Below are positions 1 through 64,000 of a DNA stretch of 64,000 bases, piece after piece. The translations under genes were made by a program, and so were the position numbers. The stretch spans positions 3,242,001 to 3,306,000 of the forward strand of contig NZ_CP092487.1 of the NCBI RefSeq assembly GCF_022429565.1, given 5' to 3'. A model generated the notes under the pieces. The model was not told where the DNA came from, made no database searches, and saw nothing but the letters and a program-made list of their open reading frames with translations. Within the stretch, counting starts at the first letter, position 1; the number at the start of each line of letters is the position of its first letter. This stretch comes from Lutibacter sp. A64 (lineage in GTDB: Bacteria; Bacteroidota; Bacteroidia; Flavobacteriales; Flavobacteriaceae).

Positions 1-599
1 TTCTAATCATAATTATAACATCAGTCCTAATATATTGAATAGGAATTTCAACATAAAAGAACTTGGTAAGGTTTGGGTTTCTGACATTACCTACATTCGA
101 TGTAAACACAAATGGATTTATTTAACTACTATGATAGATTTAGCTGATAGAAAGATTGTTGGATGGTCTTTAAGCAATGATATGACTGTAGAAAATACAG
201 TTTATAAAGCCTGGGCAAGAGCTAGAAAAAACAGACCCATTTCAGATGATTTTATTTTTCATTCTGATAGAGGGGTTCAATATGCGGCAGGTAAAATGAC
301 TGCTATTTTTAGGCATAATAAAAAGATAAATCAAAGTATGAGTAGAAAAGGTAATTGTTGGGATAATGCAGTAGCTGAATCATTTTTTAAAACAATTAAA
401 TGCGAATTAATTTACAGAAGATCATTCAAAACCTTTATCCAGGCATATAGTCAAATAGATAGTTATATTCATTGGTATAATACTAAAAGAATACATCAGT
501 CTTTAGACTATTTAACTCCTCTAGAAATGGAAATAATATTAAAAAATATCAAAACTAAACGAGCCGCTTAAAAATGTAATCTTTTTTGTAGGAATATCA
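1..599 (+). mobile_element. 3' end of an IS3-family insertion sequence
   Basis: The window opens inside an IS3-type element. Only the downstream part of its transposase and a short right flank are visible. IS3 elements usually end in CA, and a CA occurs at about 598-599, just where the regulator-like frame begins, so the right end probably lies between 572 and 599. I could not define the terminal inverted repeat because the left end is outside the window. Confidence 0.65.
2..571 (+). CDS. IS3-family transposase OrfB (integrase core), 5'-truncated by window edge
   Basis: DDE-type transposase that moves the IS by cut-and-join chemistry. The frame is open from base 2 to a TAA at 569-571, with no stop between the window edge and the TTG at 35, so the true start lies upstream and the internal TTG need not be used. 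The integrase-core acidic residues are visible in SDITYI, HSDRG and AVAESFFKTIK. The C-terminal WYNTKRIHQSLDYLTP signature is typical of IS150/IS3-group OrfB proteins. About 190 residues are present against roughly 270-290 for the family, so the N-terminal HTH part is missing from view. It lies directly upstream of a broken AraC regulator and may have caused that damage. Confidence 0.9.
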   Translation, partial: SNHNYNISPNILNRNFNIKELGKVWVSDITYIRCKHKWIYLTTMIDLADRKIVGWSLSNDMTVENTVYKAWARARKNRPISDDFIFHSDRGVQYAAGKMTAIFRHNKKINQSMSRKGNCWDNAVAESFFKTIKCELIYRRSFKTFIQAYSQIDSYIHWYNTKRIHQSLDYLTPLEMEIILKNIKTKRAA

Positions 600-946
600 A
601 TCCGTTATCAAAATAATGGTTTTTTAGATCAAAACGTTCATCAAAAAAGAGTTTTTTTGTTTTTAGAATTAATGGAAAAAAATTTCTTAAATGAAACAAA
701 TGCTCTTTTTTATGCAAATGAAATTGGAATTAGTGTAAAGCGTTTAATCAGATTTTAAAAGAAAAATTAAATTTAACCGCAAAACAAGTTATTCAGCAAC
801 GGCAAATTACAGAGGCGAAACGAAGGTTGATTAGAGGTGAAAATTCTACTAAAGAACTAGCTTTTCAATTTGGATTTAATTCTATTAGTAGCTTTTCACG
901 ATTTTTTAAAAAAGCGGTAGGAGTAAGTCCTTCAGTTTTTAAGTAA
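573..946 (+). pseudogene. AraC-family regulator remnant, N-terminally truncated and frameshifted
   Basis: Joining two frames rebuilds the C-terminal AraC DNA-binding domain. Frame one, readable from about 573, contains VFLFLELMEKNFLNE and ANEIGISVKRL, then hits a stop at about 756-758. Frame two continues with NQILKEKLNLTAKQV, then FGFNSISSFSRFFKKA and SPSVFK before the TAA at 944-946. The junction is explained by loss of one A: KRLNQIL is expected, but the DNA reads cgtttaatcag rather than cgtttaaatcag. No ligand-binding N-terminal region exists between this remnant and the transposase. I infer a regulator inactivated by the IS and a later single-base deletion. It could once have controlled the neighbouring glycan genes, but this cannot be shown from the window. 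Confidence 0.8.
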
Positions 947-1000
947 CAACATACATATTAATTATTGTGAATATTTTTTATTTTAAGTTGTAAAAGGTTG

Positions 1001-2815
1001 TTAAATTTCTCTAGTAATTTTTATATAATAAGCACCCCAGTCTATTTCTTCTCGATTGGTAAACCAAGCACTCATAGTTGTTTTTCCTTTTGTAAAATTT
1101 CCTTTGAAAGTAACGGATTTATCATTTGGTAATACTTCTTTAGTTTCTTTCCAAGCTCCAATTTTAAGCGTACCTTTTGTAAAGTTTTTAGCAATACCTT
1201 TACTTATAGCTCCAGTTGAAATAGTTTTTTCTCGTCCGTCTATACCAGAGTTAATAGCTAAATCAGATTCAAAAGGCCATCTACTAATTTCAATTTTATA
1301 CGCACCGCTTTGTTCAAAAGCTACAATAAACGTTCCTCCATATGGGTTGTGTTTTCCAGATCTAATAAAGTTTTGGTTCCAAGGTATTTTTGAATCACTA
1401 ATATGTTCGTCGTGGCATGTTATTGTAATGGGGTTTTGTTTATCCGAGCCCACAATAATAACAGGGTATTGGTTGAATTCTTCAGATACGGAGTCCCACC
1501 ATTCATTGTAGTAACCTCTCATTTTATTTACAACCTCCGGTTGTTCGTTTGCAAGATTTTTGGTTTGTGCTGGATCTGTGGAGATATCATATAGTTCTTT
1601 ACCGTTAATTAAGCGCATTTTGTTAGACATTACAGCGCTTTTTCTCCATTTTATAGGTTCTTGAAGGCGTTGAGAGTCTGTTATTACATAATCTCTGTTA
1701 AGTGTTGCGTTTTTATTAAAAAATAAAGGAGATATATCCGTTCCATCAAGTTTTAAATCTGGTAAATCTAGTTGACATAAAGAAGCTAGCGTAGGTAAAA
1801 TATCTATATTAGCAGTAAGTGCATCAATATCTAATCCTCCTTCAATTTTTCCATTTGGATAGCGAATAAAAAATGGGACTCTGTGACCGCCATCATATTC
1901 ACTGTTTTTTGTTCCTTTCATTCCAGCATTAAAGCCATATAGTTTGCCATTAACAGATCTGTAACCAGAGGCTGTGCCATTATCTGTCATAAATATAACG
2001 ATGGTATTGTCTAGAATATTTAATGCTTTTAATTTCTTTTGTAACTTGGTTAAATTATCATCTATATTGGTAATCATTCCGTAAAAAATCTTTTGAAATT
2101 CTGGAATATCTAAATCTTTATATAAGTTGTAATATGACTCTGGAACATTAAATGGGCCATGAGGAGCATTGGTTGAGATGTAGCAAAAGAAAGGTTTGTC
2201 TTTAGTTGTTTCAATATAACTTATAGCTTCATCAAACCAAACATCTGTACAATAACCATTGTATTTAGTAGGAACTCCATTTTTAAAATATGTGTCGTCA
2301 AAATAATCATTTCCCCAATAATCAGGAGTTTGTCCCACACCACCACCACCATGGTTTACAGTATATTTAAAACCTTTATCTTGTGGTCGAGAAGGGTAGG
2401 TGTCGCCCAAGTGCCATTTACCAAACATTCCAGTTTCATATCCATTATCTTTAAAAACCTGAGCTATGGTAACTTCTTTTTCTCGAAGTATAGAAACGCC
2501 TCCAATAGTATGCCATACACCTACGCGGTTTGCGTATCTACCAGTTAAAAGTCCTGATCGAGATGGTGCACACGTTGGACCTACATGAAAATCGGTTAAT
2601 CGTATAGATTCATCATGTAATTTATCCATAGCAGGTGTCTTAATAAGCTTGTTGCCATGAGCGGCAATATCACCATAACCTTGATCGTCTGTAATTACAA
2701 TTATAACATTAGGCTGTATTTTTCTTTTGTTAAGAATCCTGTTTTTATTCTGAGAAATAGATGGCAGTGTAAAGTATAAAGAGGTAATTATTGCTATTAA
2801 AATTCTTTTATTCAT
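1001..2815 (-). CDS. Secreted S1-family sulfatase (arylsulfatase A-like) with C-terminal extension
   Basis: Formylglycine-dependent sulfatase expected to remove sulfate esters from a glycan in the periplasm or outside the cell. I choose the ATG at 2815 rather than 2842 because it starts a clean signal peptide (MNKRILIAIITSLYF, ending near SISQ). From this start the protein has 604 residues. The metal-binding DDQGYGD lies at residues 43-49. The maturation motif CAPSR has its Cys at residue 82, followed by GLLTGRY. The C-terminal 130 residues, after the usual DPAQTKNLANEQPE segment, form a beta-rich extension seen in several Bacteroidota arylsulfatases. It stands alone on the minus strand, divergent from the GH20 genes. 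The sulfated sugar it acts on cannot be told from sequence. Confidence 0.88.
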   Translation of the reverse strand: MNKRILIAIITSLYFTLPSISQNKNRILNKRKIQPNVIIVITDDQGYGDIAAHGNKLIKTPAMDKLHDESIRLTDFHVGPTCAPSRSGLLTGRYANRVGVWHTIGGVSILREKEVTIAQVFKDNGYETGMFGKWHLGDTYPSRPQDKGFKYTVNHGGGGVGQTPDYWGNDYFDDTYFKNGVPTKYNGYCTDVWFDEAISYIETTKDKPFFCYISTNAPHGPFNVPESYYNLYKDLDIPEFQKIFYGMITNIDDNLTKLQKKLKALNILDNTIVIFMTDNGTASGYRSVNGKLYGFNAGMKGTKNSEYDGGHRVPFFIRYPNGKIEGGLDIDALTANIDILPTLASLCQLDLPDLKLDGTDISPLFFNKNATLNRDYVITDSQRLQEPIKWRKSAVMSNKMRLINGKELYDISTDPAQTKNLANEQPEVVNKMRGYYNEWWDSVSEEFNQYPVIIVGSDKQNPITITCHDEHISDSKIPWNQNFIRSGKHNPYGGTFIVAFEQSGAYKIEISRWPFESDLAINSGIDGREKTISTGAISKGIAKNFTKGTLKIGAWKETKEVLPNDKSVTFKGNFTKGKTTMSAWFTNREEIDWGAYYIKITREI

Positions 2816-3145
2816 TAGGTGCAGTATTAGGACTTTTGGCAATTTTAATATGAATTTTTAATAAAAAAAACATAAATTGGTTTAACAAAGGTGTTTAAAA
2901 TTATTAAATAATCATATTTTTTTATCAAAAATTTTTAAGCTGTAACTTGTGTAAATCTTTGGTCTATAATTAGATGTTATTGGTCGAAAAATTAGCTATT
3001 AACACTAAAAAAAAATTATTTTTATATCAATGGTAAAACCTATTTAAATTGAAGGAAGTTTTTTTAAAACAAAATATACTTTAATATTATTTTGGGTTTT
3101 AACTCAAATAAAAGAACCTAATAGACTAAAAATTAACTTAACAAA
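2816..3145. other. AT-rich divergent intergenic region
   Basis: This 330-bp spacer separates the minus-strand sulfatase from the plus-strand GH20 pair, so it should hold two divergent promoters. I found no exact TAnnTTTG -7 box on either strand, only near matches such as tattattttg at about 3085-3095. No RNA gene or small ORF with convincing features was seen. Confidence 0.5.
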
Positions 3146-5503
3146 ATGATTAATAATAAAAGAAGTATAAAAAAAAGAATTTTAGAGAGCTTATTGTTTT
3201 CGTTAATACTATTTGTTTCGTGTACAAAAAATGAACTTAAAGTAGGAGAAACGTCAGTAATACCTTTACCAGTAGAGTTAACTACTAGTAGTGAAGGTTA
3301 TTTTGTAATATCAGAAAAAACCACAGTTTCTGTAACTAATAAAGAACAATTAAATATAGTTACTAATTTTTTTAAGAAATTTGAGAAGGTGGCTGGATTT
3401 ACCCCAGAAATTGGTATAGAAAAAGCTAAAGCAAATATTGTTTTTAGTGTAGATGCAACTTTAGAGGATGAAGCATACGAACTTGTTGTTGAGGAAAATA
3501 CTATTGCTGTAAAATCGGGTTCTGGAGCTGGTTTTTTCTATGCTATGCAAAGTCTAGGTCAGTTATTACCTGTATCTTTTTATTCAGAAAAAGTACAACC
3601 AAATACAGATTGGGGAATTCCTATTGTTACAATTAAAGATAAACCTGCTTTTAAGTGGAGAGGTTATATGTTAGATGTTTCTAGGCATTTTTTTGATAAA
3701 GAGCAGATTAAAGATGTAATAGATTTTATGGCAGAAGTAAAATTAAATCGTTTTCATTGGCATTTGTCAGATGATAATGGGTGGCGTATAGAAATTAAAC
3801 AATACCCAAAATTAACAGAAGTTGGAGCATGGCGTGTAGATTATAATGCTAAAGATGAAAATACTTCAAATTGGTGGGGAAGACCAAGGCAAAAAGAAGG
3901 AGAAAAGGCAACCTATGGAGGCTTTTATACGCAAGAGGATATTAAAGAAATTGTAGCTTATGCTAAAGAAAAATATATAGAAATTATTCCAGAAATAGAT
4001 ATGCCAGGACATTCATTGGCAGCTGTTGCTTCATATCCAGAAATTTCATGTTCTGAGGGACCTTTTTATGTGGGAACAGGTGGAGTAGTTAGAAATAACA
4101 CATACTGCCCGGGTAAAGAAAGTACTTTTGAATTTATTGAAAATGTATTAGGAGAGGTAATGGATTTGTTTCCTTTTGAGTATATGCATATTGGAGGTGA
4201 CGAATGTAATAAAGAGGCTTGGGCGGTTGATCTAGATTGTCAGAAACGCATGAAAGAAGAAAACCTTAGTGATTTACACGAATTACAAAGTTATTTTATT
4301 AAAAGGGTTGAGAAAATAGTGAATGCCCATAATAAAAATATGATTGGCTGGGATGAAATATTAGAAGGTGGCTTGGCGCCAAATGCAACCGTAATGTCTT
4401 GGCGTGGTGAAAAAGGGGGGATTGCAGCTGCAAGACATGGAAATGATGTTATTATGACGCCTTCCAAATATTGTTATTTAGATTTAAAACAAGGAGACGA
4501 TGATTTAGAGCCGAATTTAGGATATGCTTACTCTTTTTTGAAAGATACTTATAACTACAAAATAATTTCAGATAGTTTAACAACTGAACAAGGAAAACAC
4601 GTTTTAGGAATACAAGGTAATTTGTGGACTGAGTCTATTACCAATTGGAGTCAGTTAACTTATATGACTTTTCCGCGTTTGTATGCAGTTGCAGAAAATG
4701 GGTGGACAGCTCAAGAAGCTAAAGATTGGAATGGTTTTACAGAGAGGTTATTAACTCAAATGAAACGATTAGAAGAAAAAGGTGAGCGTTTTGCAACCAG
4801 TGCATATAATGTTAGAATAAACCATCAAGGACATAAAGCGGGCTTTATTGATATTTCGCTTAAAACCGAAGTAGATGGACTTGATATTTATTACACATTA
4901 GATGGTAGTGAGCCTTCTTTGAATTCAATAAAATACGAAAAGCCATTTGTAATAAAAAACACAACAACCATTAAAGCAACCTCGTTTAAAAAAGATGAAC
5001 AAATAGGTAATATTTCAGAAAAAAAATTCCCTATTCATAAAGCAATAGGTGCAGAGGTGGTTTTTCATTCTCCATTAATTAAAGAGAAAAAAGCAACGTA
5101 TGGTTTGGTCGATTTAAACTATGCTAAATTAAATAGAGGAGATAGAAAGTGGAATGAATTTTTGAGCGATTTAGATGTAGATTTAGTGTTTAAAGAACCT
5201 AAAGAAATTTCATCTGTAGAAATAACAAGCCTTAGATTTACCAATTCAAGTGTTTATGTTCCAGAATATATAGAAGTTTATGGATCGGTAGATGGAGTTT
5301 CGTTTACCAAATTAGCAGAAGTTAAACAACTAGAAAAAAGTCATATTCAAGGTAGAAATAAAGTTAAAACAATAATTAATTTTGATAAAACAGTATTAAA
5401 ATCAATAAAAATAAAAGCAAAAAGCGTGAATCCAATACCTACTGGACATCGTAGAGAAGGAGGATCTTCAAGAATTTTAATTGATGAACTAGTTGTTTTT
5501 TAA
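3146..5503 (+). CDS. GH20 beta-N-acetylhexosaminidase lipoprotein
   Basis: Exo-acting hydrolase releasing terminal beta-linked GlcNAc or GalNAc by substrate-assisted catalysis. The signal peptide ends in a lipobox (LFVSC, Cys26), so it should be membrane-anchored. An N-terminal GH20b-like domain spans about 35-165. The catalytic barrel follows, with WHLSDDNGW near 205 and the catalytic Asp-Glu pair D352-E353 in HIGGDE. A chitobiase-type C-terminal domain (YYTLDGSEPS) sits near 575, followed by an F5/8-type C-like beta-sandwich of about 130 residues that may bind sugar. At 785 residues it is a full multi-domain member. It is followed 23 bp later by a second, closely related GH20 gene. The exact linkage specificity is not determinable here. 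Confidence 0.92.
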   Translation: MINNKRSIKKRILESLLFSLILFVSCTKNELKVGETSVIPLPVELTTSSEGYFVISEKTTVSVTNKEQLNIVTNFFKKFEKVAGFTPEIGIEKAKANIVFSVDATLEDEAYELVVEENTIAVKSGSGAGFFYAMQSLGQLLPVSFYSEKVQPNTDWGIPIVTIKDKPAFKWRGYMLDVSRHFFDKEQIKDVIDFMAEVKLNRFHWHLSDDNGWRIEIKQYPKLTEVGAWRVDYNAKDENTSNWWGRPRQKEGEKATYGGFYTQEDIKEIVAYAKEKYIEIIPEIDMPGHSLAAVASYPEISCSEGPFYVGTGGVVRNNTYCPGKESTFEFIENVLGEVMDLFPFEYMHIGGDECNKEAWAVDLDCQKRMKEENLSDLHELQSYFIKRVEKIVNAHNKNMIGWDEILEGGLAPNATVMSWRGEKGGIAAARHGNDVIMTPSKYCYLDLKQGDDDLEPNLGYAYSFLKDTYNYKIISDSLTTEQGKHVLGIQGNLWTESITNWSQLTYMTFPRLYAVAENGWTAQEAKDWNGFTERLLTQMKRLEEKGERFATSAYNVRINHQGHKAGFIDISLKTEVDGLDIYYTLDGSEPSLNSIKYEKPFVIKNTTTIKATSFKKDEQIGNISEKKFPIHKAIGAEVVFHSPLIKEKKATYGLVDLNYAKLNRGDRKWNEFLSDLDVDLVFKEPKEISSVEITSLRFTNSSVYVPEYIEVYGSVDGVSFTKLAEVKQLEKSHIQGRNKVKTIINFDKTVLKSIKIKAKSVNPIPTGHRREGGSSRILIDELVVF

Positions 5504-5526
5504 ACATTATAATAAAAATAGATAAA

Positions 5527-7158
5527 ATGAAACATTTACTTTTAATAACACTGTGCCTAATAATTAATTCCTGTTCAAATAAATATGAAACTGTAGTTAA
5601 TTCTGAAGAAGATTATTTAATAATACCTAAACCTACATCATTAGAAATTTCTACAGGTAAATTTTTGATAGATTCAAATACAAAAATTATTGGAGAGGAG
5701 ATATTAGAAAATGAAGGAAATTACCTTTCAAACTTGTTAAGTGAAGTGGCAGGTGTAACTGTTCCTTTTACCAATGAAACAAAAACAAAAGGAAATATTT
5801 TATTAAAGCTAGATTCAAATATAACAAATAGTGAAGGGTATGAATTGTCAATTAATTACAATCAAATTACAATAGCAGGTAAAACTACTAAAGGCGTGTT
5901 TTATGGTATACAAACTTTAAATCAGCTTATTCCGTTAACTAAAGAAGCTAATAGTGAAGTTTTAATTCCTGCGGCAACTATTACAGATAGTCCAAGATAT
6001 GCGTATAGAGGAATGCATTTAGATGTAGCGCGTCATTTTTTTCCTGTACAGTTTGTAAAAAAATATATAGACATACTAGCAATGCATAAAATGAATACGT
6101 TTCATTGGCATTTAACCGAAGATCAAGGTTGGCGAATTGAAATTAAAAAATATCCAAAGTTAACAGAGGTTGGGAGTATTAGAAAAGAAACAATTGTAGG
6201 ACATGGTAACACTTGGAAAAAATCAGATGTAAAATATGATGGAACACCTTATGGAGGTTTTTATACACAAGAAGATGTAAAAGAAATTGTTGCATATGCC
6301 GCAGAAAGGTATGTAACTGTTATTCCTGAAATTGAACTTCCAGGGCATGCATTGGCTGCAATTGCAGCTTACCCAGAACTGGGAAATACAGGAGAACAAT
6401 ACGAAGTTGGTACTAGGTGGGGTGTTTTTCCAGAAATTTATGCGCCAAGTGAAGAAACTTTTAAATTTTTAGAAAATGTTTTATCAGAAGTTGTTGAATT
6501 ATTTCCTAGTAAACTAATTCATATTGGTGGAGATGAAGCGCCAAAAACACAATGGGAAAATAGTAAATTAGCTCAAGAGGTAATTAAAAGAGAGGGTTTG
6601 AAAAATGAACATGAGTTACAAAGCTATTTTATTAAAAGAATTGAAAAATTTTTAAACTCAAAAGGTCGAAATATTATTGGATGGGATGAAATTTTAGAAG
6701 GTGGTTTAGCACCAAATGCAACAGTAATGTCCTGGAGAGGTGAAAAAGGAGGTATAGAAGCAGCAAAAATGCACCATAATGTAATAATGACGCCAACTAA
6801 ATACTGTTATTTCGATTTTTATCAAACTAAAAATAGAGAAAATGAACCGCTTGCTATTGGTGGTAAAACAACTGTAGAAGATGTCTATAGTTATGAACCT
6901 ACTCCTAAAGAGTTAACCGAAGAAGAAAGTAAGTATGTTTTGGGGGCTCAAGGAAATGTTTGGTCAGAATATATAAAAACTCCAGAACATGTAGAATATA
7001 TGATTTTACCTAGATTAACAGCTTTGTCTGAAGTTGTTTGGTCTTCTAAAGATTCTAGAAATTGGGGTGATTTTCAAAAACGCCTAAAAAAAATAGTATT
7101 GAAATATGATGAAATGGATTTAAATTATGCAACACATAGTTTAAGTATAGATGAATAA
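5527..7158 (+). CDS. GH20 beta-N-acetylhexosaminidase lipoprotein, paralogue of the upstream gene
   Basis: Predicted exo-beta-N-acetylhexosaminidase with lipobox INSC (Cys16). The GH20b-like N-domain is followed by the catalytic barrel with WHLTEDQGWR near 195 and the Asp-Glu pair D336-E337 in HIGGDE. It lacks the chitobiase-type and F5/8-like C-terminal domains of its neighbour and ends soon after the barrel (543 residues). Long stretches around WDEILEGGLAPNATVMSWRG match the upstream protein almost exactly, which points to a tandem duplication followed by domain loss or gain. The two genes are 23 bp apart and probably co-transcribed. The transcript is followed by a 630-bp gap containing inverted repeats. 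Confidence 0.92.
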   Translation: MKHLLLITLCLIINSCSNKYETVVNSEEDYLIIPKPTSLEISTGKFLIDSNTKIIGEEILENEGNYLSNLLSEVAGVTVPFTNETKTKGNILLKLDSNITNSEGYELSINYNQITIAGKTTKGVFYGIQTLNQLIPLTKEANSEVLIPAATITDSPRYAYRGMHLDVARHFFPVQFVKKYIDILAMHKMNTFHWHLTEDQGWRIEIKKYPKLTEVGSIRKETIVGHGNTWKKSDVKYDGTPYGGFYTQEDVKEIVAYAAERYVTVIPEIELPGHALAAIAAYPELGNTGEQYEVGTRWGVFPEIYAPSEETFKFLENVLSEVVELFPSKLIHIGGDEAPKTQWENSKLAQEVIKREGLKNEHELQSYFIKRIEKFLNSKGRNIIGWDEILEGGLAPNATVMSWRGEKGGIEAAKMHHNVIMTPTKYCYFDFYQTKNRENEPLAIGGKTTVEDVYSYEPTPKELTEEESKYVLGAQGNVWSEYIKTPEHVEYMILPRLTALSEVVWSSKDSRNWGDFQKRLKKIVLKYDEMDLNYATHSLSIDE

Positions 7159-7252
7159 TAGATAGAGTACCTAACTCTATTTAAAAAGTAGCTTAAAATT
7201 AACCTATTTAAAGTAGTTTAGGCTAATTATAACTCAATATCACAAAATAAAT

Positions 7253-7327
7253 AGGCTATCTAAAAGTTTTATTATTGTTAATTAGAATTAAATTTGGATT
7301 AATATTCCGAGATTTTTTAGATAGCCT
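7253..7327. repeat. 13-bp perfect inverted repeat, possible terminator or small element
   Basis: aggctatctaaaa at 7253-7265 is the exact reverse complement of ttttagatagcct at 7315-7327, with 49 nt between them. It lies about 95 bp after the GH20 stop codon. It could be a long-loop terminator for the GH20 pair or the end repeats of a tiny mobile remnant. The loop is long for an intrinsic terminator. Confidence 0.5.
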
Positions 7328-7621
7328 TATTTAATAGTTAAAAAATAAAAACAGGTAAATTTAGGTTGGCTTTTTTACATTAACTTAAGCTGTTTTAATT
7401 TTAATTGTTTATTTTTAAATGTTTTCAAAGCAACTTTATTATAATCCTTCTCTTAGTTGTTTGCTTCAAAATTAATGGCGTGTAAAAAACAAATATTTAA
7501 AGTTGCTATAATAGCCGGCAATTATATTTATTTCTTGTTAAGCAAAACTGCCAATAAAGTGGTATTTTAGATGCTAAAATGTAAAATTTAGCAATATTAT
7601 AACGTTAAAGAAACACAAAGA

Positions 7622-7646
7622 GGTTAAAAACTTTGCTTTTTTAACC
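7622..7646 (+). terminator. 9-bp hairpin, attenuator- or terminator-like
   Basis: ggttaaaaa (7622-7630) pairs perfectly with tttttaacc (7638-7646) around a 7-nt loop. No clean T-run follows directly, so termination strength is doubtful. It overlaps the upstream side of the candidate promoter at 7658, so an operator role is equally possible. Confidence 0.3.
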
Positions 7647-7665
7647 CAACACCTTTTTAAATTTG
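7632..7665 (+). promoter_or_regulatory. Candidate Bacteroidota promoter for the 22-gene unit
   Basis: taaatttg at 7658-7665 is an exact match to the TAnnTTTG -7 consensus, and tttg at 7632-7635 is a possible -33 element 22 nt upstream. Transcription would start near 7672, giving a leader of about 115 nt before the first gene. The genome is AT-rich, so chance matches are common. Confidence 0.35.
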
Positions 7666-7788
7666 TTATTAGTCGAATTAATTTTAGTTGGTGTTTTTTT
7701 ATTCTTTACTTTATAACACTTGTTATAGAATAAAATATAGAGAATACTATAGTTTCTATGCTTGTTAATTGTTGAAAATTAAGGGAAA

Positions 7789-9417
7789 ATGAGATTCTTA
7801 AAATATAAAAATAGAGTTATGGTTAAAAACAGGTTAGTTGTATTGTTTTTTTTAATGAGTGTTTTTCTTATTTATAGTTGTAAAAAAAGTGAAAAGGTTA
7901 GTGAATCAAGTAGACCAAATATTGTATTTATTATGAGTGATGACCATGCTTATCAAGCAATTAGTGCTTATGGTGAAGGGTTGAATAATACACCTAATAT
8001 TGACAGAATTGCAACGGAAGGAGCAATTTTTAATAGAGGTTTTGTAACAAACTCTATTTGTGCGCCTAGTAGAGCTGTAATGCTTACTGGAAAACACAGT
8101 TTTGTAAATGGCAAGGTAGACAATGTAAGTCCTTTTAACTGGGACCAAGATAATTTTGCTAAATCATTACAAAAGGCGGGTTACCAAACAGCTATGATTG
8201 GTAAAATACATTTAGATGGATTGCCTCAAGGTTTCGATTATTCTAATGTGCTTCCTGGACAAGGGAAGTACTATGCTCCAGAATTTATTGAAAATGGCGT
8301 AAAAAAAACATATCCAGGTTATGTTACTAAAGTAACAACAGACATTGCTTTAGATTGGTTAGAAAATAAAAGAGATAAAGAAAAACCTTTTTTAATGTTA
8401 TATCATCAAAAAGCGCCTCATAGAACATGGATGCCAGAAGAAAAGTATTTAACGTTAATGGATGATAAAACTTTTGATCCACCAACCAATTTTTTTGATG
8501 ATTACGAAGGAAGACCAGCGGCGGCAGCACACGAAATGGGTATATATAAAGATATGGATTTAGTATATGACCTAAAAATGTTAGATAAAGAAGGCGAAAT
8601 TAAAACAAAGTATAGAGAAGCTTTTCAGAGAAATTATGATAGGATGGATGCCGAGCAAAAAGCTGCTTGGGATGCTTATTACGATCCTATTATTGATGAG
8701 TTTAAAGCAAATAAATTAGAAGGTAAAGAATTGGCTCTTTGGAAATACAATAGATATATGCATGATTATTTAAGAACAATACAGTCTGTAGATGATGGTG
8801 TTGGTGAAGTTTTAGATTATTTAAAAGCTAATGGACTTGAGGAAAATACAATTGTTGTATATACATCAGATCAAGGGTTTTATTTAGGAGAACACGGTTG
8901 GTTTGATAAACGTTTTATGTATGAAGAATCTTTTAGAACCCCAATTTTGGTTAAATATCCAAAAGAAATTAAACCAGGAACAGTGATAAATGAACTAGTA
9001 CAGAATTTAGATTTTGCACCAACCTTTTTAGATTATGCCGGTGTAGATATTTCAAAAGAAATTCAAGGTGAATCATTTAGAAAATTAGTAAATGGAGAAG
9101 TGAGCGAGTGGAGAGATGCTATTTATTATACTTATTATGAGTTTCCTGGAGAACATCATGTTAAACGTCATTATGGAGTAAGAACTGACCGTTATAAATT
9201 AATTCATTTTTATTATGATATTGATCAATGGGAATTATACGATTTAGAAAAAGATCCATCAGAAATGAAAAACGTATATAACGATCCAGCGTATGCAAGT
9301 GTAAAAGAAGATATGCACAAGCAACTAGAAAAAATGAGAACTCAATATGGAGATAGTGATGAGCTTAATCAAAATAATTTAGACCATTATCTAAAAGCAA
9401 AAAATATAAAACACTAA
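7789..9417 (+). CDS. S1-family sulfatase lipoprotein, GlcNAc-6-sulfatase/mucin-desulfating type
   Basis: Predicted formylglycine sulfatase and first gene of the long plus-strand series. The ATG at 7789 is preceded by a purine-rich aaggga; the ATG at 7819 would give a more compact lipoprotein signal, so the start is uncertain. From 7789 the lipobox Cys is residue 31 (LIYSC), the metal-binding SDDH follows at 50-53, and the maturation motif CAPSR begins at Cys91. The late segment DQGFYLGEHGWFDKR, then YEE, is characteristic of the N-acetylglucosamine-6-sulfatase-like branch (family knowledge). It shares these features and VLPGQG with the sulfatase at 17749. It is followed 18 bp later by a GH29 gene. 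Sulfate position specificity is inferred only. Confidence 0.88.
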   Translation: MRFLKYKNRVMVKNRLVVLFFLMSVFLIYSCKKSEKVSESSRPNIVFIMSDDHAYQAISAYGEGLNNTPNIDRIATEGAIFNRGFVTNSICAPSRAVMLTGKHSFVNGKVDNVSPFNWDQDNFAKSLQKAGYQTAMIGKIHLDGLPQGFDYSNVLPGQGKYYAPEFIENGVKKTYPGYVTKVTTDIALDWLENKRDKEKPFLMLYHQKAPHRTWMPEEKYLTLMDDKTFDPPTNFFDDYEGRPAAAAHEMGIYKDMDLVYDLKMLDKEGEIKTKYREAFQRNYDRMDAEQKAAWDAYYDPIIDEFKANKLEGKELALWKYNRYMHDYLRTIQSVDDGVGEVLDYLKANGLEENTIVVYTSDQGFYLGEHGWFDKRFMYEESFRTPILVKYPKEIKPGTVINELVQNLDFAPTFLDYAGVDISKEIQGESFRKLVNGEVSEWRDAIYYTYYEFPGEHHVKRHYGVRTDRYKLIHFYYDIDQWELYDLEKDPSEMKNVYNDPAYASVKEDMHKQLEKMRTQYGDSDELNQNNLDHYLKAKNIKH

Positions 9418-9435
9418 TAAAAAAATAGTAATCAT

Positions 9436-10488
9436 ATGAAAAATATTAATATAACTTTTTTACTACTTCTACTATTTATTACTGCTGGTTTTGCTCAAGA
9501 AAAAATTAATTATTTGGAGGAATCTAAAGAAGATTTTAGTCAAAGAATGCAATGGTTTAACAATGCTAAATACGGCATGTTTATTCATTTTGGCTTGTAT
9601 AGCCAATTAGGAGGTATTTATAAAGGGAATGATGAAGGTCGTTATGCCGAATGGATACAAGGAAATCAAAATATACCTTCAGAAGAATATGTAAAATTAA
9701 TCGATACTTGGAATCCAAAAGATTTTAATGCTAATAAAATCGTTAAAATAGCCAAAAAAGCAGGGATGAAATATTTAGTTGTGACCACAAAACACCATGA
9801 AGGTTTTTGTTTATGGGATTCTAAATATACCGATTTTGATATTGCAAATACACCAATGAAAGGTCGTGATTTTGTAAAAGAATTAGCAGACGCATGTAAA
9901 AAGCATAATATCGTGTTTGGAACCTATTACAGCATTACAGATTGGCATCAAGGTTCTCAATATGTTGAAGAAGGAAAAGGTTGGGGAATGATGAAAATGC
10001 ACGAAGGTAGAAAAGAAGAATATGTGCAATATTTAAAAAATCAAATAAAAGAATTAATAGAAAATTACGATTCTAACATTATTTGGTTCGATGGTGATTG
10101 GGTAGATTGGTGGACTTTAGAAGATGGAAACGATCTGTACCAATATATTAGAGAGTTAAAGCCAAGTATTATTATTAATAATCGAGTTTCAAAAAGAAAA
10201 ATATTTAAGAAAGATTTTGGAACTCCAGAACAGTTTCACTTAGAAAATAAAGTAGATTATTATTGGGAAGCATGTTATACTATGAACGATTCTTGGGGCT
10301 TTAAAATAAAAGATACAGATTGGAAAAGTCCTCAAGAAGTGTATGAGAAATTAAAAGATATCAACGGAAAAGGAGGAAATTTTTTATTAAATATTGGTCC
10401 TGATGGTGATGGAAATGTACCAAAAGAATCTGTTAAGATTTTAAAAAAAGTAGGTAAGATGTTAGCTAAAGAAGAAAAACAAAAATAG
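9436..10488 (+). CDS. GH29 alpha-L-fucosidase, secreted
   Basis: Retaining exo-alpha-L-fucosidase releasing L-fucose from glycan termini. A type I signal peptide (LLLLFITAGFAQ) directs it to the periplasm or outside. The GH29 barrel opens with YGMFIHFGLYS near residue 46, continues with TTKHHEGFCLWDS near 117, and carries the predicted nucleophile Asp219 in WFDGDW. A candidate acid/base Glu lies in GTPEQF near 265. The protein is short (350 residues), essentially a bare catalytic domain without the C-terminal beta-sandwich of many GH29 enzymes. The next gene starts one base after its stop codon, so translation is probably coupled. Confidence 0.92.
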   Translation: MKNINITFLLLLLFITAGFAQEKINYLEESKEDFSQRMQWFNNAKYGMFIHFGLYSQLGGIYKGNDEGRYAEWIQGNQNIPSEEYVKLIDTWNPKDFNANKIVKIAKKAGMKYLVVTTKHHEGFCLWDSKYTDFDIANTPMKGRDFVKELADACKKHNIVFGTYYSITDWHQGSQYVEEGKGWGMMKMHEGRKEEYVQYLKNQIKELIENYDSNIIWFDGDWVDWWTLEDGNDLYQYIRELKPSIIINNRVSKRKIFKKDFGTPEQFHLENKVDYYWEACYTMNDSWGFKIKDTDWKSPQEVYEKLKDINGKGGNFLLNIGPDGDGNVPKESVKILKKVGKMLAKEEKQK

Positions 10489-10489
10489 G

Positions 10490-12022
10490 ATGGTTGCAAA
10501 AAAAATAGTTTTAAGTATTGCACTTTTAACATTAGTGATAATAGGTTGTAAAGATGCTAAAACCCAAGGAACACAAATAAAAGAAGAAGTAAATAAGCCA
10601 AATATTCTTTTTTTATTTACTGATGACCAAAGAGGTGGAACTATAGGAGCGATGGATAAATACGATGTGAAAACGCCTAATATGGATCAATTGGTTGAAA
10701 ATGGAACATCTTTTACAAACTCATATATTTTAGGAGCAACAAGTGCAGCGGTATGTTCGCCAAGTAGAGCTATGCTTATGACCGGGCGCCATTATTTTAA
10801 TATAGAACCTAATGTATATGCGCAATTTGCATTTAATAAAGAAGATAGAGGTAAAAGCGATAAATTAACCTTTCCAGAATATTTTAAAACAAAAGGTTAC
10901 GAAACTTTTGCTACAGGAAAACAACATAACGGTGAAATTTGGTTAGAACGAGGTTTCAGTCAAATTAAATCGGCTTTTTTAGGTGGAATGACTACGCATT
11001 ATGGTACAAAAGTAAAAGATTATACACCAGAAACAGGTTGGTCTGCACCATATAAAAATACCGAAAAATTTAGTAGTGAAGTTTTTGCTGATGCTGCAGT
11101 TGGATTTTTAAATAGTTATAAAAAAGAAGACCCATTTTTAATGTATGTTGCATTTACAGCACCACACGATCCGCGTACACCACCAAAGGAAGATAAGGAT
11201 ATGTATCCTGAAGAAGGTATTGTATTGCCAGAGAATTTTATGTCAGAACATCCATTTGAAATTGCTGATGATAGAATAAGAGATGAAATGTTAGCTCCTT
11301 TTCCAAGAACAAAAACAAGACTTCAAAAAGAAATTTCAGATTACTATGCTATGATAACAGCTACGGATGTTCAAATTGGTAGAATATTACAAGCTTTAGA
11401 AACTTCAGGAAAAGCAGATAATACCATTATTGTTTTTGCTGGAGATAATGGTTTGGCTTTGGGACAACATGGCTTATTAGGTAAACAAAGTGTGTATGAA
11501 CATAGTGTGAGTGTACCATTAATTTTTGTTGGACCAAATATTCCTAAAAATCAAAAAACAGATGCTTTGGCGTATTTACACGATGTTTTTCCAACCTTAT
11601 GTGGTTTAACAGGATTTGAAATTCCAAAATCGGTTGAAACAGAAGATTTAACACCGGTACTTAAAGGGAATAAAAAAGAAGTAAGAAATAGTATGATGTA
11701 TGCCTATAATTCTTGGCCAGGTGATCTTTTAAATAAAAATAGAAAACACAACCCTGGCGGAGGACATAGAGCTGTTAGAAAAGGAGATTTTAAATTAATA
11801 GTAAGTGCAAAACACGATGTCTTTACATATCAATTATTTAATTTATCTAAAGATCCGTGGGAACTAAATAATTTAATTGAAGATAAAATTTTTAAATCTG
11901 TAAAAGATGATTTAATGAAAGAGTTACAAAAATTAATGGATGAAGCTGGAGACCCAGCAGATTTGTCTAAAAATGAATTCGGACTTTTTGATAATCCGGA
12001 AGATTATAACTTTAAAAAATGA
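10490..12022 (+). CDS. S1-family sulfatase lipoprotein
   Basis: Predicted glycan sulfatase. The lipobox IIGC puts the anchored Cys at residue 20. The metal-binding TDDQRGG lies near residue 44 and the maturation motif CSPSR begins at Cys89, followed by MLMTGRH. A second metal-site region, FAGDNGLALGQHGLLGKQ, lies near residue 317, and a C-terminal YNSWPGD..RAVRKGDFKLI segment follows. The pattern is distinct from the GlcNAc-6-sulfatase-like pair in this cluster and nearer to heparan N-sulfatase/choline-sulfatase-like S1 members, but I cannot assign the subfamily. It sits between two GH29 fucosidases, so a sulfated fucose or neighbouring sugar is a reasonable guess for its target. Confidence 0.87.
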   Translation: MVAKKIVLSIALLTLVIIGCKDAKTQGTQIKEEVNKPNILFLFTDDQRGGTIGAMDKYDVKTPNMDQLVENGTSFTNSYILGATSAAVCSPSRAMLMTGRHYFNIEPNVYAQFAFNKEDRGKSDKLTFPEYFKTKGYETFATGKQHNGEIWLERGFSQIKSAFLGGMTTHYGTKVKDYTPETGWSAPYKNTEKFSSEVFADAAVGFLNSYKKEDPFLMYVAFTAPHDPRTPPKEDKDMYPEEGIVLPENFMSEHPFEIADDRIRDEMLAPFPRTKTRLQKEISDYYAMITATDVQIGRILQALETSGKADNTIIVFAGDNGLALGQHGLLGKQSVYEHSVSVPLIFVGPNIPKNQKTDALAYLHDVFPTLCGLTGFEIPKSVETEDLTPVLKGNKKEVRNSMMYAYNSWPGDLLNKNRKHNPGGGHRAVRKGDFKLIVSAKHDVFTYQLFNLSKDPWELNNLIEDKIFKSVKDDLMKELQKLMDEAGDPADLSKNEFGLFDNPEDYNFKK

Positions 12023-12028
12023 TAATTA

Positions 12029-13687
12029 ATGGGTTTTAGGTTTTCATTTAAATATAATTTTAAAACGAGTCTTCAAAAAACGGTTGTTACTAATCTGTTT
12101 TTTGTTGGCTTATTTTTTCTATTAAATACAAGCACAATTATAGCGCAAGAAAATCAATTTTCTTGGAATGAACTTGCAGAACAATACGAATGTCCAGAGT
12201 GGTTTAGAGATGCTAAGTTTGGTATTTGGTTTCATTGGGGACCACAAAGTGTACCTGAACAAGGTGGTGGTTGGTATGCTCGCCACATGTATATGAAAGA
12301 TGTGGGGCGTCAAAAATTTGGTAAAATGGCAAACGCATACCATCTTCAAACGTATGGACATCCTTCAGAATTTGGTTTTAAAGATGTAATTAACGAGTGG
12401 AAAGCTGAAAAGTTTGATGCAGCAGCCTTAATTAAATTTTCAAAGAAAAACGGAGCTAAATATATTGTGGCCTTAGCAAATCATCACGATCATTTCGATT
12501 TATTTGATTCGTCTTTTCATTCTTGGAATTCTGTAAATGTAGGTCCCAAAAAAGACATTATAGGTGAGTTTGAAAAAGCAACACGTAATGCAGGTTTAAA
12601 ATTTGGAGTTACTAGTCATGACGATCGTTTTTTAAATTGGTGGTTACCTGCTTTTGGAGCAGATACTAAAGGTGAAAAAGTAGGTGTGCCATATGATGGA
12701 CGTTTAACAAAAGAAGATGGTAAAGGTCTTTGGTGGGAAGGTCTAGATCCAGCAGATCTTTACGGTCCAGTACCAGAAAATAGAACACCAGAGGTATTAG
12801 AAGCTATAAAGAAAAATTGGCAAGAACGCCATATTGAATTGGTAAATAAATACAATCCAGATTTATTGTATAATGATGGGTTTAGCTTTACTTATGGAAA
12901 ATATGGTAAAGAAGTAGCTCGTACCTTATACAATAATAATTACAATAAAAATGGATCAATACAAGCAGTAATGCTTTTAAAAAGAACTGAAAAAGGTACA
13001 GTTAACGAAGTAGAGTCAGGAGGAAGTAACACACTTAGAGCCGAGCCTTGGCAATCTGAAATAACATTTACCGATTGGTTTTATAAAAAAGACCGCCATT
13101 TAACACATAATTCGCGTACCATTTTAGAAATGCTTATTGAAGCCGTTAGTAAAAATGGAAACTTACTTTTAAATATTGAATTAAATCCAGATGGTACAAT
13201 TCCACCAGAACAAAAAGTAATTATTGATGTTGTTGGAGATTGGTTAGCTATTAATGGAGAAGCCATTTATAAAACGAGACCATGGAAAGTTTATGGAGAT
13301 GGTAAAAGTATTCGTGGTGAAAATGAAGTTTTACAAAATGGAGAGATTAGAAATGCAGGAGATGATATTGCCGAAAAAACAAAAAAAGGAGAACATTACA
13401 ATCAAAGAACTACTGCTTCTGCTGAATTTGCTTCGGATGAGGTTAGATTTACAACAAAAGGAGGTGATTTTTATATCATTGTAATGAACCCTAAAAAAGG
13501 TGATTTTAAAATTCCAACATTGGGTTTAAATGTTGCTATGAACCCTGGGAAACTTAAAAAATTAACAAGATTAGACACAAATAAAAAAGTGAAATTTAAT
13601 CAAAAAAAAGAATCTACAACTATAACCATTCCAGCAATAAATGGTAAAAGTTATCCAATAGTTTTAAAAGCAAAATTTGTAAAGTAA
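12029..13687 (+). CDS. GH29 alpha-L-fucosidase, long form
   Basis: Predicted exo-alpha-L-fucosidase. The N-terminus is unusually long before the hydrophobic core (a 40-residue leader ending STIIAQ) and no alternative Met is available. Catalytic-domain landmarks are WFRDAKFGIWFHWG near 58, GGGWYARHMY near 80, NHHDHFDLFDSSFHSW near 151, and the predicted nucleophile Asp283 in LLYNDGF. KNGNLLLNIELNPDG marks the end of the barrel, followed by a C-terminal beta domain of about 130 residues. It is much longer than the GH29 gene two positions upstream and belongs to a different GH29 subgroup, suggesting different fucose linkages are handled. It is spaced 6 bp from the preceding sulfatase and 4 bp from the following GH30. 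Confidence 0.88.
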   Translation: MGFRFSFKYNFKTSLQKTVVTNLFFVGLFFLLNTSTIIAQENQFSWNELAEQYECPEWFRDAKFGIWFHWGPQSVPEQGGGWYARHMYMKDVGRQKFGKMANAYHLQTYGHPSEFGFKDVINEWKAEKFDAAALIKFSKKNGAKYIVALANHHDHFDLFDSSFHSWNSVNVGPKKDIIGEFEKATRNAGLKFGVTSHDDRFLNWWLPAFGADTKGEKVGVPYDGRLTKEDGKGLWWEGLDPADLYGPVPENRTPEVLEAIKKNWQERHIELVNKYNPDLLYNDGFSFTYGKYGKEVARTLYNNNYNKNGSIQAVMLLKRTEKGTVNEVESGGSNTLRAEPWQSEITFTDWFYKKDRHLTHNSRTILEMLIEAVSKNGNLLLNIELNPDGTIPPEQKVIIDVVGDWLAINGEAIYKTRPWKVYGDGKSIRGENEVLQNGEIRNAGDDIAEKTKKGEHYNQRTTASAEFASDEVRFTTKGGDFYIIVMNPKKGDFKIPTLGLNVAMNPGKLKKLTRLDTNKKVKFNQKKESTTITIPAINGKSYPIVLKAKFVK

Positions 13688-13691
13688 ATAG

Positions 13692-15095
13692 ATGAAAAAT
13701 ATGAAGAAATTAGTTTTTGTACTTGTCGTTTTTTTTGCAATTACTCAATCTGTAAACGCTCAAAACAATACAAAGGTATATTATGTTAAGCTTGTTGAAG
13801 GTGAAATAATTAAACCAAATCCTATAGAAGAAATAGTTGGAGAGTCAACAAAATCTGGTATTTCAGTTCGTATCTATCCAGATATTACGTTTCAAACTAT
13901 AGAAGGTGTTGGAGGTGCTTTTAACGAAATTGGAGGAGAAGCATTAATGTCGTTAAGTGAAGAACAACGAAATGACATAATGAAAAATTTATTTGATAAA
14001 AATGTTTCAAATTTTTCTGTTTGTAGAACAGCTATTGGTTCAAGTGATTTTGGAATAGATGCTTATAGTTATAGCGAAGTACCTAACGATTTTAAAATGA
14101 GAAAATTCTCTATAGAAAGAGAAAAAACAAGTGTTATTCCATATATTCAAATGGCTTACAAATACAATCCAGATATGGAAATATTTGCATCACCTTGGAG
14201 CCCTCCAGGATGGATGAAAGAGTCAGGGCTTATGGATAGAGGTAAAGAATTTCCAGCTAAAAATGTTTTAAAAAATGATCCTAAAATTTATAAAGCATAC
14301 GCATTATATTTTTCTAAATATGTAGCCGCTTATGCTAATGAAGGCATAAAAATAGATAGAATAGTGGTGCAAAACGAACAAGATATTAATACAAATTATC
14401 CTTCTTGTAATATACCTCCAAAACAAATGGGTGAATTTGTTATTAATTATTTACGTCCTCAGTTTAAAAAAGATAATACACCTTCAGAAATTTGGGCAGG
14501 TACTTTTAGAACAGCAAAACAGCTTGATGGTTTAGAATTTGTTCTCAATAAAACTTGGAGAGAGGCAGTTGATGGTATTGGTATACAGTATACAAGTTCT
14601 ATGCAAATAGAAAATATGCGTGCAGTTTATCCAGAAATTAAATTATTACATACTGAAGGAATTTGTTATGGAGGAAAAAATAGTATTAAAGAAGCATTTT
14701 CTAGGTTTAATGAAATAGCTTCTTACATAAACCATGGAGCTCCGAATTTTTGTTATTGGAATATGATTTTAAATGAAACATCTTCTAGTGGTTGGGGTTG
14801 GAAACAAAATAGTTTAATAAAAATAGATCGTAAAAATAAAAAAGTAACCTACAATCCAGATTATGCAGTTATGGCGTTGTTTGGACAGTTTATGCGCTCA
14901 GGAATGAAAAGAGTTGCTTCGGCTTCTTGGTACGGAGATACAATTACAGTAGCAGATGATAAAAATGTATATCTATTTATTAAAAATGATTCCGATAAAT
15001 CAAAAACGTTTGATGTATGGTTAAAAGATAATCAAGCTAAAATAGTAGATATTCCTGCTCAAACAGTAGCTGTAGTAGAAGTAAATTATAAGTAA
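13692..15095 (+). CDS. GH30 glycoside hydrolase, secreted
   Basis: Retaining TIM-barrel hydrolase of the beta-glucosylceramidase-like GH30 group, whose members cleave beta-glucosides, beta-1,6-glucans, beta-xylosides or beta-fucosides. The signal peptide ends VNAQ. FQTIEGVGGAFNEIGG near 67 is the family entry motif and SPWSPPGWMK follows near 167. The predicted acid/base is Glu229 in VVQNEQD and the nucleophile Glu322 in LLHTEGICYG. A C-terminal beta-sandwich with the usual ITVADDKNVYLFIKN segment completes the 467 residues. It forms a pair with the following GH3 gene, and the same pair reappears in reverse order at 23035-27147. Substrate is not resolvable from sequence. Confidence 0.88.
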   Translation: MKNMKKLVFVLVVFFAITQSVNAQNNTKVYYVKLVEGEIIKPNPIEEIVGESTKSGISVRIYPDITFQTIEGVGGAFNEIGGEALMSLSEEQRNDIMKNLFDKNVSNFSVCRTAIGSSDFGIDAYSYSEVPNDFKMRKFSIEREKTSVIPYIQMAYKYNPDMEIFASPWSPPGWMKESGLMDRGKEFPAKNVLKNDPKIYKAYALYFSKYVAAYANEGIKIDRIVVQNEQDINTNYPSCNIPPKQMGEFVINYLRPQFKKDNTPSEIWAGTFRTAKQLDGLEFVLNKTWREAVDGIGIQYTSSMQIENMRAVYPEIKLLHTEGICYGGKNSIKEAFSRFNEIASYINHGAPNFCYWNMILNETSSSGWGWKQNSLIKIDRKNKKVTYNPDYAVMALFGQFMRSGMKRVASASWYGDTITVADDKNVYLFIKNDSDKSKTFDVWLKDNQAKIVDIPAQTVAVVEVNYK

Positions 15096-15100
15096 AAACT

Positions 15101-17725
15101 ATGAATCGAAATATAAAAAAAATTAAAAGTTTTAGAATAAAAACACCTACAATATTTGTAATGGTTTTTTTATTATTGATCTCTTTTAAGGCTCTTTCTC
15201 AAGAAGTATTACCTTATTTAGATACCTCATTAACTTTTGATGTAAGAGTAAACGATCTTGTAGAAAGAATGACTTTAGAAGAAAAAGTAGGACAGATGAT
15301 GAATGATGCACCTGCAATTCCAAGGCTTAATATTCCAGCCTATGAATATTGGAACGAGTGTTTACATGGTGTAGCTCGGGCAGGTAAAGCAACTGTTTTT
15401 CCACAAGCTATAGGTTTAGCAGCAACTTGGGATACAGATTTAATTTATAAATCTGCACTTGTAATTTCAGATGAAGCACGTGCAAAACATCACGAAGCTT
15501 TACGAAATAATTCATTTAAAAGATATGAGGGCTTAACGTATTGGACTCCAAATGTAAATATATTTCGAGACCCGCGTTGGGGACGTGGTCAAGAAACTTA
15601 TGGGGAAGACCCATATTTAACATCTCGAATGGGTGTTAATTTTGTAAAAGGAATGCAAGGTGATGATCCTAAATACTTGAAATTAGTTGCAACTCCTAAG
15701 CATTTTGCAGTACATAGTGGTCCTGAACCAGAAAGACATTTTTTTGACGCTACAACAACTGAGCGCGATTTATATGATACTTATTTACCAGCTTTTGAGG
15801 CTACTATTGTTGAAGGTAAAGCCTATTCTATAATGGCTGCTTATAATAGATATATGGGAAAACCTTGCTGTGCAAGTCATCAGTTATTAGATAAAATATT
15901 AAGAAAAGATTGGGGTTTTAAAGGATATGTAGTTTCAGATTGTAATGCAATTAGAGATATACACGATTATCATAATTATGTAGATTCTAAAGAAACAGCA
16001 GCAGCTGTGGCTGTTAAAGCCGGTTGCGATTTAAACTGCGGTTCTCGTTATAAGTACTTAATAAATGCTGTTGCAATTGGCGATATTACTGAAGATGAAA
16101 TTGATGTTTCTTTGAAAAGAATTTTAAAAGCACGTTTTAAATTAGGGATGTTCGATCCTGAAGAAATGGTTCCTTATGCAAGTATACCAATGAGTGTGGT
16201 AAGTTCTAAAAAGCATAGGGATTTAGCCTTGGAAACAGCTCAAAAATCAATTGTTTTGTTAAAGAATGAGCAAAGTGTTTTACCATTAAAAAAAGATATA
16301 AAATCTATTGCAGTTATTGGTCCTAATGCTAATAATTTAGAAGTGCTTTTAGGAAATTATAACGGATTTCCATCACAGTATTATACTCCTTTAGAGGGTA
16401 TAAAAAATAAAGTTTCTGAAAAAACAAAAATTTATTACGAAGCTGGTTCCGAATTAATTTCCAAAGAAGCTGCAATGTCTTTAATTCCAGCAGAGTTTTT
16501 AAGCTTCAAAAATAAAAAAGGGTTGCAAGCTAAGTATTATAACAGTCACAATTTATCTGAAACACCTATACTTACAAGAGTAGAAGAAGGTATTAACTCT
16601 AACTGGAATTCTAATCCTATTAAAGGCTTAAATGAAGAAAAATTTGCAGTAGTATATACAGGAGATATTAAAGTAAATACTTCAGGAGATTATACTTTGG
16701 GTATGCAAAGTTATAAAGGTTATAAATTATTAATTGATGGAGAATTAATAGTTGATAATACAAAAGATTTAAAAAGAAGAATTGTAAAAAATAAAATATT
16801 TTTAGAGCAAGGGAAAAAATATAAAGTTTCAATACAATATTTTCATGAAGGATATCCAGCAAAGTTAAAATTGCTATGGAGTTCGCCTGATAAAACGTCT
16901 TATGAAAAAGCTATAGCATTGGCGAACAAATCTGATGTTGTTGTTTTTGTTGGTGGAATTTCACCAGGAGTAGAGGGGGAACAAATGCCTGTAAATTCTA
17001 AAGGTTTTGATGGAGGGGATAAAACTAATATTGAGTTACCCGAAATTCAAAAAGAATTATTAAAAGCATTACACGCTACAGGAACACCAGTGGTTTTAGT
17101 ATTGCTTAATGGTAGTGCATTGGCTGTTAATTGGGAAGATGAAAATTTACCAGCTATAGTAGAAGCTTGGTATCCTGGTGAACTTGGAGGTGCAGCTATT
17201 GCCGATGTTTTATTTGGAGATTACAATCCGTCAGGTAGACTTCCAGTTACATTTTATAAAACTGTAAAAGATTTATCACCTTTTGTAAATTATAGTATGA
17301 AAGGTAGAACCTATAGATATTTTGAAGGAGAAGCATTGTATCCATTTGGTTACGGATTAAGCTATACGTCATTTAATTATAAAAATATTAGAGTGTCTAA
17401 ACCTAAAATTAATACTTCTGAGTTTGTTGAGGTAAGTGCAACAATAAGTAATACGGGTAGTTTAAAAGGAGACGAAGTAGTACAATTATATATTACAGAT
17501 AAAGAAAGTTCTGTGGTGCGTCCGTTAAAAAGTCTTCGTGGTATTAAACGTATTTCTCTTGAACCAGGACAATCAACAGAAGTTAAATTTACAGTTAATA
17601 CAGAAGATCTTTCATTTTATGATATTACAAAGCAAGAAAAAGTTGTGGAACCTGGAATTTTTGAAATAGGAATTGGAGCATCATCAAAAGAAATGATTAA
17701 AACATCATTTGAAGTTGTAGAGTAA
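15101..17725 (+). CDS. GH3 beta-glycosidase with PA14 insertion
   Basis: Exo-acting beta-glycosidase (beta-glucosidase/beta-xylosidase type). The signal peptide ends ALSQ. MTLEEKVGQMM near 57 starts the (beta/alpha)8 domain, ATPKHFAVHSG holds the conserved KHF near 199, and the predicted nucleophile is Asp280 in VVSDCNA. A PA14 domain of about 130 residues (LQAKYYNSHNL onward, about 475-605) is inserted in the second domain. A fibronectin-III-like C-terminus (GDEVVQLYI) ends the 874 residues. PA14 insertions in GH3 enzymes often help select oligosaccharides (family knowledge). It starts 5 bp after the GH30 stop, consistent with one transcript. Confidence 0.92.
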   Translation: MNRNIKKIKSFRIKTPTIFVMVFLLLISFKALSQEVLPYLDTSLTFDVRVNDLVERMTLEEKVGQMMNDAPAIPRLNIPAYEYWNECLHGVARAGKATVFPQAIGLAATWDTDLIYKSALVISDEARAKHHEALRNNSFKRYEGLTYWTPNVNIFRDPRWGRGQETYGEDPYLTSRMGVNFVKGMQGDDPKYLKLVATPKHFAVHSGPEPERHFFDATTTERDLYDTYLPAFEATIVEGKAYSIMAAYNRYMGKPCCASHQLLDKILRKDWGFKGYVVSDCNAIRDIHDYHNYVDSKETAAAVAVKAGCDLNCGSRYKYLINAVAIGDITEDEIDVSLKRILKARFKLGMFDPEEMVPYASIPMSVVSSKKHRDLALETAQKSIVLLKNEQSVLPLKKDIKSIAVIGPNANNLEVLLGNYNGFPSQYYTPLEGIKNKVSEKTKIYYEAGSELISKEAAMSLIPAEFLSFKNKKGLQAKYYNSHNLSETPILTRVEEGINSNWNSNPIKGLNEEKFAVVYTGDIKVNTSGDYTLGMQSYKGYKLLIDGELIVDNTKDLKRRIVKNKIFLEQGKKYKVSIQYFHEGYPAKLKLLWSSPDKTSYEKAIALANKSDVVVFVGGISPGVEGEQMPVNSKGFDGGDKTNIELPEIQKELLKALHATGTPVVLVLLNGSALAVNWEDENLPAIVEAWYPGELGGAAIADVLFGDYNPSGRLPVTFYKTVKDLSPFVNYSMKGRTYRYFEGEALYPFGYGLSYTSFNYKNIRVSKPKINTSEFVEVSATISNTGSLKGDEVVQLYITDKESSVVRPLKSLRGIKRISLEPGQSTEVKFTVNTEDLSFYDITKQEKVVEPGIFEIGIGASSKEMIKTSFEVVE

Positions 17726-17748
17726 TTTAAAATATAAATAGATAAGTA

Positions 17749-19341
17749 ATGAGCAAAAAAATTAAATGGATTTTTCCTCTAGCAATTGTTTTTATAAGCT
17801 TTATTAGCTGCAAAGAAACTAAAAAAACAGAAGCTGAAACCATAGCAGAACGACCTAATATTTTATACATAATGTCCGATGATCATACCTCGCAAGCTTG
17901 GGGTGTTTATGGTGGAATTTTAAAAGATTATGTACATACACCAAATATTTCACGTTTGGCAGATGAAGGAGTTGTTTTAGACAATTGTTTGGTTTCTAAT
18001 TCTATTTGTTCACCAAGTAGAGCTACTATTCTTACAGGGCAGTATAGTCATATTAATGGAGTTAAAATTTTAGCTGGTGGTTTACCTCCAAAACATCCTA
18101 CAATTGCAGGAGTTTTACAACGAGGTGGTTACCAAACAGCAATTATTGGAAAATGGCATTTAAAGCAAGAGCCTACAGAAGAGTTTGATTATTATAGCGT
18201 TTTACCAGGGCAAGGACGTTACTGGAATCCAATATTAAAAACCAAAGAAAATTGGGAAGATTATATGGGAGGTGGAAAAGAATATGAAGGATTTAGTACA
18301 GATGTTATTGCTGATAAAACTATTGACTGGATAGAAAATAGAGATACTTCAAAACCTTTTATGATGATGTGCCATTTTAAAGCAACTCATGAACCTTTTG
18401 ATTATCCAGAACGCTTTAGTCACTTATACAGAGATGAAGATATTCCTGTGCCGAGTACATTTTACGATCAAGGAGCTGAAACTACAGGGAGGTCTTTTAA
18501 AGGACAATCTGTAGATAATTTAAAGAAAAGATATTTAAGAGCTTCAGAAGATCCAGATAATGTGCCAGGATATATGCAATATCCAGAATTGCCATTTTCG
18601 GTTGATGGTTTAACAAATGATGAAGCACGTTATAAAACATATCAAAAATATGTGAAAGATTTTATGCGTTGTGGAGCTGCAATAGATGATAATATTGGAA
18701 AATTATTAGATTACCTTGAAGCATCTGGTCTAGCAGAAAATACAATAGTAATTTATACTGCAGATCAAGGCTACTTTTTAGGTGAGCACGGTTTTTTTGA
18801 TAAACGATTAATTTATGAAGAATCTATTCATATGCCGTTTGTTATTAGGTATCCAAAAGAATTACCTGCCGGAACACGTAATACAGATCTTATAGAAAAT
18901 GTAGATTTTTCAGCTTTATTTGCTGATTATGCCGGACTTGAATATCCAGAAACAATGCAAGGTCATAGTTTTAGAGAAAATTTAAAGGGAAATACTCCAA
19001 AAGATTGGCGTAAATATGCTTACTACCGTTATTGGGATCATTCAATAGATCGTCCTGGGCATTTTGGTATTAGAGGTGAGCGGTACAAATTAGCTTTTTA
19101 TTACGGGAATGGACTTAAAGAAAATGGTTTTACTAAAGAAAATCAGCCTAAAAAGTTTTGGGATTTCTTTGATTTAGAAAAAGATCCTCAAGAAACTCGT
19201 AATGCTTATAATGACCCAGAATATCAAGAAATTATAAAAGAAATGAAAGCAGAAATATTAAAGCAAAGAGAAGCTTTAGGTGATACAGATTCTGATAATT
19301 CAGAAATACACGAAATTATAAAAGCACACTGGAATGATTAA
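17749..19341 (+). CDS. S1-family sulfatase lipoprotein, GlcNAc-6-sulfatase-like
   Basis: Predicted formylglycine sulfatase with lipobox FISC (Cys21), SDDH at about 43-46 and maturation motif CSPSR at Cys87. It has the segments VLPGQGRYW and YFLGEHGFFDKR that it shares with the sulfatase at 7789. The two are therefore paralogues of one S1 subfamily resembling N-acetylglucosamine-6-sulfatases. Its last 8 bases overlap the start of the following GH95 gene, implying translational coupling between sulfate removal and a fucosidase. It is 530 residues long, the usual size. Confidence 0.88.
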   Translation: MSKKIKWIFPLAIVFISFISCKETKKTEAETIAERPNILYIMSDDHTSQAWGVYGGILKDYVHTPNISRLADEGVVLDNCLVSNSICSPSRATILTGQYSHINGVKILAGGLPPKHPTIAGVLQRGGYQTAIIGKWHLKQEPTEEFDYYSVLPGQGRYWNPILKTKENWEDYMGGGKEYEGFSTDVIADKTIDWIENRDTSKPFMMMCHFKATHEPFDYPERFSHLYRDEDIPVPSTFYDQGAETTGRSFKGQSVDNLKKRYLRASEDPDNVPGYMQYPELPFSVDGLTNDEARYKTYQKYVKDFMRCGAAIDDNIGKLLDYLEASGLAENTIVIYTADQGYFLGEHGFFDKRLIYEESIHMPFVIRYPKELPAGTRNTDLIENVDFSALFADYAGLEYPETMQGHSFRENLKGNTPKDWRKYAYYRYWDHSIDRPGHFGIRGERYKLAFYYGNGLKENGFTKENQPKKFWDFFDLEKDPQETRNAYNDPEYQEIIKEMKAEILKQREALGDTDSDNSEIHEIIKAHWND

Positions 19342-21643
19342 AATTTTCAACTTTTTTAAATTCGTTATAACGTGTAGTATATGTGTTTTTATAACAAAAG
19401 TACAAGCTCAAGACACATTTAAATTATCTTATAACAAACCTGCAGAATTATGGACCGAAGCATTACCAATAGGTAATGGTAGTTTAGGAGCTATGATTTT
19501 TGGAGGCGTAACAGAAGAACATATTCAATTTAATGAAGAAACACTGTGGGCGGGTAAACCTCATGATTATTCACATAAAGGAGCGAGTAATTATTTAGCA
19601 GAAATAAGACAATTACTAACTGAGGGGAAACAATTAGAGGCTCAAAAACTAGCTCAAAAAGAGTTTATGAGTGAACCTTTAAAGCAAGTTCCTTATCAAC
19701 CATTTGGAGATTTATACATTGCTTTTAAAAACCATAACAATTACTCTAATTACAAAAGAGAATTAGATATTGAACAAGCAATAAGTAAAGTTTCTTATAC
19801 TGTAAATGGTGTAACTTATAAAAGAGAAGTTTTTTCAAGTTTTCCAAATCAAGTTATAGCGGTTAATTTAACTTCAAGTAAATCAAAAGCATTAAATTTC
19901 GATTTATGGTTAGATGCACTTCACGAAGATAAATTAGTGAAAACTAATGGAGATTCGCAAACTTTAGAAGTTCAAGTTAAAGATGGAGCTTTAAGAGGTG
20001 TTGCTACTTTAAAAGTATATACAAACGGTACTATTGAAACTGTAAACGGAAAGCTTCAAATTACAAACGCATCTAAAGCAACTATTTATTTAACAGCTGC
20101 TACAAACTATATTAACTTTAATGATGTTTCTGGAAATCCTAATAAAATTTCAGAAGAAATTTTAGCGAATGTTTCATCAAAAATATATAAAAAAGTTAAA
20201 AAAGAGCATATAAAAGATTACCAATCGCTATACAATCGGTTTAAATTAGATTTTGGTAACAATGGAAAATCTGCAAATACAACCGATAAAAGAATCTATG
20301 ATTTTTGGAAAGAACCTAATGATCCACAATTAGTTTCATTGTATGTGCAATATGCACGTTATTTAATGATTTCAAGTAGTCGTCCAGGAACTAAACCACC
20401 AACACTTCAAGGACTTTGGAATAATAAAATGAATCCGCCATGGTTTAGTAGTTATACCACCAATATTAATTTAGAAATGAATTATTGGCCAGTAGAGGTT
20501 GCAAATTTAAGTGAATGCCATGAACCTTTGTTTAGTTTTATTGAAGATCTTTCAAAAACAGGGAAAAAAGTAGCTAAAGAACATTATAATGCAGCAGGTT
20601 GGATAGCACATCATAATATAGATATTTGGAGAGGTGCTGCTCCAGTAAACGCATCACACCACGGTATTTGGCAAGGTGCTGCAGGTTGGCTAAGTTCTCA
20701 TATTTGGGAACATTACTTGTTTACGCAAAACAAGTCCTTTTTAAAAGAGAATTACCATTTAATGAAAGACGCAGCACTGTTTTACTCTCAAGTTTTATAC
20801 GAAGATCCAAACACAGGATACTTAATAAGTTCACCTTCAAATTCACCAGAAATAGGAGGTTTAGTTGCTGGGCCAACAATGGATCATCAAATTATTAGAG
20901 CTTTGTTTAAGAGTATTATTGAGGCTGCTGAAATTTTAGATACCGATCAAGAATTTTCTAAAGAGTTAACGTTAATGCTTCCTAAAATTGCTCCAAATAA
21001 AATTGGTAAACATGGACAATTACAAGAGTGGTTAGAAGATAAAGATGATCCAGAAAATCACCACAGACATGTTTCTCATTTATGGGCAGTATATCCTGGA
21101 AATGGAATTAATTATGAAGAAACACCAGATTTAATGGAAGCTGCAAAACAATCTTTAGAATATAGAGGAGATAACGGTACAGGTTGGAGTTTGGCCTGGA
21201 AAATTAATTTTTGGTCGCGCTTTAGAGATGGAAATAGAGCTTATAAATTATTGCATAGATTGCTAAGTCCTGCAGAACATGAAGAACGAAATGTAGGAGG
21301 GGGTTCATATCCAAACCTTTTTGATGCACACCCACCATTTCAAATAGATGGTAATTTTGGAGGTGCTTCAGGAATTTTAGAAATGATATTACAAAGTCAT
21401 TTAAATAAGATAGAATTATTGCCAGCCTTACCAGATGCGTTATCAGAAGGAAATGTATCGGGTATTGTTGCCAGAGGTGGTTTTGAGTTAGCATTTAAAT
21501 GGAAAGATTCTAAGTTGCAAGAAGTGGAAATTATCTCTAAAAAAGGACTTCCATGTACTTTAGAATATAATGGAGAGACGATTAAATTTGATACCAAAAT
21601 AGGAAAAAAATACACATTTAATGGTTCTTTAAATAAAAAGTAA
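19334..21643 (+). CDS. GH95 alpha-L-fucosidase (alpha-L-fucosidase/alpha-L-galactosidase)
   Basis: Inverting exo-enzyme of family GH95, whose members remove alpha-1,2-linked L-fucose or alpha-L-galactose. A signal peptide (CSICVFITKVQAQ) is followed by the family entry sequence AELWTEALPIGNGSLGAM near 37. The catalytic network known from the Bifidobacterium enzyme can be placed: paired Asn377/Asn379 in TTNINLEMNYW, Glu506 in SPSNSPEIG, and Asp672 in HPPFQIDGNFGG. The protein is full length (769 residues). The start overlaps the upstream sulfatase by 8 bp. With three GH29 enzymes in the same unit it gives the cell at least four fucosidases. Confidence 0.93.
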   Translation: MIKIFNFFKFVITCSICVFITKVQAQDTFKLSYNKPAELWTEALPIGNGSLGAMIFGGVTEEHIQFNEETLWAGKPHDYSHKGASNYLAEIRQLLTEGKQLEAQKLAQKEFMSEPLKQVPYQPFGDLYIAFKNHNNYSNYKRELDIEQAISKVSYTVNGVTYKREVFSSFPNQVIAVNLTSSKSKALNFDLWLDALHEDKLVKTNGDSQTLEVQVKDGALRGVATLKVYTNGTIETVNGKLQITNASKATIYLTAATNYINFNDVSGNPNKISEEILANVSSKIYKKVKKEHIKDYQSLYNRFKLDFGNNGKSANTTDKRIYDFWKEPNDPQLVSLYVQYARYLMISSSRPGTKPPTLQGLWNNKMNPPWFSSYTTNINLEMNYWPVEVANLSECHEPLFSFIEDLSKTGKKVAKEHYNAAGWIAHHNIDIWRGAAPVNASHHGIWQGAAGWLSSHIWEHYLFTQNKSFLKENYHLMKDAALFYSQVLYEDPNTGYLISSPSNSPEIGGLVAGPTMDHQIIRALFKSIIEAAEILDTDQEFSKELTLMLPKIAPNKIGKHGQLQEWLEDKDDPENHHRHVSHLWAVYPGNGINYEETPDLMEAAKQSLEYRGDNGTGWSLAWKINFWSRFRDGNRAYKLLHRLLSPAEHEERNVGGGSYPNLFDAHPPFQIDGNFGGASGILEMILQSHLNKIELLPALPDALSEGNVSGIVARGGFELAFKWKDSKLQEVEIISKKGLPCTLEYNGETIKFDTKIGKKYTFNGSLNKK

Positions 21644-21646
21644 ATT

Positions 21647-23017
21647 ATGAAATTAATAGTAAGTATTATAGCTGTTTTTTTGAGTTGTAGTTTAAATGTA
21701 TTTGGACAAGTAAATCAATCCAAGCCTAATGTAATTATCATTTTTACAGATGATCAAGGTTATCAAGATGTTGGCGTGTTTGGTTCGCCCTTAATTAAAA
21801 CTCCAAACTTAGATAAAATGGCATCCGAAGGTATAAAGTTTACCGATTTTTATGCAGCTTCTTCAGTATGCTCGCCTTCACGTGCAGCATTATTAACAGG
21901 TTCTTATCCACCCAGAGTTGGTGTGCCAAAAGTGTTGTGGCCAAATTTACCGGGAGGTTTAAATAACCAAGAGCTTACTATTGCCGATATGCTAAAAACA
22001 AAAGGCTATAAAACTGCGTGTATTGGAAAATGGCATCTTGGAGATGAAGCTCAATATTTACCAACAGCACAAGGTTTCGATTCTTATTATGGAATTCCAT
22101 TTAGTAACGATATGTCTGTTAACCCAAGTTCAAAAGTTTCAAAAGATATTGTTTTTAGAGAAGGAATGTCAATCGACAGTCTTCGTGAAAAAAAATGGCG
22201 CGGAAAAAGGGTGCCTTTAATGAGGCAGGATGAAGTTATAGAATATCCAGTGGATCAAACAACATTAACACAAAGATATACAAAAGAAGCTGTTAATTTT
22301 ATTAAAGAAAATAAAGATGAACCGTTTTTTTTATATGTAGCGCAAACAATGCCACATGTACCATTGTACGCTTCTTCAAAATTTAAAGGAAAAAGTGCTA
22401 GAGGTTTATATGGAGATGTTATTGAAGAAATTGATTGGAGCGTAGGCGAAATTTTAAAAACATTAGAGTCTTTAGGATTAGGCGAAAACACATTGGTGGT
22501 TTTCACCTCAGACAACGGTCCTTGGAATTTAGATAATGGAAATGGTGGTAGTGCTTTGCCTTTAAGAGGGCATAAATTTGAAACCTTAGAAGGAGGAATG
22601 CGTGTGCCAATGATTGCTCAGTGGAAAGGTAAAATAAAAGCTGGGAGTGTTATTGAAGAGGTCGCTTCAACTATAGATTTATTGCCAACTATTGCTTATT
22701 TAACAGATGCAGAACTTTCTGAAAAACCAATTGATGGTAAAAATATTTGGACATTGCTTTCTGGAGATGAAAAGGCAAAATCACCACATAGTAAAAGCGG
22801 ATTTTATTATTATAAAGAAAATACGCTAGAGGCTGTAAGACAAGGTGATTGGAAATTACGTATTACTAAAGATTGTGTAGCATTGTATAATCTTAAAGAT
22901 GATATTTCTGAAAATAATAATGTAGCGGCAGCACATCCTAAAATTGTGAAAAAACTACAAAAAATGATGAAAAAATTTGATGCAGATTTAAAAGAAAACC
23001 AGCACAAGTATAACTAG
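21647..23017 (+). CDS. S1-family sulfatase, arylsulfatase A-like, secreted
   Basis: Predicted glycan sulfatase with a type I signal peptide (FLSCSLNVFGQ). A Cys occurs in the hydrophobic core, but GQV resembles a signal peptidase I site more than a lipobox. TDDQGYQD lies near residue 34 and the maturation motif CSPSR starts at Cys75, followed by AALLTGSYPPRVG. VVFTSDNGPW near 283 and ALPLRGHKFETLEGGMRVP near 304 are typical of the GalNAc-6-sulfatase/arylsulfatase A group. At 456 residues it is compact. It begins 3 bp after GH95 and is followed 17 bp later by a GH3 gene. Confidence 0.88.
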   Translation: MKLIVSIIAVFLSCSLNVFGQVNQSKPNVIIIFTDDQGYQDVGVFGSPLIKTPNLDKMASEGIKFTDFYAASSVCSPSRAALLTGSYPPRVGVPKVLWPNLPGGLNNQELTIADMLKTKGYKTACIGKWHLGDEAQYLPTAQGFDSYYGIPFSNDMSVNPSSKVSKDIVFREGMSIDSLREKKWRGKRVPLMRQDEVIEYPVDQTTLTQRYTKEAVNFIKENKDEPFFLYVAQTMPHVPLYASSKFKGKSARGLYGDVIEEIDWSVGEILKTLESLGLGENTLVVFTSDNGPWNLDNGNGGSALPLRGHKFETLEGGMRVPMIAQWKGKIKAGSVIEEVASTIDLLPTIAYLTDAELSEKPIDGKNIWTLLSGDEKAKSPHSKSGFYYYKENTLEAVRQGDWKLRITKDCVALYNLKDDISENNNVAAAHPKIVKKLQKMMKKFDADLKENQHKYN

Positions 23018-23034
23018 AAGAAATAATAAATAGT

Positions 23035-25707
23035 ATGAGAAGTAGTTTAAAAATTGGAATTTTAGGGCTATTTATAGTAAGTACACTTGCATTTACTACT
23101 AAAAAAGACCCACCATATAAAAACCCTAAATTACCAGTAGCTGAACGTGTAAATGATTTGCTTGGTAGAATGACTTTAGAAGAGAAATTCTGGCAAATGT
23201 TTATGATTCCGGGTGATTTAAACATAGGAAAAGATAAGTTAAAACATGGTATTTTTGGTTTTCAAATTTCTTCAAAAGGATTAAATGATAATGCAGCTGA
23301 GCAAATTATGGACTATGGTTCTACTGGAACAGCTGCTAATATGGCTAGAGAAATTAATGAGCTTCAAAAATATTTTTTAGAAGAAACACGTTTAGGTATT
23401 CCTATCATTCCTTTTAATGAGGCTTTGCATGGTTTAGCACGTGATGGAGCAACAATATTTCCTCAAGCAATCGCTTTAGCTTCAACGTGGGATACAGATT
23501 TAGTTAGTGAAGTAGCTGGTGCTATAACAAAAGAAACCAGTACAAGAGGTATTCGTCAAATATTATCTCCGGTATTAAATATTGCGCGTGATGTACGTTG
23601 GGGTCGTGTTGAAGAAACCTATGGAGAAGATCCTTATTTAACAACTCAAATGGGAATTTCATTTATTAGTCAATTCGAAAAAGCAGGTGTAATTACTACG
23701 CCTAAACATTTTGTGGCTAATGTAGGTGCAGGTGGTAGAGATAGTTACCCAATTAGTTTTAACGAACGCTTGTTAGAAGAAATTTATTTTCCTGCATTTA
23801 AAGCTGTTTTTCAAAAAGCAGGTGCACGTTCGGTAATGACATCTTATAACTCTTTAGATGGAACCCCTTGTACATCTAACGAATGGTTATTGCGCACTAA
23901 ACTTAAAGAGGAATGGGGCTTTAATGGCTTTGTAATTTCTGATGCTGGTGCAACAGGTGGTGCAAATGTTTTGCATTTTACAGCAGCCAATTATGCCGAA
24001 GCAACAGAAGATGCTGTTGAAGCAGGGTTAGATGTTATGTTTCAAACCAACTACAATCATTACCCTTTATTTTGGGAGGCTTATAAAAATGGAATGGTTG
24101 ATATTAAAGCTATTGATGAAGCTGTAAGCAGAATTTTAACGGCTAAATTTGAATTAGGATTATTTGAAAATCCATATGTTGACGCAAAAGAAGCAGCAAT
24201 TTGGAACGGACATAAAACACACCGTGACTTGGCTAAAAAAGCAGCTTCTAAAGCAATGGTTTTATTAAAAAATGAAAATAAAATTTTGCCTATAGATGCA
24301 TCAGTTAATAAAATTGCGCTTATTGGTTATGATGTGAAAAAGGTGAGATTGGGAGGTTATAGTGGACCAGGTAACAATCTTGTATCTATGTATAAAGGTG
24401 TTTCAAATAAAATTGGAGAAGAGCGTATTGTATATGCTCCAGGTGTTCCACTAAAAGAAGAAAAATACAGCCCGGTTGCATCAACTTATTTATCGACAAT
24501 TGCTGAAGGTAAAAAAGTTGAAGGATTAAAAGCTGATTATTTTGATAATATAAAATTAAGCGGACAACCAAAAGTTGGACGAGTAGATAAGCAAATTAAA
24601 TTTGGTTGGACACTTTTTTCACCACATGAAGATTTAGCTTATGATTGGTTTTCTGTACGATGGACAGGAAAATTAAAAGCCCCAAAAACAGGAAAATTTA
24701 ATATTGGTATTGAAGGTAATGACGGTTACCGTATGTATTTAGATGGTAAACTGATTATTGATAATTGGCAAAAACAATCGTACACTACTATTTTAAAAGA
24801 ATTTTCTTTTGAAGAAGGCAAAGAATACGATATTAAAATTGAGTTTTTTGAGTCCGCAGGAAATGCAAAATTCAAACTAGTTTGGGATGCTTTTATTGAA
24901 AATAATTGGGAACAACAAATAGCCGAAGCTGTAGAAAAAGTAAAAAAAAGTGATGTAGCAGTTGTTTTTGCAGGTATTCACGAAGGAGAATTTCAAGATA
25001 GAGCTTTGTTAGCATTACCAGGGCACCAAGAGGCGCTTATTAAAGCAGTTGCAAAAACAGGAAAACCAACTGTAGTTGTTTTAATTGGTGGAAGTGCTAT
25101 TACTATGGCAAACTGGATAAACGATGTTGATGGTATAATTATGGCGTGGTATGCTGGTGAAAATGGAGGAAATGGTTTTGCTGATATTCTTTTTGGAGAT
25201 GAAAATCCAGCAGGTCGTTTACCAATAACTTTTCCTGTAGATGAAGCACAATGTCCATTGTATTATAACAATAAACCAACAGGTAGAGGTGATAATTATC
25301 ACAACTTAACTGGGCAACCATTATTTCCGTTTGGTTATGGATTAAGTTATACTTCTTTTGAATATTCTAATTTAGAATTTAGTAAAAATACTATTGCAGC
25401 AAATGAAACAGTACAGATAACGTGTACCATTAAAAATAAAGGGGATGTTGCTGGTGACGAGGTGGTACAATTATATATCCGTGATGAGTTAGCGTCTGTT
25501 TCACGTCCAATAAAAGAACTAAAAGGTTTTAAACGTATAAATTTAAAAGTTGGGGAATCTAAAAAAGTAACTTTTGAATTAGGCCCTGAAGAATTATCGA
25601 TGTTAGATAAAGATTTAAAAAGATTGGTTGAGGCTGGTGATTTTAGAATTATGATCGGAGCTTCATCAAAAGATATCCGTTTAAGAAAAATTTTAACTGT
25701 AAAATAA
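23035..25707 (+). CDS. GH3 beta-glycosidase with PA14 domain
   Basis: Second GH3 enzyme of the unit. The N-terminal hydrophobic segment (IGILGLFIVSTLAF) is a likely signal peptide without an obvious lipobox. MTLEEKFWQMF near 46 opens the barrel, TTPKHFVAN carries the KHF near 225, and Asp303 in FVISDAGA is the predicted nucleophile. A PA14 domain (LKADYFDNIKLSG onward, about 500-630) is inserted as in the first GH3. The C-terminus has the fibronectin-III-like GDEVVQLYIRDE. The two GH3 proteins share architecture but differ clearly in the barrel loops, so they probably act on different aglycones. It is followed 9 bp later by a GH30 gene. Confidence 0.92.
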   Translation: MRSSLKIGILGLFIVSTLAFTTKKDPPYKNPKLPVAERVNDLLGRMTLEEKFWQMFMIPGDLNIGKDKLKHGIFGFQISSKGLNDNAAEQIMDYGSTGTAANMAREINELQKYFLEETRLGIPIIPFNEALHGLARDGATIFPQAIALASTWDTDLVSEVAGAITKETSTRGIRQILSPVLNIARDVRWGRVEETYGEDPYLTTQMGISFISQFEKAGVITTPKHFVANVGAGGRDSYPISFNERLLEEIYFPAFKAVFQKAGARSVMTSYNSLDGTPCTSNEWLLRTKLKEEWGFNGFVISDAGATGGANVLHFTAANYAEATEDAVEAGLDVMFQTNYNHYPLFWEAYKNGMVDIKAIDEAVSRILTAKFELGLFENPYVDAKEAAIWNGHKTHRDLAKKAASKAMVLLKNENKILPIDASVNKIALIGYDVKKVRLGGYSGPGNNLVSMYKGVSNKIGEERIVYAPGVPLKEEKYSPVASTYLSTIAEGKKVEGLKADYFDNIKLSGQPKVGRVDKQIKFGWTLFSPHEDLAYDWFSVRWTGKLKAPKTGKFNIGIEGNDGYRMYLDGKLIIDNWQKQSYTTILKEFSFEEGKEYDIKIEFFESAGNAKFKLVWDAFIENNWEQQIAEAVEKVKKSDVAVVFAGIHEGEFQDRALLALPGHQEALIKAVAKTGKPTVVVLIGGSAITMANWINDVDGIIMAWYAGENGGNGFADILFGDENPAGRLPITFPVDEAQCPLYYNNKPTGRGDNYHNLTGQPLFPFGYGLSYTSFEYSNLEFSKNTIAANETVQITCTIKNKGDVAGDEVVQLYIRDELASVSRPIKELKGFKRINLKVGESKKVTFELGPEELSMLDKDLKRLVEAGDFRIMIGASSKDIRLRKILTVK

Positions 25708-25716
25708 AGAGGAGAT

Positions 25717-27147
25717 ATGAAAATTTTTAAGAGCTGTATGTTATTTACAATTATTGTTGCTCTTTCAGCTTGTGAAAGTCAACCAAAAGTTACTTGGGTA
25801 AGTAGTACAGATACCGATGTTTGGGTAAATAAAACATACAATCAACAAGAAAATACATCTAATGCTGTTATTAATATTAACGTAGATGTTACAAAACAAG
25901 AGCAAGAAATAACTGGTTTTGGAGGTTGTTTTAACGAGTTAGGTTGGGAAGCTTTAAATGTGGTTTCTCCTGAAGAAAAACAACAAATTTTAAACGATTT
26001 ATTCAGTCAAGAAGATGGGTGTAAATTCAGTCTTTTTAGAATGCCAATTGGAGCTAATGATTATGCGGTAGATTGGTATAGCCATAATGAAACTCCAGAA
26101 GATTTTGAGATGGTTAATTTTTCTATAGATCGTGATAAAAAAAGACTAATTCCATATATTAAAGAAGCACAAAAAATAAATCCAGATATAGCAATTTGGG
26201 CTTCACCTTGGTGTCCGCCTTCTTGGATGAAGCATAGCAAACACTACGCCTGTAAGTCAAATCCAAAATTTAACGATTTACCTATAGAATTTAGTTCTAC
26301 AGAAGAATTGGTTTCACGTTTTATTATGGAATCAAAATACTTAGAATCGTATGCGTTGTATTTTTCAAAATTTGTACAAGCGTATAAAGCAGAAGGTATA
26401 GATATTAGTGCAGTTCATGTTCAAAATGAGTATAATTCAGCGCAAAACTTTCCGTCTTGTGTTTGGAAACCACAAGATTTAGGAATTTTTATTGCCGATT
26501 ATTTAGGTCCTAAGTTTAAATCAGAAAATATTGATAGTGAAATTTGGTTAGGTACTGTTGAGCGCCCACAAATAGAAAGAGTTTCTGATATATTAGAGTA
26601 TAAAAACACAAAGGATTATGTAAAAGGTGTTGGTTTTCAATGGGCAGGAAAAGGAGCAATTGAAGCCGTACATGCAAAATATCCAGAAATGGAATTAATG
26701 CAAACAGAAACAGAATGTGGCGATGGTTCTAACGATTGGAAAGCTGCAGAGTACACATTTAATTTAATGAAACATTATTTCGAAAACGGAGCAAACTCAT
26801 ATATGTACTGGAATATGGTTTTAGATGAAACAGGAAAAAGTCAATGGGGTTGGAAACAAAACTCAATGATTTCTATAGACCGAACTAGTAAAGCCATTAC
26901 TTATAATCCAGAGTTTTATTTAATGAAACATTTAAGTGCTTTTGTAAAACCAGGAGCTGTAAAATTAGCAACAACAGGAGATACTGATAATGCAATTGTT
27001 TTTTACAACGAAGCAGAAAATGAAGTTGTAGTTCTTGCTTATAACAATGCTGAAGAAAATAACGAGTTAAAATTAAATGTAAATAATCAAGAAATAAATG
27101 CCTTGTTAGATGCTAAATCTTTTAATTCAATAGCAATTAGTTTATAA
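25717..27147 (+). CDS. GH30 glycoside hydrolase lipoprotein
   Basis: Second GH30 protein, this one with a lipobox (LSAC, Cys19) and therefore membrane-anchored. Entry motif ITGFGGCFNELGWEAL lies near 65, SPWCPPSWMK near 163, the predicted acid/base Glu238 in VHVQNEYNS and nucleophile Glu331 in ELMQTETECG. The C-terminal beta-sandwich is present. It is recognisably related to the GH30 at 13692 but shares only moderate similarity, so the pair is an old duplication or two separate recruitments. It forms a GH3-GH30 couple that mirrors the GH30-GH3 couple upstream. Confidence 0.87.
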   Translation: MKIFKSCMLFTIIVALSACESQPKVTWVSSTDTDVWVNKTYNQQENTSNAVININVDVTKQEQEITGFGGCFNELGWEALNVVSPEEKQQILNDLFSQEDGCKFSLFRMPIGANDYAVDWYSHNETPEDFEMVNFSIDRDKKRLIPYIKEAQKINPDIAIWASPWCPPSWMKHSKHYACKSNPKFNDLPIEFSSTEELVSRFIMESKYLESYALYFSKFVQAYKAEGIDISAVHVQNEYNSAQNFPSCVWKPQDLGIFIADYLGPKFKSENIDSEIWLGTVERPQIERVSDILEYKNTKDYVKGVGFQWAGKGAIEAVHAKYPEMELMQTETECGDGSNDWKAAEYTFNLMKHYFENGANSYMYWNMVLDETGKSQWGWKQNSMISIDRTSKAITYNPEFYLMKHLSAFVKPGAVKLATTGDTDNAIVFYNEAENEVVVLAYNNAEENNELKLNVNNQEINALLDAKSFNSIAISL

Positions 27148-27160
27148 GATTGAAATACCT

Positions 27161-27949
27161 ATGGAAAGAAGAGAGTTTGTAAAATATTTAGGGGCAATGT
27201 CTATTTATATTGGAGCAACTTCTTGTGGGGTAATAAATATTTTTGGTGAGCAATATAATGAAGAAGTTTGCCAGAGAGCCTGGGATAATTTACGTAAATT
27301 AAAAAGCCCAGCTTTTAAATATGTAAACCCTAAAAAAGAGCTTCTAAATGTTTTAATTTATGGAGATTCTATTTCTATTGGATATACACCAATTGTAAGA
27401 GTAACATTATCAGAAAAAGCGAATGTATTTCGGATATATGCAAACGGAGAATCAAGTGATAAGTTTATTTCTTATGTTGAAAAAATGAAGAAAACCATGT
27501 TTCAACCATCTTTAAAAGGTGGTTGGAATTTTGAATGGGATGTAATTCATTTTAATGTTGGTTTACATGATTTAAAATATTTATCAGCAGGAAAACTTGA
27601 TAAGAAAAATGGCGAAGTAGTTAACAATATAGAAGAGTATAAAACGAATTTAGATAAGATTTGTACCTATTTAACTGAAGAATATCCGAAAGCTAAATTA
27701 ATTTTTGCAACTACAACAGCTGTTCCTAGAGGCGCTAATGGTAGGTTTGTTGGAGATAGTGTAAAATATAATAAAGCAGCAAAAGAAGTTGTTGCTAGGT
27801 ACCCTTCAATATTAATTAATGATTTATATGGCTTTACCAAACCAAATTCATCTAAATGGTATGTAAAACCAGGAAATGTTCATTATAATAATTTAGGGAA
27901 AACGGAACAGGGAAAACACGTAGCAAAAGTTATAGCTGAAAATTTATAA
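27161..27949 (+). CDS. SGNH/GDSL-type hydrolase with Tat-like lipoprotein signal
   Basis: Probable esterase, such as a carbohydrate O-acyl esterase, or a related SGNH hydrolase. The N-terminus MERREFVKYLGAMS looks like a twin-arginine (Tat) signal and is followed by TSC, a possible lipobox at residue 22. SGNH block I is GDSISIGY near residue 69 with the nucleophile Ser, and block III is VIHFNVGLHD near 127. Block V reads PGNVHYNN: the His is present, but the Asp of the usual DxxH is replaced by Gly. It sits between a GH30 and a GH20, 11 bp and 2 bp away, so it should act on the same glycan. It is the only esterase-like gene in the unit. Substrate unknown. Confidence 0.72.
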   Translation: MERREFVKYLGAMSIYIGATSCGVINIFGEQYNEEVCQRAWDNLRKLKSPAFKYVNPKKELLNVLIYGDSISIGYTPIVRVTLSEKANVFRIYANGESSDKFISYVEKMKKTMFQPSLKGGWNFEWDVIHFNVGLHDLKYLSAGKLDKKNGEVVNNIEEYKTNLDKICTYLTEEYPKAKLIFATTTAVPRGANGRFVGDSVKYNKAAKEVVARYPSILINDLYGFTKPNSSKWYVKPGNVHYNNLGKTEQGKHVAKVIAENL

Positions 27950-27951
27950 TT

Positions 27952-29805
27952 ATGAAGAAACTATTATTATTTATCGCAATTTTTATTTTTTCTATAGAAG
28001 GAAAAGCTCAAGAAAGAGAGAGCACATTTATTCCTCAACCAGAATCTGTAGTATTTACTTCTGGAGGATTTAAATTAAATGAGGATACGCAGGTTTTTAT
28101 TCCTAAAAAATATAGTAAAGATTTAAAAGCTGTTATAGTTTCAGAAATAGTAAAAGATACTCAGTTAAACCTAACTGTAAATACAGGTCGTGTAAAAGTA
28201 AGTTCAAACTATATTGTTTTTCAAATAGTAAAAAATGCTTCCATAAAAGCAGAAGGTTATGTTTTAGAAATTACACCATCAAAAATTACAGTTAAAGCAA
28301 CTGATTATGCTGGTTTGTTTAATGGTTTTCAAACCTTAAGACAAGCAATTCCTGTGAGTTCAGATTTAGAAACTGCAATACCGAGTATGATTGTAGTTGA
28401 CAACCCAAGGTTTAATTGGAGAGGTGTTATGTTTGATGTGTCACGTCATTTTCAACCTAAAGCTTTTGTTTTAAAGCAAATAGATGTACTGTCTTCATAT
28501 AAAATAAATAAACTGCATTTACATTTAACAGATGATCAAGGTTGGAGGATTGAAATAAAAAAATACCCTAAACTTACAAAAATAGGCGCTTGGAGAGCCG
28601 ATAGAACAGGGATACCTTGGTGGAGTAGAGAAGCGGCAACAGCTAAAGAGCCTAAAACTGTTGGAGGTTTCTATACACAAGAAGATTTAAAAGAAATTAT
28701 AGCGTATGCTAAAATTAGAAATGTAGAAATTATACCAGAAATAGATGTTCCAGCGCATAGTAAAGCGCTTATAGCTGCATATCCACATTTATTTTGTTAT
28801 GATAATCCAACTGCAAATTTTGAAGTTGCTGTTGGAGGTAAAGCATCTGATAATGCATTGTGTGCAGGTAAAGAAACAACGTATAATTTTTTAGAAGATG
28901 TTATAAAAGAAGTGGCAGATTTATTTCCATCTAAATATTTACATATTGGTGGAGACGAATGTAATAAGAGTAATTGGAAAAAATGTCCGTATTGTCAAAA
29001 AGTGAAAGGAGAGCATCATTTAGCGGATGAAGAAGAGTTACAAAGTTATTTTATTCAAAGAATGCATAAAATTGTAACTGCCCAAAATAAAATAATGATT
29101 GGTTGGGACGAAGTTTTAAGTGGTAATGGAGTAAAAGGAGCAACAATTATGGCTTGGCGTAGAGGAAAGCATACTCCAGAATTACAAGCGCCAAGAGAAG
29201 GGTATCCAACAATTATGACTTCTTATTTACATTCTTATATTAGTCAAGTACAGGGGCCAATATTTATGGAGCCTGAGGGGCCAAATGTAGTGTTGCCTTT
29301 ATCTAAAGTTTATAATCATGAGCCTATTCCCAAAGAGCTAACAACTGAAGAAGCTTCAAGAGTTATGGGGAATGAAACTTGTTTATGGGGAGAGTTTACT
29401 CCTACAGAAGAACATTTTGAATATATGTTATATCCAAGAACATTGGCAAGTGCAGAAGTATCTTGGAGTGCGCCAAAAGTAAAAAGTTGGAAACGTTTTC
29501 AGAAAGCATTAGAAACTTCACATTTTAAAAGGTTAGAACGTAATAAAGTTAATGTGTCTAAAAGTATGTTTACGGTGTATCCTGCATTTGCAATAGACCA
29601 ATTGCATAATCAAGCAATAGTATATTTAGAAACAGAAACTGAAGGTTATTCTATTTATTATACAACTAATGGAGATGATCCAACAATAAATGCTACTAAA
29701 TACGAAGGTAATTTTAAAGTAAAACTAAAATCACTTTTAAAAGCAGGTTTGTTTAATAAAGAAGGACATTTATTAGGAGAAATAACTGAAATAAGATTAA
29801 AATAA
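27952..29805 (+). CDS. GH20 beta-N-acetylhexosaminidase, secreted
   Basis: Third GH20 protein of the window. A type I signal peptide ends GKAQ, so unlike the other three it is probably not lipid-anchored. After a GH20b-like N-domain the barrel shows HLTDDQGWR near 191 and the catalytic pair D335-E336 in HIGGDE. The C-terminus has a chitobiase-type domain (YYTTNGDDPTINATKYEG near 575) and no further module (617 residues). The insert PYCQKVKGEHH with paired Cys is also found in the GH20 at 38799 and partly in that at 3146. Its stop overlaps the next start in TAATG. Confidence 0.92.
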   Translation: MKKLLLFIAIFIFSIEGKAQERESTFIPQPESVVFTSGGFKLNEDTQVFIPKKYSKDLKAVIVSEIVKDTQLNLTVNTGRVKVSSNYIVFQIVKNASIKAEGYVLEITPSKITVKATDYAGLFNGFQTLRQAIPVSSDLETAIPSMIVVDNPRFNWRGVMFDVSRHFQPKAFVLKQIDVLSSYKINKLHLHLTDDQGWRIEIKKYPKLTKIGAWRADRTGIPWWSREAATAKEPKTVGGFYTQEDLKEIIAYAKIRNVEIIPEIDVPAHSKALIAAYPHLFCYDNPTANFEVAVGGKASDNALCAGKETTYNFLEDVIKEVADLFPSKYLHIGGDECNKSNWKKCPYCQKVKGEHHLADEEELQSYFIQRMHKIVTAQNKIMIGWDEVLSGNGVKGATIMAWRRGKHTPELQAPREGYPTIMTSYLHSYISQVQGPIFMEPEGPNVVLPLSKVYNHEPIPKELTTEEASRVMGNETCLWGEFTPTEEHFEYMLYPRTLASAEVSWSAPKVKSWKRFQKALETSHFKRLERNKVNVSKSMFTVYPAFAIDQLHNQAIVYLETETEGYSIYYTTNGDDPTINATKYEGNFKVKLKSLLKAGLFNKEGHLLGEITEIRLK

Positions 29806-31298
29806 TGATTATGAAAATTTCAAAGTTAATAGTTTTGTTAATGCTAGTTGTTAACTATGCATGGGCACAAGAAAAACCAAATATTGTATATATTATTTGC
29901 GATGATTTAGGTTATGGAGATGTGCAAGTTCTAAACCCTGAAAAAGGGAAAATTAAAACACCAAAAATAGATGCATTAGCTAAACAATCTATGATGTTTA
30001 CCGATGCGCATTCAGCAGCAGCTGTTTGTACACCTTCAAGATATTCAATTTTAACAGGGCGTTATTCTTGGCGTTCAAGGCTACAAAAAGGTGTATTAGG
30101 AACGGGTGATGAGTTAGAACCGTTAATTGCAGAAGATATAGTAACAGTTCCAAAAATGCTTAAAGAAGCAGGTTATAAAACTGCTGCTATTGGTAAATGG
30201 CACCTTGGATTTAAGTTTGTTGATGATGAAGGAAATCCAGTGAAGGTTTATGAAGGTAAAAAAGTAGTAGGTCCAGCAATTGGATCAACTGTGCCAAACG
30301 GACCAATTTCACGTGGTTTTGATTCTTATATAGGTTTTCATCACTCAAGAGTTATGCAAACAGTTATAAAAGACGATAAGGTTATTGATAAGATGCCTCC
30401 TATAAAAATGTTGCAATTTTTAAGTGATCAGGCTATAGAATATATTTCAAAAGAATCTAAAAATGAAACGCCGTTTTTTATGTATTTGGCATTAAATTCT
30501 CCTCACAGTCCAGTTGTGCCTTCAGAAGCTTGGCAGGGGAAAAGTGGTATGGGTGCTTATGCCGATTTTGTAATGGAAACTGATGATGTTGTAGGTCGTG
30601 TGTTAACAGCTCTTGAAGAAAATGGTATTGCAGATAATACGCTTGTTTTTTTTACAAGTGATAATGGATGTTCTGCTCCTGTAGCAAAAGCAGGTAAATT
30701 AGAAAAAGAATTTGGTCATTATCCGAGTGCTAATTTTAGAGGGTATAAATCTGATATATGGGAAGGAGGACATAGAATACCTTTTATAGTTAGATGGCCA
30801 GGGAAAATTGAAGCAAACTCTGTAAATGATAAATTAATTTGTCAAACCAATTTAATGGCAACTTGTGCCGAAATTGCAGGTTTAGATCTTGCAGAAAGTG
30901 CTGGGGTAGATTCTTACAGTATTCTACCAATGCTAAAAAATAAAAAGTCTAAAACAGACTATAATTTTGTTATACATCACTCTATAAATGGTAAATTTTC
31001 TATTAGAAATAAAAAATGGAAATTAGAGTTAACACCGGGTTCTGGAGGATGGACAGGACCTACAGATGTCAAAGCTATAAAAGAAAACTTGCCTAAAATA
31101 CAGTTGTACAATATGAAAAAAGATGAAGAAGAGACAACAAATGTATATGATAAGCATCCAAGAATTGTTAAAAAATTGACAGAAAAATTAAAACAGATTG
31201 TTGAAAATGGAAGAACAACATCTGGTAAGTTACAACAAAATGATGTTTTTGTAGATATTTATAAAACAATAGATTCTAAGAAAACAACAACACAATAA
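29805..31298 (+). CDS. S1-family sulfatase, arylsulfatase-like, secreted
   Basis: Predicted glycan sulfatase. The ATG at 29805 overlaps the GH20 stop codon (TAATG), and a second ATG at 29811 is possible. The signal peptide ends NYAWAQ. The metal-binding CDDLGYGD lies at 32-39, the maturation motif CTPSR begins at Cys75, and ILTGRYSWRS follows, a signature of the arylsulfatase A/GALNS-like S1 group. FFTSDNGCSAP lies near 283 and GHRIPFIVRWPG near 322. The 497 residues are typical. Its coupling to a GH20 suggests removal of sulfate from a hexosamine or the sugar next to it (inference). Confidence 0.9.
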   Translation: MIMKISKLIVLLMLVVNYAWAQEKPNIVYIICDDLGYGDVQVLNPEKGKIKTPKIDALAKQSMMFTDAHSAAAVCTPSRYSILTGRYSWRSRLQKGVLGTGDELEPLIAEDIVTVPKMLKEAGYKTAAIGKWHLGFKFVDDEGNPVKVYEGKKVVGPAIGSTVPNGPISRGFDSYIGFHHSRVMQTVIKDDKVIDKMPPIKMLQFLSDQAIEYISKESKNETPFFMYLALNSPHSPVVPSEAWQGKSGMGAYADFVMETDDVVGRVLTALEENGIADNTLVFFTSDNGCSAPVAKAGKLEKEFGHYPSANFRGYKSDIWEGGHRIPFIVRWPGKIEANSVNDKLICQTNLMATCAEIAGLDLAESAGVDSYSILPMLKNKKSKTDYNFVIHHSINGKFSIRNKKWKLELTPGSGGWTGPTDVKAIKENLPKIQLYNMKKDEEETTNVYDKHPRIVKKLTEKLKQIVENGRTTSGKLQQNDVFVDIYKTIDSKKTTTQ

Positions 31299-31320
31299 CA
31301 ATTAAACAACTACGGCAAAT

Positions 31321-33672
31321 ATGGAAATTGATAAAAGAAAAATAGTAGTTTATTGTAGTTTAATACTGGGTATGTTAGTTGTAGGTTCGTGTTCATCTAC
31401 AATAAATAACGAAGAGGTTGTACCAAATAAAAAGGAGTCTGTAGATTTTATAGATCCAATAATTGGGGCAATAACTTATGGGAAAAAATCTAAAGATGCT
31501 CACGGTTTTGGAAAAACATTTCCAGGGACTGCTACACCTTTTGGTTTGGTGCAATTAAGTCCTGATACGTTTACAGGAGGTGATAATGGTTCAGGATATT
31601 CTTATGAGCATCCTACATTAGAAGGTTTTAGCTTTACACATATGAGTGGTGTAGGTTGGTTTGGAGATTTAGGGAACTTTTTAGTTACACCAACAACGGG
31701 TAAGTTGCAGACTAATAGAGGGGTTCCAGACAATCCAGAAAGTGGATATCGTTCCCGTTTTACGCATGATTCAGAAATTACAAAAGCAGGATATTATGCC
31801 GTAACTTTAGATGATTATAAGGTGAAAGCAGAACTTACTTCAGCACCAAGGGCAGGAATAATTAAGTTTACCTATCCAGAGAATAATAGTTCTCGTATTC
31901 AAATAGATTTATCCCGTCGAGTAGGAGGTACTTCAACAGAACAGTATATAAAAGTTGTGAACGAAAATACCATTGAAGGTTGGATGAAATGTCCGCCTGA
32001 AGGTGGCGGTTGGGGAGCTGGAGATGGAAATGCCGATTATGTGGTGTATTTCTATTGTCAGTTTAGTAAACCTTTAAAAAATTATGGTATTTGGAGTGCC
32101 GATATTCCGGATGTTCCAAGAAAAATGCGTTTTATTAGAAAAGAGACTTATCAAGATGCCGTTAAAAATGCTCAAATTTTTGAAGGTAAAAATGAAATGC
32201 AAGGCAAACATTTAGGTTTTTATACCAATTTTGAAACAAAAGAAGGCGAAGAGGTTTTACTAAAAAGTGGTATTTCATTTGTTAGTATTGCGGGTGCTAA
32301 AGAAAATTTAGAACACGATATTAATCATTGGGATTTTAATAAAACAAAACAAGAAGCTCGTGATAGTTGGAGCAAAGCACTAGCAAACATTTCGGTTTCT
32401 GGAGCCACAGACAAAGAAAAAACAATTTTTTATACTGCTTTGTATCATACTATGATTGATCCTAGAACATTTTCTGATGTTAATGGAAATTATATTGGAG
32501 CAGATAAAAAAATACATAAAACACAAGATTTCACATATCGTACTATTTTTAGTGGTTGGGATGTTTTTAGATCACAGTTTCCACTACAAACCATTATCAA
32601 TCCTACATTGGTAAATGATGAGATTAATTCATTATTACAAATGGCAGAATTTAGTGGGAATGAGTATTTACCTCGTTGGGAAATGTTAAACTCTTATTCT
32701 GGTTGTATGTTAGGAAACCCTGCAGTATCAGTTATTGTTGATGCATATGAAAAAGGAATTAGAAATTACGATATAGAAAAAGCCTTTAAATATTCTAAAA
32801 ACACAGTAGATAATACAGGAAATGGAGCTTTAGGTTATTCAAATAACCATATATCTAAAACATTAGAATATGCTTATTCTGATTGGGCTTTGGCAACGTT
32901 TGCTAAGTCTTTAGGAAAAGAAACAATTGCAGCTGATTATTTTAAAAAGAGTAAAAATTATAAAAATATATGGAATAAAGAAGTTAATTGGTTTAGAGCC
33001 AAAGATAGTTCTGGAACTTGGTTAGATTGGAAAGGTAAAACAGTTCATGGGCAAGGTTGTATTGAAAGTAATCCATACCAACAAGGTTGGTTTGTTTCAC
33101 ATGACATTGAAGGTTTAAAGGAGTTAATGGGAGGCGAAGAAGCTTTTAAGAATGAATTGATTTCTTTCTTTGAAAACACACCAGAAGATTTTCTTTGGAA
33201 CAACTATTACAACCATCCTAACGAACCTGTACACCATGTGCCTTTTATGTTAAATGAAGCAGGTGTACCGCATTTAACTCAGAAAATAACTCGTAAAATA
33301 TGTAATAGTGCATATGGTACTGATGCTTATGGGTTATGTGGAAATGAAGATGTTGGGCAAATGTCTGCGTGGTATGTTCTGGCTTCAATAGGAATTCATC
33401 CAATAAATCCTGGAGATAATAAATATCAAATAACAAGTCCTGTTTTTAATGAAATTGAAATTAAGTTAGATGAAACGTATTACACTGGAAAAACATTTAA
33501 AATTATAGCCAATAATAATTCAGAAGAAAATATTTATATACAATCTATTAAATTAAATGATAAAACATTAGATCGGTATTGGATATCACATGAAGAAATT
33601 ACTAAAGGTGGAGTTTTAGAACTAGAAATGGGATTGGAACCAAGAATTAATAAAAGACTAAATCAAAAATAG
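31321..33672 (+). CDS. GH92 alpha-mannosidase lipoprotein
   Basis: Calcium-dependent inverting exo-alpha-mannosidase family, members of which trim alpha-1,2-, 1,3-, 1,4- or 1,6-mannose, often from N-glycans. The lipobox is VGSC (Cys24). PIIGAITYGK and HGFGKTFPGTATPFGLVQLSPDT (positions 60-82, here without the full run) form the conserved N-terminal entry. The C-terminal catalytic segment reads YGLCGNEDVGQMSAWYV, with Glu676-Asp677 where many GH92 enzymes have Asp-Asp. HHVPFMLNEAG lies near 640. At 783 residues it is full length. Mannose removal widens the possible substrate to a glycoprotein or a mannose-containing algal glycan. The next gene begins 5 bp after the stop. Confidence 0.9.
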   Translation: MEIDKRKIVVYCSLILGMLVVGSCSSTINNEEVVPNKKESVDFIDPIIGAITYGKKSKDAHGFGKTFPGTATPFGLVQLSPDTFTGGDNGSGYSYEHPTLEGFSFTHMSGVGWFGDLGNFLVTPTTGKLQTNRGVPDNPESGYRSRFTHDSEITKAGYYAVTLDDYKVKAELTSAPRAGIIKFTYPENNSSRIQIDLSRRVGGTSTEQYIKVVNENTIEGWMKCPPEGGGWGAGDGNADYVVYFYCQFSKPLKNYGIWSADIPDVPRKMRFIRKETYQDAVKNAQIFEGKNEMQGKHLGFYTNFETKEGEEVLLKSGISFVSIAGAKENLEHDINHWDFNKTKQEARDSWSKALANISVSGATDKEKTIFYTALYHTMIDPRTFSDVNGNYIGADKKIHKTQDFTYRTIFSGWDVFRSQFPLQTIINPTLVNDEINSLLQMAEFSGNEYLPRWEMLNSYSGCMLGNPAVSVIVDAYEKGIRNYDIEKAFKYSKNTVDNTGNGALGYSNNHISKTLEYAYSDWALATFAKSLGKETIAADYFKKSKNYKNIWNKEVNWFRAKDSSGTWLDWKGKTVHGQGCIESNPYQQGWFVSHDIEGLKELMGGEEAFKNELISFFENTPEDFLWNNYYNHPNEPVHHVPFMLNEAGVPHLTQKITRKICNSAYGTDAYGLCGNEDVGQMSAWYVLASIGIHPINPGDNKYQITSPVFNEIEIKLDETYYTGKTFKIIANNNSEENIYIQSIKLNDKTLDRYWISHEEITKGGVLELEMGLEPRINKRLNQK

Positions 33673-33677
33673 AGATT

Positions 33678-34979
33678 ATGAAAAAAATAGGACTAATATG
33701 TTTACTTAGCTTACTAATGTTTAGTGTAAACGCACAAAAGCAGTATGAATATTCAATGCCAGATTATACGCCAACGGAAGCTAATTTAGAGGCTCGTGCA
33801 GCATTTCAAGATATGAAGTTTGGTATGTTTGTTCACTGGGGAGTCTACAGTATTCTAGCAGATGGTGAATGGGTGATGTTAATAAAAAAAATTAAAGCAG
33901 ATAATTACGAGCGCTTGGCAGACTTTTTTAATCCTCAAGAATTTAATGCAGATGAATGGGTAAAGCTTGCAAAAGATGCAGGAATGAAATATATTACAAT
34001 AACTTCACGTCATCATGATAGTTTTAGTATGTTTGATACAGCTGCTAGTGATTTTAATATTGTTGATGCTACACCTTACGGAAAAGATCCTTTAAAAGAA
34101 TTAGCTGAAGCGTGTAAAAAAGAAGGTATTAAATTAAATTTTTATTATTCTTTACTCGATTGGAAACGGGATGATTATAAAAATGGTAAAAAAGGAGATA
34201 AAGAAGCCTGGAGAAACTATATAGATTTTATGAAATTACAGCTTACCGAGTTACTTACCAATTATGGTGAAATTGGATGTATCTGGTTTGATGGCCATTG
34301 GGATCAAAAAGAAGCAAACTGGCATTATGATGAAATTTATCCATTAATTCATAAATTAAGTCCAAGTACGTTAATTGCAAATAACCATCATATACAACCA
34401 ATTTTAGGAGAAGATATTCAAACTTTTGAGCGTGATTTACCAGGAGAAAATAAAGGTGGTTATAGTCACGGAGTAGAAGTAAGTCAATTACCTTTAGAAT
34501 CTTGCGCTACTATGGCAGGCAAATGGGGTTACAGTATTTATGATAAAAAGTTTAAGTCAACAAAACAATTAATTCACTTTTTGGTGAAAGCAGCTGGTAA
34601 AAACGGAAATTTATTATTGAATGTAGGACCTATGTCAAATGGAAAAATTCAACCAGAATTTGTAAATACTTTAGGTGAAATTGGAGATTGGACAAGTAAA
34701 TATGGTGAAAGTATTTATGGTACACGTGGAAATGTTGTTAGTTCTCAAGATTGGGGTACCATCACTAAAAAAGATAAAACGCTTTATGTTCATATTTTAG
34801 AAGCTCCAAAAGAACCTTATATTTTTATTACCGAATTTAATCAGAAAATTACTTCAGCAACATCATTCGATGGAAAAACTAAAATTAAATTTAAACAAAT
34901 GAAAGAAGGTACTTTTCTGTATGTAGATACAAAATCTATTAATAATATTGATGAAATTATAAAGCTTAAAATAAAATAG
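33678..34979 (+). CDS. GH29 alpha-L-fucosidase, secreted
   Basis: Third GH29 enzyme. The signal peptide ends FSVNAQ. MKFGMFVHWGVYSILADGEW near 46 opens the barrel, SRHHDSFSMFDTAASDFN follows near 110, and the predicted nucleophile is Asp205 in CIWFDGHWD. The segment FERDLPGEN with a later LPLESC near 270 is typical of the classical GH29 alpha-fucosidases and contains the likely acid/base region. A C-terminal beta-sandwich is present, giving 433 residues. It differs from both other GH29 proteins in length and loop motifs, so the three probably divide linkages between them. Confidence 0.92.
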   Translation: MKKIGLICLLSLLMFSVNAQKQYEYSMPDYTPTEANLEARAAFQDMKFGMFVHWGVYSILADGEWVMLIKKIKADNYERLADFFNPQEFNADEWVKLAKDAGMKYITITSRHHDSFSMFDTAASDFNIVDATPYGKDPLKELAEACKKEGIKLNFYYSLLDWKRDDYKNGKKGDKEAWRNYIDFMKLQLTELLTNYGEIGCIWFDGHWDQKEANWHYDEIYPLIHKLSPSTLIANNHHIQPILGEDIQTFERDLPGENKGGYSHGVEVSQLPLESCATMAGKWGYSIYDKKFKSTKQLIHFLVKAAGKNGNLLLNVGPMSNGKIQPEFVNTLGEIGDWTSKYGESIYGTRGNVVSSQDWGTITKKDKTLYVHILEAPKEPYIFITEFNQKITSATSFDGKTKIKFKQMKEGTFLYVDTKSINNIDEIIKLKIK

Positions 34980-34999
34980 AAAATTAAATAAGTTTCTTT

Positions 35000-35263
35000 A
35001 TGAGGTGTTGTTTTATCATATTATTTATTGTTTTATTTTCAATTAATAATGGGTTTTCTCAAGATACAATTCCTTTAACAAAAGATATAGTTGTTGTAGC
35101 TACAGGTGAAGGAATCCGTACTATTATTTATACAGATTCAACCTTTTATAAATTTATTCTAGAAGATAATTATTATTTAAAAGAACAGGATAATGTAGGT
35201 GTAAATAGAATAGACAATGTTGTAAAATGGAGATATTCAATTCTAAATAAGATAAAAAACTAA
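35000..35263 (+). CDS. Small secreted protein of unknown function, 87 residues
   Basis: I do not recognise this family. A signal peptide (CCFIILFIVLFSINNGFSQ) leaves a mature domain of about 66 residues rich in beta-branched and aromatic residues (IVVVATGEGIRTIIYTDSTF). It starts 20 bp after the GH29 stop and ends 8 bp before the next enzyme gene, on the same strand and with similar codon use, so it is very likely translated as part of the unit. It has no catalytic motif. It could be a periplasmic accessory or binding protein, but that is only a guess. Confidence 0.7.
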   Translation: MRCCFIILFIVLFSINNGFSQDTIPLTKDIVVVATGEGIRTIIYTDSTFYKFILEDNYYLKEQDNVGVNRIDNVVKWRYSILNKIKN

Positions 35264-35271
35264 TAATATTT

Positions 35272-37383
35272 ATGAAATTTATTTACTCTATACTTCTGTT
35301 TTTTATTTGCGGATTATCTTTAAAAGCGCAAATTAATATTTATGTTTCTCCTACAGGGAATAACACAAATAATGGAACTAAAGAACAGCCTCTAGCTAGT
35401 TTAATAGAGGCAAGAAACACCATTAGAAATTATAAAAGAACTTCACATAAAAATCAATCTTATACAGTTATTGTTGAAAATGGATATTATATAATGAAGG
35501 AACCTTTTGTATTAACTTCAGAAGATAGCGGTACACCTAAGAATCCAATTGTATATAAAGCAGCAAAAGCAGCCAAACCAGTTTTTAGTGGAGGAAAAGA
35601 ACTAAAGGGTTTTAAGGTAAATAAAAATGGTGTTTGGGAATTAAAAATTCCTGAATGTGTTTATTATAAATGGCAATTCGATCAATTATATGTTAATGGT
35701 AAAAGAGCAACTTTAGCTAGAACTCCAAATCAAGGTTTTTTAAAACTAGATAAAGTTGAACAAGATATTTGGAAATTAGGAAGCTCTCGAACACCAGAAA
35801 AGGCAGAGCAACAATTGTTTTTTGGGAAAGAAGCTTTAAAGCATCTAACAGGTATTCGAAAGGACGAAATAAACCAGGTAAGGTTTAAAGCATTTCATAA
35901 GTGGGATTATACATTACGTCATATCGATGCTATAAATATAGATAGTTTATCAATTATAACTTCAGGGGAAGGAATGAAGCCTTGGAATGAATTAAAAAAA
36001 GGAGGTAGAATTATTTTGGAAAATTATAAAGAAGCTTTAGATATAGCAGGTGAATGGTTTTTAAGTGAAAAAGGAGTTTTGTATTATATACCAAGACCTG
36101 GAGAAACACCTGAAAATTCAACTGTAATAGCTCCTGTTTTAGAGCAATTAGTAACGATAAAAGGAAATGCTTCTAAATATAATTATGTGGAAAATATTAG
36201 TTTTGAAGGTTTGAGTTTTGAGTATTGCCATTATAAAATACCAAAATCTGGATCTGAACCTAACCAAGCAGCTGCCTTATTAAATGCTGCAATTTATTTA
36301 GAAGGAGCAAAAAATATAACTTTTTCTGAGTGTGAAATTTCCAAAACTGGTCAACATGCCTTGTGGTTTGAAAAAGGTTGTAGTACTTCTCTTGTAGAGA
36401 ATACATACTTGCACAATCTTGGTGGTGGCGGAGTTTATTTAGGTGCTTCAAAAGCTTTAAAAGGTAGAGAACATACACGTCATATTCAGATCAATAATAA
36501 TATTATTCAATCTGGAGGTCAAGAATTTCCTGCAGCTGTAGGTGTTTGGGTTGGACATAGTTCTGATAATAAAATAACGCATAATGATATTGGAAACTTT
36601 TATTATACAGGTGTTTCTGTAGGCTGGGTTTGGGGATATAAGCCTAGTTTAGCTAAGAATAATATTATTGCTTATAATAAAATTCATCATATTGGATGGG
36701 ATTTATTAAGTGATATGGCAGGTGTTTATACTCTTGGATCTTCTGAAGGAACAGTGGTAAAAAATAATGTAATTCATCATATTCATGCCTATTCTTATGG
36801 AGGTTGGGGAATGTATGCAGATGAAGGTTCAACAGGAATTGTTTTTGAAAATAATTTAGTTTATAATACTAAAACGGGTGGTTTTCAACAAAATTACGGA
36901 AAAGAAAATATTGTGAAAAATAACATATTGGCATATGCAAAAAAATATCAATTACAATGTACTATTGCCGAGGCGCATAAATCGTTTACTTTTACAAATA
37001 ATATAGTATTGTTTAATAAAGGTATGGTGTTGAAAGGAGCTTGGAATCAGGTTATTGCAAATATTAATAATAATATTTATTGGAATTCAAAAGAAAATAA
37101 ATACAATTTTAATGAGCTTACTTTTAAGGATTGGCAAAACAAAGGTTTTGATAAACAGAGTTTTTTAATTGACCCAAATTTTAAAGATCCTATAAATGCA
37201 GATTTTAGATTTAAAGACAAAAAAAGTTATAAAAAAATAAATTTTATACCGTTTGATATTTTTAAACCTGGAGTATATGGCGATAAAGAATGGCTTGAAA
37301 AAGCTGAATTATCAGAATTTATTACAAAATCTTTTGATGAGATAGTACAGAGAAATTTAAAACTTAACCCTGAGAGAGGTTAA
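35272..37383 (+). CDS. Right-handed parallel beta-helix protein, GH141-like
   Basis: Large secreted beta-helix protein (signal ending LSLKAQ, 703 residues). The N-terminus IYVSPTGNNTNNGTKEQPLAS and the YVNGKRATLARTPN segment near 140 are typical of GH141/GH120-type beta-helix glycosidases. GH141 founders include an alpha-L-fucosidase of rhamnogalacturonan-II, which would fit this fucose-rich unit. Helix rungs rich in NN and NI pairs run from about 300 to 620 (NNNIIQSGG, KNNVIHHIH, FENNLVYNT). The protein could instead act on xylose or be a lyase-like helix; the fold is clear, the reaction is not. It lies between an 87-residue orphan and a sulfatase. Confidence 0.65.
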   Translation: MKFIYSILLFFICGLSLKAQINIYVSPTGNNTNNGTKEQPLASLIEARNTIRNYKRTSHKNQSYTVIVENGYYIMKEPFVLTSEDSGTPKNPIVYKAAKAAKPVFSGGKELKGFKVNKNGVWELKIPECVYYKWQFDQLYVNGKRATLARTPNQGFLKLDKVEQDIWKLGSSRTPEKAEQQLFFGKEALKHLTGIRKDEINQVRFKAFHKWDYTLRHIDAINIDSLSIITSGEGMKPWNELKKGGRIILENYKEALDIAGEWFLSEKGVLYYIPRPGETPENSTVIAPVLEQLVTIKGNASKYNYVENISFEGLSFEYCHYKIPKSGSEPNQAAALLNAAIYLEGAKNITFSECEISKTGQHALWFEKGCSTSLVENTYLHNLGGGGVYLGASKALKGREHTRHIQINNNIIQSGGQEFPAAVGVWVGHSSDNKITHNDIGNFYYTGVSVGWVWGYKPSLAKNNIIAYNKIHHIGWDLLSDMAGVYTLGSSEGTVVKNNVIHHIHAYSYGGWGMYADEGSTGIVFENNLVYNTKTGGFQQNYGKENIVKNNILAYAKKYQLQCTIAEAHKSFTFTNNIVLFNKGMVLKGAWNQVIANINNNIYWNSKENKYNFNELTFKDWQNKGFDKQSFLIDPNFKDPINADFRFKDKKSYKKINFIPFDIFKPGVYGDKEWLEKAELSEFITKSFDEIVQRNLKLNPERG

Positions 37384-37431
37384 CGTGATATTAAATTTAA
37401 AAAACAAATATTTAATAAGAAAAATAGGATT

Positions 37432-38769
37432 ATGAGAAGTGTGTTTTTATTTTTATTTTCAACTTTGTTGTTGTCTTGTTTGGGGCAAAAAAAACAAATT
37501 ACCAAACAACCTAATATTGTTATTATTGTAGCGGATGATTTAGGTTATGGAGATATTTCTAGTTTTGGAAACACTAAAATACAAACTCCAAATATTGATG
37601 CGTTGGCAACTACAGGTATTAAGTTTACAGATTTTCACTCTAATGGAGCAGTTTGTAGTCCCACAAGAGCAGCATTAATGACCGGTAAATACCAACAACG
37701 TACAGGAATTGAAGGAGTAGTAACGGCTAAAAGCCATAGAGATGTTGGTTTAAGTTTAGCACAAGTTACTATTGCCGAAGAACTAAGTAGCTATGGTTAT
37801 AATAGCGCTATGTTTGGTAAATGGCATCTTGGTTATGCAAAAGATTACAATCCATCTTTACAAGGATTTCACCAGTTTGAAGGATTTGTAAGTGGAAATA
37901 TAGATTACCATGCACATATAGATCAAGAAGGTTATTTAGATTGGTGGAAGAATGTAGAAATTAAAAATAGGGAAGGGTATTCAACAGATTTAATTACAGA
38001 AAATGGAGTTAAATTTATAAAAGATAATAGTTTACAAAAAACAGCCAAACCTTTTTTCCTCTACTTACCTCATGAAGCACCACATGGTCCTTACCAAAGA
38101 AGAATAGATAAAGTATTAAGAGAAGTTGGTAGTTCTATTACAAAACCAGTGGTTAAGGATAGTATTGCTTCTATTTATAAAGAAATGGTAGAAGTTATGG
38201 ATGAGGGTGTTGGTAAAATTATTAAAACGCTTAAAGAAACAGGACAGTTCGAAAATACAATTGTTATTTTCTTTTCAGATAATGGCGCTAATCATTTTGG
38301 AAATAATGGAGTTTTAAGAGGAGGAAAAGGAAGTGCTTATGAAGGGGGAAGTAGAGTGCCTGCAATGATTAGTTATCCTGCTATTATTAAAGATGCAATT
38401 GTAAGTGATCAAACTGTTTTAACTATGGATATTTTGCCTACATTATTAGATTTTATAGCGCAAAAGCCAAGTGCTAAAGATGTAGATGGAATAAGTATAA
38501 AAAACCATTTATTAAATCAAACAAAACTTCCTGAAAGAGATGTGTATTTTGGTTACGGAAGAAAAAGCTTTATTAGAAGTGGAGATTGGAAGTTGATTAA
38601 AACCCAATTAAAAGAAGGTTCTAAAATGGAACTTTATAACTTGTCGAACGATCTTAAAGAAAGAAATAATTTAAGTGAAGAAAAACCAGAATTGGTAGAA
38701 AAACTTCTAAAAAAATTAAGATTATGGGAAAATGAAGTTACAGAAGGAGTTGAAAAAATTTCAAAATAG
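37432..38769 (+). CDS. S1-family sulfatase lipoprotein with CSPTR motif
   Basis: Predicted glycan sulfatase, 445 residues, with lipobox LLSC (Cys16). ADDLGYGD lies at 34-41. The maturation motif reads CSPTR from Cys75, with Thr in place of the commoner Ser; the formylglycine-forming core C-x-P-x-R is intact. FFSDNGANHFGNNG near 282 and GSRVPAMISYP near 317 are usual for arylsulfatase A-like members. It is separated from the beta-helix gene by 48 bp, the largest gap inside the unit, and followed after 29 bp by a GH20 gene. Specificity is unknown. Confidence 0.88.
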   Translation: MRSVFLFLFSTLLLSCLGQKKQITKQPNIVIIVADDLGYGDISSFGNTKIQTPNIDALATTGIKFTDFHSNGAVCSPTRAALMTGKYQQRTGIEGVVTAKSHRDVGLSLAQVTIAEELSSYGYNSAMFGKWHLGYAKDYNPSLQGFHQFEGFVSGNIDYHAHIDQEGYLDWWKNVEIKNREGYSTDLITENGVKFIKDNSLQKTAKPFFLYLPHEAPHGPYQRRIDKVLREVGSSITKPVVKDSIASIYKEMVEVMDEGVGKIIKTLKETGQFENTIVIFFSDNGANHFGNNGVLRGGKGSAYEGGSRVPAMISYPAIIKDAIVSDQTVLTMDILPTLLDFIAQKPSAKDVDGISIKNHLLNQTKLPERDVYFGYGRKSFIRSGDWKLIKTQLKEGSKMELYNLSNDLKERNNLSEEKPELVEKLLKKLRLWENEVTEGVEKISK

Positions 38770-38798
38770 AAAACATTATAAAATATAAACTTAGAAGG

Positions 38799-41096
38799 AT
38801 GAGAAAACATATACTATTAATCTTGTTAACTGTACTTTTGGTGTCTTGTAAACAAACAAACCCATCGTTTAACAAAGAAGAAATATCAATACTTCCAAGA
38901 CCTTTAAATTTTCAATTAAATGAAGGTTCCTTTCAAATTGATGCAACTACAAAAATCATCCTTCAAAATGAAAGTCAACAAAAAGCTGTAAATTACTTAA
39001 AAGGTTTATTTAATAAAGCGGCGGGTTATAATTTAGAAGTGTTAAATATTACTACAAAATCAGCAATTGTTTTTGAAACAGTTGAAGGTTTAAAAATAGG
39101 AGCATATCAGCTAGTGGTAAATCCAACATCAATTTTAATAAAAGCTTCAGAAGAAAGCGGTTTTTTTAATGCTGTTCAAACCATTCGTCAATTATTGCCT
39201 GTTGTAATAGAAAATAAAGAAAAAACAACTGCAAATTGGTTTGTGCCAAGTGTAGTTATTGAAGATGAACCTCGATTTGAATGGAGAGGAATGCACATGG
39301 ATTTTAGCCGTCACTTTTTCAATATAGACGAAGTAAAATTTTTTTTAGACTATATGGCTTTGTATAAGTTAAATACCTATCATATGCATTTAACAGACGA
39401 TCAGGGTTGGAGAATTGAAATAAAAAAATATCCTTTATTAACAGAAAAAGGAGCTTGGAGAACACCAAATAATCAAGATACTCTTTGTATGAATAGAGCT
39501 GTTGAAAATAAACTCTATACTATTGATGAGTCTAACTTTAAAGAAATTGATGGAGAACGTAAATACGGTGGTTTTTTCACACAAGAACAAATTAAAGAGA
39601 TTGTTGCTTATGCAGATGAAAGATGTATTACTGTAATTCCAGAAATAGATATGCCTGGTCACTTTAAATCGGCTATAGATAATTATCCGTTTTTATCTTG
39701 TAACGAAGAATCTGGATGGGATACCGTTTTTACATACCCTACTTGTTTAGGAAAAGAAACTACTTATGAGTTTATGAAAAATGTGTTGAGCGAAGTTGTT
39801 GAATTGTTTCCGGCATCTTATGTTCATATAGGAGGTGATGAGGTAAATATTGCTTCTTGGGAAGTGTGCTCTCATTGTCAAAAAGCCATCAAAGAGAATA
39901 ACTTAAAAGATGAGCACGAATTGCAATCATTTTTTAATAGAGATATAGAGCAGTTTTTACAATCTAAAGGAAAACAATTTATGGGTTGGGATGAGATTGT
40001 AAGAGGTGGATTAACAAAAGACGCAAGTGTAATGTGGTGGAGAAATTGGGCTCCAGATGCTCCAAAAATTGCTGCAAAAAATGGAAATAATATTGTAGTT
40101 ACTACTACAGCAGCTTATTATTTCGATTATTTGAATGAAGGGAATCCTTTAGAAAGGGTATATAATTACGAGCCAATTCCAGCAGATTTTACCGAAGAAG
40201 AAGCAAGTAATATATTGGGAATACAAGCAAATTTATGGTCAGAAAGAATTCCTAGTTTTAAGCGCTTACAATATCAAGCATTTCCTCGATTTTTCGCTAT
40301 ATCAGAAAACGGTTGGGTTACGCAAGAAAAAGACTTTGAAAACTTCAATAAAAGAGTAACAACACAATACGATAGGTTAGATGCTTTAGGGGTGTATTAT
40401 TATATACCAACCGTAAAAGGATTGGATAGAGAAATTGCATTTGTAGATAGCGCTACTGTAAAGTTAAATTTAGCGTATGCGTTAGAGGGAACAGAAATAT
40501 ATTATACCTTAGATGGAAGTGTACCAACAAAAGCATCTTTAAAATACGAAACGCCATTTGTTGTAAAAGATACTATTGAAATAAAAGCACGTGCTTATAG
40601 AGGAAATATTTATAACGACTTAATCTCTACAAAAGTAATTCGTAAAAATTATATCGAATCTGTACAAACTACCACTAATGAAAAAGGATTAAAGCAATGG
40701 ATACTTAAAGGAAAATTTAAAAATGTAGATGATGTTAAAACACCTACAACAACTAATTATACAAAAGTAGATGGTATTGCCTTAGGAAATTTAAAAAATG
40801 AGAAAAGATTTTCTGTAGTTTATAAAGGATATTTTAATGCTGAAAAAGATGGGATTTATGAGTTTGAAACAAGATCTGATGGCGGTGATTTATTATTTAT
40901 TGGAGATGAAACAATAGTTGATAATAGTGGTTGGCACGGACCTAGAAAACGTTATGGTAAAGTAGCTTTAAAACAAGGCTTGCATCCAATAACTATTAAA
41001 TACAGACCAAGTGACAATCCAAGAGTTATTGAAGTTAAGTATGGTTTGCAAGGAGAAACGTTGAAGTCAATTAATAGTTCAGTTACCAGTTTTTAA
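38799..41096 (+). CDS. GH20 beta-N-acetylhexosaminidase lipoprotein with C-terminal PA14 domain
   Basis: Fourth GH20 enzyme, with lipobox LVSC (Cys17). The barrel shows MHLTDDQGWR near 195 and the catalytic pair D347-E348 in HIGGDE. A chitobiase-type domain (YYTLDGSVPTKASLKYET) lies near 570. It is followed by a PA14 module (about 630-755: YFNAEKDGIYEFETRSDGG and ETIVDNSGWHG), which is unusual on GH20 and echoes the PA14 insertions of the two GH3 proteins. The total of 765 residues is full length. PA14 may hold a glycan chain near the active site (inference). It is followed by a 45-bp gap and a GH78 gene. Confidence 0.91.
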   Translation: MRKHILLILLTVLLVSCKQTNPSFNKEEISILPRPLNFQLNEGSFQIDATTKIILQNESQQKAVNYLKGLFNKAAGYNLEVLNITTKSAIVFETVEGLKIGAYQLVVNPTSILIKASEESGFFNAVQTIRQLLPVVIENKEKTTANWFVPSVVIEDEPRFEWRGMHMDFSRHFFNIDEVKFFLDYMALYKLNTYHMHLTDDQGWRIEIKKYPLLTEKGAWRTPNNQDTLCMNRAVENKLYTIDESNFKEIDGERKYGGFFTQEQIKEIVAYADERCITVIPEIDMPGHFKSAIDNYPFLSCNEESGWDTVFTYPTCLGKETTYEFMKNVLSEVVELFPASYVHIGGDEVNIASWEVCSHCQKAIKENNLKDEHELQSFFNRDIEQFLQSKGKQFMGWDEIVRGGLTKDASVMWWRNWAPDAPKIAAKNGNNIVVTTTAAYYFDYLNEGNPLERVYNYEPIPADFTEEEASNILGIQANLWSERIPSFKRLQYQAFPRFFAISENGWVTQEKDFENFNKRVTTQYDRLDALGVYYYIPTVKGLDREIAFVDSATVKLNLAYALEGTEIYYTLDGSVPTKASLKYETPFVVKDTIEIKARAYRGNIYNDLISTKVIRKNYIESVQTTTNEKGLKQWILKGKFKNVDDVKTPTTTNYTKVDGIALGNLKNEKRFSVVYKGYFNAEKDGIYEFETRSDGGDLLFIGDETIVDNSGWHGPRKRYGKVALKQGLHPITIKYRPSDNPRVIEVKYGLQGETLKSINSSVTSF

Positions 41097-41141
41097 ACCT
41101 TTTTTAAGTATACGTAAATCAACTGTATTAAATTAATTATA

Positions 41142-43355
41142 ATGGTTAGGTCTTATAAAATGAAATATTATAATCAGATTATTCTGCTTTTATTTAGTTG
41201 TATGTTTTTACTTTTTAGTTGTAAATCTAATTATGGAATAGAAGATGAAGAAAATAGGCCTACTGGTTTATCAGTAGAATTTATAAGACAACCAGAAACT
41301 GTTTTAATAATAGATCAAAAACCTGAATTTTCTTGGGAATTACCAAAAACTGCAGTTAAGCAGTTGTCGTATCAAATTTTAATAGCTTCTTCTTTAGAAT
41401 TGATTGAAAATAACAAAGGAGATGTTTGGGATTCAAGAAAAATAGTGAGCGGTCAATCTATAAATATAGAGTTTGAAGGAGCTCCATTAGAGGTTGGTAA
41501 AACCTATTTTTGGAAGGTGAAAATATGGGATGCAGCAAATAAAGAGAGCCTTTACTCAAAATTTCAAAGCTTTAGAATAGGAGCAAAAGAAAATATAATA
41601 ACTAGTGCAAATAGTTTTCAAATAGAAAGTTTAAAACCTGTAAAATTTCAAAAGTTAAATGCTGATTCATATTTTATAGATTTTGGTAAAGCTGCGTTTG
41701 CAACACTAGAATTTAACTATAAAACAACAAAAAAAGATACACTTGTTTTTCATATTGGAGAGCAACTTGTAGAAAATAGAATAAACAGAAAACCTAAAGG
41801 AACTATTCGGTATCAAAAAATTAAAGTTCCTGTAAATCCAGAACAAAAGAAATATACTTTATCTATAAAGCCAGATAAAAGAAATACAAAACCTGTAGCT
41901 ATAAAATTACCAGATTCGTTTCCTGTTTTAATGCCTTTTAGATATGTTGAGATAGAAAATTCAAAAGGAGATTTACAATTAAAAGATTTTACTCAAATTG
42001 CATATTTTAGCTATTGGGAAGATAATACAAGTCATTTTGAAAGTTCTAATCCAATTTTAAATCAAGTTTGGGATTTATGTAAATACTCTATTAAAGCAAC
42101 CACATTTGCGGGTTTATATGTTGATGGCGACAGAGAACGTATTCCTTATGAAGCCGACGCTTATTTAAATCAATTAAGTCATTATACTACCGATAGAGAA
42201 TATGCAATGGCAAGACAAACATTAGAATATTTTATGGAACATCCAACATGGCCAACAGAATGGCAACTTCATGTGGCATTAATGTTCCAAGCCGATTATA
42301 TGTATACCGGAAACACGGAACTTATTGAGAAATATTATGAAGACTTAAAGCATAAAACCTTAGTAGAATTAAAGCGAGAAGATGGATTGATAAGTTCTGA
42401 TAAAGCTACTCCGGAATTCATGAGAAAATTAGGATTTAAAAATCCGAAAGATAAGTTGAAAGACATTGTAGATTGGCCACCAGCACAAAAAGATACCGGT
42501 TGGAAACTAGCAACAAAAGAAGGGGAGCGAGATGGTTTTGTTTTTAAACCAATTAATACTGTTATTAATAGTTTGTACTATAGAAATCTAGAAATTATGG
42601 CAGAATTTGCTGAAATTTTAGGTAAGACAGACGAAGCTAAAATGTACGAACAATTAGCAATACAAGTAAAGGAATCTATTAATAATAAGTTGTTTAATGC
42701 TAGTATAGGAGCTTATATAGATGGTGAAGGTACAAACCATGCCTCTCTTCATTCAAATATGATGGCATTGGCTTTTAATATAGTTCCAGAAAAAAATATT
42801 GAATCGGTTGTAACTTTTATTAAAAGTAGGGGAATGGCTTGCAGTGTTTACGGTGCGCAGTATTTGTTAGAAGCATTATACAATGCAAATGAAAGCGACT
42901 ATGCTTTAGAATTAATGACTGCTACCCACGATAGAAGTTGGTACAATATGATTAAAATTGGATCTACAATTACACTGGAAGCTTGGGATATGAAATATAA
43001 ACCAAATGCCGATTGGAACCATGCTTGGGGAGCGGCACCAGCTAATATTATTCCAAGGTATTTATGGGGAATTCAACCTAAAACACCAGGGTATGCAGTT
43101 GCAAAAATAAAACCGCAATTAAAAAACTTAAAATCAAGTTCTATTGTTGTTCCAACTTTAAGAGGACAAATTAAAGCTACTTATATTTTACAAGATAAAA
43201 TTGAAAGATACATTATAGATATTCCTGCTAATATGAATGTTGAATTTGTGGTAAAACCAACTTCAAAAGTAAAAGTGAATAATGAAATTAAATCGAGTAA
43301 ACTTGGAGTTATTTACTTAGAAGCGGGTAATAATATTGTAGAAATAATTAATTAA
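41142..43355 (+). CDS. GH78-type alpha-L-rhamnosidase lipoprotein, compact
   Basis: Predicted inverting exo-alpha-L-rhamnosidase. The first ATG is at 41142; the ATG at 41160 gives a tighter lipoprotein signal ending LFSC and may be the real start. An Ig-like N-domain (PEFSWELPKTAVKQLSYQIL near 70 onward) precedes an alpha/alpha-barrel with the conserved GLYVDGDRERIPYEAD near 324-339, which includes the likely general acid Glu332. Later landmarks are WPTEWQLHVALM near 370 and HAWGAAPANIIPRYLWG near 627. At 737 residues it is shorter than most GH78 enzymes (commonly 900-1100) and appears to lack a jelly-roll domain. The adjacent kinase and aldolase, which look rhamnulose-type, could serve rhamnose as well as fucose. 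Confidence 0.85.
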   Translation: MVRSYKMKYYNQIILLLFSCMFLLFSCKSNYGIEDEENRPTGLSVEFIRQPETVLIIDQKPEFSWELPKTAVKQLSYQILIASSLELIENNKGDVWDSRKIVSGQSINIEFEGAPLEVGKTYFWKVKIWDAANKESLYSKFQSFRIGAKENIITSANSFQIESLKPVKFQKLNADSYFIDFGKAAFATLEFNYKTTKKDTLVFHIGEQLVENRINRKPKGTIRYQKIKVPVNPEQKKYTLSIKPDKRNTKPVAIKLPDSFPVLMPFRYVEIENSKGDLQLKDFTQIAYFSYWEDNTSHFESSNPILNQVWDLCKYSIKATTFAGLYVDGDRERIPYEADAYLNQLSHYTTDREYAMARQTLEYFMEHPTWPTEWQLHVALMFQADYMYTGNTELIEKYYEDLKHKTLVELKREDGLISSDKATPEFMRKLGFKNPKDKLKDIVDWPPAQKDTGWKLATKEGERDGFVFKPINTVINSLYYRNLEIMAEFAEILGKTDEAKMYEQLAIQVKESINNKLFNASIGAYIDGEGTNHASLHSNMMALAFNIVPEKNIESVVTFIKSRGMACSVYGAQYLLEALYNANESDYALELMTATHDRSWYNMIKIGSTITLEAWDMKYKPNADWNHAWGAAPANIIPRYLWGIQPKTPGYAVAKIKPQLKNLKSSSIVVPTLRGQIKATYILQDKIERYIIDIPANMNVEFVVKPTSKVKVNNEIKSSKLGVIYLEAGNNIVEIIN

Positions 43356-43365
43356 AAAAAGAGTA

Positions 43366-45033
43366 ATGAGCAAATTAAATTTACTTAAAAATTCAGCATT
43401 AATAGTTTTTGTATTTATAAGTGTTTTAGCAACTAAGGTTATTGGTCAAAATATTATTTCTAATCCTTTAATTTTAGATATGGTGCATCATAACCCTGGT
43501 GAAACACCGTATGATTCTAAATATAATGATCCAGCAGTAATTAAAGAAATGGGATATAATGGTAAGGTATATTTCCTTTTTGAATCTCCTGCGTTAGCCA
43601 TTAATTGGGAATCTGTAGATGCAGCTATTTTACCAAAAGGTACAGAAGATAGAAAATGGGTTGATGCAAAAGCAGCACAAATAAAAAAAATGCATGCAGC
43701 TTGTAAAGCCGAAGATATAGCTATTTATGCAATGTCTGATCTTGTTTTGTTTCCTAAACGATTAATTGAAAAATATAACATTGAAAAAACTTTTGGAAAC
43801 CCGAATGATGCATTAACAGAAAAGCTGATTCGTGCTCAAATTAATGAGATGTTTGATCAGTTTCCAGATCTTGATGGATTGGTAGTGCGTATTGGAGAAA
43901 CGTATCTGCACGATGCGCCATATCATAAAGGAGCAATTAATGATAAAACAAGTCCACAAAAAACAATAATCCCGTTAATAAATATCTTAAAGGAAGAAAT
44001 TTGTGAAAAAAGAGACAAGCAACTTATTTTTCGTACTTGGGGTGCATTTGATAGAAATATGGACGATTATATGGCTGTAAGTAATGCTATAGAGCCACAT
44101 AAAAATTTAATAATTAGTATAAAACATGTTGAAGGTGATTTTCATAGATCAAATGAATTTAGTAAAGTTATTGGTCAAGGGCGTCATCGTCAAATTATTG
44201 AAATTCAATCTGCTCGCGAGTATGAAGGAAAAGGAGCATATCCAAATTATATTGCCAATGGTGTAATTGATGGTTTTGAAGAGCATGCTAATATGCCAGA
44301 AGCACAAATTAATAGTTTAAGTGAGTTTGTAGAAAAAAAACCAGAATTATATGCCGGCGTATGGACTTGGTCTCGTGGTGGAGGATGGGATGGTCCATAT
44401 ATAAAAGATGAAATGTGGTGCGATTTAAATTCTTGGGTAATGGCACAATGGGGACAAAATACCGATAAAAGTGAAGCATTTATTTTTAACAGATATGCCA
44501 CAGAGCGTTTAGGTTTAAAAGGTGATGATGTTGCTAAATTTAGAAAGTTATGTTTGCTTTCGGCTGAAGCAGTAGTTAGAGGTAGAAATAGTACGTATAG
44601 AGATATGAATCCGTGGTGGACAAGAGATCAAGGTATTGCATGGCCAATGGTAGTTAAAGGTACTAATGAACAAAAGAGAAACCTAGTGCAAAAGGATGAA
44701 GCAATTGCAAAATGGAAAGAAATTGTTAAGTTGGCAAAATCAATTCATTGGCAAAATAAAGCAACTAAAAACCATGTAGTTGGGTCTTCAAAATATGGTT
44801 TAAGACTGTATGAAATATATAGAACACTTATTTATATGAAATATGCAGACGATAATGGAAATGGTAAAGACGTTCAAAAATGGATTAAAGCATACGATAA
44901 AGCTTGGAAGAATTATAACAAGCTTGCAAAAAAATATAGTAGTATAGCAACTCTATATACGCAAGATTATGAGCGTCATATAGCAAATAATGCAAATCGT
45001 AAAGTAAATAAATTAAGAGCGCAGGATAAGTAG
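43366..45033 (+). CDS. Unassigned secreted protein, possible TIM-barrel glycoside hydrolase
   Basis: I cannot place this 555-residue protein in a named family. A signal peptide ends TKVIGQ. Features that suggest a retaining-type barrel are LVVRIGETYLHDAP near 172, FRTWGAF near 220, SIKHVEGDFH near 252, IIEIQSAREYEG near 280 and WTWSRGGGWDGPYIKDEMW near 331. These include several conserved-looking acidic residues at strand ends and an aromatic-rich loop like a sugar platform. The overall pattern loosely recalls alpha-glucuronidase-type barrels, but I would not assign one. It is the last gene of the 22-gene unit, 10 bp after GH78, and is followed by a strong terminator. As no recognised endo-acting enzyme is present, this is the best candidate for a backbone-cleaving or new exo-activity. 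Confidence 0.6.
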   Translation: MSKLNLLKNSALIVFVFISVLATKVIGQNIISNPLILDMVHHNPGETPYDSKYNDPAVIKEMGYNGKVYFLFESPALAINWESVDAAILPKGTEDRKWVDAKAAQIKKMHAACKAEDIAIYAMSDLVLFPKRLIEKYNIEKTFGNPNDALTEKLIRAQINEMFDQFPDLDGLVVRIGETYLHDAPYHKGAINDKTSPQKTIIPLINILKEEICEKRDKQLIFRTWGAFDRNMDDYMAVSNAIEPHKNLIISIKHVEGDFHRSNEFSKVIGQGRHRQIIEIQSAREYEGKGAYPNYIANGVIDGFEEHANMPEAQINSLSEFVEKKPELYAGVWTWSRGGGWDGPYIKDEMWCDLNSWVMAQWGQNTDKSEAFIFNRYATERLGLKGDDVAKFRKLCLLSAEAVVRGRNSTYRDMNPWWTRDQGIAWPMVVKGTNEQKRNLVQKDEAIAKWKEIVKLAKSIHWQNKATKNHVVGSSKYGLRLYEIYRTLIYMKYADDNGNGKDVQKWIKAYDKAWKNYNKLAKKYSSIATLYTQDYERHIANNANRKVNKLRAQDK

Positions 45034-45064
45034 TTTTTATTGTTATAACTTTCTATTTTAGAAT

Positions 45065-45106
45065 AAAAACCAGGGTTTAATTTTTTAAAATTGAACCCTG
45101 GTTTTT
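45065..45106. terminator. Strong bidirectional intrinsic terminator
   Basis: A 20-nt arm at 45065-45084 pairs with 45087-45106 with a single G-T wobble, forming a GC-core stem (ccaggg/ccctgg) flanked by A-run and T-run, so it works on both strands. It lies between the end of the 22-gene plus-strand unit and the end of the minus-strand kinase gene. Confidence 0.92.
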
Positions 45107-45139
45107 AATTTGTACTTTTTTTTAGAGAGGTATTTGTTT

Positions 45140-46447
45140 TCAGTTTAAATACTTCTTCATTAATAAAGCTGCACCTAAAGCACTTTCATTTTTACAGTTT
45201 GAAATTTTAATTTCAAGATTGTTTTTTAGTAGTTTTAGAAGCTTGATAAATATTTTATTTTTATTGAATCCTCCCGAAATAAATACTTTTGAAATGTCTG
45301 CGTTTTTATCTGAAATTAGTTGAATACCGTTAATTACTTTTTTTGATATTTCGTATACTAATTGGTAATAAGCTGCTTCATACGAAGTAAAATTCTTCAA
45401 ATATTCTGGGTGAGCTTCAAAATCTGTATCTATACCTTCTGATAAAAATACGCGAGCATTTTTTTGCACTAATTCTTCACAGAGAGTTGTGTTTAAAACA
45501 AGATCTAAATGTGTGTCGATACTTACCTTAAAATAGTCGCTTAAAGCTTTTAAATACACTTCGTGTATTCTTCCTAAAAATTGCATAGAAGACTTTATTT
45601 GTTGCTTTTCAGGAGTCATAAAACACAAGCAATTATTTTTAAGTTGGTGTTGTGTTAGTACTTCTTTACTAAATGGATTCATAGCAATAATCCACGTGCC
45701 AGTTGATAATAATATAAAATCTTTTTCTTTTTCCAATAAAGGAATTATAGATGAAGAGCTGTCGTGCATACCAGAACCTACAGCTATTTTTTCTTCATTT
45801 ATTTCAGTAATAATAGCTTCATTTCCTTTGCAAGGTGTTGGTAAGTTTATGTTTTCATCTTTTAACCAACTATGATATTGCATTGTGTCAAAATCCCAAG
45901 TTGCAGTATGTGCACCAACAGATGTATAATCTGCTGTAATTTTTTTTGTAAATAAATAGCTTAAATACTGTGGATAGTGTAAAATGGCATCAACTTGTTT
46001 CCAAATTTCTGGTTTGTGTTTTTTAATCCAAAGCATTTGTAAACCAGTATTTAGCATACCATAAACAGGTGAAGCTGTTTTTCTTGAAAATTCATCAGTT
46101 CCTCCGTTGTTTTGATAAAGGGTTTCGTAATCTTTTAAATCTAAATTTTTTAGATAATTGTATAAAGGTGTTATACGTCTTCCTTCTTTATCTAGGTAAA
46201 TTAAAGAAGCACCATGCGTTGTAAAATTGATAGCTTTTATTTTAAAATCCCCTTTTTTTTGAATATTAGAAATCTGATTTTTAATCCAGTTTTCAATTGC
46301 TACAATATCATCACAAGGAAAACCATCATCGTCAATTATTTCATCAAATTGAGTTGAATTTTGAAATACTACTTCAAAACTTTCATCAAACAAAAATATT
46401 TTTTTATTTGTTTTTCCTATATCAATAATTGCTATAACTTTTTTCAT
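45140..46447 (-). CDS. FGGY-family carbohydrate kinase, probable L-fuculokinase
   Basis: ATP-dependent kinase predicted to phosphorylate L-fuculose (possibly also L-rhamnulose) at C1 in the cytoplasm. The phosphate-1 loop IIDIGKTNKK starts the protein, STGTWIIAMNPF near 250 is the second ATPase motif, and ISGGFNKNKIF near 390 the adenosine motif. The 435 residues are a little short for the family. It follows fucI on the minus strand after a 149-bp gap with a strong hairpin, so expression may be lower than that of fucI or depend on read-through. The fucose assignment rests on the neighbours, not on a residue-level signature. Confidence 0.8.
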   Translation of the reverse strand: MKKVIAIIDIGKTNKKIFLFDESFEVVFQNSTQFDEIIDDDGFPCDDIVAIENWIKNQISNIQKKGDFKIKAINFTTHGASLIYLDKEGRRITPLYNYLKNLDLKDYETLYQNNGGTDEFSRKTASPVYGMLNTGLQMLWIKKHKPEIWKQVDAILHYPQYLSYLFTKKITADYTSVGAHTATWDFDTMQYHSWLKDENINLPTPCKGNEAIITEINEEKIAVGSGMHDSSSSIIPLLEKEKDFILLSTGTWIIAMNPFSKEVLTQHQLKNNCLCFMTPEKQQIKSSMQFLGRIHEVYLKALSDYFKVSIDTHLDLVLNTTLCEELVQKNARVFLSEGIDTDFEAHPEYLKNFTSYEAAYYQLVYEISKKVINGIQLISDKNADISKVFISGGFNKNKIFIKLLKLLKNNLEIKISNCKNESALGAALLMKKYLN

Positions 46448-46476
46448 CTGTATTGAAAATTTAGATATGAAAAGCC

Positions 46477-46511
46477 TTCCTAATAATTTTTAAACTAAAA
46501 ATTATTAGGAA
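46477..46511 (-). terminator. 15-bp perfect hairpin between fucI and the kinase gene
   Basis: ttcctaataattttt (46477-46491) and aaaaattattaggaa (46497-46511) form a perfect 15-bp stem with a 5-nt loop. It lies after fucI in the minus-strand transcript and may be a partial terminator or an mRNA 3'-end stabiliser. The stem is AT-rich, so full termination is uncertain. Confidence 0.6.
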
Positions 46512-46596
46512 AAGCTTTAACAATATTATAAAAAGAATATGGTGATTAAATCAGACAATTATAATTAAACCAGTTCTTCTTAATATATTTAATTAT

Positions 46597-48384
46597 TTAT
46601 TCTTTAAATCCGTATAGAGGTCCGTAGTTGTTGCAGGCTCTATAATCTGCACCTTCAAGGTTTTCGCCAAAAGCAGACCATGCACTAGGTCTAAATATAT
46701 CATTTTCATCAACATTATGCATATTTACTGGAATGCGTAACATAGCGGCTAATGAAATTAAATCTGCTCCAATATGTCCGTGAGAAATTGCTCCGTGGTT
46801 AGCTCCCCATTTAGCCATTACAGTGTACACATCTTTAAAGAAACCTTTACCAGTTGTTCTAGGTACAAACCAAGTTGTTGGCCAAGTTGGGTCAGTTCTA
46901 TCATTTAAGACATTATGAATATCTTCAAGTAGTTCTACACTCCAACCTTCTACAATTTGTAAAACAGGGCCGATTCCTTTAATTAAATTAACTCTACACA
47001 TGGTTAATGGCATTTGACCTTTAGTTAAGAAATTAGAAGAGAATCCTCCACCTCTAAAATATTCGGTTGTAGCTGGTGGCCATTTTGTATTATCTAAACA
47101 TCTTTTAACATCATCTTCTGTAATATCCCAAAAAGGTTTCATAGTTGGGTTTCCTTCAGCATCTAATTGTTGTGCGGTAGCATCTAAAGTTGTTGAACCA
47201 GAATTTATTAAGTGAATAATTCCGTTTTCTGCAAGACCTGTTAATTTTTTACCCGTAACTCGTTCTACAGATTCTGGGCTCCAATAGGTTCTTACATCAG
47301 AGAATAATTGCGCTTTATTAGTCAATAAATGACCAAATAGCATTGAAATTGCATTTAAACAATCATTTTCTGTAGCAAATACATAAGCTTGGCGAATTCC
47401 GTTCCAATCGAAAGACGAGTTTAAAATAGACTCTGTAAAATCTGCATTTGGTTGGTAATCTGTCCATTGACGTTGTCCTTGAAAACCACCCATAATGGCA
47501 TTTCTACCTTTAGATTCTTCACCGAATCCCATTTCTTTTAATTTTGGGTTTCCGTTCATTAAATCTTTACAGATTAAAGTCATTTTTACAACTTTTTCCC
47601 ATTCTTCGTCTTTTTGTTCACGAGATTTTTGTGATTCAGGGTTGTTTCTGTCTTCGCCTTCTTCACAATTTGCTTTGGTCCAAGCTAAAGCTTTTTCATA
47701 TTCATCTTGATCAAAAATATTGTTTTCAATACGTCTTAAAAGTTCAACAGATTCTACAAATTCTGCTCTTACACCTAAATAGTCTTGTAAAAAGTTTATA
47801 TCTACCATAGAACCAGCAATTCCCATAGAGCTATATCCTATTGATAAATAAGATTTTCCTTTCATTTGAGCTACTGCTAAAGCACCTTTAACAAAACGTA
47901 TAATTTTTTCTGAAACATCTTGAGGGATGGTTTTATCACCACCATCTTGAACTTCTTTACCATAAATACCAAAAGCTGGTAATCCTTTTTGTGCATAACC
48001 AGCTAGGGCTGCAGCTAAATATACTGCTCCCGGTCTTTCAGTACCATTAAATCCCCAAACTGCTTTTGGTGTTAACGGATCGGTATCCATAACTTCAGTT
48101 CCATAACACCAACATGGAGTTACTGTTAAAGAAACTTCAACACCTTCTCTTTTAAATTTATCTGCACAAGCAGCTGCATCAGCAACGCCACCTATTGTAG
48201 TATCTGCAATAACACATTCCACTTTTTCTCCGCTAGGAAAACGCAATGTATCTTCTATTAATTTGGCAGCAGCTTTTGCCATATCCATTGTTTGAACCTC
48301 TAAAGATTCTCTTACGCCTAATTCGCGCCCATCAATTACAGGACGAATCCCTACTTTTGGTAATCTACCTATTAGTCTATTCAT
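46597..48384 (-). CDS. fucI: L-fucose isomerase
   Basis: Cytoplasmic Mn-dependent aldose-ketose isomerase converting L-fucose to L-fuculose (and able to use D-arabinose). The 595 residues match the E. coli enzyme (591) along the length. Metal ligands E337, D361 and H528 of E. coli align with Glu339 in FATENDC, Asp363 in SDVRTYW and His530 in [25 protein letters not shown] near 107 is also characteristic. It follows the aldolase gene by 19 bp in the minus-strand operon. It is the firmest evidence that the surrounding enzymes feed L-fucose into central metabolism. Confidence 0.97.
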
Positions 48385-48403
48385 TATGTTTAGTTTTAGT
48401 ATT

Positions 48404-49198
48404 CTATGTAAATTGTTCTAATTCTGTCAATTGTTTATTTGAAAGTCCTGCGGGTTTAAACCCAGCAGCCCAACACATCATTAATAATTTAGCACCTTTG
48501 TTTGCTACATCTAAAAAATCCCAGGCTTTTTCTACATCTGGTGCGGTTGCAGTTGCACCATGTTTTTCCCATAAAGAGATATTTCTTGTTTTAAAAGCTT
48601 CTATAGTTACTTTTGCCAATGGCTCTGTACTAGACAATGCATATGGTGTACAGTGAATTCCTTTAGGTACAAATACTTTAATTTCAGGACACATCATCCA
48701 TAATTGTCTATTCAATTCTTCCTCATCATTAAATAATTCATGATGACTCATACAAATTAATTCTAACGGATGTGTATGTACAACTGCTAAATTTTCTGGA
48801 TGATTAATTGAATTAAACAAATGTATACTTGCATGTGAAATTAATTCACAAGTAGGACCAAAACCTTCTCTTTTACCTCCCCAAATAATTGAATAAGCAG
48901 TTGCATCTTCATTGATATAAAGTATACAAGAAGCTTCTTCAATTTTATCTATTAAATCTCTTAGATAACAGCCTGTACCAGTAATATAAATTACAAAGCC
49001 AGCAGCTCCTTTAGGAAAATCAAATGGCACTTCTGTACCAATACCTTTCACTTCTTCTTTAGAAAAAAAAGATGTTAAATTAATTGAAATATTTCCTGCA
49101 TTTCTTTCAGCCCATTCTCTTTGCCATAAATAACCGGCTACTTTAGAGACATTATTTAATTCTTTTTGTACTTCATTAGGAAGTTTAATTGTACCCAT
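48404..49198 (-). CDS. Class II aldolase, RhaD-like; probable L-fuculose-1-phosphate aldolase
   Basis: Zinc-dependent aldolase predicted to split L-fuculose-1-phosphate (or L-rhamnulose-1-phosphate) into DHAP and L-lactaldehyde. The sequence follows E. coli RhaD rather than Fuc[17 protein letters not shown] resembles the RhaD N-terminus. The zinc ligands fall on His141 and His143 in VVHTHPLE and His213 in WEKHGA, with the catalytic Glu118 in GPTCELI. It is 264 residues long. It is the first gene of a minus-strand operon with fucI and the kinase, and divergent from an AraC regulator. Because the partner isomerase is FucI and not RhaA, fucose is the likely main substrate, with rhamnose possible. 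Confidence 0.85.
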
Positions 49199-49228
49199 AT
49201 CTATTATTTTATAACATAATTAATACTA

Positions 49229-49236
49229 CAAATTTA
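49229..49236 (-). promoter_or_regulatory. Candidate -7 box for the aldolase-fucI operon
   Basis: On the minus strand this reads taaatttg, an exact TAnnTTTG match. Transcription would start near 49222, about 24 nt before the aldolase ATG. No clear -33 element was seen at the right distance, as expected for an activator-dependent promoter. Confidence 0.4.
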
Positions 49237-49272
49237 CTGATTAACAAGTGTTAAATAAATATTTAAAATTTG

Positions 49273-49280
49273 TATTTTTG
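49273..49280 (+). promoter_or_regulatory. Candidate -7 box for the AraC regulator gene
   Basis: tatttttg fits TAnnTTTG exactly, 26 nt before the regulator ATG. It is back to back with the minus-strand box at 49229-49236, so the two divergent promoters share roughly 40 bp in which a regulator could bind. Confidence 0.4.
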
Positions 49281-49305
49281 TATCTAATTCAAACATTTTG
49301 AGTTT

Positions 49306-50205
49306 ATGAAGTTCGTAAAAGATATTGAATTAGGAGATCCTTCGTCAAATAATCAAAATTTTATCGACCTTAAATTAAGGTTGTTATGTTGCAGATATTG
49401 GTTGTTAGATTTGTGGGATTGCCATGATATGGTGTTTCCTTTTTGGAGGCTGTATTGGAATAAAAATGAAGGAGGCGAATTAATTCATCAAGAAAACATT
49501 TATAAAATGGACCCTAAATTTCTTTATATTATTCCACCTTTTACATCATTTTCTACACAGTTTACAAAAAATCATAAATTTAATAATGGTATTCATGTAA
49601 ATGGAAAACAATTGACAAGTTTTTATGATGAAAATGAGTATTACGATAAACATTTAATTCATTTTTTTGTGCATTTTAACTTAGGAATTCCTTTTGATAA
49701 CGTGTATCCAGGGATTTTTAAAATTGAATTAACCGATTACCTTAAAGATAAATTACACTATTTAACAAATAGATTAAAAATTGAAAACAGCGATTTTAAA
49801 TTAACGTTTAACTTAAAATTACAAGCTTTTATAAAAGAGGCTCTTACTAATATTGGTCCAGAATTGTGGAAAGCTATCGATATTGATGATCGTGTTTTAA
49901 AAGTAATTCGATTTATTGAAATTAATATTGGTAAAAAATTAAGCAATTCAGATTTAGCTGAAATTGTAAATATGGCTCCAAATTCTTTTTCAAGATTGTT
50001 TAAAGAAGAAATAAATGTTACGCTACATAATTTTATTCAAAATAGAAAAATAGCTAAAGCTTGCGATTTGTTTGAGTATACGAATAAAACCATTGAAGAA
50101 GTTGCTTATAGTTTAGGGTTTTCAGATCGTTACCATTTTTCAAGGGTATTTAAATCTGTTACGCGGTTAACACCTGCAAGTTATAAATCTGGAAAATATA
50201 CCTAG
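49306..50205 (+). CDS. AraC-family transcriptional regulator, probable fucose-operon activator
   Basis: One-component regulator with an N-terminal effector domain (about 1-195, unusual in having CCRYWLLDLWDCHD near 24) and a C-terminal double helix-turn-helix. The first helix region is IGKKLSNSDLAEIVNMAPNS near 207 and the second IEEVAYSLGFSDRYHFSRVF near 265, ending SPAS-like TPASYKSG. It is 299 residues long. Being divergent from the aldolase-fucI-kinase operon and upstream of the dehydrogenase-FucP genes, it probably activates both in response to L-fucose, L-fuculose or a downstream metabolite. The effector is inferred, not shown. Confidence 0.85.
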   Translation: MKFVKDIELGDPSSNNQNFIDLKLRLLCCRYWLLDLWDCHDMVFPFWRLYWNKNEGGELIHQENIYKMDPKFLYIIPPFTSFSTQFTKNHKFNNGIHVNGKQLTSFYDENEYYDKHLIHFFVHFNLGIPFDNVYPGIFKIELTDYLKDKLHYLTNRLKIENSDFKLTFNLKLQAFIKEALTNIGPELWKAIDIDDRVLKVIRFIEINIGKKLSNSDLAEIVNMAPNSFSRLFKEEINVTLHNFIQNRKIAKACDLFEYTNKTIEEVAYSLGFSDRYHFSRVFKSVTRLTPASYKSGKYT

Positions 50206-50213
50206 ATTTTTTT

Positions 50214-50248
50214 GAATTACGAATGACAAATGTGACAATTCGTAATTC
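50214..50248 (+). terminator. Hairpin terminator after the AraC gene
   Basis: gaattacgaat (50214-50224) pairs exactly with attcgtaattc (50238-50248) across a 13-nt loop, followed by aattttt. It starts 9 bp after the stop codon. Confidence 0.65.
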
Positions 50249-50403
50249 GTAATTTTTAAAGGTTGCATTATGCATAAACTAAGATTTTGAAGTTTTATAG
50301 AGTATTCACTTTCAACCCATCAAGATCTTATTTTTTAGGTAACATGTTTAAATTCTTCATACTATTGATTATTATAGATAATTAATTTTAATAAAGTATG
50401 TTT

Positions 50404-50411
50404 TATATTTG
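50404..50411 (+). promoter_or_regulatory. Candidate -7 box for the aldehyde dehydrogenase gene
   Basis: tatatttg matches TAnnTTTG exactly, 107 nt ahead of the ATG. No convincing -33 TTTG is placed 19-23 nt upstream, which fits a regulated promoter but also chance in AT-rich DNA. Confidence 0.35.
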
Positions 50412-50517
50412 TTGAATACACACGCTTTTTAATATTAAAACAATGTGTTTTATAATAGAATTTATTGCTTTTTCTATTTTTCTGTATAAACCAAATACTA
50501 ATTAAAATATATAAATA

Positions 50518-51963
50518 ATGAAACAGTTTAAACAATTTATCAACGGTAAATTTATTAACTCAACATCAACTAAAATAATAGAAATATTAAATCCTTGTAC
50601 TGAAGAAGTAATATCAACAATTCCTGCAGGATCTGTTGAAGATGCTAATTTAGCATTAAATTCTGCTAAAGAAGCGCAACCAGTTTGGGAAGCATTGCCT
50701 GCAATTCAAAGAGCAGCCTTTTTGCATAAAATGGCAGATGTTATTAGAGAAAATAGGGTGTTTTTAGCAGAGACTTTAGCTAAAGAACAAGCAAAAGTAA
50801 TTGGATTAGCACAAGTAGAAATTGATGTTACCGCAGATTATTTTGACTATAATGCAGGATGGGCAAGAAGAATTGAAGGAGAAATAATTCAAAGTGATAG
50901 AGCAAATGAACATATTTATTTACATAAAGTTCCAATTGGAGTTGCTGTTGGTATTTGTCCTTGGAATTTCCCGTTTTTTGTAATGGCTCGTAAAGTAGCG
51001 GCATCATTAATTACAGGAAACACCTGTGTTATAAAACCTAGTTCTGAAGCACCTAATACTATTATGGAATGGGCTGAACTTATTGAGAATATTGGATTGC
51101 CTGCAGGTGTATTAAACATTGTTTGTGGATCTGGAGCTTTAGTTGGTAATACACTTTCTAAAAGCCCAATTACCGGAATTATTAGTTTAACTGGAAGTGT
51201 TTATGCTGGTCAAAAAGTTTTTGAAGCTGCTTCAGAAAACATTACAAAAGTATCATTAGAATTAGGCGGTAAAGCGCCTGCAATTGTTTGTAATGATGCA
51301 AATTTAGAGTTGGCAGTAAATTCAATTGTTACATCAAGAGTTATATTCAGCGGACAAGTATGTAACTGTGCAGAACGAGTGTATGTGCAAGATGATATCT
51401 ATGATAAATTTATGGAAATGATCACCAAAAAAATGAGCGAAGTTAAAGTTGAAGATGCTTTAACTGGAGTAAATGCAGATATGAGTGCTTTGGTGTCTAA
51501 ATCTCAATTAGATAAGGTTTCTGAAATGGTTGAATTTGCCAAAAAAGAAGGAGCTGAAGTTGTTGTTGGAGGTAAACGTTCAGAAAAATTTGATAAAGGT
51601 TATTACTACCAACCTACCTTGTTAACAAACTGTAGACAGGATATGGAAATTATTCAAGAAGAAGTTTTTGGACCTGTATTGCCAGTTATGAAGTTTGGAA
51701 CCTTAGAAGAGGCTGTAGCTTTGTCAAATGATAGTAAGTTTGGATTAACTTCCTCTATTTTCTCTGAAAATTTCAACAATATAATGTATGCTACCAACAA
51801 ACTTCAATATGGAGAAACATATGTAAATAGAGAACATTTTGAAGCAATTCAAGGTTTTCACGCAGGATGGAAAAAATCTGGTGTTGGTGGAGCAGATGGA
51901 AAACACGGAATGGAAGAATACTTACAAACCAAAGTTGTTTACGCACAATACTATAATAAATAA
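50518..51963 (+). CDS. aldA: NAD-dependent aldehyde dehydrogenase, probable lactaldehyde dehydrogenase
   Basis: Cytoplasmic ALDH predicted to oxidise L-lactaldehyde, the product of fuculose-1-phosphate cleavage, to L-lactate. Family motifs are CPWNFPFFV near 148 (cofactor site), Glu248 in SLELGGKAP as general base and catalytic Cys282 in FSGQVCNCAE. The 481 residues are the usual length and the N-terminus MKQFKQFINGKFINS resembles E. coli AldA. Its place between the fucose regulator and FucP, with LutABC downstream, strongly supports the lactaldehyde role; other ALDH substrates cannot be excluded from sequence. Confidence 0.87.
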   Translation: MKQFKQFINGKFINSTSTKIIEILNPCTEEVISTIPAGSVEDANLALNSAKEAQPVWEALPAIQRAAFLHKMADVIRENRVFLAETLAKEQAKVIGLAQVEIDVTADYFDYNAGWARRIEGEIIQSDRANEHIYLHKVPIGVAVGICPWNFPFFVMARKVAASLITGNTCVIKPSSEAPNTIMEWAELIENIGLPAGVLNIVCGSGALVGNTLSKSPITGIISLTGSVYAGQKVFEAASENITKVSLELGGKAPAIVCNDANLELAVNSIVTSRVIFSGQVCNCAERVYVQDDIYDKFMEMITKKMSEVKVEDALTGVNADMSALVSKSQLDKVSEMVEFAKKEGAEVVVGGKRSEKFDKGYYYQPTLLTNCRQDMEIIQEEVFGPVLPVMKFGTLEEAVALSNDSKFGLTSSIFSENFNNIMYATNKLQYGETYVNREHFEAIQGFHAGWKKSGVGGADGKHGMEEYLQTKVVYAQYYNK

Positions 51964-51974
51964 TAAATTCTAAA

Positions 51975-52159
51975 AAAAAACTGTCTAAAAACCTGTAAAT
52001 CCGTCATGCTGAACTTGTTTCAGCATCTCATTATGCTGATAACCAATCAATATAAGAACCTGAAATGATTCTTCAAGAATTCCATAAATAAAATACAAAA
52101 TGGATGAATAATCAAGTTCAGGTAGACGAGCGTTTTAATTAATTTTTAGACAGTTTTTT
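51975..52159. repeat. 185-bp element with 17-bp perfect terminal inverted repeats
   Basis: The left end aaaaaactgtctaaaaa (51975-51991) is the exact reverse complement of 52143-52159. Inside, at about 52002-52030, lies a gtcatgctgaac..gtttcagcat hairpin, a sequence type familiar as an interspersed repeat in Flavobacteriia. A matching inverted piece (caagttcaggt) lies at 52122-52132. It fills almost the whole gap between aldA and fucP. It could be a MITE-like insertion, or act as a terminator or attenuator separating the two genes. Confidence 0.75.
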
Positions 52160-52177
52160 AATACTTAAATTTCATAA

Positions 52178-53470
52178 ATGAAAAATAATAACATCCCTGT
52201 AGTACCTAAAGAATATTTATTCCCTTTTATTCTAATAACGTCGATATTTGCGTTGTGGGGATTTGCCAATGATATTACAAACCCAATGGTAGCAGCTTTT
52301 GGAACGGTTCTAGAAATTTCAACAGCAAAAGCCGCATTAGTTCAGTTTGCTTTTTATGGAGGCTACACTACCATGGCAATTCCAGCCGCATTATTTGTGC
52401 AAAAATACAGTTATAAAAAAGGAATTATATTTGGTCTTATTTTATACGCCATTGGCGCATTATTGTTTTATCCTGCAGCGCAATTTGAAGTATTTGGATT
52501 CTTTTTAGTGTCTTTATATATTTTAACATTTGGATTGGCATTTTTAGAAACAACCGCAAACCCATTTATTTTATCAATGGGAGATGAAAGAACTGCTACC
52601 AGACGTTTAAATTTAGCACAATCGTTTAATCCAATAGGTTCTTTGCTAGGTATGTTTGTTGCTTCAAAATTTATTCTTGCAGCGTTAGATTCAGACAAAA
52701 GAACTGCAACGGGCGAGTTAATTTTTACAACCTTAGACGAGGTTCAAAAAGCAGCCATACGTACCCACGATTTATTAATAATTAGAAATCCGTATATAAT
52801 TTTAGGCTTTGTTGTAATTGTAATGCTAATAATTATTAGTGTTTATAAAATGCCTCCGCAAGAAAAAAAAGATGAAAATTTTAACGCGTTGGAATCTTTT
52901 AAAAGATTGTTGAAAAATGGAAAATATAGAGAAGGAGTTATTGCTCAAATGTTTTATGTAGCAGCACAAATTATGTGTTGGACTTTTATAATTCAATATG
53001 CCGATAATTTAGGTATTGCAAAATCTACTGCCCAAAATTATAATATAGTTGCTATGGGTATTTTTCTTTCAAGCAGGTTTGCTAGTACTATGTTAATGAA
53101 ATATATAAATGCTAAAAAATTATTGCTATTTTTTGCAATAGGTGCAATGTGTAGCGTAACTGGTGTTATACTTATTGAAGGACAATTAGGATTGTATTTA
53201 TTAGTTGCAACTTCTGCATTTATGTCGCTTATGTTTCCAACAATTTATGGAATTTCATTGTATAAATTAGGTGAAGATACTACGTTAGGAGCAGCAGGAT
53301 TAGTAATGGCAATTGTTGGTGGTGCGTTAATGCCTCCATTGCAAGGTGCTATTATAGATTTAGGAACTGTTGGTTGGTTACCAGCTGTAAATGCTTCTTT
53401 TATATTGCCTTTAATTAGCTTTTTTGTGATTGCAATATTCAGTTATAGAACTTTAAAAGTACACGAATAG
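52178..53470 (+). CDS. fucP: L-fucose:H+ symporter, MFS family
   Basis: Inner-membrane permease importing L-fucose with protons. The 430 residues carry about twelve hydrophobic segments. The N-terminal motif FALWGFANDITNPMVAAF near 20 is the FHS/FucP family signature, containing the Asp-Asn region close to the proton and sugar site. GLAFLETTANPFI near 119 is the second conserved segment with the Glu used in transport. It shares no operon-size gap with the downstream mutarotase (33 bp), so the two are likely co-transcribed. Some FucP relatives take other hexoses; the setting favours fucose. Confidence 0.92.
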   Translation: MKNNNIPVVPKEYLFPFILITSIFALWGFANDITNPMVAAFGTVLEISTAKAALVQFAFYGGYTTMAIPAALFVQKYSYKKGIIFGLILYAIGALLFYPAAQFEVFGFFLVSLYILTFGLAFLETTANPFILSMGDERTATRRLNLAQSFNPIGSLLGMFVASKFILAALDSDKRTATGELIFTTLDEVQKAAIRTHDLLIIRNPYIILGFVVIVMLIIISVYKMPPQEKKDENFNALESFKRLLKNGKYREGVIAQMFYVAAQIMCWTFIIQYADNLGIAKSTAQNYNIVAMGIFLSSRFASTMLMKYINAKKLLLFFAIGAMCSVTGVILIEGQLGLYLLVATSAFMSLMFPTIYGISLYKLGEDTTLGAAGLVMAIVGGALMPPLQGAIIDLGTVGWLPAVNASFILPLISFFVIAIFSYRTLKVHE

Positions 53471-53503
53471 TTTTTGCTAGTTAATTTTAAAGGAAACAAT
53501 TAG

Positions 53504-53833
53504 ATGAAAAAATACTGCTTAACGCTCGATTTAAAAAACGATAAAACCTTAATTGCTGAATATAAAAAATACCATAAAAAGATTTGGCCTGAAATTACAG
53601 AAAGTCTTATTAATTCTGGAATTGAAAATGCTGAAATTTACTGTGTAGAAAATCGGCTTTTTATGATTTTAGAAGTTAATGATGATTTTTCTTTTGAAAA
53701 AAAGGATAAAATGGATTTAGAAAACCCTAAAGTACAAGAATGGGAGAATTTAATGTGGAACTATCAAAAAAAATTACCTTTTGCTAAAAAAGGTGAAAAA
53801 TGGATATTAATGGAAAAAATTTACCAATTATAA
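53504..53833 (+). CDS. DUF718/RhaM-type sugar mutarotase, probable L-fucose mutarotase
   Basis: Small cytoplasmic protein of 109 residues predicted to interconvert alpha and beta anomers of an imported 6-deoxy sugar before isomerisation. The active-site segment EYKKYHKKIWPEI with His24 matches the YxxxHxxIWPE motif of E. coli L-rhamnose mutarotase. E. coli fucose operons use FucU, a different fold, so this cluster again uses a rhamnose-type enzyme in a fucose setting. It lies 33 bp after fucP and 11 bp before the Lut genes. Confidence 0.85.
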   Translation: MKKYCLTLDLKNDKTLIAEYKKYHKKIWPEITESLINSGIENAEIYCVENRLFMILEVNDDFSFEKKDKMDLENPKVQEWENLMWNYQKKLPFAKKGEKWILMEKIYQL

Positions 53834-53844
53834 ATCTAAAAAAC

Positions 53845-54582
53845 ATGAGAGTAGGTTTATTTATACCTTGCTATATCAATCAATTATATCCAGAAGTTGC
53901 TATTGCAACATTAGAATTGTTAGAGAAATTAAAGGTAGATGTTTATTATCCGTCTACACAAACTTGTTGTGGGCAACCTCTGGGAAACTCTGGATATGAA
54001 GAAGATTCAAAAGGAGCTTGTCAATTATTTGTTGAAAATTTTAAAGAATATGATTGTATAGTTGGGCCATCTGGAAGTTGCATTTATCACGTTAAAAAAC
54101 ATTTCGATATTTTAGAACAAACACCCGATGTTGTTAAAGTTAGAAACAATGCTTACGAATTATGTGAATTCATAGTAAAAGTATTAGGTAAAACAGATTT
54201 AGGAGCTTCATTTCCTCACAAAGTAGGTTTACATAAAAGTTGTCACGGTTTACGCGGATTGCATTTAGGATCTTGTTCCGAAAGAATGGATCCACATTTT
54301 TCTACCGAAGAAGATTTGTTGAATAATGTAAAAGGTTTAGAACTAATGAAACTGAATAGAGAAGATGAATGTTGTGGTTTTGGTGGAACATTTTCTGTAT
54401 TTGAAGAAGCTATTTCAGTAAAAATGGGAAAAGATAAAATTCAAGATCATTTAAATAGCGGTGTTGAAGTTATTACGGGTGCAGATCATTCTTGTTTAAT
54501 GCACTTAGAAGGTTTAATAAATAGAGATAATAAACCGTTAAAAGTGATGCATATTGCAGAAATTTTAAATAGTACTATTTAA
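53845..54582 (+). CDS. lutA: Lactate utilisation protein LutA-like (Fe-S oxidoreductase subunit)
   Basis: Cytoplasmic subunit of the LutABC complex that oxidises L-lactate to pyruvate. The frame is open from 53800, but the start at 53845 (MRVGLFIPCYINQ) matches the family N-terminus and avoids overlap with the mutarotase gene. The two cysteine-rich CCG-type motifs are TCCGQPLGNSG near 48 and DECCGFGGTFSVFEE near 177. From this start the protein has 245 residues, the usual size. The next gene begins 2 bp after the stop. Its place after aldA, fucP and mutarotase shows that lactate from lactaldehyde is the intended substrate. Confidence 0.9.
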   Translation: MRVGLFIPCYINQLYPEVAIATLELLEKLKVDVYYPSTQTCCGQPLGNSGYEEDSKGACQLFVENFKEYDCIVGPSGSCIYHVKKHFDILEQTPDVVKVRNNAYELCEFIVKVLGKTDLGASFPHKVGLHKSCHGLRGLHLGSCSERMDPHFSTEEDLLNNVKGLELMKLNREDECCGFGGTFSVFEEAISVKMGKDKIQDHLNSGVEVITGADHSCLMHLEGLINRDNKPLKVMHIAEILNSTI

Positions 54583-54584
54583 TT

Positions 54585-55955
54585 ATGAGCCATTCAGAAA
54601 AAGCAGCAATTTTTAATAAAAATGAAGCCAAAGTAAACTGGCACGATAAAGCTTTATGGTATGTTCGAGAAAAAAGAGATAATGCTGCACACGGAGTAAA
54701 AGGTTGGGAATATTTAAGAGATACTGCTTCAAAAATAAAAGGAAATGTACTTTCTAATTTAGATAATTATTTAATAGAATTTGAAGCCAATGCTCTAAAA
54801 AACGGCATTAAAGTACATTGGGCATCCGATGCAAAAGAACACAATTCAATTGTTTACAAAATAGTAAAAGAACATAATGCTAAAAAAGTGGTAAAAAGTA
54901 AGTCTATGCTTACCGAAGAATGCCATTTAAATCCATATTTAGAATCTAAAAACATAGAAGTTGTTGATACCGATTTGGGAGAATATATTGTTCAAATAGC
55001 AAAGGAAACTCCAAGTCATATTGTATTGCCAGCTATTCATAAAACAAAAGAAGAAGTTGATGAATTGTTTCAAGAGCATTTAGGTACAAAACCCAGCAAT
55101 GGAAACCCGGAATATTTGACGAATGAAGCAAGAAAACACCTTAGAAATAAGTTTTTACAAGCAGATGTTGCTATTACAGGTGTAAATTTTGCAATTGCTG
55201 AAACAGGTGGTTTTGTTGTTTGTACTAACGAGGGGAACGCCGATATGGGAGCGCATTTAGTACCAGTACATATTGCGTGTATGGGAATTGAAAAAATTAT
55301 TCCGAAGGAAGAACATTTAGGTGTTTTTTTAAGATTGTTAGCAAGAAGTGCAACAGGACAACCAATAACAACCTATTCATCGCATTTTAATAAACCTGCT
55401 GAGGGAAAAGAATTACACATTGTAATTGTTGATAATGGAAGAACAGAACAATTAAGTCGTGAAGATTTTAGATCTTCATTGCATTGTATTCGTTGTGGCG
55501 CTTGTATGAATACATGTCCAATTTATAGAAGAAGTGGTGGTCATAGTTACGATGCTACAATTCCAGGTCCAATTGGTTCTATTTTATCACCAGGAAAAGA
55601 TTTAACAAAACACAGTTCACTACCATTTGCATCTACGCTTTGTGGTTCGTGTTCTAATGTTTGTCCGGTAAAAATTAATATTCACGAGCAATTGTATAAA
55701 TGGCGTCAAATAATTGTAAAAGAGGAACCGCAACCATTTGTGAAAAAATCTATTTTAAAAATTGCGGGTAAAGTTTTAGAAAATAGAACACTATATAATT
55801 TCGCAGGAAAATCAGCTAGATTTATGCTAAAATATGCGCCAAAATTTATGATTTACTCCAAATTAAACGCTTGGGGAAATGCAAGAGATCTTCCTGAAGT
55901 TAAGAATACAAATTTTGATGATTGGTATAAAGCAAAAAGAAAAAACAAAAAATAA
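54585..55955 (+). CDS. lutB: Lactate utilisation protein LutB-like (iron-sulfur subunit)
   Basis: Iron-sulfur subunit of the lactate-oxidising LutABC complex. The C-terminal part carries two ferredoxin-like [4Fe-4S] motifs: Cys301, Cys304, Cys307 and Cys311 in CIRCGACMNTCP, and Cys353, Cys356 and Cys360 in CGSCSNVCPV. The N-terminal LutB/LutC-like domain contains SMLTEECHLNPYLE near 107 and ITGVNFAIAETGGFV near 198. The 456 residues are typical. The stop overlaps the lutC start by one base. Confidence 0.93.
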   Translation: MSHSEKAAIFNKNEAKVNWHDKALWYVREKRDNAAHGVKGWEYLRDTASKIKGNVLSNLDNYLIEFEANALKNGIKVHWASDAKEHNSIVYKIVKEHNAKKVVKSKSMLTEECHLNPYLESKNIEVVDTDLGEYIVQIAKETPSHIVLPAIHKTKEEVDELFQEHLGTKPSNGNPEYLTNEARKHLRNKFLQADVAITGVNFAIAETGGFVVCTNEGNADMGAHLVPVHIACMGIEKIIPKEEHLGVFLRLLARSATGQPITTYSSHFNKPAEGKELHIVIVDNGRTEQLSREDFRSSLHCIRCGACMNTCPIYRRSGGHSYDATIPGPIGSILSPGKDLTKHSSLPFASTLCGSCSNVCPVKINIHEQLYKWRQIIVKEEPQPFVKKSILKIAGKVLENRTLYNFAGKSARFMLKYAPKFMIYSKLNAWGNARDLPEVKNTNFDDWYKAKRKNKK

Positions 55956-56536
55956 TGGGTAGAGAAGCAATATTAAAATCGGTTCAAAAAAACAAACCAA
56001 CGTTGTTGCCATTGCCTGAAATAGATTTTAGTTTATTTGAGGAAGAACTTAATTTATTAGAAACTTTTAAAGAAAAAGTTACTTTGGTTGGTGCTAGTAT
56101 TGTTGAATTAAATGCTACAACAGAAATTGATGCTAAAATTAAAAAAAGGTATCCAAATGCTAAAGACATTATTACTTGTACTCAAAAATCGTCTTTAGAA
56201 ACGGTTTCAGTTTCAGAAAAAACAAATCCCCATACTATGGCATCAATTGATTTGGCTGTTATAGAAGGGGAGTTTGGAGTTGTAGAGAATGGTGCTATTT
56301 GGATTACGGAGAACGAGTTTCCAATTAGAGTTTTACCATTTATTACAAACGATTTAGTAATTGTTTTAGACAAACAAAAATTGTGTGCTAATCTGCACGA
56401 AGCTTATAAGTTAATTGCAAATAGAGATCGTAATTTTGGTCTTTTTATTGCTGGGCCTTCAAAAACAGCAGATATAGAACAATGTTTGGTTATTGGAGCT
56501 CAAGGCGCAATGAGCTTAACTGTACTGCTAGTATAA
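55955..56536 (+). CDS. lutC: Lactate utilisation protein LutC-like
   Basis: Third component of the L-lactate oxidation complex. A DUF162/LUD domain covers most of the 193 residues, with IDLAVIEGEFGVVENGAIW near 92 and the C-terminal LFIAGPSKTADIEQCLVIGAQG near 162. The start codon overlaps the lutB stop (TAATG). A hairpin terminator follows 36 bp after the stop, closing the fucose/lactate operon. Confidence 0.9.
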   Translation: MGREAILKSVQKNKPTLLPLPEIDFSLFEEELNLLETFKEKVTLVGASIVELNATTEIDAKIKKRYPNAKDIITCTQKSSLETVSVSEKTNPHTMASIDLAVIEGEFGVVENGAIWITENEFPIRVLPFITNDLVIVLDKQKLCANLHEAYKLIANRDRNFGLFIAGPSKTADIEQCLVIGAQGAMSLTVLLV

Positions 56537-56571
56537 TTGTATTGCAACAATTTATAGAATTACCTTCTTTT

Positions 56572-56607
56572 CACTTTAAATAAAGGGAATGCCCTTTGTT
56601 TAGAGTG
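56572..56607 (+). terminator. Intrinsic terminator of the fucose/lactate operon
   Basis: A 16-bp stem pairs 56572-56587 (cactttaaataaaggg) with 56592-56607 through a 4-nt loop, with two G-T wobbles, and is followed by tgttttta. Confidence 0.8.
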
Positions 56608-56727
56608 TGTTTTTATATATAATATAGTATTTTCTGTTTTTTGTAATAAGGTTGAAGTCTTTTACGTGAGTTTATTCATAATTAGTAATTTTTTGAAATT
56701 TTCTTATAGGTAAATGACAAGATATTA

Positions 56728-56759
56728 TTGGAAAATAATCTAACATATACTTAATTTTG
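56728..56759 (+). promoter_or_regulatory. Candidate promoter of the mannan module
   Basis: ttg at 56728-56730 and taattttg at 56752-56759 (exact TAnnTTTG) are 21 nt apart, the normal Bacteroidota spacing. Transcription would start near 56766, leaving a leader of about 60 nt before the GH26 gene. Confidence 0.5.
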
Positions 56760-56824
56760 AATAGCAAAATCTCAGAATGCAAAAGTATTATTAGTGAAAA
56801 ATAATTTTTATACAAAAAATAATT

Positions 56825-57976
56825 ATGATAAAAAGACAGGAATTTTATACGAATAACAATTTTCAGAATATACTCACACTGTTAATACTTTCATTGTTTT
56901 TATATTCTTGTGATAGTAATAAAAAAGAAGCAGTTGTAAAGCCAATATTGGTTGATAAAAATGCTTCAAACAAAACCATAGAGTTGCATACCAAATTGGA
57001 AACTATTTCAAAAAATGGTTTTGCTGTTGGGCATCAAGATGATACGTCTTATGGTTTAGGTTGGAATTATAAAGATGACCCAACAACTATAAAAAGTGAC
57101 GTAGAAAAAGTAACTGGTGATTTTCCTGCAGTGTTTGGTTTTGATTTGGGTTGGATTGAAATGGATAAATCATACAATCTAGATACAGTTCCTTTTAATG
57201 CTATGAGAGATTTAATTATTGATGCCCATAAAAAAGGCGGAATTATAACAATTAGTTGGCATGCTAATAATCCAGTTTCTGAAGGTAGTTCTTGGGACCA
57301 AACCATTGCAGTGCCAAATATTATTAAAGGTGGAGATCAACGAGAAAAATATGAATTATGGATTTCTAGAGTAGCAAATTTTATAGCATCTTTAAAATAT
57401 GAGGGTGAAGCTATACCAATAATTTTTAGACCTTTTCACGAAATGAATGGTTCTTGGTTTTGGTGGGGTGGTAAAAATTGTGATGCCAAAGATTATATTA
57501 CTTTATGGAGAGAAACTGTTCATTTACTTAGAGATACTCATAACTTACATAATCTTCTGTATGTTTATTCTCCAAATAAATTAAATCCTTCCGACACCTA
57601 TTTAGAGTACTATCCAGGTGATGAATATGTCGATATTTTAGGTATGGATATCTATGATTTTAACAATGCAGAAGATTATCAAAAATCCGTTATTCACGAT
57701 TTGGCAATTGTTAGAGAGATAGCCACCGAAAAAAATAAAGTATACGCTTTTTCTGAAACAGGTTTAGAATCTATAAAAACAGAAAATTGGTTTACTGAAG
57801 TATTGTACCCAGTTATAGAAAACTTAGGAATTAGTTGGGTTTTAACTTGGAGAAATTATGATAAAAAGCATCATTATATGCCTTATAACGGACATATAAA
57901 TGAAGCCGATTTTATCAAATTTAAAAAATTGCCTAAAACAATATTTTTAAAAGATCTAAATAACTTAAATAATTAA
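56825..57976 (+). CDS. GH26 beta-mannanase lipoprotein
   Basis: Retaining beta-1,4-mannan hydrolase releasing mannobiose or short manno-oligosaccharides. The lipobox is LYSC (Cys29). FDLGWIEMD near 106 and TISWHANNP near 142 are typical GH26 segments, the predicted acid/base is Glu206 in FRPFHEMNGSWFWWGG and the nucleophile Glu311 in FSETGLES. The 383 residues are a bare catalytic domain. It heads a five-gene run (GH26, symporter, GH130, epimerase, GH5), the same logic as the Bacteroides fragilis mannan pathway, and starts 10 bp before the symporter gene. Confidence 0.92.
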   Translation: MIKRQEFYTNNNFQNILTLLILSLFLYSCDSNKKEAVVKPILVDKNASNKTIELHTKLETISKNGFAVGHQDDTSYGLGWNYKDDPTTIKSDVEKVTGDFPAVFGFDLGWIEMDKSYNLDTVPFNAMRDLIIDAHKKGGIITISWHANNPVSEGSSWDQTIAVPNIIKGGDQREKYELWISRVANFIASLKYEGEAIPIIFRPFHEMNGSWFWWGGKNCDAKDYITLWRETVHLLRDTHNLHNLLYVYSPNKLNPSDTYLEYYPGDEYVDILGMDIYDFNNAEDYQKSVIHDLAIVREIATEKNKVYAFSETGLESIKTENWFTEVLYPVIENLGISWVLTWRNYDKKHHYMPYNGHINEADFIKFKKLPKTIFLKDLNNLNN

Positions 57977-57985
57977 GATAAACTT

Positions 57986-59824
57986 ATGGAATTATTACAT
58001 TCAGTAGATATTTTAATTATAGCATTGTATTTAGTTACAATTGTTGTTATAGGTTTGGTGCTTAGAAAACGCGCCCAAAGAAGTAAAGATGATTATTTAT
58101 TAGGCGGAAAATCAATTCCTTGGTATATGCTCGGGCTTTCAAATGCTTCTGGAATGTTTGATATTTCTGGAACTATTTGGCTTGTAACTTTAATGTTTGT
58201 TTATGGTGTTAAAAGCGCTTGGATTCCTTGGTTATGGCCAGTTTTTAATCAAATATTTTTAATGGTTTACCTATCTAAATGGTTAAGGCGTTCTAATGCA
58301 ACAACTGGTGCCGAATGGATTGGTACCAGATTTGGTTTTGGAAAAGGAGCTAAAATGTCTCATATTATTGTTGTAGTTTTTGCTTTAGTAGTATGTCTCG
58401 GATATTTAGCTTATGGCTTTATCGGTTTGGGAAAATTTGTTGAGATATTTGTTCCTTGGGAAGTAGTTAGTAATTATATTCCCTTTGCTATTGCACCAGA
58501 ATATGTACCGCATTTCTACGGAACATTATTTACAATTTTTGCAGTTTTTTATTCGTTACTTGGAGGTATGTCTGGTATTGTATGGGCAGATGTTGTGCAA
58601 TTTGCAATTATGACAGTTGCTGCATTGGTAATAGGTTATTTAGGTTTTCAAGCAATTGGAACTGGCGGACTTCATGTTCCTGAAGGTTGGATGAGTCCTT
58701 TTAAAGGAGGTTTAAATATGGATTGGAGTACTATTATTCCAGAAGTAACTGATAAAATAGAAAGTGACGGATACGGTTTATTTACCTATCTAATTTTAAT
58801 GATGCTTTTTAAAGGAATTCTTGTCAGTGTAGCGGGTCCTGCACCAACCTACGATATGCAGAAAATTCTATCGACAAAATCACCTGCGGAAGCCGCTAAA
58901 ATGAGTGGGTTTGTATCTGTTATTTTAATGCCAATTCGGTATTTAATGATTGCAGGTTTTGCTGCTTTAGCATTGGTTTATTATGATAGATTAGATTTAT
59001 TAAATTCAACCGGAAATATAGATTTTGAATTAATTCTACCTACTGCAATTAAAGAATTTGTTCCCGTAGGTTTATTAGGCTTGTTATTAGCCGGGTTAAT
59101 TGCTGCTTTTATGTCAACTTTTGCAGGTACTTTAAATGCAGCCCAAGCGTATTTAGTAAACGATATCTATTTAAAATATACAAAACCAGAAGCTACAGCT
59201 AGTCAAATTAAGAATATGAACTATTTAACAGGTATTGTTGTAGTTATTGTAAGTATTATTTTAGGGTTTTATGCAGAAAATGTAAATGCTATTTTAAACA
59301 TTATTGTTTCTGTATTGTATGGAAGTTATGTAGGTGCCAATATTTTAAAATGGCATTGGTGGCGATTTAATGGTGAAGGTTTTTTCTGGGGAATGGTTGC
59401 TGGTTTAGGAGCTGCTTATATAGTGCCAACGCATATGTTTCCAGATGTAAATGAATTGTATTTATTTCCAATTTTATTAATAGTATCTCTTATTGGAAGT
59501 ATTATTGGTACTTATTCAGCACCTCCAACTAATGAAACTGTTTTAAAAGAATTTTATAAAAATGTAAGACCTTGGGGATTTTGGAAGCCCGTTTACGAAA
59601 AACTTGTTGCTGAAGATCCAAACTTTAAGAAAAATAAAGATTTTGGTATGGATATGTTTAACGTAGTTGTAGGTATTGTTGCTCAAACGGCATTAGTAAT
59701 TTTACCAATGTATATTATTTTCAGACAAAATACACCTGTATATATTGCAATTGCAATATTAGTAGTGTGTATTTATTTACTGAAAAAATTCTGGTGGAAT
59801 AATTTAGAAAAAGAATTAGATTAA
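57986..59824 (+). CDS. Sodium:solute symporter (SSS family), probable manno-disaccharide importer
   Basis: Inner-membrane Na+-coupled transporter of the SSS family. It has many hydrophobic segments across 612 residues, with GLSNASGMFDISGTIWLV near 50 containing the first discontinuous helix, and an extended C-terminal tail with further helices. Because the phosphorylase and epimerase downstream lack signal peptides and must act in the cytoplasm on beta-1,4-mannobiose, this carrier is the logical importer of mannobiose or mannosyl-glucose. Many SSS members carry monosaccharides, so disaccharide transport is an inference from context. Confidence 0.85.
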   Translation: MELLHSVDILIIALYLVTIVVIGLVLRKRAQRSKDDYLLGGKSIPWYMLGLSNASGMFDISGTIWLVTLMFVYGVKSAWIPWLWPVFNQIFLMVYLSKWLRRSNATTGAEWIGTRFGFGKGAKMSHIIVVVFALVVCLGYLAYGFIGLGKFVEIFVPWEVVSNYIPFAIAPEYVPHFYGTLFTIFAVFYSLLGGMSGIVWADVVQFAIMTVAALVIGYLGFQAIGTGGLHVPEGWMSPFKGGLNMDWSTIIPEVTDKIESDGYGLFTYLILMMLFKGILVSVAGPAPTYDMQKILSTKSPAEAAKMSGFVSVILMPIRYLMIAGFAALALVYYDRLDLLNSTGNIDFELILPTAIKEFVPVGLLGLLLAGLIAAFMSTFAGTLNAAQAYLVNDIYLKYTKPEATASQIKNMNYLTGIVVVIVSIILGFYAENVNAILNIIVSVLYGSYVGANILKWHWWRFNGEGFFWGMVAGLGAAYIVPTHMFPDVNELYLFPILLIVSLIGSIIGTYSAPPTNETVLKEFYKNVRPWGFWKPVYEKLVAEDPNFKKNKDFGMDMFNVVVGIVAQTALVILPMYIIFRQNTPVYIAIAILVVCIYLLKKFWWNNLEKELD

Positions 59825-59837
59825 TTAACAAAATATT

Positions 59838-61019
59838 ATGGAACTGACTACGGGATTAAAAACCTTAGATAAAGAAAAACAACATTATATTAAATTAATA
59901 AATAAAAAAAATAAGCCTATTTCAAAAACAAATGGAATTTATAGAAGGTATAAAAATCCCGTATTAACTAAGGATCACACACCAATTCATTGGAGGTATG
60001 ATTTAAACCCTAAAACAAATCCTTTTGGATTGGAAAGAATTGGAATAAATGCAACTTTTAATGCAGGAGCAATAAAATGGAATAATAAATATTTGTTGTG
60101 TGTTAGAGTTGAAGGAAATGATAGAAAATCATTTTTTGCTATAGCCGAAAGTCCAAATGGAATTGATAATTTTGAATTTTGGGATACTCCTTGTGTCATT
60201 CCTGAAATTGAAGGAAATCCAGATACAAACGTATATGATATGCGTTTAACTTTACACGAAGATGGTTGGGTTTATGGTGTTTTTTGTACGGAAAGAAAAG
60301 ATCCTAATGCTTCGGCTGGAGATACAAGTTCTGCCATAGCAAATGCAGGAATTGTACGTACAAAAGATTTTACAAATTGGGAAAGATTACCCGATTTAAT
60401 TTCAAATACTGGGCAGCAGCGTAATGTGGTTTTACACCCAGAGTTTATTAATGGCAAATATGGACTTTACACAAGGCCTCAAGATGGGTTTATTGATATT
60501 GGAAATGGTGGTGGGATAGGTTTTGGTTATGTGAAGGATATGTCAAATCCTATTGTAACAGACGAAAAAATATTTTCAAATAAGGTTTACCATACTGTTT
60601 ACGAATTAAAAAATGGTCAAGGTCCCGCTCCAATAAAAACTTCAAAAGGATGGTTACATTTAGCACATGGTGTTCGTAATACAGCAGCAGGTTTGCGTTA
60701 TACTTTGTATATGTTTATGACAGCCTTAGATGATGTTACTAAGGTAATTTATCATCCGGCGGGTTATTTTATGGCTCCAAATTACAAAGAAACCTTAGGC
60801 GATGTTTCAAATGTGTTATTTACAAATGGCTGGATTAAAGATGAAGATGGAACCGTTTATATTTACTATGCTTCATCAGATACAAGAATGCATGTTGCCG
60901 TTTCTACAGTAGATATTTTAGTAGATTATGTAACTAACAGTCCAGAAGATAAATTTACTTCAGCAGGCTCTGTTGAAATAATTTTAGAGTTAATTAAAAA
61001 CAATAAAGGCTTGTATTAA
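59838..61019 (+). CDS. GH130 phosphorylase, probable 4-O-beta-mannosyl-glucose phosphorylase
   Basis: Cytoplasmic inverting phosphorylase that would split mannosyl-beta-1,4-glucose with phosphate into mannose-1-phosphate and glucose. Family landmarks are FNAGAIKWNNKYLLCVRVEG near 74, VYDMRLTLHEDGWVYG near 130 with the catalytic Asp region, and HTVYELKNGQGPAPIKTSKG near 252. At 393 residues without a signal peptide it fits the GH130_1 type. The stop overlaps the start of the 2-epimerase gene, whose product is the expected substrate. The alternative is a mannosyl-GlcNAc phosphorylase of another GH130 subgroup. Confidence 0.9.
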   Translation: MELTTGLKTLDKEKQHYIKLINKKNKPISKTNGIYRRYKNPVLTKDHTPIHWRYDLNPKTNPFGLERIGINATFNAGAIKWNNKYLLCVRVEGNDRKSFFAIAESPNGIDNFEFWDTPCVIPEIEGNPDTNVYDMRLTLHEDGWVYGVFCTERKDPNASAGDTSSAIANAGIVRTKDFTNWERLPDLISNTGQQRNVVLHPEFINGKYGLYTRPQDGFIDIGNGGGIGFGYVKDMSNPIVTDEKIFSNKVYHTVYELKNGQGPAPIKTSKGWLHLAHGVRNTAAGLRYTLYMFMTALDDVTKVIYHPAGYFMAPNYKETLGDVSNVLFTNGWIKDEDGTVYIYYASSDTRMHVAVSTVDILVDYVTNSPEDKFTSAGSVEIILELIKNNKGLY

Positions 61020-62206
61020 TGCATAAATTAGCAGAATTAGTTTCGGTTTCATTAGCTAAAGAACTTCAAAATATTCTTAATTATTGGAGTGCAAATACTA
61101 TTGATGAAATTAATGGAGGTTTTGTAGGTGAAAGAGATCATTACAATAATTTAGTTCCAAATGCTTCAAAAGGAATTATTTTAAATTCTCGTATTTTATG
61201 GTCTTTTTCAGCAGCATCAAATCATTTAAAAACTACTAAATATACATCTATTTGCAAACGAGCATTTAACTATTTAAAAGCTCATTTTAATGATGAAAAT
61301 AGTGGAGGTGTTTATTGGGAATTAGACGCTAAAGGAAAGCCTATAAATACAAGAAAACAGGTGTACGCACAGGCTTTTATGATCTATGCTTTGTCTGAAT
61401 ATTATTTGTTTTCAAAAAGTAAAGAAGCTTTGAATTGGGCTGTTGAACTTTACAATCTTATTGAAAAATATGCAAAAGACACTGATTTTGGTGGTTATAT
61501 TGAAGCTTTTAATAAAGATTGGAGTCCGATTGCAGATATGAGATTAAGTGATAAAGATAAGAATGAAGCTAAAACTATGAATACGCATTTACACGTTTTA
61601 GAGGCTTATACAAATCTTTATAAAGTTTATGAAAACGAAGATTTAAAACAAAATTTAACAGACCTTATAAACTTGTTTTTAACTAAGTTTTTGAATGCTA
61701 ACAATAATTTAAATTTATTTTTTGATGAGCAATGGAACCTTAAAAGTAGTGTAGTCTCTTTTGGTCATGATATTGAAACAGCTTGGCTTTTAATTGAAGC
61801 CGCAAAAGTTATAAAGGACAAAAAAATAATTTCTGAAACAGAAAGAGTGGCTGTACTAATTGCCGATGTTTTTATAGCAAAAGGAGTAGATGTTGATGGT
61901 GGTGTAATGAATGAATATGAACCAGAAACCGGAACACTAGATGGCGATAAACATTGGTGGCCTCAAGCAGAAGCCCTTGTTGGATTACGCTATGCTTATA
62001 ATATTACAAAGAATGAAAGATATCTTGAGGTAGCATCTAAAATTTTAAACTTTATTCAAACAAAAATAATTGATAAAACAAATGGTGAGTGGTTTTGGAG
62101 AGTTAATAAAAATGGCGAATTATACACTTCTGAATATAAAATAGGAATGTGGAAAGCTCCTTACCATACATCTAGAGCTTGTATTGTTTTAAATGAAAAA
62201 ATGTAA
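61019..62206 (+). CDS. AGE-family cellobiose/mannobiose 2-epimerase
   Basis: Cytoplasmic alpha/alpha-barrel epimerase predicted to convert beta-1,4-mannobiose to mannosyl-glucose. The conserved catalytic histidine regions are TMNTHLHVLEAY near 185, GHDIETAWL near 249, and DGDKHWWPQAEALVG near 311. WFWRVNKNGE and KMWKAP-like GMWKAPYHTSRAC near 378 close the protein. The 395 residues match the family. It is translationally coupled to the GH130 gene by a one-base overlap, the arrangement known from B. fragilis. Confidence 0.9.
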   Translation: MHKLAELVSVSLAKELQNILNYWSANTIDEINGGFVGERDHYNNLVPNASKGIILNSRILWSFSAASNHLKTTKYTSICKRAFNYLKAHFNDENSGGVYWELDAKGKPINTRKQVYAQAFMIYALSEYYLFSKSKEALNWAVELYNLIEKYAKDTDFGGYIEAFNKDWSPIADMRLSDKDKNEAKTMNTHLHVLEAYTNLYKVYENEDLKQNLTDLINLFLTKFLNANNNLNLFFDEQWNLKSSVVSFGHDIETAWLLIEAAKVIKDKKIISETERVAVLIADVFIAKGVDVDGGVMNEYEPETGTLDGDKHWWPQAEALVGLRYAYNITKNERYLEVASKILNFIQTKIIDKTNGEWFWRVNKNGELYTSEYKIGMWKAPYHTSRACIVLNEKM

Positions 62207-62220
62207 ATAATATATATTTT

Positions 62221-63558
62221 ATGAAAACTATTAAATACTTTTTACCTGTATTATTGTTGTTATGTTTTTCTTGTAAAGATAAAAGCACTGTAATTGTTAA
62301 AAAAACTGCTGAAAATCCAATAGAAGACGTAGCACTTATTTCTGTAAAAGGAACTCAATTTTTTAAAGGTGATAAGCCTTACTATTTTGTTGGTGCAAAT
62401 TATTGGTATGGTCCATTAATCGGTGCAAAAAATAGTGGAGATAGAGCGAGGTTAATTAAAGAACTAGATTTAATGAAATCCGTTGGAATTGACAACCTAC
62501 GTATTTTAGTTGGAGCAGAAGGAGCGGGAGAAGATTCTAGGGTACATCCAGCTTTACAGCCTAAACAAGGAGTTTATAATGAAGATTTATTAGATGGTTT
62601 AGATTTTTTAATGGCTGAAATGCGCAAGCGTAATATGTATGCGGTATTGTATTTAAATAATAATTGGATTTGGTCAGGTGGAATGTCTCAATATCTTGAA
62701 TGGAATGGTTATGGAGAAGTTCCTAACCCTTTTTTTACTGAGAAATTTACTTGGAATGATTATATGAATTACACAAAACAATTTCATTCTTGCGAACCTT
62801 GTAAAGAGGCGTTTTACAAGCATGTTAAATTTATTATGGGTAGAACAAATACCTATTCAAACCTAAAATATACTGATGATAATACGGTTATGTCTTGGCA
62901 AGTAGCAAATGAACCTAGGGTTTTAATGACTCCTGAACACGAAATTGCATTTGCAAGTTGGTTGAAAGAAACTGTTGATTTAATTGAAAGTTTAGATACA
63001 ACGCATTTAATTTCTACGGGTGCCGAAGGAAAAGCTAGTTATTTACAAGATATTAAGATGTATGAAAGATTACATACAAACAAAAATATTGATTATTTAA
63101 CAATACATATGTGGCCAAAAAATTGGGGTTGGTATGATATTGATAATGAAAAAGAATCTACACAGTTTTCTATTGAAAAAGCTAATGAATATATGAATGA
63201 GCATATTGTAATTGCTAATAAAATTCAAAAGCCAATTGTAATGTCTGAGTTTGGTTTTCCACGTGAAAAAGAAAGTCTAGACCCTAATGCTTCAATAGAA
63301 AATAGAAATGTTTTTTATAAGGCTATTTTTGATAGAATAAATGAAAGTGAAATTAATAATGGAGCCTTGTCAGGTTTAAATTTCTGGGGTTTTGCTGGTT
63401 TTGCAAAAACGAATCCTGAAAATGGAAAATGGATGCACGGAGACGATTTTAGTGCAGACCCACCGCAAGAACCTCAAGGATTAAATTCTGTATTTGCTAC
63501 AGATATAGCTACACTTAATCTTATTAAAAAAGCAAATGATAAATTGATTATAAAATAA
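62221..63558 (+). CDS. GH5 (probably subfamily 7) beta-mannanase lipoprotein
   Basis: Second beta-mannan hydrolase with lipobox CFSC (Cys18). VGANYWYGPLIGA near 57 is the GH5_7 entry motif. The acid/base is Glu231 in SWQVANEPR, HMWPKNWGWYD near 296 lines the active site, and the nucleophile is Glu343 in VMSEFGFPRE. The 445 residues lack an added binding module. It is the last gene of the mannan run, 14 bp after the epimerase. Having both GH26 and GH5 enzymes suggests one surface endo-mannanase and one periplasmic enzyme, but which is which cannot be told. Confidence 0.92.
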   Translation: MKTIKYFLPVLLLLCFSCKDKSTVIVKKTAENPIEDVALISVKGTQFFKGDKPYYFVGANYWYGPLIGAKNSGDRARLIKELDLMKSVGIDNLRILVGAEGAGEDSRVHPALQPKQGVYNEDLLDGLDFLMAEMRKRNMYAVLYLNNNWIWSGGMSQYLEWNGYGEVPNPFFTEKFTWNDYMNYTKQFHSCEPCKEAFYKHVKFIMGRTNTYSNLKYTDDNTVMSWQVANEPRVLMTPEHEIAFASWLKETVDLIESLDTTHLISTGAEGKASYLQDIKMYERLHTNKNIDYLTIHMWPKNWGWYDIDNEKESTQFSIEKANEYMNEHIVIANKIQKPIVMSEFGFPREKESLDPNASIENRNVFYKAIFDRINESEINNGALSGLNFWGFAGFAKTNPENGKWMHGDDFSADPPQEPQGLNSVFATDIATLNLIKKANDKLIIK

Positions 63559-63563
63559 GGATA

Positions 63564-64000
63564 TTATAACACGCGTTTTATACCCTCAAACTTCTCTCGG
63601 TATTCGCTAGGAGTTGTGTTTTTAGATTTTTTAAAGGCTCTGTTAAAGTTGGCTATATTGTTAAAACCACATTTAAAGCATATTTCACTTATACTTAAAT
63701 CTGTTTCAATTAACCATCGTGTAGCGTAGCTAATTCGTGTATCGTTAATATAATCTACAAAAGTTTTTCCTGTACGTTTTTTTATAAATCTATTAAAAGA
63801 AACAGCACTCATATTTACAACAGCAGATATTTCTGAAAGTAGAATTTTACGATGAAAATTTTCTTGAATAAAAAGATAAACCTTTTTAATTTTATCACTG
63901 TTTTCAAAATTTTTATTTTGAGTGCTATATGTTGAAAGAATTCTTTGATTTCTAGAAGTAGCTAAATCCTGAAGAATTGAAATAAGCTCCATAAAATAAT
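63564..64000 (-). CDS. AraC-family regulator, C-terminal part (continues beyond window)
   Basis: The readable 142 residues from the Met at 63992 contain the double helix-turn-helix: HRKILLSEISAVVNMSAVSF near 47 and LSISEICFKCGFNNIANFN near 98, ending TPSEYREKF. The frame stays open past that Met to base 64000, and family members of this type carry an N-terminal cupin domain, so the Met is probably internal and the gene is cut by the window edge. It converges on the GH5 gene with 5 bp between stops and probably controls the mannan module. Confidence 0.85.
   Translation of the reverse strand, partial: YFMELISILQDLATSRNQRILSTYSTQNKNFENSDKIKKVYLFIQENFHRKILLSEISAVVNMSAVSFNRFIKKRTGKTFVDYINDTRISYATRWLIETDLSISEICFKCGFNNIANFNRAFKKSKNTTPSEYREKFEGIKRVL

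Follow-up and report, generated by a model that had tools for sequence, protein, structure and literature searches.

A sulfatase- and fucosidase-rich gene train in Lutibacter sp. A64 is probably one piece of a split N-glycan utilization locus

Twenty-two genes form a single train at positions 7789–45033 of the window, i.e., the 64,000-nucleotide stretch of the Lutibacter sp. A64 chromosome analyzed here. Sequence comparison makes it quite probable that this train is the enzyme arm of a polysaccharide utilization locus (PUL) that relatives keep in one piece and that chromosome rearrangement has split in Lutibacter sp. A64, the importer now being at 2.49 Mb and an N-glycan core partner at 1.71–1.745 Mb. 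The probable targets of the train are sulfated and fucose-rich glycans carried by glycoproteins of algae or animals.

Architecture and gene content of the train

All 22 genes are on the forward strand and comprise 21 open reading frames of at least 100 amino acids and one of 87 amino acids (35000–35263). Neighboring genes are separated by −8 to 48 bp, and 12 of the 21 gaps do not exceed 10 bp, in agreement with the one-strand run of 22 genes with gaps of about 50 bp or less described in the initial annotation; its gene overlaps at 19334 and 29805 are likewise seen in the coordinates. The family inventory it had proposed was recovered by Pfam: six S1 sulfatases (starting at 7789, 10490, 17749, 21647, 29805 and 37432), four fucosidase-family genes (GH29 at 9436, 12029 and 33678; GH95 at 19334), two each of GH3, GH30 and GH20, and one each of GH92, GH78 and a beta-helix protein, with the SGNH gene below the cut-off. 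No Rfam match was found in the window.

Among the sulfatases, the lipoprotein g01 (7789–9417) is nearest to mucin-desulfating and GlcNAc-6-sulfatases (PDB 7p24, E = 7.1e-183; 5g2v, E = 2.5e-164), the lipoprotein g07 (17749–19341) to an exo-L-galactose-6-sulfatase (7lha, E = 1.9e-121), g14 (29805–31298) to S1_15-type structures (7oze, 9bas), and the lipoprotein g19 (37432–38769) to 4S-carrageenan sulfatases (6prm). The lipoprotein g03 (10490–12022) has no close solved relative (best PDB match 5g2v, E = 1.1e-44), and g09 (21647–23017) is a doubtful lipoprotein. The GH29 genes are g02 (9436–10488; alpha-L-fucosidase), g04 (12029–13687) and g16 (33678–34979), and g08 (19334–21643) is of the GH95 alpha-L-fucosidase type. 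Of the GH3 genes g06 (15101–17725) and g10 (23035–25707), the former is nearest to beta-xylosidases (7zb3, E = 7.6e-131), its score of 1030 bits against the xylosidase model NF041776 being below the cut-off of 1250. The GH20 genes are g13 (27952–29805) and the lipoprotein g20 (38799–41096), and the GH92 alpha-mannosidase g15 (31321–33672), a lipoprotein, also scores above the TIGR01180 cut-off. The GH30 gene g05 (13692–15095) has glucosylceramidase-like PDB matches and a sub-cut-off NCBIfam match to endo-1,6-beta-glucanase; the second GH30, g11 (25717–27147), and the GH78-type g21 (41142–43355) are lipoproteins. These GH30 and GH78 enzymes do not fit readily into an N-glycan reading. Sub-cut-off assignments were also obtained for the SGNH-type hydrolase g12 (27161–27949; 28.3 vs. 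32.9 bits in Pfam) and for the beta-helix protein g18 (35272–37383), which is GH141-like by the Pfam GH141_M model and matches PDB 5mqp (BT_1002) at E = 6.3e-50.

Two proteins had initially been left unassigned. The 87-amino-acid g17 indeed has no NCBIfam match; it has a signal-peptide-like start and a conserved position, and its homologs are 87% identical in the same-genus genome G439 and 37–59% in the relatives where it was seen. The 555-amino-acid g22 (43366–45033) has no match in Pfam or NCBIfam and reaches only E = 0.17 in a PDB profile search, but its homologs suggest a remote relationship to the GH67 middle domain, as 16 of 20 aligned homologs match PF07488 at E ≤ 1 (best 1.8e-6). Homologs of g22 are also present in further loci that carry GH95 and sulfatase genes.

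Flanking genes

The train itself starts and ends where the initial annotation had placed the unit, but the set of related genes reaches further left than 7789. A block collinear with G439 spans 1007–45019, so a divergent S1 sulfatase (1001–2842, reverse strand; PF00884) and two GH20 hexosaminidase lipoproteins on the forward strand (3146–5503 and 5527–7158; 100% and 94% identical to G439) are counted with the same set. The G439 counterpart of this sulfatase adjoins SusC-SusD on the same strand. Further left, the 3' part of an IS3-type transposase, named by eye, occupies 1–571 (forward strand; open reading frame start at −262). This element lies some 430 bp to the left of the synteny breakpoint and seems by eye to interrupt an AraC-type gene. 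It was rejected as a proven cause of the split, being only a neighbor of the breakpoint.

Downstream of the train lie genes for an FGGY kinase, L-fucose isomerase (fucI by NCBIfam) and class II aldolase (45140–49198, reverse strand), followed on the forward strand by those for an AraC regulator, aldehyde dehydrogenase, FucP, RhaM mutarotase and LutA/B/C-like proteins (49306–56536). The FucP is a true FucP by TIGR00885 (578 bits).

A distant SusC/SusD pair

Searching the entire 4.03-Mb chromosome with PF14322, PF07980 and TIGR04056 gave, by union of these models, 33 SusD-type genes (32 above a cut-off) and 35 SusC-type genes above the cut-off. Of the pairs, the closest on the right is at 3.666 Mb, 360 kb beyond the window, and the closest on the left is at 2.57 Mb, 669 kb away. 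This upholds the reported absence of SusC/SusD from the unit and extends it beyond the 50 kb on each side and the region just upstream that the initial annotation had named for checking. Two nearer TonB receptors (window +70021 and −22652) were rejected as the importer, their scores of 80 and 67 bits being below the SusC cut-off of 368. Hence there is no PUL here in the strict sense of a tandem SusC/SusD within the locus.

The same-genus genome G439 indicates where the pair went. BLASTN joins its positions 32123–76155 to window positions 1007–45019 in a single 44-kb collinear alignment at 91.5% identity, and in G439 this block directly adjoins a SusC/SusD pair. The counterpart in Lutibacter sp. 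A64 is the pair at 2491620–2496648, about 0.75 Mb from the unit on the same chromosome, with protein identities of 91 and 95% and 90% DNA identity over 2491558–2496760. The earlier suggestion that the uptake genes lie elsewhere thus gains a named candidate, and the unit would be a PUL in the broad sense, in which a distal SusC/SusD belongs to the enzymes, as judged from G439 orthology and synteny and from the shared site described below. The 2.49-Mb pair is flipped relative to the xylose genes; therefore, more than one rearrangement is needed.

The unit could instead have reached this lineage by transfer without a SusC/SusD, with the 2.49-Mb pair as an unrelated transporter. Among 38 same-genus genomes, the train GH95 is found at 89% identity or more only in Lutibacter sp. 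A64 and G439, and identity to G439 along the window is mosaic (76–100% per kb); both observations speak for transfer. Such a history is nevertheless highly improbable: G439 has the train adjoining the ortholog of this exact pair at similar identity, outgroups such as G397 and G335 have the same SusC-GH20 arrangement, and the 2.49-Mb pair keeps the shared site.

Conservation of the train in relatives

Gene order was compared with 15 train-bearing relatives outside the genus in addition to G439, and a train gene was scored as present from 60% identity upward, except for g17, where any identity sufficed. The order is kept: 13 of these 15 loci were covered over their full length, and each of the 13 has 16–21 of the 22 train genes, in identical order throughout. 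SusC is in the train locus in 14 of the 15, and the best match of the 2.49-Mb SusD falls within the train locus in 13. The exceptions are G400, where it is on the contig with the core, and G399, which has none at E = 1e-60 and whose train locus has the second SusC type only. In L053, which is not among the 15, an 18-kb piece carries SusC/D directly after g22. "Enzyme-only," as the unit was first described, is therefore accurate for this genome but not for the system.

The N-glycan core module

Thirteen of the 15 relatives have, directly joined to the train, a core module containing GH92, GH130, and PNGase F and/or aspartylglucosaminidase (AGA); AGA is present in 10 and PNGase F in 5 of them, and each has one or both. 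Maribacter luteus has no core adjoining the train, and train and core are unfused in Lutibacter sp. A64 and G439. In the window, Pfam on 40 of the 43 listed open reading frames detected no PNGase and no AGA. The core module of Lutibacter sp. A64 lies at 1.71–1.745 Mb, with PNGase F (PF09112, 6.4e-60; PF09113, 2.2e-54), an AGA-type gene (PF01112), GH92, GH130, a sodium symporter (SSF), a LytS/LytTR two-component pair and its own SusC/D. Thus, the unit is linked to a GlcNAc-Asn cleaver, GH92 and GH130, contiguously in those 13 relatives and through a separate locus in Lutibacter sp. A64. At the position occupied by Gly in group-2 (core alpha-1,3-fucose-tolerant) enzymes, by our mapping, the PNGase of Lutibacter sp. 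A64 carries Asp and so looks group-1-like.

We considered and rejected the possibility that this core was itself cut from the train locus. Six of nine genes are less identical to G397 than those of any fused relative, the exceptions being AGA, GH92b and the kinase, and the GH130 is found at 89–100% in 9 of 38 same-genus genomes, Lutibacter sp. A64 included; the core therefore looks native to the genus.

These associations point to N-glycans bearing sulfate, fucose and xylose as the likely substrate of the train, in preference to free fucoidan. A less probable alternative, though one to be taken seriously, is that the train degrades fucose-containing sulfated polysaccharide (FCSP; algal fucoidan or diatom), its fusion to the core reflecting the co-occurrence of both substrates on algae. 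The GH29/GH95/GH30/sulfatase content matches predicted FCSP PULs, which average 38 genes in the available text of the source (PMC6298971), and Pfam identifies alpha-L-fucosidases together with S1 sulfatases, a combination expected of fucoidan/FCSP loci. Carriers of the train include Formosa algae and Flavobacterium algicola, species named in fucoidanase papers, and the further loci with g22 homologs point the same way. Endo-fucanases have been reported in GH141, the family that g18 resembles, according to the accessible part of one study (PMC12786026); none of the endo-fucanase families was recognized in the unit by Pfam, which may lack models for them. Against FCSP, four GH20 genes and the GlcNAc-6-sulfatase-type g01 indicate HexNAc, PNGase/AGA modules are fused to the train in most relatives, and the train shares its site with the core SusC in Lutibacter sp. 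A64 and with SusC1/SusC2 in relatives.

A shared direct-repeat site

The 44-bp site matrix was built from relatives' promoters only, with 30 sites from the 15 fetched loci outside the genus. When 324 kb of the 4.03 Mb of Lutibacter sp. A64 DNA was scanned, five sites exceeded 20 bits, against a mean of 0.0 in 20 Markov sequences. Four of the five are upstream of GH20 (2954–2997, forward strand, 33.1 bits), g01 (7643–7686, forward strand, 27.2 bits, a conserved block), the core SusC, and the 2.49-Mb SusC (2491376–2491419, 23.0 bits, weaker than the 35.9 bits of its G439 counterpart); one is 3' of the core SusD. Of the 33 other SusC promoters, 20 were fetched, and none of these exceeds 4.5 bits. 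The G439 core region has no site above 12 bits, and one strong site in Lutibacter sp. A64, at 1713221, has no assigned target. The operator-like site at 7643–7686 overlaps a TAnnTTTG −7-like element at 7658. Because the promoter consensus T[TA]TG-N17-22-TAnnTTTG did not occur above shuffled expectation (3 vs. 3.5 on the forward strand), only the conserved block was used for the promoter argument. By virtue of the shared site, the separated pieces probably still form a single regulon. A missing SusC/SusD can result from rearrangement, and a promoter-site search can reconnect the pieces.

Location of digestion and proposed mechanism

The initial annotation had also suggested external degradation with monosaccharides entering through FucP. 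If the enzymes acted outside or at the surface, SusC/D would not be needed, and the presence of FucP and fucose catabolism directly downstream, together with N-termini that look exported by eye, would accord with this. We regard it as very unlikely. By our home-made lipobox finder, 11 products of the set are predicted lipoproteins, and none of them carries a pair of acidic residues within positions +2 to +6, the surface-export signature found on 26 of 30 lipobox-containing SusD proteins of the same genome (P = 4e-7); Pfam and NCBIfam scanning of the unit revealed no type IX secretion tail domain; and the train is paired with SusC/D in G439 and other relatives. The evidence from the lipoproteins favors import before digestion. 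FucP also fits fucose uptake across the inner membrane.

The proposed scheme is as follows. PNGase F would release N-glycans or glycopeptides, and the oligosaccharides would enter the periplasm via the 2.49-Mb SusC/D and/or the core's own pair, as synteny and shared sites suggest. There, with specificities predicted from enzyme families, the train would strip sulfate (six S1), fucose (GH29/GH95), xylose (GH3), HexNAc (GH20) and mannose (GH92), exposing the core. The core module would finish the mannose-GlcNAc-Asn stump, and FucP with the adjoining catabolic genes would take the fucose. The common direct-repeat site, perhaps bound by LytTR, would hold the pieces in one regulon. In its widest form, a proposition that we consider evenly poised, this would be a widely shared, unrecognized marine system acting on N-glycans that bear sulfate, fucose and xylose, consisting of a conserved train of about 20 genes with a new GH67-like glycosidase family (g22), a PNGase/AGA core and one LytTR-type direct-repeat operator, breakable into three chromosomal pieces yet forming one regulon. 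From this locus come about 20 candidate enzymes in order, together with an importer and an operator-like site, all of them testable in cultured relatives such as Formosa algae, Mariniflexile, Maribacter and Tamlana.

Comparison with known systems

No published description of the composite locus was found in a literature search whose scope excluded most subscription journals and all preprints. The comparisons below rest on the available portions of the cited papers. Gut Bacteroides plant N-glycan loci similarly combine PNGase, GH92, GH130, GH3 beta-xylosidase, GH29 and SusC/D over several loci, but one sulfatase is mentioned there (PMC9522356), whereas Lutibacter has six sulfatases and four fucosidase-family genes in a single train. 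Marine Flavobacteriia FCSP and GH92/sulfatase PULs also have large sulfatase/GH29/GH95 or sulfatase/GH92 sets beside SusC/D; they have been assigned free polysaccharides (FCSP, glucuronomannan), with glycoprotein only suggested (PMC6298971, PMC9723552). Unlike in these predicted PULs, the set comes fused to PNGase F and AGA in relatives of Lutibacter. Mariniflexile is a train-carrying genus, and the GH92-rich PUL3 of M. litorale, predicted for mucin-rich substrates, may be the same kind of locus, a likeness judged from content; the accessible text gives it no N-glycan, PNGase or split reading (PMC11278836).

The closest precedent for the split is the carrageenan regulon of Zobellia galactanivorans, in which a sulfatase-rich locus without susCD and a distal susCD form one regulon, the distal pair likewise being found inside the locus in other Bacteroidetes (PMC5698469). 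The glycan and enzyme families differ here. Moreover, it is comparison with a collinear same-genus genome that reveals the Lutibacter split, and a computed operator-like site that links its pieces, whereas the proof in Zobellia came from RNA-seq and mutants (PMC5698469). PUL callers that require adjacency overlook such split systems. Split PULs have a precedent in Zobellia, while the assembled N-glycan system looks new.

Split of the enzyme train from its probable importer

The complete Lutibacter sp. A64 chromosome is 4.03 Mb, and the window spans 3242001-3306000. The 22 train genes (g01-g22) are all on the + strand from 7789 to 45033, with intergenic gaps of -8 to 48 bp, and Pfam agrees with the enzyme families listed for them in the initial annotation. 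On its 3′ side, the train is flanked by genes for a fucose kinase-type protein, an isomerase and an aldolase, and by a FucP equivalog, RhaM and LutABC-like genes. Further on (56825-62206), a likely beta-mannan module comprises GH26, SSF, GH130 and AGE-epimerase genes, with no SusC/D nearby either.

SusC/SusD genes were searched over the whole chromosome (PF14322, PF07980 and TIGR04056; counts by union), yielding 33 SusD-type genes (32 above a cut-off) and 35 SusC-type genes above cut-off. The claim that the enzyme unit has no SusC/D nearby holds, the closest pairs being 360 kb to the right and 669 kb to the left of the window. By eye, the 60-kb flanks contain mostly housekeeping-looking genes. 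Another cluster with four sulfatases (chromosome 2920567-2932870) also lacks SusC/D within about 347 kb.

The complete same-genus genome G439 carries xylose genes, SusD, SusC, a sulfatase, two GH20 genes and then g01-g22, with 22/22 in order. G439 32123-76155 and window 1007-45019 form a single alignment (91.5%), and the neighboring SusC/D of G439 matches 2491558-2496760 in A64 (90%). These alignments place the breakpoint ~1 kb into the window, in the interval from SusC to the sulfatase. By the same collinearity, the train set also takes in two GH20 genes (3146, 5527) and the divergent sulfatase (1001-2842). The uptake genes had been suspected to lie elsewhere, and the A64 ortholog of the adjacent G439 pair is indeed found at that distant location. 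It adjoins its xylose genes in flipped orientation, therefore more than one event took place. Since outgroups such as G397 and G335 keep the SusC-GH20 arrangement, the split is the derived state.

An AraC-type regulator gene (window -1069 to 960) looks, by eye, to carry an IS3-type insertion ~430 bp left of the breakpoint. Identity to G439 is as high as 99-100% over window ~2 to 5 kb, including an identical 303-bp divergent promoter, and falls to 76-85% in some other parts. This mosaic (noted at 2000-5500) hints at recent exchange.

Conservation of the train

The g22 protein (43366-45033), a putative distant GH67 relative, occurs in 11 of 397 family genomes (A64 counted; two are weak partial matches only) and at 30 named loci. 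Wider DNA was compared at 15 loci that carry the train in other genera (Mariniflexile 2, Tamlana 2, Formosa algae, Cellulophaga 2, Maribacter 3, Flavobacterium algicola, Flavivirga 2, Polaribacter and the complete genome G335). The 13 loci covered end to end hold 16-21 of the 22 genes, counted at an identity of at least 60% (g17 at any identity), always in identical order; the train was covered only in part in G401 and G400, where 8 + 5 and 9 genes, respectively, were seen. A SusC lies within the locus in 14/15, e.g., a SusC-SusD pair immediately 5′ of g01 on the same strand in Maribacter luteus, a pair 3′ of g22 in Formosa algae, and only the second SusC type in G399. In G400, the N-glycan core module and SusC/D are on a separate contig, and the same NagB-type gene ends both contigs, which suggests that they adjoin.

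In the same-genus genome G269 (C6, about 294-302 kb), a SusC (38%), a SusD (43% to the distant A64 SusD) and g01 (79%) occur together with other sulfatases; further train genes are absent in the stretch fetched. The g22 family is also found in a second locus type of Flavobacteriia, mostly with GH95 and sulfatases. Its 60-71% identity in Pontiellaceae, another Verrucomicrobiota, Kiritimatiellota and Lentisphaeria suggests transfer across phyla.

Predicted substrate and place of digestion

In 13 of the 15 relatives, a module contiguous with the train encodes GH92, GH130, CBM9-like and GHL10-like proteins. Twelve of these modules have an SSF symporter and 12 a LytS and/or LytTR gene (both in 11), and every one has an aspartylglucosaminidase (AGA)-type gene (10), PNGase F (5) or both. 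The A64 version of this core module (1713516-1744732) has both PNGase F and AGA-type genes and its own SusC/D; its GH130 is present in 9 of 38 same-genus genomes, A64 counted. The nearest relatives of g01, g06 and g07 are GlcNAc-6-sulfatases, beta-xylosidases and a 6-sulfatase of L-galactose, respectively, and the set includes four GH20, one GH92 and four fucosidase-family genes. Together with the PNGase/AGA modules, these families predict sulfated, fucosylated, xylosylated N-glycans as the substrate. The main rival is that the train targets fucose-containing sulfated polysaccharides (FCSP). For North Sea Flavobacteriia, FCSP polysaccharide utilization loci (PULs) have been predicted, and glycoprotein targets suggested for GH92-rich PULs (PMC6298971). 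The two GH30 genes and the GH78 gene have no clear role in the N-glycan reading; a further NCBIfam scan gave only sub-cut-off hits. In our alignment and position mapping, the A64 PNGase has Asp where core-alpha-1,3-fucose-tolerant enzymes have Gly (PMC9522356), thus a glycan core without alpha-1,3-fucose is predicted.

Of 30 A64 SusD proteins with a lipobox, 26 carry a pair of acidic residues within +2 to +6, whereas none of the 11 lipoproteins predicted in the set (one of them doubtful) does; the export signal is described in PMC5080379. No type IX tail domain was detected in Pfam or NCBIfam scans of the unit. The absence of both signals favors putatively periplasmic enzymes and import of the glycan before digestion, and speaks against the purely external digestion initially considered.

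A shared promoter site

Upstream of g01, a block shared by A64 and G439 stands out from the far less conserved remainder of the gap, and it also appears ahead of the train in several further genera. It belongs to a direct repeat with a period of about 21 bp (TCGAA ... GTTrTTnGTCGAA), a spacing that resembles that of LytTR sites. The obvious candidate regulator is the LytTR pair encoded next to the core module. A matrix was built from 30 sites at the 15 non-genus loci, chosen by core pattern within fetched loci rather than genome-wide (upstream of SusC1 12, SusC2 4, another SusC 1, GH20 4, g01 4, other genes 5). Across 324 kb of A64 DNA it found six sites above 12 bits and five above 20 (means in 20 Markov sequences, 0.2 and 0.0). 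Four lie upstream of GH20 (33.1 bits), g01 (27.2), the core SusC (31.3) and the distant SusC (23.0). Through this site, the separated pieces would probably still act as a single regulon. A strong match without assigned target gene (1713221-1713264, 28.9 bits) is 3′ of the core SusD, and the sixth (13.5 bits) is 54 kb left of the window. All 20 other SusC promoters scored (of 33) reached at most 4.5 bits. G439 has sites before SusC (35.9), GH20 (33.1) and g01 (27.2); the core stretch fetched from it, which stops short of that core's SusC, has none.

Comparison with known systems

As far as our searches show, no earlier description covers the fusion of train and core module, the site shared by the pieces, the split identified here or the putative distant relationship of g22 to GH67. 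Precedents exist for the arrangement: the Zobellia carrageenan regulon has an enzyme locus parted from a distal susCD pair (PMC5698469), and the plant N-glycan systems of gut Bacteroides consist of scattered loci (PMC9522356).
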